Positions 1 to 64,000 of a DNA stretch of 64,000 bases are shown one piece after another. The DNA comes from Sabellastarte sp. h YS-2021 (lineage: Eukaryota > Annelida > Polychaeta > Sabellida > Sabellidae), in the NCBI GenBank assembly GCA_964017235.1, contig OZ024939.1:44680241-44744240 (forward strand), written 5' to 3'. The notes under the pieces were generated by a model. That model ran no database searches. It saw only the letters and a program-made list of their open reading frames with translations, and was not told the DNA's origin. Within the stretch, counting starts at the first letter, position 1, and every line of letters begins with the position of its first letter. Made by a program: the position numbers and the translations under genes.

Positions 1-1135
1 AATTTTCCCCTCCCCAAAAATGGCGGCCATTTTGAATTTTCGAATTTTTGCCAAAAATTGCAAAACACAAATTTGCTTCTATCTCCTTAACCGTGCGAGA
101 TAGAGCGATTTCGTCGAAATTTTCGACCCACAGGGTATCTAAGGAATGCAATCTTTGCAATTTTCCAAAAATTTTCCCCTCCCCAAAAATGGCGGCCATT
201 TTGAATTTTCGAATTTTTGCCAAAAATGGCAAAACACAAATTTGCTTCTATCTCCTTAACCGTGCGAGATAGAGCGATTTCATCGAAATTTTCGACCCAC
301 AGGGTATCTAAGGAATGTAATATTTGCAATTTTCAAAAAATTTTCCCCTCCCCAAAAATGGCGGCCATTTTGAATTTTCGAATTTTTGCCAAAAATGGCA
401 AAACACAAATTTGCTTCTATCTCCTTAACCGTGCGAGATAGAGCGATTTCGTCGAAATTTTCGACCCACAGGGTATCTAAGGAATGCAATCTTTGCAATT
501 TTCCAAAAATTTTCCCCTCCCCAAAAATGGCGGCCATTTTGAATTTTCGAATTTTTGCCAAAAATGGCAAAACACAAATTTGCTTCTATCTCCTTAACCG
601 TGCCAGATAGAGTGATTTCGTCAAAATTTTCGACCCACAGGGTATCTGAGCATTGTACTCTTGGTAATTTCTAAAAAATTTTCCCCTCCCCTAAAATGGC
701 GGCCATTTTGAATTTTCAAATTTTTGCCAAAAATGGCAAAACACAAATTTGCTTCTATCTCCTTAACCATGCGAGATAGAGCGATTTCGTCGAAATTTTC
801 AACCCACAGGGTATCTAAGGAATGTAATCTTTGCAATTTTCAAAAAATTTTCCCCTCCCCAAAAATGGCAGCCATTTTGAATTTTCGAATTTTTGCCCAA
901 AATGGAAAAACACAAACTGGCCTTAACCGTGCAAAATAGAGTTATTTTGTTGAAATTTTCGACCCATAGGGTATCTAAGAAATGTACTCTTGGCAATTTT
1001 CAAAAAAATTTCCTTTTCCCAATAATGGCGGCCATTTTGAATTTTCAAATTTTTGCCAAAAATAGAAAAACAGGAATTGGCTTCTATCTTCTTAACCGTG
1101 CAAGATAGAGTGATTTCGTCAAAATTTTCAACCCA
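1..1135. repeat. 169-bp tandem array, interior of a truncated Helitron-like element
   Basis: Seven head-to-tail units. The landmark ATGGCGGCCATTTT occurs at 20, 189, 358, 527, 696, 865 and 1024, so the period is 169 bp, with one unit of 159. Each unit also holds an ATCTCCTTAACCGTGCGAGA phrase and a 'gagcgatttcgtcgaaattt' phrase. The same unit and the same 169-bp period recur at 39689-40196 inside the element at 39129-43245. This array is therefore probably the right part of another copy cut by the window edge. The short overlapping reading frames on both strands are by-products of the repeat. Confidence 0.9.
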
Positions 1136-2773
1136 ACCAATGCAAAAAGGCATGAAGCTGAAATAAATTACATCTACACTATCAAATATTTAAGCATCAT
1201 TGATATATTTTACAAATGAAACAGGGTCTTGTAAGACTACTGTACAATTTGGGCAAAAGGTTCATGGGTGGACATTACACATGATAATGTGTGTTCTTCT
1301 ATGCTATCCTGTTTCTATTCGCATCTACTATCAACAGGGCGGCCTATTTCTAGTTTTTTTCTGAAATTATAGTTGAAAAAAGTGAGTTTTTTGCGAGATT
1401 CTAGCTGATGCAGCAGTGAGGGGGTAGATAAGAGCACTTGGAGATGTTGACACCAGTAGGACAGTACACAACAATGAGTGTCTTGAGTGTGTGCACCTGA
1501 TTAGAATATGAGGACAGTGTGGACGTGACTGGATGCATGTCAGCACTCACTTCTGTCATGTACTTCTGTATACTCTGTACACTCTGCAGTGGACAGATGG
1601 ACTTGTTATACAACAGATGCACAAGTTTGTTCACCTGTTTTGCATATTTTACAATGCAAGATCTTTACTCTTCATTCTTAAATGTTTGCTTCTATAAAAT
1701 AGTTTCACAGTTTTACTCAACTTTGCAAGTAAATTTTTTACTCGGTCCGATGGTCTGATTTGGTCCCTTTGATATTTTGGCCTTGACATTTATTTGTTGG
1801 CTTTGTGCATCCTCTCCGCTGTTTTATGTGCTGTCATCTTGACATGATTTCACAAAGCTCCTGTAGTTCTTGAGGTCTTCTTTATTATAAGTATAACAAG
1901 TTTTTCGTGACATATTTTATATTTTACAGATGTTGCTGTTAATGTTTACACTTCTGACATAACTACACATGACAAATTTCTCCTAACATATTCTACATTT
2001 TACTGATATTACTGTTAACCTTCCTACTCATTCTGTGTCACACTTCTGACATAGCTTATGCAGAATGGAGTCGTTCGTTATATTATGGCACACTGTATCT
2101 TAAAACACAGGAGGAGTCAACAACTTGTGTTTGAGCTGGGAGACTTAAGGCTATACACATTCTGTGTTGTTGCTGGATGTCCTCAGATGGGCAGATCAGA
2201 GTTGATCAGGCATGGCAGATCTAGTCCTGTCAGTAATAATACAATAATACGTGCGTGCACTCCAAATCCCAACTGACCCTTTGAATCATGGCATACCATT
2301 TCCATGAGTTGACTGTATCTCCAAGTACAGAACATTAAGGTAACTGCGTAAAGGATATTTAACAAAATACAGTGCCAGTTATTCCCTCAGACCCTCTGAA
2401 CCCTGTTCTATTTATCTGATCTTCCCATTTCCCTGCTTATTCTAAAGATAATATTCATTTCCATTTTAACTGTTGCAAAAACACATGTAATATCAGGTTA
2501 TTGTGCATGTCTATGTTACTTAGTTTCAGATGACCTGCTTAGTATTTTGTTGTTTCTGTATAGATGCCTCTCTGTCAGATGACTTCTTGTAGGTTATTGT
2601 GCACTTTTATGTAATTGCGTCCTATATGACCTCTCTCTACCACTGTGTTATTTCAATGTTGATGTCTGTGTTTCAGTTGACCTGTTGTAAAGTTTTTGTA
2701 CAGTTGTATGTTCTTACATTTTAGTCTGTAGATTTACCAATGGTTGATTTCTATATTGTTGCCTCTATTACAG
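1136..2773 (+). other. TRAK intron sequence with no recognised exon
   Basis: I see no convincing exon here. From about 1905 to 2050 there is a weak duplication (acatattttatattttacag ... cacttctgacata). From about 2520 to 2773 the string 'cag(a/t)tgac(c/t)t' recurs at about 2526, 2574, 2676 and 2771. Only the last copy is the real acceptor and start of the first TRAK exon in the window. This looks like a decayed acceptor-side array. Confidence 0.5.
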
Positions 2774-2882
2774 ATGACCTGTCCTTCTTGCTGGCAAAGA
2801 GTCCAGAGGACACTGCAGCCACCTTCACATACACCACTTCGAAAGTCATGCACCCCACAGAAAATTACAGCCCAAACAGCAG
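2774..2882 (+). CDS. TRAK: TRAK exon a (first in window)
   Basis: Acceptor ttacag|AT at 2773/2774 and donor AGCAG|gtcagt at 2882/2883. It enters with one base from the previous exon and leaves in phase 2. It encodes DDLSFLLAKSPEDT..., then the TRAK signature TFTYTTSKVMHP. The ATG at the exon start belongs to a different frame whose splice to the next exon hits a stop at once, so it is not used. Confidence 0.78.
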
Positions 2883-5189
2883 GTCAGTCAGACATCACCT
2901 TAAAAACTCATGTAATGTGTTTTATCGTACAGTTTTAACAACATAAAAAGTGTTATATTATTGTTACCCTACTTTTAACTCAGTAGCTTTTGATGCACTT
3001 TTGATAACATTATAGCCTATGATCAAGATACTTTGTAGTAGCACATCTTCAGTTGTTCACCAGATAAATCATTTCATCTCTACTTCCATAAAACACACCA
3101 AGTAGACAGAAGCCAGGACTCTTCACATAAACCCTTCCAACTAGTATGGTCGAAAAAGATTCAGTGTAAATTTGTTTCTTCTAAAACAGTTCAGTGTGAA
3201 GTAGGTTCCAGTATACATGACAGATAAATGGCACACAGTTGTATTTTATATGTGTCAGGGTGACTGAAGTGACCCAGACTGCCACCAGACCCACCAGTTT
3301 GCCACTACAGCAGAACACGCCTGAAGCTCACGGCACCTCAACATTTAGCATGAACCGCGGGCTGGCAGAGGCTCTACAGGAGCGAGATGTGAAGCAAGAG
3401 AAGGCTGACTCAGAGGAACATAAAGGTAAGTGTTTTAAAGTAAAAATCCCAAGGTTCTGTAAGAGAGAGATGTGAAGCAAGAGAAGGCTGACACAGAGGA
3501 ACATAAAGGTAAGTGTTTTAAAGTAAAAATCCCAAGGTTCTGTAAGAGAGAGATGTGAAGCAAGAGAAGGCTGACTCAGAGGAACATAAAGGTAAGTGTT
3601 TTAAAGTAAAAATCCCAAGGTTCTGTAAGAGAGAGATGTGAAGCAAGAGAAGGCTGACTCAGAGGAACATAAAGGTAAGTGTTTTAAAGCAAACCCCCCT
3701 TAGATTCAGCCCCAGAGGAATGTGAATAAATGGAAGGCTGACACAGAGGAACATAAAGGTAAGAATGTTAAAAACTGCAAGAGTCTACAGGAGAGAGATG
3801 TGAAGAAAGAGAAGGCTGGCACGGTGCAAGTTAAAAGTAAGTGACTGAAAAGAAGGAGTAAACAGTTCTACATGAGTGAGGTATGTGGCAAGAGAAGGAC
3901 AGAGTCAAAGGGTAAGAGACTGAATGACACCCAGATTCTAAAGGAGAAAGACATTCACCAAAAAAGAGTGACAGAGAGACGAATCAAGGTAAGAGTGTAT
4001 AAATCAGAAATAAAGGTTAGACATTGAAATCAGTGACTGACAGTTTCTACATAAAAAAAAAGAAAAATATATTTATAAAAATATATTATTTCTATTTCTC
4101 TGTATTTCAGGTCTGATGTCTCTCTTCACCTCCTGGTTGCGAGCACCGCGCCGTTTCTCCAGTCTAGTCACAGAGACGCCCGCCTCCAGCCATCAGTCTC
4201 ACACCAGTACTGTGTACACCCAGGCCTCCATGTACGTCCCGCCGCTCCCCGGCATCAACTCCAAGCCCATGAAGCACCAGCCTGAACAGGCCTACCTACA
4301 ACTGGTCAGCAAGATGAACGAGCACGGACCACACAGCATCCTGGGCATTGCAGAGAAGACTGGCATCTCCCCAGTAAAACGGGACCCCGTGGACGTGGGA
4401 CTCAACACTATGATGCTGATACGCAGGAACCGCATCACCGGGGCGACGGGCCAAAACAAGGCACAGACCCTACTGAGTGGCAGCGAGAGAGGTGGCCGCC
4501 CTGACAGCGGCATCCTAGGCAGAGTGGCACTAGCCAAATCAAAGAGTCTGAAGAATCAGGTGTTGAGTAGAACTGGACTGGGTGCCTGCACCAGTCCCCA
4601 GCAAGGTGTGATCAACAGACCGGACATCACCAGAAGTAAACAGACTGAGCACAGTAGCCCTGAGCAGACATCCAGAACAGGTTTAATGAATGCAGTACTG
4701 AGTGGGATGTCACCACTCAACTCAGGGCAATGCTGCAATACACCGGATAACACTGCCACTACACCCCGACACCCAGTCAGTGCCCCCAGACACTCCACCA
4801 GTACCCCCCGCCTCTCACAGGGTACTGCAGGGGGTATACCCCCCTTGGGCCTCCTGTCAGTGAGCACTCAGCAGACTAGTCTCCACACAGGTCCCGTGTA
4901 CCAGACCAGTGTGGCGGGTCTGGGTTACGCAGTCAGTCCCCCCAGTATACACTCAGTTACCACAGCGAGAGACAATGTGTACAACACCGCACCCCCACAC
5001 TCGGGTACCAATGTGGGTACTGGTACTGTCCACTCCCCTCACAAAACCCCCAGACCTCAAAGCTCCAAGACTAAGTCGGTGTACAACAGTGCAGAGGCCA
5101 CCATCAAAATCCTCGGCCAGGCAGTGAGGGCAAGAGAAAGCTGTGAGATGCTGGGTGGGCTGACGTCTACCCCCTTCAGTAAGTCCTAA
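2774..5189 (+). CDS. TRAK: TRAK/Milton mitochondrial trafficking adaptor, 3' end of gene (partial)
   Basis: Three exons (2774-2882, 3259-3425, 4111-5189) join in one frame with matching phases. The first carries TFTYTTSKVMHP, matching the TFTFTT-x-RILHP signature of vertebrate TRAK1/TRAK2. The second carries GTSTFSMNRGLAEALQERDV, matching the Ser/Thr-rich 'SLAxLLQERGI' block that follows it in TRAK proteins. The third is a long Ser/Thr/Pro-rich tail with an IRRNR motif near residue 103 of the exon, ending at TAA 5187-5189. TRAK/Milton proteins bind Miro on mitochondria and recruit kinesin-1 and dynein; the coiled-coil HAP1-like N-terminus would be encoded left of the window. The large last exon fits the family. 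One doubt is that TTCA|GTAAGT at 5178/5179 would also be a good splice donor, so the exon could continue elsewhere. The assignment rests on remembered motif similarity, not on a search. Confidence 0.78.
3259..3425 (+). CDS. TRAK: TRAK exon b
   Basis: Acceptor tgtgtcag|GG at 3258/3259 and donor CATAAAG|gtaagt at 3425/3426. Phase 2 in, phase 1 out. It encodes the STFS...GLAEALQERDVKQEK block. The last 42 nt of this exon, together with 41 nt of the following intron, are the seed of the 83-bp array that follows. Confidence 0.78.
3384..3990 (+). repeat. 83-bp tandem array made of exon end plus splice donor
   Basis: The string GAGATGTGAAGC starts at 3384 (inside the TRAK exon), 3467, 3550 and 3633, an exact 83-bp period. 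Each unit repeats the last 42 exon bases, the AAAG|gtaagtg donor and 41 intron bases. More diverged copies follow to about 3990, still with 'gaacataaaggtaag' and 'gagagatgtgaag' blocks. The intron therefore contains at least four additional strong GT donors. Confidence 0.92.
4111..5189 (+). CDS. TRAK: TRAK last exon, Ser/Thr/Pro-rich tail
   Basis: Acceptor tgtatttcag|GT at 4110/4111 in phase 1. The frame is open for 1077 nt to TAA at 5187. The N-terminal third is the more protein-like part (LFTSWLRAPRRFSS; HSILGIAEKTGISPVKR). The rest is low-complexity Thr/Ser/Pro/Gln. Base composition is clearly richer in GC than the flanks. Codon use and splice phase support coding. The exact C-terminus is uncertain because of the alternative donor at 5179. 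Confidence 0.75.
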
Positions 5190-5202
5190 CAGGTTAGGGG
5201 TA

Positions 5203-5640
5203 CACGTCTATCAGTGGTAACATCCACTGAATACACATCTAGCAATGGTGACAGCCACTGTATGCACATCCATCAGTGGTAACATTCACTGAATACATAC
5301 CCATCAGTGGTATAATTCACTGAATACACATCCATCAGTGGTATAATTCACTGAATACACGTCCATCAGTAGTATAAGTCACTGTATACACATCCATCAG
5401 TGGTAACATTCACTGAATACACATCCATCAGTGGTATAATTCACTGAATACACATCCATCAGTGGTAACATTAACTGTATACAAACCCATCAGTGGTAAC
5501 ATTTACTGTATACAAACCCATCAGTGGTAACATTCACTGTATACAAACCCATCAGTGGTAACATTTACTGTATACAAACCCATCAGTGGTAACATCCACT
5601 GTATACACATCCATCAGTGGTATAATTCACTGTATATGTG
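5203..5640 (+). repeat. 31-bp tandem array after the TRAK coding end
   Basis: About 14 units of the type 'catcagtggtaacattcact' plus 11 bases. Phase landmarks at 5209, 5271, 5302, 5333 and 5364 give a 31-bp period. It starts within 20 bp of the TRAK stop codon or possible donor, so it lies in the 3' UTR or the adjacent intron. Confidence 0.85.
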
Positions 5641-6940
5641 TGTCAGTAAGTAACAGATTCTGTGTGTCATAGTATACTATTCATCTGAGTATACTGTAAC
5701 ATCCACAGCGTTCATCTCGGTGTGTTATAACATCATTATTTACTCATCACTAAGTCCTACAACTGCTGTGTACAAATTGAATTGTGAAGGAGTAGAGTTG
5801 TGAAATTTGTTGTGATACCTTCCCACTATCTTACAGGGCCATATTCCCAAAGTTGATCAGTAAAAAGTAAGTTAATTCAGTAAATTGAGCAGAAGTTAAG
5901 CAAGAAAACCAGTAATTGAGGCAGTTTGAGGCAATATTTCACACAGGTTGACTTGTCCTTTTTGTGAATACTTGTTAATGGTCCTAACTTCTACTCAACA
6001 CAAATAATGTTCTATTCAGTAGAATAGACAGCTTGGTGCTTTACCACGATCTGCAGCTCTTGCCACCCCGTAACATGTCTCATGGTGTGCTATTCTGTCC
6101 TCAGTAGGCAGGAATCTGACATTGGTAACACAGGGTCACTGCTCTGAAGTCTATGCATTTGGTGTTTGATGTGGTCATATCAGGTATGTGATGGTCTCAG
6201 TGTCAACTCCTAACTATGTCATTTGTTTGTGATCTATTACAGCTGAGCATATGAAACGGTGCGTTAGCAATTGTAACCAAAGTATTTTTTCTATTTTTGT
6301 AAGGATTGTACAGAGTGAGAAGGCCTAGACACTTTGTAGGAGGTTAAAATTGTGAGAATTGTAATCAAATAGTGTTTTAACAAAGTCTGAGACAGGCCAG
6401 GATAAGAGGCTCTCATTGTGATAGTTTTGTACCCAGTGACACTGATATTCAGCTGTTAATTGGTTCTATTTACACATTGCAAAAAGCACTGTATACCGTC
6501 TGTCATAAACATTATGAAGATTATGATTAAAATAATGTTTACTTATATTTTAACAAGAAATATATCGTGGCATAATATCTCTAGAACATAATTTTATAAC
6601 TTGCATAACTTTACCCTGAATATGTTTACTGCTGTCTTTTGTTTTTCTTTTTTGACGATTGGAGTTCAGGAGTGTGCATAATTTATATCACATACTTCAA
6701 TAGGCTGTTAAAAATAGGCTATTAAAATTTAAATGACATTGGAAGGAAGTTTATATGTAGTATCTGTGTTAAAACAAATGGAGAAGCTATTTGATATAAA
6801 TCTCGAGGCAAAATTATGCAAAAAAAGATATATTTAAAGCACTCTGATGGTTTCAGTATAAATGAAATTCTTATGATAAATGATAAAACTTGCTTAAGTA
6901 AACTGTTTTTATGTCAGCTGACTTGTCAGTCAGCTGACAT
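5641..6940. other. Intergenic or 3' UTR, no gene seen
   Basis: Mostly unique AT-rich sequence. At 5837-5855 'gggccatattcccaaag' resembles one end of the GGGGCCGTATTC-type MITEs found later, but I see no partner end. At 6913-6940 the palindrome GTCAGCTGAC occurs twice just before the Helitron-like element. Confidence 0.5.
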
Positions 6941-7389
6941 TATGTCGTCACTCTGCGGCGTGGGCGTACGCGTCCGCGTACGCGTCCGCGTCCGCGTGAA
7001 CAACTTCTTCTCCAAAACTACAAGGCCTAGAGACGTGCTGTTTTTTTTAAAAGATACCTTATCTATCGAGGATGAAAAATTGTTCAAGGCATGCAAATCT
7101 GTCTGTTCGTCTGTTTGCTAGAGACATTACAAGGGGGGTACCCCCACCAAAAGTGTGAAAATTTCAACACTTAATCACAATTTTCTCAGTGACTATTGCA
7201 GGGATTTCTCTCATATCTTGCATATATGTACTAGGCCAGAGGTAGATTCTCTTGTGTGAGTATGAGACCTGGATCTGTCTTACTTTTTTTTTAATAAATT
7301 TTTTTAATAATTTTTAATGCATTAAAATTCATGAAATCATGCACAAAATCATTTATAACTTCAAAAGTGTTGCATTTAGAGCATTTTGT

Positions 7390-9690
7390 TAAAATATGTT
7401 ATTCAGCTACTTTTTTCATAGCTACAATATGGTGAGTAAGTTGGGTGCCTGTCTCAATAGCTAAGTGAGTAATAGCTACTTTTGGGCTTTTCAGTAACTT
7501 CCATCATGAGTAAAATCACTTGTAACTTAAAAACTATTGCATTTACAGAATTTCGTATAAATATGTTATTCAGCTACTTTTGGGTCAGCTATAACATAGT
7601 AAAATTTTAGACCTGTAGCTCATGGCATAGCTGAGTAATAGCTACTTTTAGGTTATCACTGTTGAGTAAATCGCTTATAACTTCAAAACTATTGCATTTA
7701 GAGAATTTCGTATAAATATGTTATTCAGCTACTTTTGGGTCAGCTATAACATAGTAAAATTTCAGACCTGTAGCTCATGGCATAGCTGAGTAATAGCTAC
7801 TTTTAGGTTATCACTGTTGAGTAAATCGCTTATAACTTGGAAACTATTGCATTTACAGTATTTTGTTTCAATATGTTATTCACCTATTTTGGGATCAGCT
7901 ATAACATAGTGAAGTTTCAGATCTGTGGCTCATTGCATAGCTGAGTAATAGCTACTTTGAAGTTCTCACTATTGAGTAAATCACTTGTAACTTAAAACCT
8001 ATTGCATTTAGAGAGTTTCGTATAAATATGTTATTCAGCTACTTTTGGGCCAGCTATAACATAGTAAAATTTCAGACCTGTAGCTCATGGCATAGCTGAG
8101 TAATAGCTACTTTTAGGTCATCACTATTGAGTAAATCAGTTGTAACTTCAAAACTATTGCATTTACAGTATTTTGCTTAAATATGTTGTTCACCTACTTT
8201 TGGGTCAGCTATAACATAGTAAAATTTCAGACCTGTAGCTCATTGCATAGCTGAGTAATAACTACTTTGAGGTTCTCACTGTTGAGTAAATCAGTTGTAA
8301 TTGCAAAACTATTGCATTTAGAGAATTTAATCTAAATATGTTATTCAGCTACTTTTGGGTCAGCTATAACATAGTAAAATTTCAGATCTGTAGCTCATGG
8401 CATAGCTGAGTAACAGCTACTTTTAGGTCATCACTATTGAGTAAATCAGTTGTTACTTGAAAACTATTGCATGTACAGTATTTTGCTTAAATATGTTGTT
8501 CACCTACTTTTGGGTCAGCTATAACATAGTAAAATTTCAGACCTGTAGCTCATGGCATAGCTGAGTAATAGCTACTTTGAGGTTATCACTGTTGAGTAAA
8601 TCGCTTATAACTTGGAAATTATTGCATTTAGAGTATTTTGTTTCAATATGTTATTCACCTATTTTGGGGTCAGCTATAACATAGTGAAGTTCCAGACCTG
8701 TGACTCATTGCATAGCTGAGTAATAGCTACTTTGAAGTTCTCAATGTTGAGTAAATCACTTATAATTTGAAAACTATTGCATTTAGAGAATTTAGTATAA
8801 ATATGTTATTCAGCTACTTTTGTGTCAGCTATAACATAGTAAAATTTCAGACCTGTAGCTCATGGCATAGCTGAGTAATAGCTACTTTGAGGTTATCACT
8901 GTTGAGTAAATCACTTATAACTTGGAAACTATTGCATTTAGAGTATTTTGTTGCAATATGTTATTCACCTATTTTGGGGTCAGCTATAACATAGTGAAGT
9001 TCCAGACCTGTGGCTCATTGCATAGCTGAGTAATAGCTACTTTGAAGTTCTCACTGTTGAGTAAATCAGTTGTAATTGGAAAACTATTGCCTTTACAGAA
9101 ATTTGTGCAAATATGTTATTCAGCTACTTTTGGGTCAGCTATAACATAGTGAAATTACAGACCTGTAGGTCATGGCACAACTGAGCAATAGCTATTCTCA
9201 GGCACTGACTGTTGAGTAAATCGGCTGTAACTTGAAAAATATTGCATTTGGAGTATTTTGTTAAAATATATTGTTCACCTACTTTTGGGTTAGCTTTTGG
9301 GTTAGCTATAATATTACAGACCTATAGCTCATGGCATAGCGGAGCAATAGCTATTTTCAGGTTCTCACTATTGAGTAAATCAGTTGTAACTTGAAAACTA
9401 TTGCATTTACAGTATTTTGCTTAAATATGTTGTTCACCTACTTTTAGGTCAGCTATAACAGAGCAAAAATTCAGACATGTAGCTCATTGCATAGCTGAGT
9501 AATAGTTACTTTGAGGTTCTCACTCTTGAGTAAATCAGTTGTAACTTTAAAACTATTACATTTAGAGTATTTTGTTAAATATGTTATTCACAGACGTTTT
9601 GGTCAGCTATAACATAGTGAAATTGCAGACCTCTATGTCATGGCATAGCTGAGCAATAGCTTCTTTCAGGTTCTCACTGTTGAGTAAATC
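7390..9690 (+). repeat. 155-bp tandem array in family H1
   Basis: About 15 units containing 'gagtaaatc', 'actattgcatttagag', 'atgttattcagctacttttg', 'gtcagctataacatagt' and 'agacctgtagctcat'. The gttgagtaaa landmark at 7661 and 7816 gives the 155-bp period. The same array is present in copy 2 (about 23,340-25,226). Confidence 0.9.
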
Positions 9691-9699
9691 ATTGTATCC

Positions 9700-10510
9700 A
9701 ACCTGTAGGAAATCATGGGCTGGGAATCTGTTAATATGGTCCGATTTGACCTTGGAACCCTCCTTCAAGGTCAAATGAGGATAGCCAAACATAAAAGTGC
9801 TTATAACTCGCTTATTATTGGTCCTAGAGGTTTGGAATGAAAACCAACCTATAGAAAATCATGAGCTGGGAATTTTTTGGTGTGGTCGGATTTCACCTTG
9901 GACCCCTCCTTCAAGGTCAAATGAGGATAGCCAAACTTAAAAGTGCTTATAACTTGCTTATTATTGGTGCTAGAGGTTTGGAATGGAAAACCAACCTATA
10001 GAAAATCATGGGCTGGGAATCTTTTGGTGTGGTCAGGTTTGACCTTAGACCCCTCCTTCCAGGTCAAACGAAGATAGTCAAACTTAAAGTGCTTATAACT
10101 CGCGTATTATTGGTCTTGGAGGTTTGGGATGGTAAACCAACATATAGGAAATCATGGGCTGGGATTCTTTTGGTGTGGTCAGATTTGACCTGGGACCCCT
10201 CCTTCAAGGTCAATTGAGGATAGCCAAACTTACAATTGCTTATAACTCGCTTATTATTGGTCCTACAGGTTTGGGATGGTAAACAAGCTACAGGAAATCA
10301 TGGGCTGGGAATTTTTTGTGTGGTCGGATTTGACCTTAGACCCGTCCGTCAAGGTCAAACAAGGATAGCCAAACTTAAAAAGTGCCTATGACTCACTTAT
10401 TATTGGTCCGAGAGGTTTGGGATGGTAAACCATCCTAAATTCTTTGGCTGGGAATCTTTTGGTATGGTCAGATTTGACCTTTGGATCCCTTCTTCATGGT
10501 CGAATGAGGA
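9700..10510 (+). repeat. About 145-bp tandem array in family H1
   Basis: Five to six units built on 'atcatgggctgggaat', 'tggtgtggtcggatttgacc', 'ccctccttcaaggtcaa' and 'gcttataactcgcttattat'. The gggctggg landmark at 9717, 9863 and 10010 gives 146-147 bp. It recurs at 32310-33115 in copy 2. Confidence 0.88.
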
Positions 10511-10776
10511 TATTGCATTTATAGTATTTCTTTAAATATTTTTAACCTACTTTTTACACTTAAACAATTACCTTGTTACTTTATTTCATAATACCATTTG
10601 CAGGGCACAGCTTTTTTGTCCTTTTCTTCTGTCAGCTTCGGAATATCTTTCGAACAACTGTATTTCTGTACAGCCCTTTCCCTGATAATTATGCTTTCCT
10701 CTCATTATCACCATCACAAATCAAAAACATTCAGTCAGCTGACACAGTGCCCGTTCACGGGCACTCTCCTCTTGTT

Positions 10777-12954
10777 CAAATATTCCATTGTAAAATTCTT
10801 GCTGCTTCTTCTTTGTCACATACCTGAGCTTTCTGGAATTAAATTGAAATTGGAAGTCTGGTCCACCCAACAACATTTGTAAGGAATGATTTCATTGGCT
10901 GTTATAGATCTACAGGATCAAAACATGTTTAAAATTGTACTTATTCATACACAGAATCTCCATAATATTAACATAGTAACCAGGTGACCAATTTTAAAGG
11001 TACACTTTTGAAAAAATTGTGGTTTACAAATATATAAATGATATGAAATTTTATGATAATTATCACCGCTTCATATCAATGCAAACGGTTGAATATTTTT
11101 AGAAATATCTATTGAATTTAGCACTGGTCAAGATTTCTAACAATCGTGTTCCTTTCACTTCATTGGGGATAAATAAATAGATGGACCACATACTGTATGA
11201 ATGAAAAGTGTTCATGTTTTCAGAAATAATGTAATCTCTCAAATCCTTCCAGTTGTATTGGAGGTGATCGTAATGCTATATTTTGCAGTATGATGTTTAT
11301 GAATTTTTAACTTCTGTAATGTGACATTGGTGCATTTATAGTCATATTCAGTTGTGTAGGTAATAATTGTTTGCTTCTTTACCATAAAAGAGGATGCCTC
11401 TAAAAGAAGCTTTGCAGTTTCTTCTGTTGATGTGCTTTTCATATTGTGAATGCATAAAAAAACAATTTTTGTTCAGTGGCAAGAATTGGGTCATTGTTTC
11501 TAGTCACGGAGATGGTACAATCACAAAATGTGTAGAGTAGCTATACAACAAAACCTTTTTTTTTACCAAGCTTATTTCATTTTAGCCATATTTCTTATTT
11601 TTTTCATGTTCTTCACTAAAAATGCTTTTTACTGGTTGTAGCAATGTAGAATGTTAGTACAACTTACATGGGTTGTAAATATGTTGCTTGTATCAGGTTT
11701 TGACCTGTGACATCATTTTTCAATGTCAAATGATTTCCCCATTCTAAAGGGCCTTTGTGTAGCCTATGTTTAGCGCTAAATTTGTCTCATCCAGGGATAT
11801 ACATTCTATCAAAATAAAATTTCTAGCTCGTTTGCATAAGCATCCAAAATTAGCATCAAAACAGGCATCGTTGAAGATGTACATGTTTCTTGCCAGTAAG
11901 TAAAAAAAGAGAAACAATACAGGTATAGGTTGTGTCTTGCTCAAAGAGCTTAAGTGCATAAAAATGTGATTCAATGTGTTCCCCAGTACTGGTCAACTTC
12001 TGATGAGGTCTGTGAATACACATTTTCATAAATAGCTTTTCAAACTGCTGAAAGGCCCAAGTAGCTCATAGCAACCCATTGAAGAGAGTAAATTTCTGTG
12101 ACATTTGTGTCTTTCCTGTTAACCTGTAACAAATGTATACTTTTCACAATTTCAGGGATGAAAGTCATAGCAGGTTGAGCCAAAGTTATCAGGATTGTCA
12201 TTTGAACCCAGCACTACCAGTTCACTATTTACTGGTGGAGTGACCAGTACGTTTGTATTTAAAGTTTACAACTCACTGTGATTGCTTTCAATTTCTCTGT
12301 GTCAAGCATATAGTGTAGTGTGTACTGATATCTGATAGAGGCTGCAGGTTTGTACATTATTTAATAGTCCAATCAGAATTGTAGTCTTCCATATTATTTA
12401 CTCATTTAATCTTAAAAGATGTATATATTGTGCGTAAGTTATTAATAAATAACAGTTACAACAGTGTTTGATAATTCATTTGCAATAAAGTTACCATTAA
12501 ATTGAAAAAAGAGTTTTTGTGCTTTTCAGTTTGGGAACCCACACTGCCTTACATAGAAGGTAAAAATCATTGTTAATTAAGTATCAATCTCAGTACTTAA
12601 GATGTTCATTTTGATCCTGTAAGTTTTTATTATCTCTGAAAAGCCTAAGGTTCTTTCTTTTAAGAGTTATAAACATTAAGCAAGTCAAAACATATTTTGC
12701 CTTCAGGTATTGCTAAATGGCTTATGAATTTTGCTGCATGGAATTTTTACATTTTATTGTTTAAGCTGAATCCACATCTATATAAATATGATGCCTGCCT
12801 GTCTAACTGAAACCCACAGTCAGATTAATCCCCTCCCCCATCTGCACAAAAACACAACCCCTCATAATACACAACACAACTCAAAACTATTCACTTTTCA
12901 AAACTAAATCTTAAGTTTTCCCAGGATAAAAAAAGTCCTTTATCAGTATTTCAG
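10777..12954. other. Unique intergenic sequence, nothing recognised
   Basis: AT-rich, no array, no TIR pair and no exon-like reading frame that I can support. Confidence 0.5.
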
Positions 12955-15345
12955 TGTTATTAGGTGGGCGGCGGGGAAAAAGTTTGTCCGGTTGGTATCT
13001 CAAAGGAGGTGTGCAACATCTTTGTGTGACCTTTATTTGATTTTTGACCTTGCTGTAGTGACCTTCAATTTCAAAATCTTGTCAGGGCTGTCAAAACTAA
13101 ACCTTAGTTTTCCCGGGATAAAAAGTCCTGTTTTACACCAGAAATATAGTCTTTATCAGTGTTTCAGTGGGATTACTTGGGTGGTGGGGAAAAAGTTTGT
13201 CCCGGCGGTATCTCAAAGGAAAAGTTGTGCAATGTCTTGGTGTGACTGTCATTTGACCTTTGGTCTTGGTGTGACTGTCATTTGACCTTTGACCTTGCTG
13301 TAGTGACCTTGAATTTCAAAATCTTGTCGGAGCTGTGACTTAGAATGTGTAAGGTGTAGGAAGTTGATACTTGATAGGGACATTGGTGGGTGTAGATATG
13401 CAACATCATGGTGTGACCTTGATATGACCATCGTCTTTTCCATAGTGACCTTGACTTTAAAAAATATTGTCCAAGCTCTATCTTGGAAACTGCAAGGGGT
13501 AGGAAGTTGATGCTTGATAAGGACATTGGTCAGGGAGTGTGGGTGTGCAGTATCATTGTGTGTGACCTTGATTTGACTTTTGATGACATAATGACGAGTT
13601 TGAAAGTCTTGTCCAGGCTATATCTCGAAAACTATAAGGTGTAGGAACTTTATACTTGGTAGGGACACTGGTTAGGGAGTGTAGGTGTGAAATATCATTT
13701 GACCTTGGCTGTAGAGACCTTGACCGTTAAAATTTTGTCTGGGCTGTTCTGTTAAACCTTAAGGTGTAGGAAGTTGATGCTTGGTAAGGATATTGGTTCA
13801 GAGGGTAGGTGTGCAGTGTCCTGGTGTTACTTGATTTGACTTTAGACCTTGCCGTAGTGATGTTGACTTTAAAATCTTATCTGGGCTATATTTTAGAAAT
13901 GGTAAGGTGTAGGTAGCTGATACATAGTAGGGACATTCGTTAAGGCGTGCAAAAGTGCAGTGTCATGGTGTGATCTTGATTTGACCTTCCTGTTGTACCC
14001 AGAACCTTCAAAATCTTGTTAGCCATATGTTAGAAACTGTAAGTTGCAGAAAGTTGATCCTTGGATGGGTCATTGGAGTGTGCAGGTATGCAGGTCATGG
14101 TATGACCTTTAACCTTGTCTCTGCCAAAGTGTTTTCACCTGCCATGTTTGAGACATATTTGTCTTGTCACAAATATATATCCGTTGCATTAACTGATTAT
14201 TATATAACCAGATCAGTCAGGGATATACTGGTTTCACATCTGTCATTCTACTGTAGCTGTACGTTTTAACTTATGTGCAGTTTCACAGATTTCATTCAAA
14301 TCTGGCACTCACATGTTTTGGGTAAGGAGAGGAACCCTATTTTAAGGTGAGCTTAAAACTCCCAATATTAAATAACTTATGGCCACCTTAGGTCAGAAAT
14401 GTACCTTTGGCCACTGAAGGCCCCTAGGTCATAAACTATGTATCTCATCTGGCTAAAATTTTACTTGAAAACACATTAATATATTCTTACATATGCCAAG
14501 AATGACGACTTCAGGTTCAGTTTAAACTGTGTTTCAGACTCGTAATAATCCTACTGAAGGATAGTTTTCTACATTTTCATATACTTTGCCCTGTAATTTG
14601 TAAATGGTAATTCAAATGAGTCTCAAACTGTATCAGATATAAGTTTATGTAATCTTTGTCTATAGGAAATTTGAAGTGTGTACCTTTAATTTTAAGGTCA
14701 CCTTTAAGTCCCTATAATGCTCACAGAGACCCAATTTATGGACTTTTTGCTAGTTTTAAGCCCTCCAGCTGTCAAACCATGTGACTGATATAGTTGAAAT
14801 CTTATTTAGGGAATATGTTAATATGTTCTTTTTGCATGTGCTAAAACTCAAGGCTGACCCTGTGTATGAGCACCCACCTGATTTTCATATATTTAGCATT
14901 GTATTCCAAATGGTAAGTCTAACATCAAACTGTACTAGATATAACTTCTGCATGTGATCTTTGTGGAAAATTTGAGGTCTGTAGTTTAAATCTTAAGGCC
15001 ATCTTAAGGTCTGAAAAATATACCGACTGTGATCCAGTTTATGCACTTGTTGCCACTTTAATGCAGCTTACCCAGCTAAATCTGATCTGGGGACATATAA
15101 CCTGTTCCAATTCCTATAGGCCAAATTCAAAACTTTCTATTCACATTTACACTATAACGCCCCAATAGAACCCTTCTGGAGATTTTATCTGCATTTGTCA
15201 TATAGTTTGTCTTGTAATTTGGAAATGGCTAGTGTCACAAGCCTCAACCTGGAGTAAAATATAACTTTTGTGTGTAAGTTTTATCTGTGGGGAGTTTAAA
15301 GTCTGTAGGTTTAATTTTTAAGGTCACGTTAAAGTTCATTAGCTG
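12955..15345 (+). mobile_element. Decayed relative of the Helentron-like H2 family
   Basis: The left half (to about 14,120) is a degenerate array of roughly 150-180 bp units with 'gtagtgaccttgaatttcaa', 'aaaatcttgtc', 'tatatctcgaaaac' and 'ggtgtaggaagttgatactt'. The right half (about 14,330-15,345) matches the A part of the H2 element at 25,380-27,000. An example is 'ccctattttaaggtga' followed by 'aacttatggccacctta' and 'ggtcagaaat'. Its divergence makes it much older than the near-identical H2 copies downstream. Confidence 0.7.
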
Positions 15346-16335
15346 TTGTACTTAGTACTTTGATCAGCAGCAATGAACAAATAAAAAGACAGTTTAACAT
15401 TGGTATATGGTATTGTATTGGGGATTTCTATGTTGGGGATTTGCTATGGGTTTGTAATCTGGAGTTTTCATATATAGTCCCTGTTACCATTTAAACCAGA
15501 ACTGGACCTGTGTACTATGACAAATATCAGCATCTGTCAGTCTTTTCCCTTCAATATATCCCTACCCCCTGCATATCTCGCAATGGTAGGGACAATGAGT
15601 GGAATGTATAGGTTTAGAAAAGTTGCCCTCACAAATTCTTATTATATTGCTATATCAAGAGAAAACTGCAATGCCATATGCAAAAGGGAAAATTTTTGCA
15701 TGTTTGCGACCTGAGGCTATACCTCCCCGAAATATTACAGGATTTCCCTTGTACACTTTATACTTTGTTGAGTGGGGTTCTCTATTGTAAGAGATTATGG
15801 GTTTGAGCCAACTATAAGCCTTGTCCCATGACCCCAAGTTTGAATATTATAAGTGGTATAATGTGCTACTAATCTCAAGATAGTGATAATTATCATGAAT
15901 TAGAACATGAAGTGTGTATGTTTTGATCAATTGTCAAAAGCTCTAGTTATCATGGAAGTGCAGTAACCCACCCAAATTCTGGAGCTATCTTCTCGATAAT
16001 AAATTATTTTTAAAGTTCTACACAAAAAAGATGCATAATTGGAAGATGCACTGAACATGATTTTCCCTTATTTGACAAAATTGTGCAGAACAAAACCAAC
16101 TATTGCCACTGATTCTATGAGCTGTATTTCATTTCAGCTTACATGATATTTTCAATATTATCAAATGTCCTTTAACTATTTCTATGGTTTCATTTGTTTG
16201 TGTTAAAAAACTGAATATTTCATGCAGATTATGGCCATGGTTTACAAATGTGCATGCCACACCTTGCTATAATGTATAAGACTAGCTATCTATAATCATT
16301 TGTTTAAAGAAAAAGCCATGCTTGGTGTAATAATA
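15346..16335. other. Unique sequence, nothing recognised
   Basis: No exon, array or paired terminal repeats seen. Confidence 0.45.
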
Positions 16336-16490
16336 GAGGGCCTCGGTGGCCTAGTGCTTAGCAAGTTTGGCATTTTATCATAGGCTGTCACCACTGTGGG
16401 TGGGAGTCCCACAAGTGACAATGCTGAAAACCTGTGCCAACATGACCCTGGCTGTTGAAGGGGATGTACAACCACAACTTTGACTTTGAT
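16336..16490 (+). mobile_element. tRNA-derived SINE, copy 1
   Basis: The head is tRNA-like: an A-box-like TGGCCTAGTGCTTAGCA and a B-box region ending in GGGAGTCCCAC, about 45 bases apart. It is followed by 'gaccctggctgttgaa' and a tail ending in 'aactttgacttt'. It aligns over its whole length with 50348-50502 and in part with 22645-22772. Confidence 0.8.
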
Positions 16491-16739
16491 GTAATAATTT
16501 CTACTGTAGAAAATAATCATGCCACTGGCTGTTGTAATTGGCACTAGAATTAAAGTAAAAACAAAACTAACCTCAATTGTAGTCCCCATATTCTTACAAA
16601 TAAGTTTGATTTCGTAGATTGCTGTAGGATTTGCTTGGTTTGGGTTTTTGTTACATGTGGCATTCTTGTGTAACTAATGTCTAGCTCATATTCTCCGAAA
16701 AGTCGTAGCGTGAGGTTTTGGCGATATTCTTGTTCTGTA

Positions 16740-16866
16740 GCGTTCGCTAGATGGCGCTTTTGACACGGAAGTAAGGAAAGAAAACAACATGTCAGAATGA
16801 CGGCTCTTTGTTCAGGATAAATGTAAACTTGTAACAATATAGAGATATCTGACCGGATACTGAAGC
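16740..16866 (+). promoter_or_regulatory. Promoter-like 5' region of the short kinase isoform
   Basis: Immediately upstream of the ATG at 16867 are AGATGGCGC (16749-16757, YY1-like) and ACGGAAGTA (16765-16773, ETS-like). These are typical of TATA-less promoters. No TATA box is visible. The region follows 11 kb of gene-free sequence after TRAK. Confidence 0.4.
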
Positions 16867-16951
16867 ATGGAGCGTTTTGAAAGAGAGGACTCCTACGAAC
16901 ACGTTTCACGTTCCCCATCTGTTTCTCCAAGCAAAGTGAAATTGCGTGAAT
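16867..16951 (+). CDS. CDK14: Candidate alternative first coding exon of the PFTAIRE kinase (short isoform)
   Basis: ATG in a good context (GAAGCATGG), then 28 codons, MERFEREDSYEHVSRSPSVS..., ending GAA T|gtaagt at 16951/16952. The peptide is charged and SP-rich, unlike the random translations around it. It leaves in phase 1, exactly the phase of the exon 2 acceptor at 43432. The joined protein would be 629 aa, close to what is usual for CDK14/15/Eip63E proteins with a modest N-terminus. There is no competing + strand frame. The minus-strand 126-codon frame across it has no recognisable features. The splice to 43432, 26 kb away, is inferred. Confidence 0.55.
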
Positions 16952-17238
16952 GTAAGTGTCTCCTCAAATCTTTTCACCCTCTCACATTCATCGGATTATA
17001 TTCAGCTACGAAACCGGCATTACTGATAAATACTTGTTGCTGAAAACATTTGTAAGTACAGCCAGGAGCTTCATATCGATATGTAAGTCTGTAACACCTA
17101 GACGTAACTCTGCAACAGGTTGAAATATTAATCTAAGGAGTGTTTCCAGTGCTGTCACAGTTGATCCAATTTATTGAGTGACAAGTTACCTATGAACATG
17201 TATGAGTTGGTAGATTGACAACTGCAAAATTTTATCTA

Positions 17239-18035
17239 GTGATGGTGGACCAATTCACGCCCGTGTACCTATTCACGCCCACCCTCAATTTTCTTAAAGA
17301 TTCATAGTTTTTCATAGAAAAGATGTTTACCACATCATAGATAATTCGGCGAGGTTATGTCCCGGGACATCCCGATATGTAACATATTGGCTATATGTCG
17401 GGAAGTGCTAAATTGTGAGAACTGAGAATTGCTTCATCCAGGGAAGTGCTTTATATCAAAGGAGGCTTTGCAATATTTTACAAAATGAAAAACATCAAAA
17501 AAGATCAAATACTTTAAGCTCAGAATTCACGGCAGTAGCACCAACTCATTAATATTCATGAGATGTGAGGTGACAGATTTCGCGGGGTTTTCTAACAGTA
17601 TTTTATGAAATAGTACTTCAATGAAGATCAAATAACTTAAACTTGAGAATTCACGGCAGTAGCATCAACTCATCAATATTCATGAGAAGATATGAGGTCA
17701 CGGATTTCCCAGGATTTTCCAAAAATACTTTATAAAATGGCAGCTTCTATGAAACTCAAGAATTCATGGTGGTAGCATCAACTCATTAATATTCATGAAA
17801 AGATATGAGGTCACAGATTTCCCGGAAAACTGACAATAAAAAATCAACCAATGAAATTAGTTCCGGACATTTAGCCAGTAATTTACATATCGGGATGTCC
17901 CATGATTTACCACTGCGTAGATAATTATCAAATTGATTATATACATTGGTAATTTATTGTGTAACTGTGATTGTTTTTGAGAAATTTAGGGGTGGGCGTG
18001 AAAGGGTATACAGGGATGAATTGGTCCGCCACCAC
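17239..18035 (+). mobile_element. TA-flanked MITE, 'GTGGTGG' family, copy 1 (interrupted)
   Basis: Ends GTGATGGTGGACCAATTCAC and, reversed, GTGGTGGCGGACCAATTCAT, flanked by TA at 17237-17238 and 18036-18037. Subterminal 'cacgcccaccc' and 'ggggtgggcgtg' complete the inverted repeats. Two shorter copies at 18201-18417 and 19413-19611 show what the uninterrupted element looks like. A TA target duplication suggests the Tc1/mariner group. Confidence 0.85.
17347..17917. mobile_element. 571-bp TIR element with 9-bp target duplication, nested in the MITE
   Basis: Flanked by tagataatt at 17338-17346 and 17918-17926. Copy 3 of the host MITE has a single tagataatt at that place, which proves the insertion. 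Imperfect terminal inverted repeats of about 35 bp share the exact core GGGACATCCCGATATGTAA. The interior is three diverged tandem units of about 115 bp ('aattcacggcagtagca', 'attaatattcatga'). A 9-bp duplication is typical of Mutator-like (MULE) elements. Confidence 0.8.
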
Positions 18036-18128
18036 TAGTCATTTGGTGAAGAAATGATTCCCACAGGAAAGTTGAAAGATCAGAAGTCACATTCATCTAA
18101 TTGATAGTGTTTGGTGTGTTGTTGATTA

Positions 18129-18834
18129 CCAGACGTTTCGACCCTCCGGATGTTTCGACCTACTTTTGCCTGACAATTCAACCCAATATTTGGAAGCATA
18201 GTGGTGGCTGACCAATTCACGCCCGGGTACCAATTCACGCCCACCCCATAATTTATCCAAAACAATCACAGTTAAACAATAAATTACAAATGTAAATGAG
18301 CCATTTGATGATTATCTATGATGTGGTAAACCTCTTCTCAATGAAAAATAATAAATCTTCAAGAAAATTGAGGGTGGGCCTGAATTCGTACCCGGGCGTG
18401 AATTGGTCCACCACCACTAGATGAAGAGCAAATACACCTTCGTGGATGCTTCCATTTTATATAATATTGCAAGGAAATCACAGGGTAAATCTGTAGCCTC
18501 GTATCTTATAAATATTATTGACTTGGGTGCTATGGCCATGAGTTCTGTAGTTTAAATTATTTGATTATTATCGTTCATGCTTCTATTTTATAAAGAAGTA
18601 TTTTATAAAATATTGCAAGGAAATGCCTGGGGAAATCCGTGTCCTCGTATTTTCTCATGATTATTAATAACTTAGGTGCTATGACCGTGAGTTCTCGAGT
18701 TTGAAGTGTATTTGATCTTCATCTATGCATCCATTTTTTTTTATAAAATCTTGCAAGGAAATGTCAGGGATAAAAGTAGATCAAAACATCTGAAAAAACA
18801 TTGTCGAAATGTCTGGTGGGTCGAAACATCTTGA
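18129..18834. mobile_element. TIR element with 'GTTTCGACC' ends, carrying a nested MITE
   Basis: The left end CCAGACGTTTCGACCC is followed by a second GATGTTTCGACC. The right end, reversed, is TCAAGATGTTTCGACCC, then CAGACATTTCGAC. TA flanks both ends (18127-18128, 18835-18836). The interior 18425-18780 is a diverged, inverted version of the tandem units inside 17347-17917. The MITE at 18201-18417 sits within it. Confidence 0.7.
18201..18417 (+). mobile_element. TA-flanked MITE, 'GTGGTGG' family, copy 2
   Basis: 217 bp. Ends GTGGTGGCTGACCAATTCAC and, reversed, GTGGTGGTGGACCAATTCAC. TA at 18199-18200 and 18418-18419. Nested in 18129-18834. Confidence 0.9.
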
Positions 18835-18836
18835 TA

Positions 18837-19410
18837 CCATGTTGAATATATATAGATGCAATATTTTCTGCGATTTAGCGTTTCCCGAGATTTAGCCAAA
18901 TTGATAAACATTGGGAGTTCCCAGTGCACAACTTCGCCATTATATATAATTGTACAATGTAAGTATTCTGATGAAACAAATTTATATCTATCTACATAAA
19001 GGTAGAGTGATGGACATATGTACCTATTCATGTTCACCAGTGGTGTGAACGATTAAACCGGTATGTAGTTTATAGTTTGTTTCTTCTATAAATAACAAAA
19101 TCCGCAAAGAATATTTAGGAACTTGTTATTGAAAACATATTTTAGGCTTTCTGATTGCTGATACCTCATGAAAATGAAAACAATACATATTTGGTGAAAT
19201 ACAGTATATGTCATTTTTACTCTGTGTTGAGCAAAAGTGATATTTATGCACTTTATAATATCTCGTGCAAGCCATTTCCATTTGCAAGTTATGACTCATG
19301 TACGCCTGTGATTAATTTTCACTGCACAGTAACAACCCTATGAAATACCAGATTCTGTTCATTTTCAAAGAGATTTTATGATGACTACTGAGAAACGATT
19401 GAAAAAGCTT
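18837..19410. other. Unique sequence, nothing recognised
   Basis: AT-rich with no supportable gene or repeat. Confidence 0.45.
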
Positions 19411-19412
19411 TA

Positions 19413-19611
19413 GTGGTGGTGGACCAATTCACGCCCATGTACCTATTCACGCCCATCCTCAATTTTCTTAAAGATTTGTTATTTTTCATAGAAAAGATGT
19501 TGACCACAACATAGATAATTATCAAATTGATCAAATACATTGGTAATTTATTGTGTAACTGTGATTGTTTTGGAGAAATTTTGGGGTGGGTGTGAACTGG
19601 TCCAGCACCAC
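19413..19611 (+). mobile_element. TA-flanked MITE, 'GTGGTGG' family, copy 3
   Basis: 199 bp. Ends GTGGTGGTGGACCAATTCAC and, reversed, GTGGTGCTGGACCAGTTCAC. TA at 19411-19412 and 19612-19613. It contains the uninterrupted 'acatagataattatcaaatt' site that identifies the nested insertion in copy 1. Confidence 0.9.
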
Positions 19612-19613
19612 TA

Positions 19614-22600
19614 TAGATTTTATGTTTGTAAAGGATATCGATCATATGTGCTTGTGTTAATGCATATTTTGATCAAAAGAAGTTCACACAACTACAATAT
19701 ATTTGAAACAAGCAAAAGTACAGTTTTTGCTTCCCAGTTGTGCAAAGTTACATGGAGAGATTATTAATGTTGGGTAGAGGTGTGATGTGTACAAAAAATT
19801 GTCGTCAGTCGCTCGCCTATGAAATTTCAGTTGCCCTCCCAAAGTTTAGAATCTACCTTGACAGGAAACAACATCCACAAATGAACAAAAAAAATGTATA
19901 TATAAAGATAAAACCATATAAAATAATAGTGAATGTCATTTCTAAAATTGTCCATTAATGTGATTTAGTGAAAGTAAGGAATGTTATTATTGTTTTTATT
20001 AACCAATTGGCCCAATTCATTAGTATTTTAAAAATAAACGACTTGTAACATGAACTCTCGACCCCAAAAATTTGGATATCGTTTACATGAAATTTTAGTT
20101 TGTTTAGTGGGAATCGATGACTCGTGTTAGGAGATATTTTATTCATTTTGCCTATTACAAATATGGGAAATGCATTTGATTGATACAGGTACATCATCAA
20201 ATGCGCAGTAATTTTGAAAAGGTCCAAGCTCTATTTTTAATAGATCAGCAGGTATCTTTGCTTTAGTTAATCATTGCATATTATATTCTCTTTGAAGTGC
20301 AAAAAGAAGCATTTTTTTGGCCATCAAATATTCTTGGTTTCAAGAGTGAGCTGTGAGTTTAAATTCGGAAACATAGTATTGAATTGCTGAAAAACTATGT
20401 GAAGAGCAAAATGAAGTATTTCATTGCCTTTTGAATGCATGGGTTTCATAATTATCAGTCACCAGTGAGGTGTAAAGTGTCGGTTGTCAGTGGCAATAAT
20501 CGGTACATTTTCCACGATTTCACATCATCCTGGGTAAATCTAGTATTTTCCAGGAAATATCATAATGCACATTGTACCATTTATTTATTTTTTTTTTTGA
20601 TTAGGCAATGTGCAATCTTTGTGCAGTTTTATAGTTCACCAATGTAATCCTTTTTATGTAAAGTAGGTCCAACATTGTGTCAGGCTGCTTTATCACTTTA
20701 TTGAGTGAAACTGTTGAAATATATAGCAAAAATGTGACATATTCTCACCTACTTCACTGTTATAGTCTAATTTGCAACACAATTGTGGGTATATTGGAGA
20801 GATACAGTCAGCCATTACTTTAGCCATTATTCTACAAGATTTTCAATGACAAACATCAGTGCTCTGTTTGACAAAAGTCTCTCATATTAAAAGACATAGA
20901 GTTTTTTTTTTCATTGGCATGTGATGTCAGCAAGACCAGGACATTAGTGCTGATAGAAAAAAACATTTCTGGATGCGGGGGACTTGTTAGATCTGTAGTA
21001 ATGTGGCAATTCACTAATCTATTTGGGAAATTTAGTGTAAAGCATTGAGTTATAACAGTGAATGCAGTATCTTGGTCCAGTGAGTAGTGGTAAGAACAGA
21101 CCTTGGTGTGTTCTCTTTGTCAAGTTGTTTTGTCGCTATGTGCAAACCGATTTGTCAAATCTGTTAAAAATCAGTGGTAGCACTTAACAATTCACTGAAT
21201 TGCCAAAATACATGAAACCTTATTGCTTAATTTAAGCAAGAGTCTAATTATGGGGTCCCCATTCCTTAGACATTGCTTCTGTTGATTTTGTTTTCATTTA
21301 AGTCATTGTAGTCTCACACTCAACATGAAACTGCAGTTCTGACATAGTGTGTGAGTTTACACAGAATGTAAAGCAGTTGATTGGAGTTTTAACTAAACAA
21401 ATAATATCTGGGCTATTATTATACAGGTCCACTCCTGGTTACAATTAATTGCAAACAAATTAAATTTGGCAGTAATGGGGATGAATACACGAGTTTATCT
21501 ATTAAATTTACAGTTTTGATTATGGATAACTTCTCAAGACACTTTTACAAATGATCGGATCCCACTAAAGTAGCCACATTGTTAAGTTAGAATCCATGAA
21601 GTTAGCATCAGCTAATTAGAAACCCATCAGCAACTCTGCCCAATAATAGTGTTTCAAGGTTGAAATTCCTGCCCATCATTTTTTTCCATCAGTCTTTAAT
21701 GTAAACTTCTGTTATTTTAATCTGAACTAAAATTGATAGGTTATAAAACCCTTTGTCAGTGTTGTATTATTGCATTTCAGAGGCTATTGGGAAAAAAGAG
21801 AGGATTCATTTGAATAATTTAATCCTCTACATATTTGTCCTTTGATGACTGATGGCATTTAGAGATTAGAGATCATAGAACAAAAACATGTGCAATTGGA
21901 ATTGATATTTGGATATAATTTTTTGAAGATTAGTTGAATAAAGAAGTCAAAGAACATTAAAGAAAACATATTTGTACTTGACTGATAGGTACTTGGAAGT
22001 TACGCAGTGGTACATCAAAGATTCGGAGATCTGAGTACTTCTTTAAATTAAAATATGCTTTTGCTTGAGCTTTTAACATTGACAAAACAATCCACACATT
22101 TTAAGTTCGCCTTTTCTAATGTTTGTACATGCATTAAAAGGTTAAAACGTATAACATTGAGAAGGTTTATGACCCCAAACAGTTTGCATGTATTGAAATC
22201 AGTTGTGGTTTTACCGTGGAACTGATTTGAAGTTTTGTATCACAGCATGAATGAGGTGTTTCAGTAAATTTTTACTGACAATACAAGACAGTATACAGAC
22301 ATAAAATGTCTACATAAACACCTCTTTGTGTGAGGTGTCTTCTTGTCAAACAGAATACAGAGAAGGTGATTGAGTAGAACAAACACAGCACCCAGAGAAG
22401 GGCTTTGTACAGAAATCCTCAAGACAAGCCTCCATTCAAATGGCTACCATATTCTCCACCAATATCCTGCACAAATCACTGTCATATATAAAGAGACCTC
22501 TTTTATCATTTAGAGGCATAATTTTTCATGGTCTGATTATTATTGCAACTAGTCCATGTCTTGATTTTTATCTGAAATAGATACATGTACACCTCTATGC

Positions 22601-22644
22601 TCTTACAGTACTGTAGAGGTTCTAGTTGGTTTGATCTTATCTGT
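19614..22644. other. Three kilobases of unique sequence, no gene seen
   Basis: No exon-like frame, array or terminal-repeat pair. In the short-isoform model this is intron 1 of the kinase gene. Confidence 0.45.
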
Positions 22645-22772
22645 CATATGGCATCTTATTTAAGGCTGTCACATCAGTGTGGGTTCCACTGTGCCATGTG
22701 GCAGAGCTTGGGACTTGCCCCAGTATGACCCTGGCCCTAGAACAGGACATAAAGCCCCAATTTTGACTTGAC
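22645..22772 (+). mobile_element. tRNA-derived SINE, copy 2, 5'-truncated
   Basis: Retains 'aaggctgtcacatcagtgtg', the 'tgaccctggc' block and the tail 'ccccaattttgactt'. The A box is lost. It lies 20 bp before the left end of the H1 copy. Confidence 0.7.
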
Positions 22773-25700
22773 TCTCAGAATAACATGATTTTTATGTTGT
22801 CACTCTGTGGCATGGGCGTACGCGTACGCGTCCGCGTGAACAACTTCTCCTCCAAAACTACAAGGCCTAGAGACGTGCTGTTTTTTTTAAAAGATACCTT
22901 ATCTATCGAGGATGAAAAATTGTTCAAGGCATGCAAATCTGTCTGTTCGTCTGTTTGCTAGAGACATTACAAGGGGGGTACCCCCACCAAAAGTGTGAAA
23001 ATTTCAACACTTAATCACAATTTTCTCAGTGACTATTGCAGGGATTTCTCTCATATCTTGCATATATGTACTAGGCCAGAGGTAGATTCTCTTGTGTGAG
23101 TATGAGACCTGGATCTGTCTTACTTTTTTTTAATAAATTTTTTTAATAATTTTTAATGCATTAAAATTCATGAAATCATGCACAAAATCATTTATAACTT
23201 GAAAACTGTTGCATCTAGAGCATTTTGTTAAAATATGTTATTCAGCTATTTTTTCATAGCTACAATATGGTGAGTAAGTTGGGTGCCTGTCTCAATAGCT
23301 AAGTGAGTAATAGCTACTTTTGGGCTTTTCAGTAACTTCCATCATGAGTAGAATCACTTGTAACTTAAAAACTATTGCATTTAGAGAATTTCGTATAAAT
23401 ATGTTATTCAGCTACTTTTGGGTCAGCTATAACATAGTAAAATTTTAGACCTGTAGCTCATGGCATAGCTGAGTAATAGCTACTTTTAGGTTATCACTGT
23501 TGAGTAAATCGCTTATAACTTCAAAACTATTGCATTTAGAGAATTTCGTATAAATATGTTATTCAGCTACTTTTGGGTCAGCTATAACATAGTAAAATTT
23601 CAGACCTGTAGCTCATGGCATAGCTGAGTAATAGATACTTTTAGGTTATCACTGTTGAGTAAATCGCTTATGACTTGAAAACTATTGCATTTAGAGTATT
23701 TTGTTTCAATATGTTATTCACCTATTTTGGGATCAGCTATAACATAGTGAAGTTTCAGATCTGTGGCTCATTGCATAGCTGAGTGATAGCTACTTTGAAG
23801 TTCTCACTATTGAGTAAATCGGTTGTAATTGGAAAACTATTGCATTTAGAGAATTTCGTATAAATATGTTATTCAGCTACTTTTGGGTCAGCTATAACAT
23901 AGTAAAATTTCAGACCTGTAGCTCATTGCATAGCTGAGTAATAACTACTTTGAGGTTCTCACTATTGAGTAAATCAGTTGTAATTGCAAAACTATTGCAT
24001 TTAGAGAATTTAGTATAAATATGTTATTCAGCTACTTTTGGGTCAGCTATAACATAGTAAAATTTCAGACCTGTAGCTCATGGCATAGCTGAGTAATAGC
24101 TACTTTTAGGTCATCACTATTGAGTAAATCAGTTGTAACTTGAAAACTATTGCATTTACAGTATTTTGCTTAAATATGTTGTTCACCTACTTTTGGGTCA
24201 GCTATAACATAGTAAAATTTCAGACCTGTAGCTCATGGCATAGCTGAGTAATAGCTACTTTTAGGTTATCACTGTTGAGTAAATCGCTTATAACTTGGAA
24301 ATTATTGCATTTAGAGTATTTTGTTTCAATATGTTATTCACCTATTTTGGGGTCAGCTATAACATAGTGAAGTTCCAGACCTGTGACTCATTGCATAGCT
24401 GAGTAATAGCTACTTTGAAGTTCTCAATGTTGAGTAAATCACTTGTAATTTGAAAACTATTGCATTTAGAGAATTTAGTATAAATATGTTATTCAGCTAC
24501 TTTTGGGTCAGCTATAACATAGTAAAATTTCAGACCTGTAGCTCATGGCATAGCTGAGTAATAGCTACTTTTAGGTTATCACTGTTGAGTAAATCACTTA
24601 TAACTTGAAAACTATTGCATTTAGAGTATTTTGTTTCAATATGTTATTCACCTATTTTGGGGTCAGCTATAACATAGTGAAGTTCCAGACCTGTGGCTCA
24701 TTGCATAGCTGAGTAATAGCTACTTTGAAGTTCTCACTGTTGAGTAAATCAGTTGTAATTGGAAAACTATTGCCTTTACAGAAATTTGTGCAAATATGTT
24801 ATTCAGCTACTTTTGGGTCAGCTATAACATAGTGAAATTATAGACCTATAGCTCATGGCACAACTGAGCAATAGCTATTCTCAGGTACTGACTGTTGAGT
24901 AAATCAGCTATAACTTGAAAAATATTGCATTTGGAGTATTTTGTTAAAATATATTGTTCACCTACTTTTGCGTCAGCTATAACATAGTGAAATTACAGAC
25001 CTATAGCTCATGGCATAGCGGAGCAATAGCTATTTTCAGGTTCTCACTATTGAGTAAATCAGTTGTAGCTTGAAAACTATTGCATTTACAGTATTTTGCT
25101 TAAATATGTTGTTCACCTACTTTTTAGGTCAGTGCAAAAATTCAGACATGTAGCTCATTGCATAGCTGAGTAATAGTTACTTTGAGGTTCTCACTCTTGA
25201 GTAAATCAGTTGTAACTTGAAAATTATTATATCCCCAGACGAAAGTCGGGGATATATTGGATTCAGGTCCGTCGCGCCGCCGCCGCCGCCGTAGAAATTT
25301 CCTTGTGGACGCGATAACTCAAAAACAAATTAATATTTTTTTTTCAAACTTGGTACACATGTTAAGGGTGCCCAAAGGAAGATCCCTATTTTAAGGTGAC
25401 CTTAAACTCCCAGTAAAAAAGAACTTATGGCCACCTTAAGGTCAGAAATTGCACTTTTGGCCACTTAGAGCCCTGTAGGTCACAAACTATGATGCTCAGC
25501 TGGCTGAAATTTTACCTGACAACACATTAATATGTTCTTAGTACATGTGCCGAAAATCATGACTTTAAGTTGAGGAGAAAATTGTGTTTGAGGCCCATAA
25601 ATACCCCCACTTAGGGATTTTTTGCTATACTTTTCACATATTTTGCCCTATAATTTGGAAGTGATAATTCTGATGAGTCTCAAACTGCGCTAGGTATAAC

Positions 25701-27345
25701 TTTGATATGTAATCCTTGTCTGTAGAAAATTTTAGGGCTGTAGGTTTACCCAAAGGGGTCGACTTAAGGTCTCAAAAGTGCCCACAGAGACCCAATTTAT
25801 GCACTTTTTGCCACTTTCAAGCACTGTAGCTTTCAAACTATGTCTCTCATCTAAGTTAAATATCATCTGGGAATATATCTATGTGTTTTCTTATATGTGC
25901 CCCAACATTTAGGCCTTTAATAGACAGTTAACCTGTGTATCAGGACCATAAACACCCACCCGAGTGACCCTTATAAGACATTTTTCACATCTTTTTCCCT
26001 GTAACTTGGAAATGGTAAGTCTGAGAAGTTTCAAACTGTATTAGATATATATTCTGTGTGTAATCTTAGTATGTAACAGATTTTAAGTCTGAAGCTTCAA
26101 TTTTGAAGGTCAAATTGAGGTCTCTAAAAGGCTCCCAAAGACCCAATATTTGGACTTTTTGCTACTTTTAAGCCCTGTGACTGTCAAACTATGTGACTGA
26201 TAGAGCTCAAATCCTATCTGAGAATATATTAGTATGTTATTTTTATATGTGCCAAAAATTAAGGCTTTAAGAAGACATTTAACCTGTGTATGAGGACCAT
26301 AAATCCCCACCCGAGTGACCATTTTTAGACATTTTTCACATATTTTTCCCTGTAACTTGGAAATGGTAAGTCTAAGAAGTTTCAAACTGTATTAGATGCA
26401 TATTCTATGTGTAATCTTAGTATGTGACAAATTTTAAGTCTGAGGCTTTAATTTGAAGGCCACATTTAGGTCTCTAGAAGGCCCCATAAAGACCCAGTAT
26501 TTGGACTTTTTGCCAATTTTAAGGCCTGTGACTGTTAAACTATGTGACTGATAGAGCTGAAATCTCATCTGGGAATACATTATTATGTTCTTTTTACATG
26601 TGCCAAAAATCAAGGCTTCAAGTAGACATTTAACCTGTGTATGAGGACCTTAAACACCCACCTGAGTGACCCTTTTAAGACATTTTTCACATATTTTGCT
26701 CTGTAACTTGGAAATGGTAAGTCTGAGAAGTTTCAAACTTTATTAGATACATATTCTATGTGTAATCTTAGTATGTAACAAATTTTAAGTCTGAAGCTTT
26801 AATTTGAAAGCCACATCGAGATCTCTAAAAGGCCCACAATGACCCAATATTTGGACTTTTTACCACCTTTAAGCCCTGTAACTGTTAAACTATGTGATTG
26901 ATGGAGCTGAAATCCCATCTGGGAATGCATTATTATGTCCTTTTTACATATGCCGAAAATCAAGGTTTTTAGTAGACATTTAACCTGTGTATGAGGGCCA
27001 TAGACACTCGCCCAAGTGCCTTTTTTGACATTTTTTCCGTATTTTGCCGTTATTTGGAAATGCTTAGTGTGACAAGTCTTAAACTGTATTATATATAATT
27101 TTTGTTTGTTATGTATGTCCCCCAAAAAGTTTCAGATCTGTAGTTTAATTGCTAAGGTCTCTTTAACAATTGTAAAATGCCCACAGAAACCCAATTTATG
27201 GATATTATGCCACTTTAAAGCCCAGTAACTGTCAAACTATGTGGGTTATAGAGCTGAAATCTTTGAATTTTTAAAAGGAAATGCCTGTCTATTTAAATTT
27301 TGAATATTAATAATGTTATGGCTATCTTAGTCTTTTAAGAACTTA

Positions 27346-27392
27346 TTATATCCCCAGACGAAAGTCGGGGATATATTGGATTCAGGTCCGTC

Positions 27393-27432
<40 letters not shown>

Positions 27433-30400
27433 AGAAATTTCCTTGTGGACGCGATAACTCAAAAACAAATTAATATTTTTTTTTCAAACTTGGTACACAT
27501 GTTAAGGGTGCCCAAAGGAAGATCCCTATTTTAAGGTGACCTTAAACTCCCAGTAAAAAAGAACTTATGGCCACCTTAAGGTCAGAAATTGCACTTTTGG
27601 CCACTTAGAGCCCTGTAGGTCACAAACTATGATGCTCAGCTGGCTGAAATTTTACCTGACAACACATTAATATGTTCTTAGTACATGTGCCGAAAATCAC
27701 GACTTTAAGTTGAGGAGAAAATTGTGTTTGAGGCCCATAAATACCCCCACTTGGGGATTTTTTGCTATACTTTTCACATATTTTGCCCTATAATTTGGAA
27801 GTGGTAATTCTGATGAGTCTCAAACTGCGCTAGGTATAACTTTGATATGTAATCCTTGTCTGTAGAAAATTTTAGGGCTGTAGGTTTACCCAAAGGGGTC
27901 GACTTAAGGTCTCAAAAGTGCCCACAGAGACCCAATTTATGCACTTTTTGCCACTTTCAAGCACTGTAGCTTTCAAACTATGTCTCTCATCTAAGTTAAA
28001 TATCATCTGGGAATATATCTATGTGTTTTCTTGTATGTGCCCCAACATTTAGGCCTTTAATAGACAGTTAACCTGTGTATCAGGACCATAAACACCCACC
28101 CGAGTGACCCTTATAAGACATTTTTCACATCTTTTTCCCTGTAACTTGGAAATGGTAAGTCTGAGAAGTTTCAAACTGTATTAGATATATATTCTGTGTG
28201 TAATCTTAGTATGTAACAGATTTTAAGTCTGAAGCTTTAATTTTGAAGGTCAAATTGAGGTCTCTAAAAGGCTCCCAAAGACCCAATATTTGGACTTTTT
28301 GCTACTATGTTATTTATATATGTGCCAAAAATTAAGGCTTTAAGAAGACATTTAACCTGTGTATGAGGACCATAAATCCCCACCCGAGTGACCATTTTTA
28401 GACATTTTTCACATATTTTGCCCTGTAACTTGGAAATGGTAAGTCTAAGAAGTTTCAAACTGTATTAGATGCATATTCTATGTGTAATCTTAGTATGTGA
28501 CAAATTTTAAGTCTGAGGCTTTAATTTGAAGGCCACATTTAGGTCTCTAGAAGGCCCCATAAAGACCCAGTATTTGGACTTTTTGCCAATTTTAAGGCCT
28601 GTGACTGTTAAACTATGTGACTGATAGAGCTGAAATCTCATCTGGGAATACATTATTATGTTCTTTTTACATGTTCCAAAAATCAAGGCTTCAAGTAGAC
28701 ATTTAACCTGTGTATGAGGACCTTAAACACCCACCTGAGTGACCCTTTTAAGACATTTTTCACATATTTTGCTCTGTAACTTGGAAATGGTAAGTCTGAG
28801 AAGTTTCAAACTTTATTAGATACATATTCTATGTGTAATCTTAGTATGTAACAAATTTTAAGTCTGAAGCTTTAATTTGAAAGCCACATCGAGATCTCTA
28901 AAAGGCCCACAGAGACCCAATATTTGGACTTTTTAACCACCTTTAAGCCCTGTGACTGTTAAACTATGTAATTGATGGAGCTGAAATCCCATCTGGGAAT
29001 GCATTATTATGTCCTTTTTACATATGCCGAAAATCAAGGTTTTTAGTAGACATTTAACCTGTGTATGAGGGCCATAGACACTCGCCCAAGTGCCTTTTTG
29101 GACATTTTTTCCGTATTTTGCCCTGTTATTTGGAAATGCTTAGTGTGACAAGTCTTAAACTGTATTATATATAATTTTTGTTTGTTATGTATGTCCCCCA
29201 AAAAGTTTCAGATCTGTTGTTTAATTGCTAAGGTCTCTTTAACAATTGTAAAATGCCCACAGAAACCCAATTTATGGACATTATGCCACTTTAAAGCCCA
29301 GTAACTGTCAAACTATGTGGGTTATAGAGCTGAAATCTTTGAATTTTTAAAAGGAAATGCCTGTCTATTTAAATTTTGAATATTAATAATGTTATGGCTA
29401 TCTTAGTCTTTTAAGAACTTATTTTTGTGTGTTATACCTCTGCTTGCTGAGTTTTTAACTTTTTAAAATGAAACTGGTTAAACATATTCAAGTAGACAAA
29501 ATGGACACTTTAAGTGAGCTTTAAGTCCCAATATTAATGAAATTATATCCTTATGTAGTAAAAGTAGGGGATTTTTAACCCTCAAGTAGCCCAGTTTTAT
29601 TCAACTTGCCTCAGTTAATTTTGACACAGCTCCTACAGTTATGAACTCATTTCAGTTGATAATCACATACTTAAAATTCTCAATTCTCTTTGTATTTGAG
29701 TACCCCTTTTATATAGATTGTTTGTTTACCATTTATGCATCCCCCACCCGGATTCCCCCCACCCACCTCTGGGACCTCCAGCTATATTGAGTGACACTAA
29801 ATAAACAAAGGTATTTAATGATATCAGATGAGAAACAAAGAACTCAATGGGGTTGCAGATCTTGTGTAATAGTGAGAGAGGTGTGGAGAAGGGGAGAGGG
29901 GTGGGGGTGGGAGGTGGTGGGCTTCATTACATATAACACAAAGGGGAGTCAGAACTGAGATTGTGTCACATATTTAGGTTGCATATATATGGACCACATA
30001 TATAGGTATAGAGGAAATGAATAACTGAAAACAATTTGCAAATTCTAAAAATAATATAATAAAATAATAATATAAATAATTTTTTTTTAAATAATATTTT
30101 ATTTGTGAACAAATATAGAAACAGATATGCGCTTTTGGGATTATGAATTTTAGAATGGACATTGAATCATCAATCATTTAAATACTTTGAAGGAAGATTG
30201 AAAAGTATGATGAGTTGAGTTAAAAATAATATTTTATTTGTCAACAAATATAGAAACAGATATGCTCTTTTGGGATTATTATTTTAGAATGGACATTCAA
30301 TCATCAATCATTTAAATACTTTGAAAATAGGTTTAGAGTTATCATTGCAGGAAGATTGAAAATATAATTTGAGTTATGTATTCGGCGTCTGGGGATACAC

Positions 30401-30552
30401 CATCTTCCTTGGAAGATATAAACAGAGTAGATTGATGTGCTGAAGTTCATATAATAATGGGTAATTATGTTTTAAAAAATTCCCGATCAAAACCTGTGGC
30501 GTGAGTGATGACCTGTCTGGGGATATGTTGGCGCCGAGTTGGCCCAATCTAG
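27346..30552 (+). mobile_element. Helentron-like family H2, inner complete copy (3207 bp)
   Basis: A complete element from TTATATCCCC to CCCAATCTAG, inserted in the outer copy at its own acttA^TTtttg site. That same site is intact inside the inner copy at 29421/29422. Inner and outer copies are nearly identical apart from (GCC)n length and small indels (for example near 28306), so insertion was recent. The right part includes a G-rich stretch at 29876-29925. Small minus-strand reading frames in it are not conserved in any recognisable way. Confidence 0.78.
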
Positions 30553-31577
30553 TTTTTGTGTGTTATACCTCTGCTTGCTGAGTTTTTCACTTTTTAAAAT
30601 GAAACTGGTTAAACATATTCAAGTAGGCAAAATGGACACTTTAAGTGAGCTTTAAGTCCCAATATTAATGAAATTATATCCTTATGTAGTAAAACTAGGG
30701 GATTTTTAACCCTCAACTAGCCCAGTTTTATTCAACTTGCCTCAGTTAATTTTGGCACAGCTCCTACAGTTATGAACTCATTTCAGTTGATAATCACATA
30801 CTTAAAATTCTCAATTCTTTTTGTATTTGAGTACCCCTTTTATATAGATTGTTTGTTTACCATTTATGCTCAACCCACATCCCCCACCCGGATTCCCCCC
30901 ACCCACCTCTGGGACCTCCAGCTATATTGAGTGACACTAAATAAACAAAGGTATTTAATGATATCAGATGAGAAACAAAGAACTCAATGGGGTTGCAGAT
31001 CTTGTGTAATAGTGAGAGAGGTGTGGAGAAGGGGAGAGGGGTGGGGGTGGGGGGTGGTGGGCTTCATTACATATAACACAAAGGGGAGTCAGAACTGAGA
31101 TTGTGTCACATATTTAGGTTGCATATATATGGACCACATATATAGGTATAGAGGAAATGAATAACTGAAAACAATTTGCAAATTCTAAAAATAATATAAT
31201 AAAATAATAATATAAATAATTTTTTTTTAAATAATATTTTATTTGTGAACAAATATAGAAACAGATATGCGCTTTTGGGATTATGAATTTTAGAATGGAC
31301 ATTGAATCATTTAAATACTTTGAAGGAAGATTGAAAAATATGATGAGTTGAGTTAAAAATAATATTTTATTTGTCAACAAATATAGAAACTTTTGGGATT
31401 ATTATTTTAGAATGGACATTCAATCATCAATCATTTAAATACTTTGAAAATAGGTTTAGAGTTATCATTGCAGGAAGATTGAAAATATAATTTGAGTTAT
31501 GTATTCGGCGTCTGGGGATACACCATCTTCCTTGGGGAGATATAAACAGAGTAGATTGATGTGCTGAAGTTCATATA

Positions 31578-32057
31578 CCGTAAATGACCTATTTAGCGCA
31601 CCCGCCCTTGTAACCGCACCCCATTGCTTTTCAAGGCAATATATTTGACAACTTCTACAGTACTGGATGGACAATTACAGTACTACAGTACAGTAGACCG
31701 CAACAGTGCACACTCGCGGTTGGTTACAGAAGGTTTCTAATGATAGACTATTCAGCTTAAATCTTACCTTTCTTAATTTTCCTCAATATCCACATATTTT
31801 TTATATAATTTACGTATTTTTACTTAATAAATTGACAGTTTTGTCATGACTTTCGAGTTTGTTTTCATCTACCGCCATATTTACAGGAAGTGGGTATTTC
31901 TAAATGTCGAAACACCGTTTTTCTCCCGGATTGACCTATACTTCATCCCGGAAAGTGTTTCATTGGGGGTGCGCTAAAAGGAGAATTTTTTTGCATCAAA
32001 TATTGAATAAAAATAGACTTTGCTTAGCGCACTGTGCGCTAAATAGATCATTTACGG
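31578..32057. mobile_element. 480-bp TA-flanked TIR element
   Basis: Terminal inverted repeats: left CCGTAAATGACCTATTTAGC and, from the right end, CCGTAAATGATCTATTTAGC. TA flanks both ends (31576-31577, 32058-32059). The inner H2 copy carries the empty site ttcata-TA-ataatggg near 30451, which proves the insertion. TA duplication points to the Tc1/mariner/pogo group. Its middle (about 31730-31970) is shared with the hAT-like element at 49582-50003. Confidence 0.9.
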
Positions 32058-33401
32058 TAATAATGGGTAATTATGTTTTAAAAAATTCCCGATCAAAACC
32101 TGTGGCGTGAGTGATGACCTGTCTGGGGATATGTTGGCGCCGAGTTGGCCCAATCTAGTTACATTTAGAGTATTTTGTTTAAATATGTTATTCACATAAT
32201 TTTTGGTCAGCTATAACATAGTGAAATTGCAGACCTCTATGTCATGGCATAGCTGAGCAATAGCTTCTTTCAGGTTCTCACTGTTGAGTAAATCATTGTA
32301 TCCAACCTGTAGGAAATCATGGGCTGGGAATCTATTAATATGGTCCGATTTGACCTTGGAACCCTCCTTCAAGGTCAAATGAGGATAGCCAAACATAAAA
32401 GTGCTTATAACTCGCTTATTATTGGTCCTAGAGGTTGGAATGAAAACCAACCTATAGAAAATCATGAGCTGGGAATTTTTTTGGTGTGGTCGGATTTTAC
32501 CTTGGACCCCTCCTTCAAGGTCAAATGAGGATAGCCAAACTTAATAGTGCTTATAACTCACTTATTATTGGTCCTAGAGGTTTCGAATGGAAAACCAACC
32601 TATAGAAAATCATGGGCTGGGAATCTTTTGGTGTGGTCGGATTTGACCTTAGACCCCTCCTTCCAGGTCAAACGAAGATAGCCAAACTTAAAGTGCTTAT
32701 AACTCGCGTATTAGTGGTCTTGGAGGTTTGGGATGGTAAACCAACATATAGGAAATCATGGGCTGGGATTCTTTTGGTGTGGTCAGATTTGACCTGGGAC
32801 CCCTCCTTCAAGGTCAATTGAGGATAGCCAAACTTACAATTGCTTAGAACTCGCTTATTATTGGTCCTACAAGTTTGGGATGGTAAACAACCTACAGGAA
32901 ATCATGGGCTGGGAATTTTTTTGTGTGGTCGGATTTGACCTTGGACCCCCTCCTTCAAGGTCAAACAAGGATAGCCAAACTTAAAAAGTGCCTATGACTC
33001 ACTTATTATTGGTCCGAGAGGTTTGGGATGGTAAACCATCCTAAATTCTTTGGCTGGGAATCTTTTGGTATGGTCAGATTTGACCTTTGGACCCCTTCTT
33101 CATGGTCGAACGAGGATATTGCATTTATAGTATTTCTTTAAATATTTTTAACCTACTTTTTACACTTAAACAATTACCTTGTTACTTTATTTCATAATAC
33201 CATTTGCAGGGCACAACTTTTTTGTCCTTTTCTTCTGTCAGCTTCGGAATATCTTTCGAACATGCTGTTCAGTTACCATTTACTGTATTTCTGTACAGCC
33301 CTTTCCCTGATAATTATGCTTTCCTCTCATTATCACCATCACAAATCAAAAACATTCAGTCAGCTGACACAGTGCCCGTTCACGGGCACTCTCCTCTTGT
33401 T

Positions 33402-35037
33402 TTTTTTTCAATTTTGACAGTACCAAGTAACAGTTCACTCTGTTGAAAAAAAGGTTTGTCAAAGGGAACCAGTAGTTACTTCTATAACCCAATACTGCTA
33501 TCGTTAGAGGAAATAAAATATGCCGAAATAAGGACTAATACCTGATAGGTTTGTCTCTACCGCAGCCTCAAAAGTTCACAACTTGGTGTGCATGAGTACA
33601 GTGTAGTTCGTGGGCTGGTAAGGAGCTGGTATGCATGAGGACATTATAGTAACCTGTTGAGTCTTTTGCAATGATTTTATGTTCCCATCATACAAAAGCT
33701 GTATTTAGTCCCGCTATCAATCCTAATCTTATTGTAAGGTAAATATGACTGAAGGTAGCTTTATTGAGATCAGCCCCATTTTCTATTTGTTTTCTGGATC
33801 CAAAGCAGATTAAAAGCCAGTTCTCTTTTCTTAGTGACCATGACCTTTTAGACAGCAAGTCTGGGACTGGACTGTGGTAATCTCTGTGGCAAAAAGTACT
33901 GGTATAATGTCTGAATAGTGAGTGTTTCCCTTCAGCCAGAGGTCAGATTGAATACAGAGAATCTCTAGTGAATGTAAACCACACTGTTATACAGGGCTGA
34001 TGTGTGCAGTACAAAGCCCCCACCTCTCTACCCTGCCAGCTTTAATCTACATCTGATGTTCTCGCCATGTTTAGAAATCCACCACTGCTGGATTACAAGG
34101 CAAAGCAATAACAGATTGTGTTGATTTGTTTAAACTAAACAAACATTTAACATAGATTTTTTACATATCCCATTTCAAAGAACATTCAAGTAATCATACA
34201 CTCTGTATACAGGATATACATCTTACAGTAGAACATATTCAGGCCTTTAACTCTTAAGAAAGGATGTTTTTTTTTAAACTTGGCAGGTTGGTTGTTTGAT
34301 AGCTTATTGTTCTGAATAATTTCTGTAAGGCAATACCAAGCTGCAAGAACAAAGCCCATTACACAAGTTACTGGTGTTCTCTCTTATTGTCTGAAGAGTG
34401 GAACTGGTTAAACAGAGCAATTATTGCTTATCCAGGCAGAACCTGTCAGCACAGATTTGTTGTGTGAAGAACTCGCTTTTGAAGAGGATTGTTTTCTGTG
34501 GACAGTGATACAATCTGCTTATATTGATCAGCTGATCAGGATTTGTACACCTGGCTCACATAGATCCTATTGTAATCTGTCCAGTCTATAGACCAAGGAC
34601 AGTGGTGTCTTCACAAACTTATACTGGAATCTCAAGTGTATGTGTACTTATGTGTACAGGGAACACATGCAGTCTGACTGGATATATGATTGTAAAGTTA
34701 AAATCTTTATAAAGTTTTAGAACTAGATGCTGTTTGGTACATCCTCATGCTTGATATAAGTGAGTCCCTGATTATGTGTTAAGGTGATCAGTCTTCTGCT
34801 CAGGAATACTTGATCAGTATGAAGCTGTTCGGGACCGTCTGCAGCAGACTTGTCAGTGACTATTACAGTGATCTAGGGTTAGAGCTGTTTGCTGTTCAGT
34901 AAGCATGTGGTGCTAGGTTTTCACTGACTGTCACAGAAAACAGAACAGACATGTTGTCACTGAATTTCATCTCATTCCAATGGTAGATTCAGTCATGCAC
35001 TATATGTGATGGCTGGTGTGCAGTAGGTGAGCGTGTT
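33402..35037 (+). other. Upstream region of the giant kinase exon
   Basis: Unique sequence between the H1 element and the ATG at 35038. It probably contains the promoter and 5' UTR of the long isoform. I see no clear TATA box. In-frame stops precede the ATG, the nearest about 50 bp upstream. Confidence 0.4.
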
Positions 35038-38000
35038 ATGGGCAGTGTGACATCTGCTCTACAGGAAGATCAGGTCATGGTGAGCTTACCTCAGCACACA
35101 GGAAGCAGTGGGGCAGGGCGCAAAGCCTCGCGTCCCATCATTCCGTATGAACCCAAACTGCACTGCATACGCCACTTGTGTCAGAGCCAGGTCAACACAC
35201 AGACTGCACAGACGCAGGCACCGGCTGCCAGGAAAAAACCCTACAAAGGTGTGTTTCCCTGGAAGTCACGCAGACAGGAGAGTGGCTTCACAGTGTACAG
35301 TGAGCAGAATCCTCATGCCTCAGGTGACAGGGAAGAAGACAGGCAGGACAACTCACCCTCACCACAGGATGAAGACACACAGAGCCAGCTGACTGGACAC
35401 ACAGCTGACAGGAAGAAAGACACTGAATTGGGATGGGACTCACAGCAACAAGGTGGATACATACAGAACCTCCTGGCTAGATACACCACTGATAGGTGGG
35501 AGACAGAGGAGGAGCAGGACACACAGCAGCAGGATGGTTATATAAAGAATCAAACAACTGAATGCCTGAGTGATAGGGAGAGGCAATATAGTCAGACTGG
35601 GACATCAGTAGCACATAGTGGATTTAGTGGTGAGCCACTATACAGTACAGATAGAGAGAAGGATACAACCCAGTCAGTATACAGTGGAGGTAGGGGTGAG
35701 GATACAATCCAGTCAGAACACAGTGCAGGTAGGGGTGAGGATACAATCCAGTCAGTGCACAGTAAACATCAGGTATGTGGAGAGAGGGAGAAGTACAGAA
35801 CCGATACCCAGCTCCGTCTACACAGCACACAGAACTCAGTGTGCAGTGATGTGGAGCCAGTGACACCTAGGAAGATTGTGGTGGTCAGCAAGTCAGACAG
35901 GGAGGACTGGGAGGTCAGGAATCATGAGGAGAAAGCACAGGACAACAAAACAGACACATCTCATCAAATGCAGGGCAGTGGATCTGATTGTGTGGGGCAT
36001 TCCTGGAGCAGTAAGTGTGATAAGATAGAAAGTATGACCATAGAGGAAGTGGACTTCAGTGTTGGGACACACACAACACCAGACTCATCACAGCCCAGTG
36101 AAGCTGGTCAGATACATGACCAACACAAAAAGGACCTGGGTTCTGTTCCTGCAGCATATGGCAGAAGTTTGCAGTACCAGGGAGAGGAAGAGATGCTGGA
36201 GGATGAATATGTGACACTCCGTGTCACCGAAGATTCGCCAGAAACAGCAGAGTATAGAAAACTACTGAGAAAACAAGCAGCAGGTGTGGTGTGGAACACA
36301 GGATATAGAGAGAATGCACAGGTAACTGATGGAGTTTATAAAACTGGATATAGAGAGAATGTACAGCCTATTGGTGTGGTACAAAATAGTGGATTTAGAG
36401 AAAATGCACAGCTAACAAGTGGGATACATAAAACTGGATATAGAGAGAATGTGCTGCCAATAGGTGTGGTACAAACCACTGGATATAGGGAGAGTGGGAA
36501 TGTACAGAGGTTTATGTTAAAAAATTCTGGTAAAGAGGCAATACATCGCAGTCATGTAACAGGAAGTGTACCAGTGTCTTACAATAAACTTGACAGTGAA
36601 TTGGCAAATCATGTAACAAACAATGTACAGGGCACCAGCGAGAGAGAAGAACATCAGGAAAACCTGTACAGAAATCATGTGACAGAAACCTCACTCAAGC
36701 CTAATGAGTGTGGTAAGGGGAGCATGTACAGCAATTCTGTGAGAAACTCACAGAGATCTAGTCAGGCAGAAGAAGTGAGTAGAACCATGCAGAATAAACA
36801 GTCTGCTGGAATCAGGGAGGCATCTAGTCAGTTAGAAACCAGGGAGGATGATGTATACAGGGGCCAGGGGCATTTCACCAGTGTAGATACAGTCAGGGAC
36901 GTCACTGTGTTTAGGGATTATTACTTTACCAAGGATATCAACAGTTCAAACACTGGTGGATCGTCCAACCTTGTCAGTCTGGATGAAAGACTCATTAATT
37001 GTAGCAGTGAGGCAGTGTCTTTGACTGATCACAATCAACTACTCACTTCTACTCTTGATCACTCGGTGACTGGTGGAGTTCGCCCTGTCCCCGATGCAGT
37101 TCACTCAGTGGATGATCAAGTTCAGTCAGTGACAGATAGAGTTAAGACAGTGACCAGTGGAGCTCACTCAGTATCTGGTGGAATTCAGTCAGTGACCAAT
37201 GGCATTCACTCAATGACTGGAGTTCAGTCAGTGACCAGTGGAATTCAGTCAGTGACCGATGGAGTTTGGTCAGTGACCAGTGGAGCTCACTCAGTGACAG
37301 GTGCAAGACAGCCACTGACCACTGGATACTGCACGACAGTATTTGGTAGTCAGAATGAGGATCTTCCACTGGTTGAAGAAGACTATCTGTACAGTCCCAG
37401 CTGGAGTGAGCCACCCACACACGCCTCACTGACTGGATATAACAATACAGGGCCTGACAGTTTTTCTGTTCAGAACCCAAACACCTCTGCAGTGACTGAA
37501 CCAGTGGGGCCACTCAGTGGCTTACATACTGTACAGTATGGGGCAGATAGGAATGCTTGGGGCTATGGTGACATGAAGCCTATGTATGGTTTGTCTGAAT
37601 ACAGTAAGACACCACCAACCAGTGTGTATAGCAGTGAAGACAACAAGAGAGCCCCTGTCAGACCCTCAGGACATCAGAGCTGTGTACTGGCTGATACAGT
37701 GCAGAGTGGAGGCAACACACTGGCAGATGAGCAGGAGACTGACAGTAGAGGGAACTTCCTGACAGATGTACAGCAGGGTAGTAGAGAGAGAAATAAAGCC
37801 GTGGATGGTAGCAACGATGTAAACTACCTTGGTCACTACTCTGTGTATGATTCACACAGTGCCTGGCACCTCACTGATCATAAACACCTTGTAACCACCT
37901 CACTCAAATCCTCGCGAAAGACACACAAGTCCCCACGCAAGAACCAAGTATCAGTGAGTCCTGGGGATGAGGGAGAGAGAATGCTGGCATGGGAGGGGGT

Positions 38001-38128
38001 GACTCACCAGCGGAGTGCCTCAGAGTGTGGACATAAGGACAATGGGAGGAAGTCAAGTGTGGAAAGTGTGCAATCTGCCAAGTCTGCAGTACACACAGGG
38101 GATCAAGAGATAGGTGTGGGGCATACAG
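35038..38128 (+). CDS. CDK14: Kinase exon 1 (giant, 1030 codons)
   Basis: Starts MGSVTSAL, which fits an N-myristoylation signal (Gly2, Ser6). The frame reads on to TAA at 38155, but CATACAG|gtaaat at 38128/38129 is a good donor. Phase 1 there fits exon 2 and would give ...[15 protein letters not shown]. The protein is Ser/Thr/Gln/Asp-rich and probably disordered. It has a basic patch near residues 64-80 ([15 protein letters not shown]) and three internal repeat blocks. I know of no family resemblance for it. It could instead be a separate single-exon gene ending at 38157, but that is less likely given the phase match and the donor-seeded array that follows. Confidence 0.7.
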
Positions 38129-41100
38129 GTAAATCAAAGTCACTGTGGACAGTGTAAGGTCTGTAATAAAGAGGAGTGGAGCACTGAGGTAAATCAAAGT
38201 CACTGTGGACAGTGTAAGGTCTGTAATAAAGAGGAGTGGAGCACTGAGGTAAATTAAAGTCACTGGACAGTGTAAGGTCTGTAATAAAGAGGAGTGGAGC
38301 ACTGAGGTAAATTAAAATGAATGTGGACAGTGTAAGGTCTGTAATAAAGAGGAGTGGAGCACTGAGGTAAATTAAAGTCACTGGACAGTGTAAGGTCTGT
38401 AATAAAGAGGAGTGGAGCACTGAGGTAAATTAAAGTCACTGGACAGTGTAAGGTCTGTAATAAAGAGGAGTGGAGCACTGAGGTAAATTAAAATGAATGT
38501 GGACAGTGTAAGGTCAGTAATAAAGAGGAGTGGAGCACTGAGGTAAATTAAAGTCACTGTGGACAGTGTAAGGTCTGTAATAAAGAGGAATGGGTCACTG
38601 AGGTAAATCAAAGTCACTGTGGACAGTGTAAGGTCTGTAATAAAGAGGAGTGGAGCACTGAGGTAAATTAAAGTCACTGTGGACAGTGTAAGGTCTGTAA
38701 TAAAGAGGACTGGAGCACTGAGGTAAATTAAAATGAATGTGGACAGTGTAAGGTCTGTTATAAAGAGGAGTGGGGCAATGAGGTAAATTAAAATCACTGT
38801 GGACAGTGTAAGGTCGTGAAATCTGCAGTAGAGACGGGTAATAAAATTTGAGCAAAGCAAACCCAATATGGAGAACAGGATTGGAACAAATACAGTCAGT
38901 GACAAGCAAATACTAGTGCATCAGTTTTTGCGCATGCGAAATACAAAAATACACACATGTCAAATACAAGTACAAATGTGATTCACTTGAATATGTACAC
39001 AAAGTAGTTCACATAAATAACACAGATAAACAGGGAACTGACCATCCCCAGTGTAGAGTTTTTGAAAAATAAACACCATATGAAACCTGCTTCTCAATGT
39101 CTAGGTTCTATGGTTTGTGTGTTGGGAATTAAGCGTCCCGCAAGGGACGCTTGTTTGTGTATGGGAGAGCTTCTGGCTCCGCCGGCTCCGCCGGCTCCGG
39201 CGGCTCCGCCGGCTCCGCCGGCTCCGCCGGCTCCGCATTTTGTTTTCCTTATAACTCTGTAACCGTTAGGCGGATTCTTTTCAAATTTGGCAGGTTTAGG
39301 CAGTAGCCTTGGGGAATTTTTTTGAATATGCTGAAGTGACATTTCAACCAATCAGAGAGGTCACATGACCAAAAATGTCTTTTTTCGATGGGGAAGCTTG
39401 TCCGGATGATAACTTGAAAGGAATTTTATCAATTCACCTGAAACTTGGCAAATACATTCATTCTATTAAAATCTGGAAATCATTAGATTTTGGCATTGAT
39501 TGGTCAAGAAATGGCCGAGTAATTAATGATTAATTAATCATTACGAATTTTCCAAATAAGGAAAACACAAAAATGCTTATATCTCGAAAACCGTGCTAGA
39601 TAGAGCGATTTCGACGAAATTTTTGACCCGCAGGGTATCTCTGCGGAGTAGTTTTCCCAATTTTCAAAAAATTTTTGTCTCGCCCAAAATGGCGGCCATT
39701 TTGAATTTTCGAAATTTTCGGAAAAATTGCAAAACACAAAAATGCTTATATCTCAAAAACCGTGCTAGATAGAGCAATTTCGACAAAATTTTTGACCCGC
39801 AGGATATCTCTGCGGAGTACTTTTCCCAAATTTTAAAAAATTTTTGTCTCGCCAAAAATGGCGGCCATTTTGAATTTTCGAAATTTTCGCAAAAATTGCA
39901 AAACACAAAAATGCTTATATTTCGAAAACCGTGCTAGATAGAGCGATTTCGACGAAATTTTTGACCCGCAGGGTATCTCTGCAGAGTAGCTATCCCAATT
40001 TTGAAAAAATTTTTGTCTCGCCAAAAATGGCGGCCATTTTGAATTTTCGAATTTTTCGCAAAAATTGCAAAACATAAAAATGCTTATATCTCGAAAACCC
40101 TGCTAGATAGAGCGATTTCGACGAAATTTTTGACCCACTGGGTATCTCTGCAGAGTAGCCATGCCAATTTTCAAAAAAATTTTGTCTTGCCAAAAATGGC
40201 GGCCATTTTGAATTTCGAATTTTTGCGCAAAAATTGCAAAACACGAAAATGCTAATATTTCGAAAACCGTGCTACATAGAGCGATTTTGACGAAATTTTT
40301 TATCTTCAGGGTATCTCTGCAGAGCAGCTATCCCAAAGAGCTTTCACTTGGTGAAGTTTCAGACCCATAGCTAATTGCTCACCTACTCAAAAAGAGTAAA
40401 TGCGAATTACCTCTAAAAGTATTGCAGATGGCCAATTTTTCTCAAATAACTCATTCACCTACTTTTGGAAGAGCTTTCACATGGTGAAGTTTCAGACCCA
40501 TAGCTAATTACTCACCTACTCAAAATGAGTAAATGCGAATTATCTGTAAAAGTATTGCGGATACCCAATTTTTATCAAATAACTCATTCATCTACTTGTG
40601 GGAGAGCTTTCACTTGGTGAAGTTTCAGACCCATAGCTAATTACTCACCTACTCAAAATGAGTAAATGCGAATTATCTCTAAAAGTATTGCAGATAGCCA
40701 ATTTTTCTCAAATAACTCATTCACCTACTTTTGGGAGAGCTTTCACTTGGTGAAGTTTCAGACCCATAGCTAATTACTCACCTACTCAAAATGAGTAAAT
40801 GCGAATTATCTCTAAAAGTATTGCAGATAGCCAATTTTTGTCAAATTAATCATTCACCTACTTTGGGGAGAGCTTTCACTTGGTGAAGTTTCAGACCCAT
40901 AGCTAATTACTCACCTACTCAAAATGAGTAAATGCGAATTATCTCTAAAAGTATTGCAGATAGCCAATTTTTCTCAAATAACTCATTCACCTACTTTTGG
41001 GAGAGCTTTCACTTGGTGAAGTTTCAGACCCATAGCTAATTACTCACCTACTCAAAATGAGTAAATGCGAATTATCTCTAAAAGTATTGCAGATAGCCAA

Positions 41101-44100
41101 TTTTTCTCAAATTAATCATTCACCTACTTTTGGGAGAGCTTTCACTTGGTGAAGTTTCAGACCCATAGCTAATTACTCGTCTACTCAAAATGAGTAAATG
41201 CGAATTATCTCTAAAAGTATTGCAGATAGCCAATTTTTCTCGAATAACTCATTCACCTACTTTTGGGAGAGCTTTCACTCTGTGAAGTTTCAGACCCATA
41301 GCTAATTACTCACCTACTCAAAATGAGTAAATGCGAATTATCTCTAAAAGTATTGCAGATAGCCAATTTTTCTCAAATAACTCATTCACCTACTTTTGGC
41401 AGAGCTTTCACTTGGTGAAGTTTCAGACCCATAGCTAATTACTCACCTACTGAAAATGAGTAAATGCGAATTATCTCTAAAAGTATTGCAGATAGCCAAT
41501 TTTTCTCAAATAACTCATTCACCTACTTTTGGGAGAGCTTTCACTTGGTGAAGTTTCAGACCCATAGCTAATTACTCACCTACTCAAAATGAGTAAATGC
41601 GAATTATCTCTAAAAGTATTGCAGATAGCCAGTTTTTCTCAAATTAATCATTCACCTACTTTTGGGAGAGCTTTCACTTGGTGAAGTTTCAGACCCATAG
41701 CTAATTACTCACCTACTCAAAATGAGTAAATGCGAATTATCTCTAAAAGTATTGCAGATAGCCAGTTTTTCTCAAATAACTCATTCACCTACTTTTGGGA
41801 GAGCTTTCATTTGGTGAAGTTTCAGACCCATAGCTAATTACTCACCTACTCAAAATGAGTAAATGTGAATTATCTCTAAAAGTATTGCAGATAGCCAATT
41901 TTTCTCAAATTAATCATTCACCTACTTTTGGGAGAGCTTTCACTTGGTGAAGTTTCAGACCCATAGCTAATTACTCGTCTACTCAAAATGAGTAAATGCG
42001 AATTATCTCTAAAAGTATTGCAGATAGCCAATTTTTCTCAAATAACTCATTCACCTACTTTTGGGAGAGCTTTCACTTGGTGAAGTTTCAGACCCATAGC
42101 AAATTACTCACCTACTCAAAATGAGTAAATGCGAATTATCTCTAAAAGTATTGCAGATAGCCAATTTTTCTCAAATAACTCATTCACCTACTTTTGGCAG
42201 AGCTTTCACTTGGTGAAGTTTCAGACCCATAGCTAATTATTCACCTACTCAAAATGAGTAAATGTGAATTATCTCTAAAAGTATTGCAGATAGCCAATTT
42301 TTCTCAAATAACTCATTCACCTACTTTTGGGAGAGCTTTCACTCTGTGAAGTTTCAGACCCATAGCTATTTATTCACCTACTCAAAATGAGTAAATGCTA
42401 ATTATCTGTAAAAGTATTGCGGATACCCAATTTTTATCAAATAGTCATTTATCTACTTGTGGGAGAGCTTTCACATGGTGAAGTTTCAGACCCATAGCTA
42501 ATTACTCACCTACTCAAAATGAGTAAATGCGAATTATCTGTAAAAGTATTGCGGATAGCCAATTTTTCTCAAATAACTCATTCACCTACTTTTGGGAGAG
42601 CTTTCACTTGGTGAAGTTTCAGACCCATAGATAATTATTCACCTACTCAAAATGAGTAAATGTGAATTATCTCTTAATAGTATTGCAGATAGCCAATTTT
42701 TCTCAAATAACTCATTCACCTACTTTTGGAAGACCTTTCACACACGAAAATGAAAAATTGTGAATATCTCGGAAAAGCTATTTCTTCTGCTTTAATGCTC
42801 GGCGGGAGATACACACCACGGCAGTGGTCTTGACAAAAATTTTTGTCTCCCCAAAAATGGTGGCCATTTTGAATTTTCAAAGTTTTTGCAAAACACAAAA
42901 ATGCTTATATCTCGAAAACCGTGCTATATGGAGTGAACTCAACAAAATTTTGGACCTGCTGGGTATCTCTGCAGAGTAGCCATGCCAATTTTCAAAATAT
43001 TTTTGTCTTGCCAAATATAGCGGACATTTTTAATTTTTTTATTTTTTGCAAAACACAAAAATGCTTATATCTTGAAAACCGTGCTAGATAGAGCAGACTG
43101 CGCTGACTTTGGTTGCCACAACAGTATAAGGCTAGAAACGAAGCATTTTCTTAATACTTTAGCACTCACCTTTATATCCTTTTCGGGACGCTTTGTTTTT
43201 GCTATGCAAAAACATTATCTTTTTTTTTTGCGAGCGATCCTCTAGTTTACTTTGATTTCACTTCTTTCTTTCAGTGAGGCAAAACTCCGAATCTGGCAGT
43301 GCAAAAGTATTAACATCTCCAAATTATCAGTATTGTACTTTCAATTCCTCTTCATTTGGATCAGCTCTCTATCCGTAAGCAAATTGTGTTCTGGGTCATC
43401 AGACTCTCACAGAGTAGCTTTTGTGTTGCAGGTAAAGAACGCTCCTCCATGAACCGCATCAAGAAACTCAAACGAAGAATCTCAGCAAGCTTCAGCAAAC
43501 TCTGTAAGTACTGCCAACCTCAGTAAGTAATGTCAAATGCTGTTAATACTGCCAAACTGTGTAAGTACTGACATACTGCAGTGAGTACTGTCAAACGGTG
43601 CAAGTACTGCCCGCCTCAGTAAGTACTGTCAAAATATGTAAGCACCGCCAACCTCAGTATGTGCTACCAAACTCTGTTGATGCTGTCATATTGTCTGAGT
43701 TCTGCCAATCTGTAAATATTCCCATTCTCTAGTAAGTACTGTCAAACTCTGTAAGTACTGCCAATATTTAGTAAGTACTGTCAAGCTTAACTAAGTACTG
43801 ATTTTCAACTCTGAAAACTTTATAGTGACTTTGTTCCATGCAGGCCTGTGGATGTGTCAGACCCCCTGAGATATAAGTGTAGGTTGCGGTCTTCCATTTG
43901 GGTCTGCATGTCTGGTGGATTCATGCACAGTAACTTTGATTATGTTTCTGTGTTTCAGCTCTTTCAAAGGAGGATAATTCAAGTATTAACGGCAGATGTA
44001 AAGATGGGGTGAGTACAGTTACTTTCAAAAGCTATATGTGTCACAAGAGAGATGATATTATTAAACCAGTGTGATAAGGTGATAGCTTGCCAAGTGGTTC

Positions 44101-47100
44101 TTGTATGTTTGTTAAGGGTAAACTGTGGTATTGTATGTATTACAGGGTTCAGTGAGTGAGATGATTAGTATGGTATGTATTACAGGGTTCAGGGAGTGAG
44201 GTGACTAGTATTGTATGTATTACAGGGTTCAGTGAGTGAGATGATTAGTATTGTATGTATTACAAGGTTCAGGGAGTGAAGTGACTAGTATTGTTTGTAT
44301 TACAGGGTTTAGTGAGTGAGATGACTAGTATTGTATGTATTGCAGGGTTCAGTGAGTGAGATGATTAGTATTGTATGTATTACAAGGTTCAGGGAGTGAA
44401 GTGACTAGTATTGTTTGTATTACAGGGTTTAGTGAGTGAGATGACTAGTATTGTATGTATTGCAGGGTTCAGTGAGTGAGATGATTTGTATGGTATGTAT
44501 TACAGGGTTTAGGGAGTGAGATGATTAGTATGGTATGTATTACAGGGTTCAGGGAGTGAGGTGACTAGTATTGTATGTATTACAGGGTTCAGTGAGTGAG
44601 ATGACTAGTATTGTATGTATTACAGGGTTCAGTGAGTGAGATGATTAGTATGGTATGTATTACAGGGTTCAGGGAGTGAGGTGACTAGTATTGTATGTAT
44701 TACAGGGTTCAGTGAGTGAGATGACTAGTATTGTATGTATTACAGGGTTCAGGGAGTGAGATGATTAGTATTGTATGTATTACAGGGTTTAGGGAGTGAG
44801 ATGACTAGTATTGTATGTATTACAGGGTTTAGGGAGTGAGATGACTAGTATTGTATGTATTGCAAGGTTCAGGGAGTGAGGTGACTAGTATTGTATGTAT
44901 TACAGGGTTCAGTGAGTGAGATGACTAGTATTGTATGTATTACAGGGTTCAGGGAGTGAGGTGATTAGTATTGTATGTATTACAGGGTTCAGTGAGTGAG
45001 ATGATTAGTATGGTATGTATTACAGGGTTCAGGGAGTGAGGTGACTAGTATTTTATTATCCACCACGCGACGTATTTGCCCTAAATACGGGGAAATACAG
45101 ACCGGGATGTATTTTTTTTGTATACACCGGCGCCCCGGTACTATGGATATTGAGTGTGATTAACTTCCGGTTTTTCAACAATATCTCGGAAAGTATGTAA
45201 CTTAAAATATGTATAATATATCATTAGAAAGGTGTTATTCTAGCGCTTCTGCTCATGTATGTTGCATAAATATCCATGCAGAAATGACTGAGATATTGCA
45301 AGGTAAAGATTGAAGTTTTATATTCAGTGTTGCTCATTCTTTTTGACAGTCTGTTTCACGTTTTCTCATTAAATATTCATATTATTTGACCCATAAATCG
45401 CACAAAATGGTGGATAATAAAAGTAAAACATCCCTCATCAGACATATACAGAAAAAATATATCACTCATGAAGATTAACAATATAATACTCGTGCTACGC
45501 ACTCGTATAATATTGTTATCTTCATTCGTGATATATTTTTTCTGTATATGTCATTCGGGACGTTTTCCTATTGTAGTGCATTGGAGTGCATTAGTGTAAG
45601 ATTGTATAGTATGTCACATAGTGCCTAATAGTATCCCAGAGTACATTGCATAAGTATGTCAGAGACTGCATTACATTGTGTATGCAAACAGAATGTATTG
45701 CATTTTTTGTATGTCACAAAGTGGATAACAGTTCAGGCAGTGAGATGACTAGTATTGTATGTATTACAGGGTTCAGTGAGTGAGATGATTAGTATGGTAT
45801 GTATTACAGGGTTCAGTGAGTGAGATGACTAGTATTGTATGTATTACAGGGTTCAGTGAGTGAGATGATTAGTATTGTATGTATTACAGGGTTCAGTGAG
45901 TGAGATGATTAGTATGGTATGTATTACAGGGTTCAGGGAGTGAGATGACTAGTATTGTATGTATTACAGGGTTCAGTGAGTGAGATGACTAGTATTGTAT
46001 GTATTACAGGGTTCAGTGAGTGAGATGATTAGTATGGTATGTATTACAGGGTTCAGGGAGTGAGATGACTAGTATTGTATGTATTGCAAGGTTCAGGGAG
46101 TGAGATGACTAGTATGTATTACAGGGTTTAGGGAGTGAGATGACTAGTATTGTTTGTATTACAGGGTTCAGACACTGAGGTGAGCAATGGTCGTCACTTC
46201 AGTTCAGTGGAGGGTTCCCCACCGGTGGGATACCCACTAGGTGGGGGGATTCCACCCAGTCACAAGCCGCCACCTCACCCTTACAGGTACATCTCATTTG
46301 AAAACCCTGTGATGCACCCGGCAACACAAGCTGTAAGACAGCTGCACATGACCAGCTCCATGGACGAAAGTCTGCTACTACAGCACACAGGCCAGCCAAA
46401 TGGAGGGCCAGCCATGAGCAGTAGTTACCATGCAGGTGTGATACTTGTATACTTAAACTTGTACTGAAATAAATCAATAAGATTCTTTGACTGCAGCATA
46501 CAGGCCAGCATAATGGAGGGCCAGCCATGAGCAGTAGTTACCATGCAGGTGTGATATGTATACTTAAACTTGTACTTCACTAAATCAGTAAGAGTCACTG
46601 ACTGCAGCATACGGGCCAGTATAATGGATCCTTCCATGATGGAGGGCCAGCCATGAGTAGTAGTTACCATGCAGGTACGGTACTTGTATACTTTAACTTG
46701 TACTGAAATAAATCAGTAAGAACCTGCAGCATACAGACCAGCATTATGGATCCTCCTATTATGGAGGGCCAGCCATGAGCAGTAGTTACCATGCAGGTAT
46801 GGTACTTGTACACTTAAACTTGTACTGAAATAAATCAGTGAGAATCTCTCACTGCAGCATACAGGCCAGTATAATGGAGGGCCAGCCATTAGAAATTATT
46901 ACCATGCAGGTAGAGAACATGTGAATGAGAATCTATTGCACCATCTTTCACATCATATTGGGCCACTGGTTATGTCTGTCTTCATGTAAATAGTTCCAAC
47001 TAGTCCATTTGGTATGTCTAAGGTATAAATCCAGTGTAGTTTTTTTGCTCCTCACAAAAGTAATTTATGCCACTTGTTTCAGTTCTGTTTTAGTTTTCTA

Positions 47101-50100
47101 GCTGAGATGTTGATTACAATCAGTATGAGTTTTGGATGAAAAAGTATGTACACAGCAATCATCTGTTTGTAATGTTTGTAAATAGGTGATTTTCCTAACA
47201 CCAGGGGCCGTATTCAAAAAAGGTCTTAGCCAAGTTTTTGGCTTAACCTTTGTATAAAAACTAAGCCTAAGACTTGGCTAAGACCTTTCGTGAATATGGC
47301 CCCAGTAGTCTTGGTTTTATCCTAAGTTGTGTCCAGCTTTCATCTTGTAAGAGAAGGGTTGGACATGTTTCTGCTGAATGTGTTTCTACCACTGCTGTTT
47401 TACACTCAGGTGACCACACGAGTCCCGCCCATCTCAACAACACCTACACCCAGCAGAGCAAGGAGTCGGGTTACTATAGCAACATACCCAGTTACCACGA
47501 GGTGGAGGGTCAGATGCATCACAGATACGACGCCACAAATCACCAAGCCAACAGACCTATATACCTAGATCAGCATCAGTACACAGGACAGCTTCAGCAC
47601 CCAGGTACAGTCTGTCTTTTATTATCCACCACGCGACGTATTTTCCCTAAATACGGGGAAATACAGACCGGGATGTATTTTTTTTGTATACACCGGCGCC
47701 CCGGTACTATGGATATTGAGTTTGATTAGCTTCCGGTTTTTAAACAATATCTCGGAAAGTATGTAACTTACAAATATGTATAATATATCATTAGAAAGGT
47801 GTTATTCCAGCGCTTCTGCTCATGTATGTTGCATAAAAATCCATGCAGAAATGACTGAGATATAGCAAGGTAAAGATTGAAGTTTTGTATTCAGTGTTGC
47901 TCATGCTGTTTGACGGTCTGTTTCACGTTTTCTCATTAAATATTCATATTATTTGACCCATAAATCGCACAAAATGGTGGATAATAAAAGTAAAACATCC
48001 CTCATCGGACATATGCAGAAAAAATATATCACTCATGAAGATTAACAATATAATACTCGTGCTACGCACTCGTATAATATTGTTATCTTCATTCGTGATA
48101 TATTTTGTCTGTATATGTCATTCGGGACGTTTTCCTATTGTAGTGCATTGGAGTGCATTAGTGTAAGATTGTATAGTATGTCACATAGTGCCTAATAGTA
48201 TCCCAGAGTACATTGCATAAGTATGTCAGAGACTGCATTACATTGTGTATGCAAACAGAATGTATTGCATTTTTTGTATGTCACAAAGTGGATAACAGTT
48301 CAGTAGTATGTTGCAGAGTGCATAAATGTGCATCAGTATGTGACAGGGTGTATTACAGTACATTAGCATGTCATTACAGTGCTATAGGGTAGGACAGAGT
48401 GCATTACAATACATTAGTAGGTCATAAGGTGCATTAGTTTGGTACAGAGGGCATTGCAGTGTCTTCTGTAAATGAGTGCAGAATAGTTGGAACCATGTCT
48501 CCATCTATAACACTGTGACTGGCCTGGATTTTTTCCAAGGACTACAGAGGGGAGGGGGAGGGGGATGTTCAGCCATCATAAAAGCACCAGGGCTATCTGG
48601 TAAAAAATAAAAAGCCATACGTGCATGTTGTAGAAGTTTCTATATCTCAGTGTTGGTATGTTGCTTCATGTGTGTGTGTGTGTATGTGCATGTGGAGAGA
48701 GTGCAAAGGTCACATCTGGTCAGGCTGTAGATCTGCAGCCAGTTTTACAAGTCACTGTGTGGATAAAAGAGAGATCCTATTTACTGCCTGAGTATACTGG
48801 TACAAACTATAGATGTGTGTTTAGTCTTATGAATGCTGAACTAGATTTCATCTGCATTATAAATGGTGCCACAACCACTACAAACCTTTTTGTATTTTAC
48901 ATAATTGTAACATGATAAAAGTCCTTTTGAGTGGAAATATTAGTTTTGACCAAGAACCTTTGTGTTAAGATATATGAAAAATCAAAACACAAGAGAAGCT
49001 TTGAACTGAGCTCAGTTTTACTTGTCGGTATGTTGTGATGTTTGGTGGGATGTATCTTGGTATATGTAACAGATAATGGTCATGTACTAATATAGCATGT
49101 TACACTGCAATGTTATTGTGAAATTCACAATAGAGACACTGATAAAAGGCAAATCAGCGATTCCATTAGTGGAGATCTCAATTGAAGTTTCAATTGCCAA
49201 TTAAAAACCCAATGACCAAATCCCCTTATTCCAGGTTTTGTAAAGTCAGTTTATTTTAAAACTTAATGTCAGTAAAGTGCTAGTTATGTCTACTGTATGA
49301 GAAAATACAGAATGTTAAACAATTCTGAAGATCCAAGAGGCTTTTATTGTTGAGTAACATAAGTGTATACATTCTATTTTTATACATGAGGTGCATAAAA
49401 TGGTCAAGCTGTCTCACTGTCACCAGTGTGTGTATTTTAGTCTGTATTGTACCATATTCTGTATATTCTACTGTACCCTGTGGTTTGTACTCAATTCTTT
49501 GTTTCATACTGTATTCTGTGTCTTGAACTGCACTTTTTGTATTTTTCTGTAGTCTGTGTATTGAAACCATAGTGTGTGTACTAGTGGGTGGACGATTAGA
49601 CGTGTGCTCAATTAATCGTCGGTGACAGTGTGGAATCGCAGTCGGTCACTGACGTTTTCTAATGATCAATTATTAAGCTTATATCTTACCTTTCTTGATT
49701 TATTTCAATATCCACGTCTTAAAAAATATTTTTGGTATTTTTATATTTAATAAACTGACAGTTTTGTCTTCAATTTCAAGTTTGTTTATGTCTACCACCA
49801 TATTTACAGGAAGAGAGTGCTTTCAGTTGATTCTAAATTTCGGAACACCGTTATTCTTATCGGATTGACCTATAGTTTATCTCGGAAAGTGTTTCTTTAA
49901 TAATAAACAATAATAGAGTAAAATAATCAATTATGGGTCAATCATCGGTTGGAAAAATGGACGAATAATCGACCATGAAAATTGGAGGCGATTCCCAACA
50001 CTAGTGTGTACAGTGTATTGTGTTAGTGTATTCAGTATGCAACCATAGCGTGTGTACAGTGTTCTGTTACTGTATTCAGTACACAAGTGTGTTATGTGTA

Positions 50101-53100
50101 TTTTAGCTGTAGAGAGGTTACAGCACACACCAGTAAAGCGTCATCACTCCACTGGTGACATGTTGGACCCCCAGGCTCACTCGGTCACCACTGAGGAGGT
50201 GAGACTTCGGCCAGTCAAACATCGACATCCGCGACCCAAGTCTGACGGTAACTTCATCATCGAGGGCTTTGTGCCCAAGAGAGCTTCAAGCTTTGGGGTG
50301 AGTGGACAAATTGGTCAATGATCTGTATATATGTTAAGCAGAGAAATGGAGGCCCTCAGTGACCCAGTGGGTTGGTATGTTTGGCATTTAATCAGAGGCT
50401 GTCACCTCTGTGTGGGTTTGACTCCCACAATGTCGAGGGCCTGTCCAAATGTGACCCTGGCTGTTGAATGGGAGATAGAATACTAGCTTTAACTTTGACA
50501 TTAACTATGGAAATATGTTGAACAAAGTCTGTCCAACAGCTGTGGTAGTATTGAGACCAGTCTGCAGCATGTCTATTTGCTGCAATGAGTTGGAACCCAG
50601 TTGAGTGAGTTGAGAACGAAGCAGTATTAAAGGCCATTGCCTTCACTGGGAGTTTGTACTGACTCACAGGGACAACTCAGTTACTCTGCACAAGAACCTC
50701 CTTCACTTGAACATATGTGACCATTGGTTAACGCACGTGCATGCGTGAAAAGAGGTGTTTCAGATAAAATTCTTATAAATAATTATAAGTGTGAGTGTTT
50801 ATAAATGGCAAACGTTTGACCAAGAGTTCATTAATTGAGATAAATATAAAAATAATACTGAGATGACTGCTGTGTGTGTGTGTTTCAGTTCAACTCTCCG
50901 TTCGGTAAGGCCGAGTGTTACGAGAAGTTGGACCAGCTGGGAGAGGGATCCTACGCCACTGTGTACCGCGGCATTAGCAGGTACGTCAACTCTCACACAC
51001 TCTTTGCTTTTTTCGATGGTTGATTGAGTGACTGACTTTATTGGTAACTCATTGCAGAATGGTCACAATAGCTTGGTTGAATAATTGATAATCGATTGTC
51101 TTACTGGCTGATGGACTGAATGGTATAGCACTTGAATTGGGTCCACAACTGTGAAGGAGCAATATGCCAAATTTGTACTGGTAGATTTTCAGACTGTTGA
51201 CTCTGGCTGTTGAGTATGCTAGTGTTATTTTCAAGTCTGACTGTTGAGTCTGCAACTACTGCGTATTTTTAGAAAATACAAACTGTGTTCAGCCCTTAGC
51301 TGTTTGGTCTGTTTATGTTATTTTCAGACAAAATGTTGTGTCTGCAGTTGTTCAGTTTGTTACTGTTAATTGAAGACTGATGGTTAAAGTGGTTGCCCTG
51401 AAGTAGAACCATTCCCTGATTGAAGGGGGATTTTCCATTTTGCTTACTGGTTATTTATATGTGTTGTTTATTTTGCAGACTGACAGGTAAAGTGGTTGCC
51501 CTGAAGGAGATCCGGTTACAACAGGAGGAGGGTGCACCATTCACAGCCATCAGAGAGGCGTCATTACTAAAAGGCCTGAAACACGCAAACATCGTCACAC
51601 TGCACGACATTATACACACGCGGGACACGCTGACGTTTGTGTTTGAGTTTGTGGTGAGTGTCTGGCTGAGTGGAGAGTTACTTCTTCATGTACAGGAAAC
51701 AGGAAGTTTACCACCACACTTCTCAAGCAATAACATAGTATCCCTGAGTGCAAAGGCAGGGGGACGATTGTGGTTTTAAACTGCAAAAACTACTTTCAAA
51801 ACAAGTTTCACAATATCAATAACTTGGAGGCCAGTCACTAGTCTAGTGTCTTAACTAAACTTGGAAAGTAATCTGTGTCTATCTTCTCTAGGGTGATGGG
51901 TTCTAACCTGGCTCTGACAACGTGTGGTCACTGCTGCAGGCATGTCTAAATCTGGTGTTAGATGTCGAGTGAAGAGATATATGTACTCAGTGTTGACATG
52001 ATGAACTAGTATGTGCAGTATATAGTGTGAAAAGCAGTGTTATTACATGTTTTATCATTTTTAGAAACCACCCAACACTCCAACATTATCTTAAACATGA
52101 GGACATTACTTTCATTTAAAACATCTGTTGTTATCAGCTCCCTGCCTTTTTCATAAAACCTCAACACAGACCCAGTATGAGGACATTATGGTATTTGGTT
52201 CAATGTTCTACTAGAACATAATCTTTTGTAAATTCAATCTCTCAAGTAATGATTAGTAATATTTTAAAGAAAATTTGACTGTAATTTACTGAGTGTGTTT
52301 TGTTTCAGCACACGGATCTGAGTCAGTACCTGGAGAAACACCCTGGAGGCCTCAACCCCAGAAATGTCAAGGTCAGTGCTTTGTACTCAGTCTGCATGCT
52401 TGTTCTATATCATTAAGAACCAATCCAGTTACGGGGCCGGTCTTTCTGTATTTTCATACTTGCTGTATTTTGTGTATTCTCTGTATTTCAGTTACTCCTG
52501 TTCCAGTTATTACGTGGCCTGTGTTTCTGTCACCAGAGAAGAATCCTCCACCGAGATCTCAAACCCCAGAATCTCCTCATCTCTCAGATAGGCGAGCTCA
52601 AGCTGGCAGACTTTGGTCAGTTGGTTTAGTTATTTATTATTGGCCTAAATAACCTGCATTTCTCTGATGCACTGAGAATAAGTTGAAATTTTAATTGATA
52701 TTTTTCCAAATCAGGCTTAAGTTTTATAAGATTTCTAATTGATTTATTATACAAAAGTTTCTGTTTGACCAAAACACTTATTTTTGACATATTCTCTGTA
52801 TTGATAACACACGTTAGAACCCTGGAAGCATGAGAGAATTGCCGTGTGTTGTAGGTCTAGCGAGAGCCAAGTCAATCCCCAGTCACACATACTCACACGA
52901 AGTGGTGACGTTATGGTACCGGCCCCCGGATGTACTGCTGGGGTGTACTAACTACACCACCTCACTGGACATGTGGTATGTACTTCCTATACATACATAG
53001 AGGTATGCACTCGATGTACATGTGGTATGTACTTACTGTACATGTGGTTATTACTAACTGTACATGTGGTATGTACTTCCTATATACATAGAGGTATGTA

Positions 53101-55596
53101 TCAACTATACATCTGGTATGTACTTAATGTACATCTGGTATGTACTTAATCTACATGTGGTATGTTCTTTATGTGCATGTGGCATGTACTTAATGTACAT
53201 GTGGTTTGTCCTTGTTTGTCATGTGGTTATTACTGACTGTACATGTGGGGTATTTACACACTGTACTTGTGTTTTTCAGGGGAGTGGGCTGTATCTTCAC
53301 AGAGATGATTGCGGGCTCGGCCACATTTCCTGGCATGAAGGACGCACTCGATCAGTTGGATCGCATCTGGAGGGTGAGTAGATGCCCTGCTCTGAACACA
53401 CAGAGAGTTCTTCTAATGAGAACCTGTGTATATGTTGTTACAGTAAAAATATGTGAAATCAGTACATCATCTGAGTGGTAGGAGGTGGGTGTGTTCGTTG
53501 TTTATGACACTTTACCCCAGTAGAGTTTGTTGAGACATTGGACTGTAGAACACTGTTGTCTATCTGCAGGTGATGGGCACGCCAGGAGAAGAGGACTGGG
53601 AGGGAGTCACTGCCTACCCCAACTACGACCTCAGTGAGTGCCATACTACACAACCCTTATTAGGACATGCTTATTTTCACTTTAGCATGCACCAAGTTGT
53701 GGTCACAGGAAAATCTTGTGGCCATAACATCTCATGAGTGCGACTTATCACTTTTTGAGCATGATGTATTATGTCATTGTATCAAGATGATGTAGTGATC
53801 ACAGAATCATCTGGTGATCAAATTTAAATAATTTATGAACACCATATCAACTGGTGATCACTACATTGTAATTAAGTCTTGAGCACAACCTACGTTTACA
53901 AACTCTTCTATTGTTCACAAGATCTTCTGGTAAAAATTGCCATATTATAAGATCATAAAATCTTCTGGTGATCTACAGATAATGAACTGCTTCTGCTCAC
54001 AGGATCTTCTCTTCAAAACCTTCTCAACTTAAATCTCAGTAAAAATTCCCGCAGCATCAGAATTTAAAGTTCCTAAAATTACTTGTGTTTACACTTTATA
54101 TATCATGCTGAACAAATATTCTTGTTGCTGAAGATACTGAGTTATCTTTTCTGTCATCTCAGTTTTTCTATAAACTATTTTAAAAAGCTATGCTCTAAGC
54201 AGCTATTTCTTGTAATCTGTGCTTTTTATGTTCACAGGCAAATTTGGAAACTATCGACGTCAGCGCCTTTCCACACTTATCCCTAAATTGGCACACATTC
54301 CATACGCAGAAAACCTGGCAGACTCACTGCTTCATATCCAGCCAGGGCGACGAATCACTGCCCATACCGCCATGCACCACAGATACTTCACAGACCTGCC
54401 CACACAGGTCTACCATCTGGAGGATGGTAAGTCAACGGGTCCACCACCTGCAGGAGGTTAAGTTAACAAGTCTACCACCTGTAGGAGTGTAACTGAACAG
54501 GTGTACCACCTGAAGGAGAGTAAGTTAGCAGGTCTATCACCTGGGAATGGTAAGTCAACGGGTCCTACACCAATAGCTGATTAAGTTAACAGGTCTTCCA
54601 CCTGGAGGATGGTCCACTAATGGATCCACCACCTGCAGGAGATTCAGTTAGCAGGTCTACCAGCTGTAGGATTGTAACAGGTTTACCACCTAAAGGAGAT
54701 TAAGTTAGAAGTTCTGCCACTTTTAGGAGAATAAGAAATTGTTCTGCCACTTGATGAGATTAATTGAACAGGTGTACCACCTGGAGGATGGTAAGTCAAC
54801 GGATCCACCACCTGCAGGAGATTAAGTCAGCAGGTCTACCACCTGTAGGATTGTAACTTAACAGGTTTACCAGCTGAAGGAGATGAAGTCAGCAGGTCTA
54901 CCACCTGTAGGAGTGTAACTTAACAGGTTTACCAGCTGAAGGAGATGAAGTCAGCAGGTCTACCACCTGTAGGAGTGTAACTTGACAGGATTACTGCCTC
55001 AAGGAGAGTAAGTTAGCAGGTCTACCACCTTGAAGAGAACAAGTTAATTGTTCTGCGACCTGGAGGATAGCAAATTAACAGCCCTGCCAACTGGAAAAAA
55101 GTAAGTTAACAGTAAGTAACTTGGGAGGAGACAGATGAAGCTACAGGATGATTAGTTAACAACACCTTGACAGTGAGTCAAGTGATCTGCCACCTGGAAA
55201 ATTGTGAGTAAATATTAGGAGCTGTCTAGACAATGGTAGAGATGTGAAGTGGGGGAATTTGATTGTGAGTTGTTGATTTGTCTGAAGACATAGTGATGTA
55301 ATGTCAGTAAAATGTCTTGGTACTGAAATTCTAAGTTTTCCCTTTGTGCAAACCTGTGTAAAAAGAATGCCAGGTGTAACATGGCAAGGATTAAAGCTTT
55401 GAACAATGTTCCCATGCAGAGGTTGAGATGTGTGTAGCTGTGTAACAACCAGCCACTTGTTGTTCACAGACTACTCTGTGTTTTGTATACAGGGAGGTCG
55501 CTGTTTGACATTCCTGGTGTGAAGCTGGCGCCCGAGATGGATCAGTTGTTACGCACACAGATACGCACCAACCCACACACCACAGCCCGTGTCTGA
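35038..55596 (+). CDS. CDK14: PFTAIRE-type cyclin-dependent kinase (CDK14/15, Eip63E orthologue), 15 coding exons, long isoform
   Basis: Exons: 35038-38128, 43432-43503, 43959-44008, 46165-46435, 47410-47604, 50107-50297, 50889-50980, 51479-51653, 52309-52371, 52492-52615, 52855-52975, 53280-53373, 53570-53633, 54238-54426, 55493-55596. Total 4896 nt, 1631 aa, every junction in phase. Kinase domain from about residue 1301: glycine loop GEGSYATVY (1308-1316), catalytic Lys1330, PFTAIRE helix (1341-1347), HRD (1420-1422), DFG (1440-1442), then LWYRPPD. It ends in [14 protein letters not shown], as in CDK15. A basic block [16 protein letters not shown] upstream matches the KKLRR-x-SESFSRI segment of CDK14. 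Family members act with membrane-bound cyclin Y, phosphorylate LRP6 in Wnt signalling and, in flies, control morphogenesis. Invertebrates usually have one gene for both vertebrate paralogues, so CDK14 versus CDK15 is not resolvable. The kinase identity is certain; inclusion of the giant first exon is inferred from phase. Confidence 0.93.
35641..35770 (+). repeat. Short coding repeats, '[12 protein letters not shown]' type
   Basis: About three copies of a 13-14-residue unit (residues about 201-244 of the long isoform): GRGEDTIQS-x-HS appears twice nearly unchanged. Confidence 0.8.
36295..36500 (+). repeat. Coding repeats, 'GYREN' type
   Basis: Residues about 419-488. Five copies of [YF]REN/S alternate in two flavours (KTGYRENV, then IGVVQ). 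A higher-order repeat of about 36 residues shows local tandem duplication inside the exon. Confidence 0.85.
37068..37330 (+). repeat. Coding repeats, 'GxQSVTSG' type
   Basis: Residues about 677-764. About nine copies of a 9-11-residue unit such as SGIQSVTDG or SGAHSVTG, in phase with the frame. Confidence 0.85.
38114..38815 (+). repeat. 60-bp tandem array starting at the exon 1 donor
   Basis: About 12 units of gtaaatcaaagtcactgtgg plus 40 bases. Each unit ends in a sequence like GAGTGGAGCACTGAG|gtaaat, a diverged copy of the true exon end GTGTGGGGCATACAG|gtaaat. The intron therefore carries about a dozen donor-like sites. Minus-strand reading frames of up to 175 codons across it are artefacts of the repeat. 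Confidence 0.92.
38816..39128 (+). other. Unique intron sequence
   Basis: Nothing recognised between the 60-bp array and the Helentron-like element. Confidence 0.5.
39540..40350 (+). repeat. 169-bp tandem array inside H3
   Basis: ATGGCGGCC landmarks at 39689, 39858, 40027 and 40196, exactly 169 bp apart. The units also contain 'tatctcgaaaaccgtgctag' and 'gagcgatttcgacgaaattt'. Homologous to the array at 1-1135. Confidence 0.93.
40350..42740 (+). repeat. 133-bp tandem array inside H3
   Basis: About 18 units. Landmark gagctttcac at 40471, 40604, 40737 and 40870 gives 133 bp. Units contain 'gtgaagtttcagacccatag', 'actcaaaatgagtaaatgcg', 'aaagtattgcagatagccaa' and 'attcacctacttttggg'. Units are very homogeneous in the middle and more diverged at both edges, as expected of an array maintained by unequal exchange. 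It is clearly related to the 155-bp array of family H1. Confidence 0.93.
43432..43503 (+). CDS. CDK14: Kinase exon 2
   Basis: Acceptor ttgcag|GT, donor ACTCT|gtaagt; phase 1 in and out. Encodes [23 protein letters not shown], the conserved basic block of CDK14/PCTAIRE-like N-termini. The RRIS serine sits in a basophilic-kinase/14-3-3-like context. The internal Met at 43449 could start a third isoform. Confidence 0.9.
43496..43800 (+). repeat. Tandem array seeded by exon 2 end plus donor
   Basis: The exon end CAAACTCT|gtaagtactg is repeated, more or less decayed, about every 37 bp as 'gtcaaactctgtaagtactg' alternating with 'ccaacctcagtaagtactgt'. Clear copies lie near 43504, 43555, 43592, 43628 and 43745. 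Nearly every unit keeps a GT donor. Confidence 0.88.
43959..44008 (+). CDS. CDK14: Kinase exon 3
   Basis: Acceptor tgtttcag|CT, donor GATGGG|gtgagt; 50 nt, phase 1 in, 0 out. Encodes [16 protein letters not shown]. Confidence 0.82.
45051..45422. mobile_element. TIR element, copy 1, inside the 40-bp array
   Basis: 14-bp terminal inverted repeats TTTTATTATCCACC / GGTGGATAATAAAA. No coding capacity. The same element is at 47617-47989. Confidence 0.75.
45425..45566. repeat. 142-bp near-perfect palindrome, copy 1
   Basis: Runs from AAAACATCCC to GGGACGTTTT. The arms (tatacagaaaaaatatatca / tgatatattttttctgtata) pair almost throughout around a short centre at 'cgtgctacgcactcg'. It could be a foldback MITE. 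A second copy is at 47992-48133. Confidence 0.85.
46165..46435 (+). CDS. CDK14: Kinase exon 4
   Basis: Acceptor tattacag|GG, donor CATGCAG|gtgtga; 271 nt, phase 0 in, 1 out. Encodes a Gly/Pro/Ser/His-rich linker ([20 protein letters not shown]...). No known domain. Confidence 0.85.
46381..46912 (+). repeat. Tandem partial duplication of the exon 4 end (four mini-exon copies)
   Basis: The last ~52 nt of exon 4 and about 60 nt of intron recur four more times (about 46494, 46606, 46727 and 46856). Each copy has ctgcag|CATAC before it as a potential acceptor. The first three keep CATGCAG|gt as donor and the last ends at ATGCAG|gtagag. Copies 2-4 gained or lost a short 'ATGGATCCT' insert. Read in the exon 4 phase, each copy meets a stop codon. 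Confidence 0.9.
47214..47303. mobile_element. 90-bp palindromic MITE, 'GGGGCCGTATTC' type
   Basis: GGGGCCGTATTCAAAAAAGG at the left, and reversed GGGGCCATATTCACGAAAGG at the right, with 'cttagccaag' / 'cttggctaag' inside. It lies 106 bp before exon 5. Confidence 0.85.
47410..47604 (+). CDS. CDK14: Kinase exon 5
   Basis: Acceptor cactcag|GT, donor CACCCAG|gtacag; 195 nt, phase 1 in and out. Encodes a Tyr/His/Gln/Asn-rich linker ([20 protein letters not shown]...). Low-complexity but codon use is exon-like and phases fit. Confidence 0.83.
47617..47989. mobile_element. TIR element, copy 2, 12 bp after the exon 5 donor
   Basis: Same TTTTATTATCCACC ends as 45051-45422 and almost identical throughout. 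The identity continues past the element, through the palindrome and 170 bp of flank, to 48303. Confidence 0.78.
47992..48133. repeat. 142-bp near-perfect palindrome, copy 2
   Basis: Same foldback as 45425-45566 with a few substitutions (catcggacatatgcag). Confidence 0.85.
48134..49573 (+). other. Kinase intron sequence
   Basis: 48134-48470 is loosely repetitive ('gtatgtcacagagtgcatta' variants). There is a short (GT)n at 48667-48682. The remainder is unique, with no exon seen. Confidence 0.5.
49582..50003. mobile_element. hAT-like non-autonomous element (422 bp)
   Basis: Flanked by an exact 8-bp duplication gtgtgtac (49574-49581 and 50004-50011). Ends TAGTGGGTGGACGATT and, reversed, TAGTGTTGGGAATCG. 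The 8-bp duplication and TAGTG ends are typical of hAT elements. The core (about 49655-49895) matches the core of the TA-flanked element at 31578-32057. Confidence 0.83.
50107..50297 (+). CDS. CDK14: Kinase exon 6
   Basis: Acceptor gtattttag|CT, donor TTTGGG|gtgagt; phase 1 in, 0 out. Encodes [15 protein letters not shown] and the segment ending [10 protein letters not shown], just N-terminal of the kinase domain. It corresponds to the Ser-rich 14-3-3-type region of CDK14. Confidence 0.9.
50348..50502 (+). mobile_element. tRNA-derived SINE, copy 3
   Basis: A-box-like TGACCCAGTGGG and B-box-like GGGTTTGACTCCCAC, then 'gaccctggctgttgaa' and the tail 'tttaactttgac'. Best preserved of the three copies. 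It lies 50 bp after the exon 6 donor. Confidence 0.82.
50889..50980 (+). CDS. CDK14: Kinase exon 7 (start of catalytic domain)
   Basis: Acceptor tgtttcag|TT, donor TTAGCAG|gtacgt; phase 0 in, 2 out. Encodes [20 protein letters not shown] and the rest of the glycine loop. Confidence 0.97.
51371..51406 (+). pseudogene. Decayed duplicate of the exon 8 start
   Basis: 'gactgatggttaaagtggtt' and 'gccctgaagtagaacc' match the exon 8 start (gactgacaggtaaagtggtt, gccctgaaggagatcc) 107 bp upstream of it. The stop TAG replaces GAG. The acceptor is lost. Confidence 0.85.
51479..51653 (+). CDS. CDK14: Kinase exon 8 (catalytic Lys and PFTAIRE helix)
   Basis: Acceptor tttgcag|AC, donor TTTGTG|gtgagt; phase 2 in, 0 out. 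Contains [10 protein letters not shown] (Lys1330), [20 protein letters not shown] and FVFEFV. Confidence 0.98.
51654..52308 (+). other. Kinase intron 8
   Basis: Unique sequence, no repeat or gene seen. Confidence 0.6.
52309..52371 (+). CDS. CDK14: Kinase exon 9
   Basis: Acceptor tgtttcag|CA, donor GTCAAG|gtcagt; 21 codons, [20 protein letters not shown], phase 0 in and out. Nearly identical in type to the CDK14/15 segment. Confidence 0.97.
52492..52615 (+). CDS. CDK14: Kinase exon 10 (HRD and DFG)
   Basis: Acceptor gtatttcag|TT, donor GACTTTG|gtcagt; phase 0 in, 1 out. Contains [10 protein letters not shown] (1420-1429) and LADF(G). Confidence 0.98.
52855..52975 (+). CDS. CDK14: Kinase exon 11 (activation segment)
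   Basis: Acceptor tgttgtag|GT, donor GACATGTG|gtatgt; phase 1 in, 2 out. Contains [20 protein letters not shown] and [10 protein letters not shown]. Confidence 0.98.
52965..53276 (+). repeat. Intron array seeded by exon 11 end plus donor
   Basis: The whole intron is about ten degenerate units of 25-35 bp. They carry tgtACATGTG|gtatgtactt, a copy of the last seven exon bases with the donor (for example 53017, 53040, 53063, 53151 and 53195). Almost every unit retains a usable GT. Confidence 0.88.
53280..53373 (+). CDS. CDK14: Kinase exon 12
   Basis: Acceptor gtttttcag|GG, donor TGGAGG|gtgagt; phase 2 in, 0 out. [20 protein letters not shown] (helix F region). Confidence 0.98.
53570..53633 (+). 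CDS. CDK14: Kinase exon 13
   Basis: Acceptor tatctgcag|GT, donor GACCTCA|gtgagt; phase 0 in, 1 out. [20 protein letters not shown]. Confidence 0.97.
53634..54237 (+). other. Kinase intron 13
   Basis: Loose recurrence of 'gatcataaaatcttctggtg' (about 53808, 53851, 53920, 53953), a decayed low-order repeat. No gene. Confidence 0.5.
54238..54426 (+). CDS. CDK14: Kinase exon 14
   Basis: Acceptor ttcacag|GC, donor GAGGATG|gtaagt; phase 1 in and out. C-lobe end: [28 protein letters not shown]-like [17 protein letters not shown]. Confidence 0.97.
54400..55210 (+). repeat. Intron array seeded by exon 14 end plus donor
   Basis: The exon end ACAGGTCTACCATCTGGAGG ATG|gtaagt is echoed about 20 times in units of 30-45 bp. 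Examples are 'aacaggtgtaccacctggag gatggtaagt' at 54767 and 'gcaggtctaccacctgtagg' at several places. Copies are diverged in both halves. Confidence 0.9.
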
Positions 55597-55599
55597 CAG
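55493..55599 (+). CDS. CDK14: Kinase exon 15 with stop codon
   Basis: Acceptor gtatacag|GG, phase 1 in. Encodes [20 protein letters not shown] then a 14-residue tail ending TTARV and TGA at 55594-55596. A donor CAG|gtattg follows only 3 nt after the stop, so the 3' UTR appears to be spliced to 56301. Confidence 0.93.
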
Positions 55600-55860
55600 G
55601 TATTGACATGTTCTATTGACATTTGTATTGTATATCTGTGCTAGGATGAACATGTATTGACAGGTTGTGTTTGCATTTATACTGTGTCACACCTGACATG
55701 CATTGACAGGTTGTCTTCACACCTGTACTGTGTGTGTAAGACGTGACATGTGTTGACAGCTTGTGTTCACACCTGTGGTGTGTTTACGAAGTCTGTCATC
55801 TATTGACTGGTTGTATTGACACCTGTAGTGTGTTTGTGTTTGACCTGACATTTATGGGAC
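55594..55860 (+). repeat. Intron array seeded by the exon 15 end
   Basis: About five units of 45-60 bp with 'tattgacaggttgtgttcac' and 'acctgacatg'. They echo the exon end CTGACAG|gtattgacatg. Confidence 0.82.
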
Positions 55861-56300
55861 CAACTACTATGTTTTGGTTCTCCTACACCTACTCAGTTTA
55901 GAAATGATCTGTTAAATGTGTGGAAAACAGGGCCAAATAAAACCCATGAAATGCGACATTAAGTATGGCTAACAGCATAAAATGGTCTTCCACCGGAAGA
56001 AAAGAAATCGATTCATATTCTTGCTATGTTTGTTAAGTTTGTTAAGGGCTGATAGTGTCAACAGTTTCTGTTAGAGTATATCTATTCTCTGTGTTCCAGT
56101 TTATAGTTAAGGTGTTTTATTTTCTTTCCTGCTCTGTATATTTAAATGATCGCAGGACTCGGGACTTCTGTGGTCGCGAGTTTCAGTGGGAATACTTGTC
56201 ACTAATATGACCCCAGTAGTCAGATATTCTCTTTACCTCAGTGTGTGTGTCCCTAACCCAGCAGAAGTGTGTTACATCTCCCTATTTTCCTCTGTTTCAG
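55861..56300 (+). other. Remainder of 3' UTR intron
   Basis: Unique sequence ending in the acceptor tctgtttcag at 56300. Confidence 0.5.
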
Positions 56301-57130
56301 TTCTCCAGCAGATCCCTGAAGTGGCAGTAGGTGACAGGCATCCTGCGGGCAGGTCACGCCTGGCTTTCGTATCTAGTCAGAAATCCCTCAACCTCCCCGT
56401 CTGGCGGCCAGCGCCGGTCACATGACTGGCCCATATGAATGGGTCACATGACTTTGTCGGGGAGGCGGGCAGTAGGACACTCTGTACATAGACACTAGGC
56501 AGTATTGAGGACACTGGTGTGATACTGTACAGACGCTTATGTACATACGCCTGGCTGTGTACTTTGTACTTGTGGAGCACCCGTAGTCTAGTTTTAATTT
56601 ATGAGGGGTTGATGTGTTCAAGCTGTGAGCCTATAGATTGTGTGCGTGCGTATGTGCGTGTGTATGTGCGTGTTCTGCTATAGCCCTGTGTGTACATCCA
56701 GCTTGTCTGCCAGCACTCACTGGAAGATGCCTTTCCACCATATCACATCCAGTTAACTCACTCCAACCCTTTCATGACATGTTCCAGTGCAATTCTATGA
56801 ATGACATTTATACAAGTATGCATGTTTCTGAATGAATGATGTATAGTTGCATTGTAGCGCCTGTCAGTGTGAATGTGTATGTCTGGTTAGGTGAATGGGT
56901 GTGTGTATTTTGTAATGTATGGCTGTATTTGGTTGTGTGAGTGGTTGAGTATGGTTAGGTGTATGGCTGCCTGTGTTGCTTGCTGTATGGCTATATTGTG
57001 GCGTTCACTCTGTTCCATGTGCCACCATCTACTAGTCTCGGCTTTCTGTGTTGTTGTTTATTAAGGGACTCGAGTGTCCACATACTTATTGACTATTTAA
57101 TGATATAATAAATATGTGCACTATTGCTTG
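56301..57130 (+). other. 3' UTR exon of the kinase gene
   Basis: Starts after a strong polypyrimidine-AG and runs to the poly(A) signal at 57107. No reading frame that continues the kinase. 56638-56680 is a short TGTGCG-rich stretch. Confidence 0.6.
57107..57112 (+). terminator. Poly(A) signal AATAAA of the kinase gene
   Basis: Canonical AATAAA followed 15-25 bp later by a TGTGTTTT-rich element. It is placed at the end of the long 3' UTR. Confidence 0.65.
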
Positions 57131-57960
57131 TGTTTTATTGGTCATGTAGCCATTACCATGACAACAGACAAGATATTACTTTGGAACTATCCTAATGACC
57201 CAGTCAGACCCCTGAGAATTTGCCTTCCAAAATCATGAAGGTCATCCACCTAACCATTTGACTCGTAAAGGTCATAAATGCAATCACAGCAGTCAAGCCA
57301 ACTTTTGGGAAAATGTGTACCCTACACAGATCTACTTCTCATTAAATTTTCGGCATCATCCAACAAAAACTGTTGCTATGGAAACCAATTTTTGTTTGAG
57401 TATTTGGGTTTTTGGAGTTTCTTACTACAGCATTGTAAAAATGTTAACCTGCCGCATAACTTTTGAAGCCTTGATGGATTTTCACCAACTTTGGAGGAAA
57501 GGTGTAACCCAAAGAGATCTACAGTAGAATAGGCAGGATCCAATGAAAAGTGTTGCCATGGCAACCGTTTTTAATTGGAATTTTCTGTTGTGTACTGAAA
57601 AGAGATCTAAGCCTCACAGAGTTTTATACATGATCTAACAAATAGTGTTGCCATGGCAACCATGTTTGTTTGACTGGGTTTTCAGACTTTGTAAGTGTGG
57701 TGTCAAATATATATCCTGAAGAGAGCTACATCTCATTCACTTTGGAGCATGATCCAATAAAACTGTTACCATGGTAACCGTTTTGTTAAAATTATTTAGC
57801 TTAAACCTGGCTCATCACTTTCAAACCCTTTGACACAGTTGATAGATGGCCACCAAATTTAGAAAATGTATCCAAAAAGGTCTTTGAATGATTAGGTTCT
57901 TGGCTAGTTCCAGTGAAAACTGTTGCCATGGCAACCATTTTTGTCACTTCTGGTTTGGGG
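57131..57960. repeat. Degenerate array with five palindromic X-box (RFX-type) motifs
   Basis: Units of about 95-180 bp, each with GTTGCCATGGCAACC or a close variant: 57372 (GTTGCTATGGAAACC), 57552, 57647, 57765 (GTTACCATGGTAACC) and 57922. The first unit also has 'cataacttttgaagccttga' and 'ggattttcaccaactttgga', the template seen in the Helitron-like arrays. Confidence 0.75.
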
Positions 57961-57964
57961 ATTT

Positions 57965-58870
57965 GGGCCAGAATTAACAAAAGGTCTTGGACAATTTTTT
58001 TGCTTAGACCAGTCTTAAAGTTATGACTTTTGTCTTAGCTACAATTTCTCTTAAATTGGGATTCACAAAAAGTGCTTCGCAAAATCTTAGTTAAGACCAA
58101 ATTTGTGCAAAAAGTCTTAACTACTTTGAATTCAAATAAACAAATTTTAGTAAAACAAAAACATTTTTTCATCGATAAATACACCAAATATGCTCTTCAA
58201 AATTATAAAAAATTTTTGCTTAGACCAGTCTTAAAGTTGTGAGTTTTGTCTTAGCTAAAATTTCTCTTAAATTGGGATTCACAAAAAGTGCTTCGCAAAA
58301 TCTTAGTTAAGACAAAATTTGTGCAAAAAGTCTTGACTACTTTGAATTCAAATAAACAAATTTTAGTAAAACAAAACATTTTTTCATCGATAAATACACC
58401 AAATATGCTCTTCAAAATTATAAATCAGATCGGTTATTTTTTTTTGTAAAATTATGTAAAAACAGTAGTCTTAGTTTTATTGTGAGTCAGCCATTTTTAT
58501 GACAATATTTTTACCACAAGAAGGTAAACTTTGGAAATTTATAGGTAATTATGTAAATTTCTATTACAATCCACAGAAATTACTTTTTTAAGAAGTATAG
58601 ATTCCCATAGGATATTTTCTGTTGGCATAACAAAGGGTAAAATGTAAATACACGCAATGGAATATTTTAAAAATGACTTAAGTCTGCCCTGCAGTGGTCT
58701 TAATGTTACGACAAAATCTAAGACAAATTTTTGTCCAAGACCTTTTCTGGATCCCAATTTGTCTAAGCCAAAAAAGTCTTAACTTTATGACTAAATCCTT
58801 GCACAGTTAAGACTTTTCTCTTAAAGTTAAGACAATTTTTTTGTCTAAGACCTTTCGTGAATCCTGGCCC
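57965..58870. mobile_element. 906-bp MITE, 'GGGCCAGAATTNACGAAAGG' type
   Basis: Left GGGCCAGAATTAACAAAAGG and, reversed from the right, GGGCCAGGATTCACGAAAGG, followed in both by TCTTAGAC-like sequence. A segment of about 205 bp is tandemly duplicated inside (57996-58203, 58208-58413). No protein. Confidence 0.83.
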
Positions 58871-60026
58871 TAGTGCTGAAGACTGCACCATTTGCATCAA
58901 ATTTGGTGAAAATGTGACCCTTAAAGAGATCTATGAGGAGTTTTGTAACATGTATGTCCAATCAAGAAAGTGTGGGGCCAGAATGCTCTGAATTTGCTTG
59001 TTTCAACCTATTTAAAACCTTTATAAGCGATTCTTTCTGACTAAAGTAAAACCCCCTTTCTGTCCAAAGTAAGACAGGAAGGACTGCTATGACCTATTGT
59101 TTCAATGTGACAACTGATTCTGTACACTTCCTGTGAAAATGGAGCCGAGAAATGTGTTGTCCCCTCAGAAAATTGGCCCAGGAGTCCAGGAATTCATTCA
59201 CAAGTTATCATGCGGTGAAGAGACTAATCTCTATTATTAATCCTAACAATGAGGAGTTGCTCCCAAAGACAATCTTATTGCTCATAGAATCTTTAACCTA
59301 TGACAAATCGTGTGTTTTCAAGGTTTTTCTCTTTTTAGCAGTACCAGTCATACAGGGTTGGACAGTCTTACAGAAAAGACTACAGTAAACAGATGATAAA
59401 ACAAAATGTCTGTTTTACCGTCACGGTCATAAGACTGGCCACCCCTGCAAGCAGCTTCATGATATAAGATTTGGTGATGTAATACAGTCTGTGAAATGGA
59501 ACTGGCTTTCAGTTTAAAATTGTAATAATTCAGGCAGTATGTTTATGCAGGGCTTGCTGGTCTTTAGATGCACACGATACATATGATGGCTTCAGAAATA
59601 TTGAATCATTCAATAATAGTTTTTTTTCATAAACAGTATTTTATTAATGCAATTAGGCAAAATCCAAAAAAAGATTATTATAAAGCCTTCTCACAATAAT
59701 AGTCTTTTTGGATGGGGTTGTTGATTGTAAAGTAAGTGCAACTTTCAGAATATATAATGCTATATAAATATATAATACGTGCCATCTGTGAGTGGATGGC
59801 CCAACACCTTAACACATAAACTGTCAACCATGGAAAGCCTGTGTAGAGTAAAATCACAATGACAAACGCAGGGATGGCTCGCATCTTAGAAACCACTGTC
59901 AAAACATGTAAAATTGCATAGAAAGAATGCATGGAAGGAATCAACACAGATAATACTGTTCTGCCCTGTGAGGGTGTGTCATTGGATTTACTGGACAAAC
60001 CCCACCCCCCACCCCACCCTGCACCA
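58871..60026. other. Intergenic, no supported gene
   Basis: A 78-codon + strand frame at 59152-59388 has no recognised similarity and no clear splice context, so I do not call it. Confidence 0.5.
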
Positions 60027-60398
60027 GGGGCCGGTTTCACGAAGCCTCCTTTGGAAAGGATCTCCTTTAGTAAAGGAAGGTCATTTTTATTCCTTTGGGA
60101 AGGCCATCTTAAAATACATTTTCACAAAACCTCCTTTACCTCTCCTTACCAAAGGTCTTCCTTGAAACTTAAGGAGGGAGCAAATGTTCTTTAAAGTTAT
60201 TAAACATTCCTTGAATGACACTTCCTTAAATTTAAGGTAGGTCCATGGTTTGCTTGAAATTCAAGGGACTTTTCAAGGTCTCCTTTAAGGATGGAGGCTT
60301 TGTGAAACTGACATTTTTTAAAAGGAGGGAGAAATTCAAGGAAATCCTTGAATTTAAGGTGACCTTTATCTTAAAGGGGGCTTCATGAAACCGGTCCC
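60027..60398. mobile_element. 372-bp MITE, 'GGGGCCGGTTTCACGAAG' type
   Basis: Left GGGGCCGGTTTCACGAAGCC and, reversed from the right, GGGACCGGTTTCATGAAGCC. The interior is rich in 'ccttaaatttaagg'-like self-complementary pieces, so the whole element can fold back. Confidence 0.85.
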
Positions 60399-61177
60399 TG
60401 TATAAAAAAATCGCATGAAAATTTCAGTTGTAACTTTATCTCTGGGTGGGTGTCCCGTCTCTTGTGTGTGTGCGACTCCATGGCTTCTCCCACAAAAATA
60501 AATGGAAGTCTGACACACTGCAGGAGTACGTTGTGACAGCACACCAGTGCTTGTCCGTCCCTGAGAACTGTGGTAACACTTTTGTCAGTGAACAAGTGTC
60601 ATGTTAACCCTCGTCCATTTATGTGTGCAATGTTTATCTTCACCGCCACTCTCAGAGCAGTGTATTAGTTCTGTCATTTTATACATTCAGTGTCAGTGTG
60701 TGGTGAAACAGTGTCGACATTTCTGCATTGTAAACACTTCAGACCTAGTCACTGCCAACTTCTCAAATAGCTTGGAAGAAAAATATATAGTGTCTCAATT
60801 AAAACAGTTAAATTTGGTTTATACATTATCAGTATAAGCAGTTTCTTTTCACTGTTTCTGTGAAAGGTATCTCAGTTCTCCCATGTTATTTTGGAAACCC
60901 AGTAACTAGTGAGGATGTGACGTCACTGGTTTTAGATTATTACCCCATGACCCAAGTGATTGGTGTAAATCTCTCCAGTTCTCCACTGCCAATCCCTTGC
61001 TATTTATAAATATTCATGTAATAATATTAACACAAGCCACTCAGTTGAAATGCTGTGATAGGTCAGCTTATTTAGACCAGAGTTGACAAACACAGAATGC
61101 TGATAACACGCACAGTAGGGTCGATATGTTCTGTCAGAAAGTGTCAACACACTGTCAGGATATCATGGTAACCAGGC
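60399..61177. other. Intergenic, nothing recognised
   Basis: Unique sequence. Confidence 0.5.
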
Positions 61178-61203
61178 GGGGGGGGGGGGGGGGGGGGGGG
61201 GGG
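61178..61203 (+). repeat. Poly-G tract, 26 bases
   Basis: Uninterrupted run of 26 G between 'accaggc' and 'ataatac'. Confidence 0.95.
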
Positions 61204-62220
61204 ATAATACTCCAGTGTGGACATCAAACTTTCCATTAATGTCTAGAATTACAAAAACATTGTGTTGGCTCGAGTTTCACAAACAACATGAAAATGTCAT
61301 CATTTTAATGAATCCACAGAATATATGTTTACAATATACTTGGCTGACTCTTGACTCCTGTAAATATAAAAAAAATTATTAGCAAATTGTGTAGTCTGTT
61401 GAAGACGGTCTGGATTTAAAGTATCCCAAAATATCCAAGGTATTCCCAACATAACAGATTTAATATTACTTTAAGGTCATGTGCTGGGGACGGGTGGAGG
61501 AAAGACGTGGAGTGCTGGATTGTAAACCAACCTCCAGTGAGAGACTGCTCCAAGCCTTTCCATACATTTAGTGTGTCCAAGATTTGAACCCAGACAGTGG
61601 AGATGTCACACCTCCGGTAGCCCTCAAACAGAACTGTTTTGGTTCTTATAAACTTTTTACAAGCAAAAACAATCACTGTCAAGACTGTATGAACTCTGAC
61701 CTGCCATTCATTTAAATGTTATATACAAGTTAATAATTTGTATCTAGAAGTTATTAAATTAATACACAAGTTGGTTGTTCGTATTTTCAAGTTATTTATA
61801 TTCCGTGGATATGTCTGTACTAGTTACTAACTGGTATCCACAAGTTACTACAAATTATTATGTTGTATCTGCAAGTTGCTACCAGAATCTTATAACAAAA
61901 CAAGTCCGTAAAACTGTAGACTTTCCTCAAGTGTTTTTATCTTAGGTATTATATGAGGACTGAATGACTTGTTTTCAAGAATTTGGTCCTGACAATTTGT
62001 ATTCCATGAGAGAGTTGGATCTCCACCCATGATGATGAATTCATAATGATTCCATGTATGTCAGATTTGGTGGAATAAGAAATTCAAAGACTTGGAGCAA
62101 TTAAGTCTTGTAAAACAGACGTCCCGTCCCTGACTGCCCATTGTATCTGTGGGCTCAGTCTGTGAGGTTTGCCCCAGTTGGTAAGGTCAGTTACTTTCAT
62201 ATAATATAAATACGCAATCT
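61204..62220. other. Intergenic, nothing recognised
   Basis: Unique AT-rich sequence. 'gttactagttactaactggt'-like short repeats at 61720-61880. Confidence 0.45.
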
Positions 62221-63096
62221 GTGTAGTCATATTAGCCTTGCCACTGGCTTTAATATGTATAGTATAGAAACAAATGTTTGATTACATTACAAATGTTTTT
62301 CATTATATTCTCATATGTTTGACTTAGCTAAGAGAACCATCCGTCAGACTAGAAAGGCTTCTAATATAGTCTGCATTACGACAAAATATTACACCTTTAC
62401 ATTATGGTGCAGACAGCCTGGAAGGCCAGGCTGAAGTCACATGATAATATATCCTAGATCTAAAATGTTTGTGACTGCATTCAACTACTTGTACGCATTT
62501 TATTGCATAAAAACAAACGGGAGTGTAATTAATCCAAAACACTATCCTATTGATATCAATTGAAAACAAGGCCAAAAGGTGTTTTGGTCCCTAGTGCGAG
62601 CGCAAAGCCATCAGAGACACGAGTAGTGCACTAGAATTTACAAAAGTCTGGTGACACAAAGTAATTCCAACTCCAGACACATCCCACAGCTGGTCTAAAA
62701 CTCAGACGGTCACCCATCCAAGTACTAACGTAGTCCTTTAATGCTTAACTTCAGTGAGCAGACAAATACTAATCATGCTGACAATTCATGAAAGTCCAGA
62801 GACAAAAAAAAATCGAGGCTTGCGCTTATTAAAAAACTATTTAAAACCAGTTTTATTGTTTCACTTTTGTTACCTTCCAGAGGACATGCTAGCCTTGCCA
62901 CAGACGTTCATATGTATAGTACAGACATGACTGAAAACATTATAATTTGTTTTCATAATGTTCCCATTAATTTGTTTAGTTGAGCTAGCTGATTCTCTCT
63001 GACTAGAAAGCCCTGTGATCCAGGCTGTATTATTATAAAAAAATAGTTCACGTTTGCCTTATGGTTGAGACAACCTGGAAGGCTAGGCTAAGGCAT
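62221..63096 (+). repeat. Diverged direct duplication flanking a 5S-like sequence
   Basis: 62231-62450 and 62889-63096 align along their length: 'tagccttgccac', 'atatgtatagta', 'gactagaaag' and 'gcctggaaggccaggct' versus 'acctggaaggctaggct'. They lie 658 bp apart. Confidence 0.75.
62690..62775 (-). pseudogene. 5S rRNA-derived sequence (5S pseudogene or 5S-derived SINE head)
   Basis: On the minus strand it reads CACTGAAGTTAAGCA, 20 bases, then GTTAGTACTTGGATGGGTGA and CCGTCTGAG. This is the order and spacing of the 5S internal control region (A box, intermediate element, C box). The C box is perfect. The 5' third and the 3' terminal stem of 5S are missing or replaced. Confidence 0.75.
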
Positions 63097-64000
63097 GCAC
63101 AAACAATCAAGAAATGGCCGTTTTGGGGAGGAAATAAAAGCCTCTTTAATATGTTTTGTATCATGGTGTATTTAATGTGATATAAAATCATCTTTATGAA
63201 AAAAACATAATAATAAGCATATTGTGTCTGAGTTTCAGTACATTAATTGTCTGTAGGTGAATTGTTTGAAAAGTCTTCATTTATGTATTCAATGCTGGAA
63301 GGCCTAAATATCTATAATAGGCTTCACAATCTCTCTTTTTGCCCCTGGGGACAAAATATCCAGCCTTCCTGTGTGCAAACATCTCACATTAGCAGCAAAT
63401 CCATTGATTAGTTGATAAATAATCCATTCCTTGAAATACTCTAACAGAAGGTGTGTCTACCACACACACGTCCATTGTGTGGTCATGTTAGGGACAGGAA
63501 ATTATATCTCACTAAGAACTTGGCTACTGTCTGACGTCACTCGCAAGTACGTGGACAAGGCTTCGCATTGCTTCTGATCTCCAAATAAATGGTGGATTAG
63601 ATTGGGGCCGTCTATTTCTGGAAATGAAAGATCTGGGTCCAAAACATGTTTAACCCAGATGAAAAGAAATGGTTTATTTTTCTACTCATTTGTTTATAAG
63701 AGAAGTCCACGTATGCAGAAATGATCCTGACTCAATGCTGCTGACTCTGTGTTGTTACAGCTGCAGGGTTCTGAAACTTTATTTGCCAGTTGAATCTTCG
63801 GGACATTATATTATTTCATGTGTGCATATAGCGGTGCAGAAACAACATGGTGTATAATCAGAGTTAAAGAAAAGGTACTTATGTTTACCTAGTTCTAATA
63901 CAAAACTTAAGTATTTAAGTTAAGCTTTTTTTCATAACAGATTCCGCTATTTAACAATATATCATACTCTGTGAATTAAAATAAATTGTAAAAAGTTAAC
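63097..64000. other. Intergenic, nothing recognised
   Basis: Unique sequence with no exon or repeat I can support. Confidence 0.45.

Follow-up and report, generated by a model that had tools for sequence, protein, structure and literature searches.

Tandem Arrays That Copy Splice Junctions in Two Genes of Sabellastarte and at Sampled Junctions Elsewhere in Its Genome

The Two Genes of the Window

The window, by which we mean the whole stretch of 64,000 nucleotides analyzed, lies at 44680241-44744240 of contig OZ024939.1. It carries two plus-strand genes, A and B, for which exon models were built by eye, following the open frame and the GT-AG rule:

2774..5189, + strand: gene A, last three visible exons, 2774-2882, 3259-3425 and 4111-5189 (stop in the last)
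35038..55599, + strand: gene B, CDK16-like kinase, coding exons B1-B15, with exon B16 (3' UTR) from 56301

Gene B, which we take to be probably a CDK14/15-type kinase, has 15 coding exons separated by GT-AG introns, and these read as one unbroken frame of 1631 aa. A protein kinase domain (Pfam PF00069, E 8e-63) makes up its C-terminal part, and the nearest solved structure is CDK16 (PDB 9r2i), with homology spanning exons B7-B15. The junctions in B7-B15 have the backing of the CDK16 alignment; those of gene A and of B1-B6 were placed by the frame and the GT-AG rule alone. No Pfam match was found in the three visible exons of gene A.

Tandem Arrays at the Splice Junctions

Minisatellite-like tandem repeats lying across exon–intron boundaries, at both donors and acceptors, have been described in amphioxus under the name of mirages, in the sections of the two reports that we draw on (PMC3087553, PMC3902484). 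Judged by their sequence, the arrays at the junctions of genes A and B are mirages, a known, little-studied kind of repeat. They are listed here with the other features of the two genes that bear on them.

3380..3990, + strand: donor mirage, exon A2, junction 3425; 83-bp unit, ~7.6 copies
38127..38815, + strand: donor mirage, exon B1, junction 38128; 60-bp unit, 11.6 copies
43496..43800, + strand: donor mirage, exon B2, junction 43503; 19-bp unit, ~16 copies, strongly decayed
44128..46171, + strand: acceptor mirage, exon B4, junction before 46165; 40-bp unit, 23 + 11 copies
46377..46912, + strand: donor mirage, exon B4, junction 46435; ~112-bp unit, 4.6 copies
52964..53248, + strand: donor mirage, exon B11, junction 52975; 22-bp unit, ~12.6 copies
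54404..55112, + strand: donor mirage, exon B14, junction 54426; 31-bp unit, ~23 copies
55591..55837, + strand: weaker donor mirage, exon B15, junction 55599; 49-bp unit, ~5 copies
2650..2782, + strand: weak acceptor array, exon A1, junction before 2774; best copy 2650-2685
51364..51403, + strand: extra single copy of the exon B8 start and its acceptor (junction before 51479)
5201..5636, + strand: 31-bp array x 14, 3' of the gene A stop codon (TRF)
49443..49565, + strand: 38-bp minisatellite, intron interior, touching no junction (counter-example)

The eight mirages listed were detected with TRF; for the first seven, the gene model has the junction falling within the array. Unit length varies between 19 and 112 bp across the junction arrays, and the units are mutually unrelated. 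By TRF limits the exon contributes from 2 to ~59 bases to the first unit (at junction 55599, TRF starts past the junction). The first unit holds 46 exon bases in the A2 array (TRF extent 3380-3763) and ~59 in the B4 donor array (TRF extent 46377-46844). In the B4 acceptor array, TRF parts 44128-45056 and 45731-46171 flank an inserted block of ~690 bp. Junction 55599 sits just past the stop codon of gene B; the copy covering it has diverged and falls outside the TRF limits (55650-55837). Three further arrays lie within exon B1 and are coding; their units of 39, 45 and 42 bp are all multiples of 3, as selection would leave them, whereas the unit is not divisible by 3 in eight of the nine intron arrays. 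Copies decay with distance from the exon in the A2 array (rho -0.94, p 0.005). Growth from the exon side was rejected as a general rule, since of the three arrays tested (A2, B14 and B2) the last two lack that gradient.

The arrays might be repeats collapsed or inflated by the assembler; one mirage of the amphioxus draft appears aberrantly assembled, according to the section of the report concerned (PMC3087553). Against an artefact here, the copies have drifted apart, matching one another at 62 to 93% within arrays by TRF, one array contains the inserted block, and unrelated genes in the same assembly have arrays like these. We consider this the least credible of the explanations discussed.

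An earlier sequence-only reading of this DNA had proposed that tandem arrays start at exon edges and copy the splice site. This is partly borne out: ten junctions are copied; the array it placed at 5203-5640 is real and shows no junction. That array starts 12 bp past the stop codon in exon 4111-5189 of gene A, and the junction proposed near it, at 5178, gave no signal with 30-mer or 60-mer probes. The assertion that the array always includes the junction fails for the minisatellite at 49443-49565 and for the three coding arrays inside exon B1. Its unit lengths of 83, 60, 40, ~110 (112) and 50 bp (49) stand, and those of 37, 30 and 40 bp become 19, 22 and 31 bp.

Statistical Support for the Junction Copies

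Each junction was represented by a 60-mer probe centered on it, and its best copy was compared to those found in 200 dinucleotide shuffles of the adjoining intron. For ten of 36 probes, that intron holds a junction-covering copy whose score exceeds those of all 200 shuffles. Seven of these are donors (3425, 38128, 43503, 46435, 52975, 54426 and 55599) and three are acceptors (2774, 46165 and 51479). By kind, they comprise six donors and one acceptor in clear arrays, one donor and one acceptor in weaker ones, and one acceptor with a single copy, the last of which (51479) had not been remarked on before. Two more 60-mers scored above the shuffles and were dropped (12-bp self-overlap, score 24, junction uncovered). 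When 37 probes of 30 nt were used, seven of these junctions stayed clear and three were weak: 51479 at p 0.05, 55599 at p 0.08 and 2774 at p 0.07. The weaker array previously suggested at 2520-2773 rises above all shuffles with the 60-mer and remains weak with the 30-mer. Acceptor 50889 also reached the floor of p with 30-mers and was rejected; its match lies 1415 bp downstream, outside the adjoining intron.

Echoes of exon edges can also be counted directly. Four of 34 exon-edge 24-mers have a match at a score of at least 26, against 0 of 652 exon-internal ones; at a score of at least 24, the counts are 4 and 6. These echoes show that exon edges have been duplicated. They do not show targeting, because selection acts on exon interiors.

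Outside its own locus, no junction array has a match in the window, and a genome-wide search with the B1 donor and B4 acceptor arrays (very common words skipped) matched their own loci only. This upholds the view that the arrays are mutually unrelated and that no single repeat family accounts for them. Kinship of the introner type across introns or loci was likewise not found, within the window or, for those two arrays, genome-wide. Most of the large intergenic arrays are families with further copies in the window, and so is a satellite in intron B1-2.

Placement and Coverage in the Window

Eight of the nine single-locus intron minisatellites include a junction, when 1.1 to 3.9 would be expected (P 3e-9 to 1e-3) under a null of uniform placement within introns, with 10 to 100 bases of exon overlap allowed and with extents that were partly set by hand. 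Using TRF limits for the B15 array, the count is 7 of 9 (P 3e-7 to 0.016). Among all TRF rows, 8 of 15 include a junction compared to an expected 1.1 to 2.9, and the eight count in a short coding repeat extending to donor B5; among unique arrays, 7 of 11 do so compared to 1.2 to 3.2. The P values from placement in the window are flattering, because the window was chosen for showing the pattern. They nevertheless speak for duplications that start at exon–intron borders, through R-loops, stalling of forks or AGGT-centered break repair. The prominence of donors, seven of the ten duplicated junctions of the window, speaks for the same idea.

Coverage tells a different story. Under a rule requiring 10 aligned bases on each side, which the significant junctions 55599 and 2774 failed, 8 of 35 junction probes of the window are duplicated, compared to 34 of 81 intron-interior and 8 of 48 exon-interior probes. 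All eight of the exon-interior ones fall in exon B1. Junctions are thus cooler than intron interiors in the window, and raw coverage was discarded as evidence of enrichment. Since intron interiors are covered more than junctions, array placement alone carries the signal in the window, and the two measures disagree over whether junctions are special.

The units themselves count against targeting. They share no common motif or length. GC skew is positive in seven of nine units and negative in two. Short inverted repeats had been seen by eye, and hairpin-driven slippage was tried as a candidate and rejected: when two-unit folds were compared to 200 shuffles, 0 of 9 were significant, and the lowest p was 0.12.

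A separate bias concerns genes as a whole. Counted by hand from TRF (unit of at least 15 bp, at least 3 copies), single-locus minisatellites favor the two genes, which hold 12 of 13, a higher density than in the DNA separating them (P = 3e-4). In this one window, that suggests a link with transcribed sequence.

Junctions Elsewhere in the Genome

We asked whether the pattern holds in a sample of 66 kinase and 49 myosin junctions elsewhere in the genome. The kinase junctions come from 58 of 131 family matches (16 of 30 loci and 42 regions), with whole-domain matches and most stop-bearing ones excluded, and the myosin junctions come from 28 of 78 matches (20 regions). Sampled junctions were located by rule from the ends of the family matches, rather than from RNA.

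Copies were found for 12 of 115 junction-spanning probes, 141 of 1610 intron-interior probes and 4 of 228 exon-interior probes. Junctions do not differ detectably from intron interiors (Fisher p = 0.50; hand-computed odds ratio with a 95% range of ~0.65 to 2.3), and they do differ from exon interiors (p = 6e-4). An earlier, smaller pass had given 2 matches in 29 junctions, and a kinase-only pass gave 6 of 66 junctions, 17 of 330 intron interiors and 2 of 193 exon interiors. The 12 junction matches are divided into 5 donors and 7 acceptors, so the donor bias of the window is absent from the sample.

The 12 matches are not all of one kind. Three read as probable whole-exon copies (the L070 donor and both sides of L077), and one (L075) reads as a 4-bp microsatellite. 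This leaves 8 of 115 after filtering, with L025, L033, L044 and L094 clear and L055, the L070 acceptor, L082 and L084 weak. The statistics use all 12, since no such filter was applied to the intron controls. L094, at the acceptor of a myosin exon (43-bp unit x 8.5), and L044, at the donor of a kinase exon (54-bp unit x 13.3), are clear junction arrays; at L025 and L033 the junction has been duplicated once. The TRF limits of L044 open 18 bp beyond the junction, and a diverged copy aligns across it. It is clear that the phenomenon extends beyond the window, to unrelated genes.

Runs of at least three matching positions occur in 15 sampled junction flanks, and 6 of these also match at the junction, as judged by eye. 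That is above what a simple seed model gives and is a point in favor of targeting; in three of the six, one missed probe separates the run from the junction match.

From the coverage rates of the window and the sample together, junctions behave as intron sequence, with no hot spot, and exon interiors are mostly protected. The proposal of a recurrent process aimed at exon borders is therefore unsupported beyond the window. The test for a junction excess that had been suggested along with it, run here on the sample, detects no excess, and the placement in the window would fit a modest bias. A junction bias of up to about two-fold is possible. We regard duplication started at the borders as unlikely. 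The corresponding broader claim, that a process in this lineage preferentially starts tandem duplications at junctions, so that about a tenth of junctions acquire copies of their splice sites, seems to us unlikely to the same degree. If it were true, the junction excess of the window would be the signature of targeting, masked in the sample as arrays spread into introns.

Decoy Splice Sites

Many array copies, though not all, carry AG/GT signals. In most donor arrays some decoys match the real donor in their pairing to U1, and in the B4 donor array three decoys pair with U1 better than the real donor does. The B15 array has no decoy with at least 6 consensus matches. The acceptor array holds 28 TATTACAG sites. 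All 31 of the decoy choices tried, a selection made up of 19 donors and 5 acceptors in gene B and 7 donors in gene A, end the frame early, and therefore correct splicing must ignore them. From the reading frame, we infer that the exon-proximal site is used, which agrees with the RT-PCR statement for amphioxus cited below.

The copies might have been selected as decoys or buffers that recruit the spliceosome, provide alternative isoforms or route mis-spliced RNA to decay. The strong U1 pairing kept by decoys in most arrays would fit such a role. The numbers of unit windows conserved at least as well as the splice motif are 3 of 83, 12 of 60, 9 of 19, 87 of 112, 8 of 22, 26 of 31, 10 of 49 and 14 of 40. 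The first of these is the A2 array, where the donor window thus ranks third, as a function would lead one to expect; in the remaining seven arrays that were scored, conservation does not single out the splice columns, and special conservation of the splice motif was rejected as a general feature. Read-through meets a stop within 7 to 11 codons at the five coding mirage donors of gene B, compared to 4 to 41 at the nine other donors examined, which also speaks for a role of this kind. Alternative isoforms would need in-frame units, which eight of the nine intron units are not, and every decoy tried truncates the protein. Decoy function or splice buffering, as the sequence-only reading had put forward, accordingly finds little support, and we judge it quite improbable. 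Since the decoys truncate the frame and the splice columns are not specially conserved except in A2, the sequences favor tolerance over function for the junction copies.

Relation to Known Repeats

The same reading knew of no description of serial arrays at many junctions of one gene; this is mistaken as a statement on precedent, since serial arrays across exon–intron borders are known from amphioxus as mirages (PMC3087553, PMC3902484). In the sections of those reports cited here, the units are locus-specific and range from 10 to ~160 bp, and many, though not all, of the copies carry AG/GT. One report describes mirages in Adh3 and in the globins BflGb6 and BflGb9 and cites papers on a retinol dehydrogenase and presenilin for additional loci (PMC3087553). 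Another adds troponin C and PGBD5, and of these PGBD5 holds two (PMC3902484). Splicing seemingly goes undisturbed by RT-PCR, and the repeats vary between haplotypes (PMC3087553). Length differences between haplotypes or somatic cells are among the traits of the class. As in amphioxus, the units here span the exon–intron boundary (10 of 36 probes), both types of boundary are duplicated (7 donors and 3 acceptors), and the units are locus-specific and of varied length. The difference is that here ten junctions are affected in two adjacent genes, with more elsewhere, and that these are known from sequence alone. The genomes also differ in size: the present assembly is 1,785,957,881 bp (1.79 Gb), and that of Branchiostoma is ~0.5 Gb. 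Two taxon-restricted families, PF14830 and PF01303, drew no match in it, and their controls stayed silent too. Beyond this genome, three DNA pattern scans and a protein scan of viral contigs came back empty, and a scan of prokaryotes yielded one match, in Thalassospira, which we regard as a chance event.

In human duplicated genes, internal tandem repeats alter exon–intron structure (PMC2812944). These resemble the present arrays in being minisatellite expansions, in some cases at exon–intron boundaries; as far as the cited section goes, they lie in segmental duplications, and half are coding. A whole-genome TRF run in amphioxus addressed density rather than junctions in the portion cited (PMC2632668). 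Among the matches listed from the open-license literature, no tally of splice-junction arrays across a whole genome was found.

Tandem duplication is also a route to intron gain in the Rogers model, as in the potato RdRp case (PMC4974935, in the part referred to). There, too, tandem duplication copies splice-like signals; here, however, the segment sits at one end of an existing intron. The introns themselves could have been made by tandem duplication of AGGT-bearing exon DNA, and the origin of new introns from mirages is proposed in the amphioxus report (PMC3087553, section cited). Such an origin expects the same duplicated segment at both ends of the intron. Both ends were tested in 17 introns, and none has a significant junction-covering copy at the two together, a result that counts against intron gain. 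We consider it very improbable, although a little less so than an assembly artefact.

Origin of the Arrays

The explanation that we think likely is that tandem duplication is blind to gene structure, that exons are mostly cleaned of it by selection, and that junction copies are tolerated through exon-proximal splicing. The arrays would be mirages in the sense of locus-specific minisatellites, each born from tandem duplication of a short segment that happened to include the splice junction and grown by slippage or unequal exchange. Local tandem duplication appears to be common in the introns of this genome and apparently pays no regard to gene structure. Selection would remove most exon copies or keep them in frame where the protein tolerates it. 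Copies that span a junction would survive nearly neutrally, as the spliceosome would stay with the exon-proximal site and leave the mRNA unchanged.

Some observations do not sit easily with blind duplication. These are the excess of arrays including junctions in the window, the concentration of minisatellites in genes (12/13), which a fully blind process does not predict, the duplicated interior of exon B1 (8/48 exon-interior probes of the window) and the A2 donor motif, which is among the best conserved windows of its unit (3 of 83).

Implications

The feature is real, and the idea of targeting is unsupported by the sample. Mirages had previously been reported in a handful of amphioxus genes, as far as the reports drawn on here describe; the present sample has junction-spanning copies at about one tenth of its junctions, in another large genome. 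Their decoy splice sites are a warning for gene predictors and short-read mappers. They also open the questions of whether tandem duplication is indifferent to gene boundaries or favors them, and of how the spliceosome picks the exon-proximal site from among up to a dozen similar copies.

Other repeats in and around the kinase gene

The B3-4 acceptor array, a 40-bp-unit tandem array covering the acceptor of exon B4 in the CDK16-like kinase gene (gene B), is interrupted at 45048-45736 by a block of ~690 bp, and comparison of the window sequence finds this block a second time, 97.7% identical, at 47614-48303 within intron B5-6. Within the block lie a palindromic stretch, an element whose terminal inverted repeats measure 15 bp, and ~160 bp of additional intron B5-6 sequence, and the block terminates at a shared GTTCAG. 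The block in the array may be a templated insertion.

Three distinct tandem protein repeats are encoded in exon B1, each with a unit length that is a multiple of three:

35642-35764 (+), first coding repeat
36301-36493 (+), second coding repeat
37119-37326 (+), third coding repeat

Downstream of the gene, TRF reports a 216-bp unit present twice at 57997-58424 with 97% matches. The window also holds large tandem arrays, built of units 133 to 351 bp long, that recur within it, intron B1-2 included:

1-1135, large array
7507-10512, large array
23345-33118, several large arrays within this interval
39562-42741, large array

As a guess, these are possibly internal repeats of non-autonomous transposons.

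Sampled loci outside the window

Among the kinase and myosin exon loci sampled elsewhere in the genome, the strongest donor array is that of L044 (local positions 1657-2381), where a 54-bp unit in 13.3 copies adjoins the donor of a kinase exon. Extra copies of the exon-intron border lie on both sides at L077, at 538 and 833 bp, and on the donor side at L070, at 631 bp. They resemble exon duplications more than mirages (minisatellite-like tandem repeats spanning the boundary, as named in amphioxus), and the duplicated exons are perhaps alternative ones.
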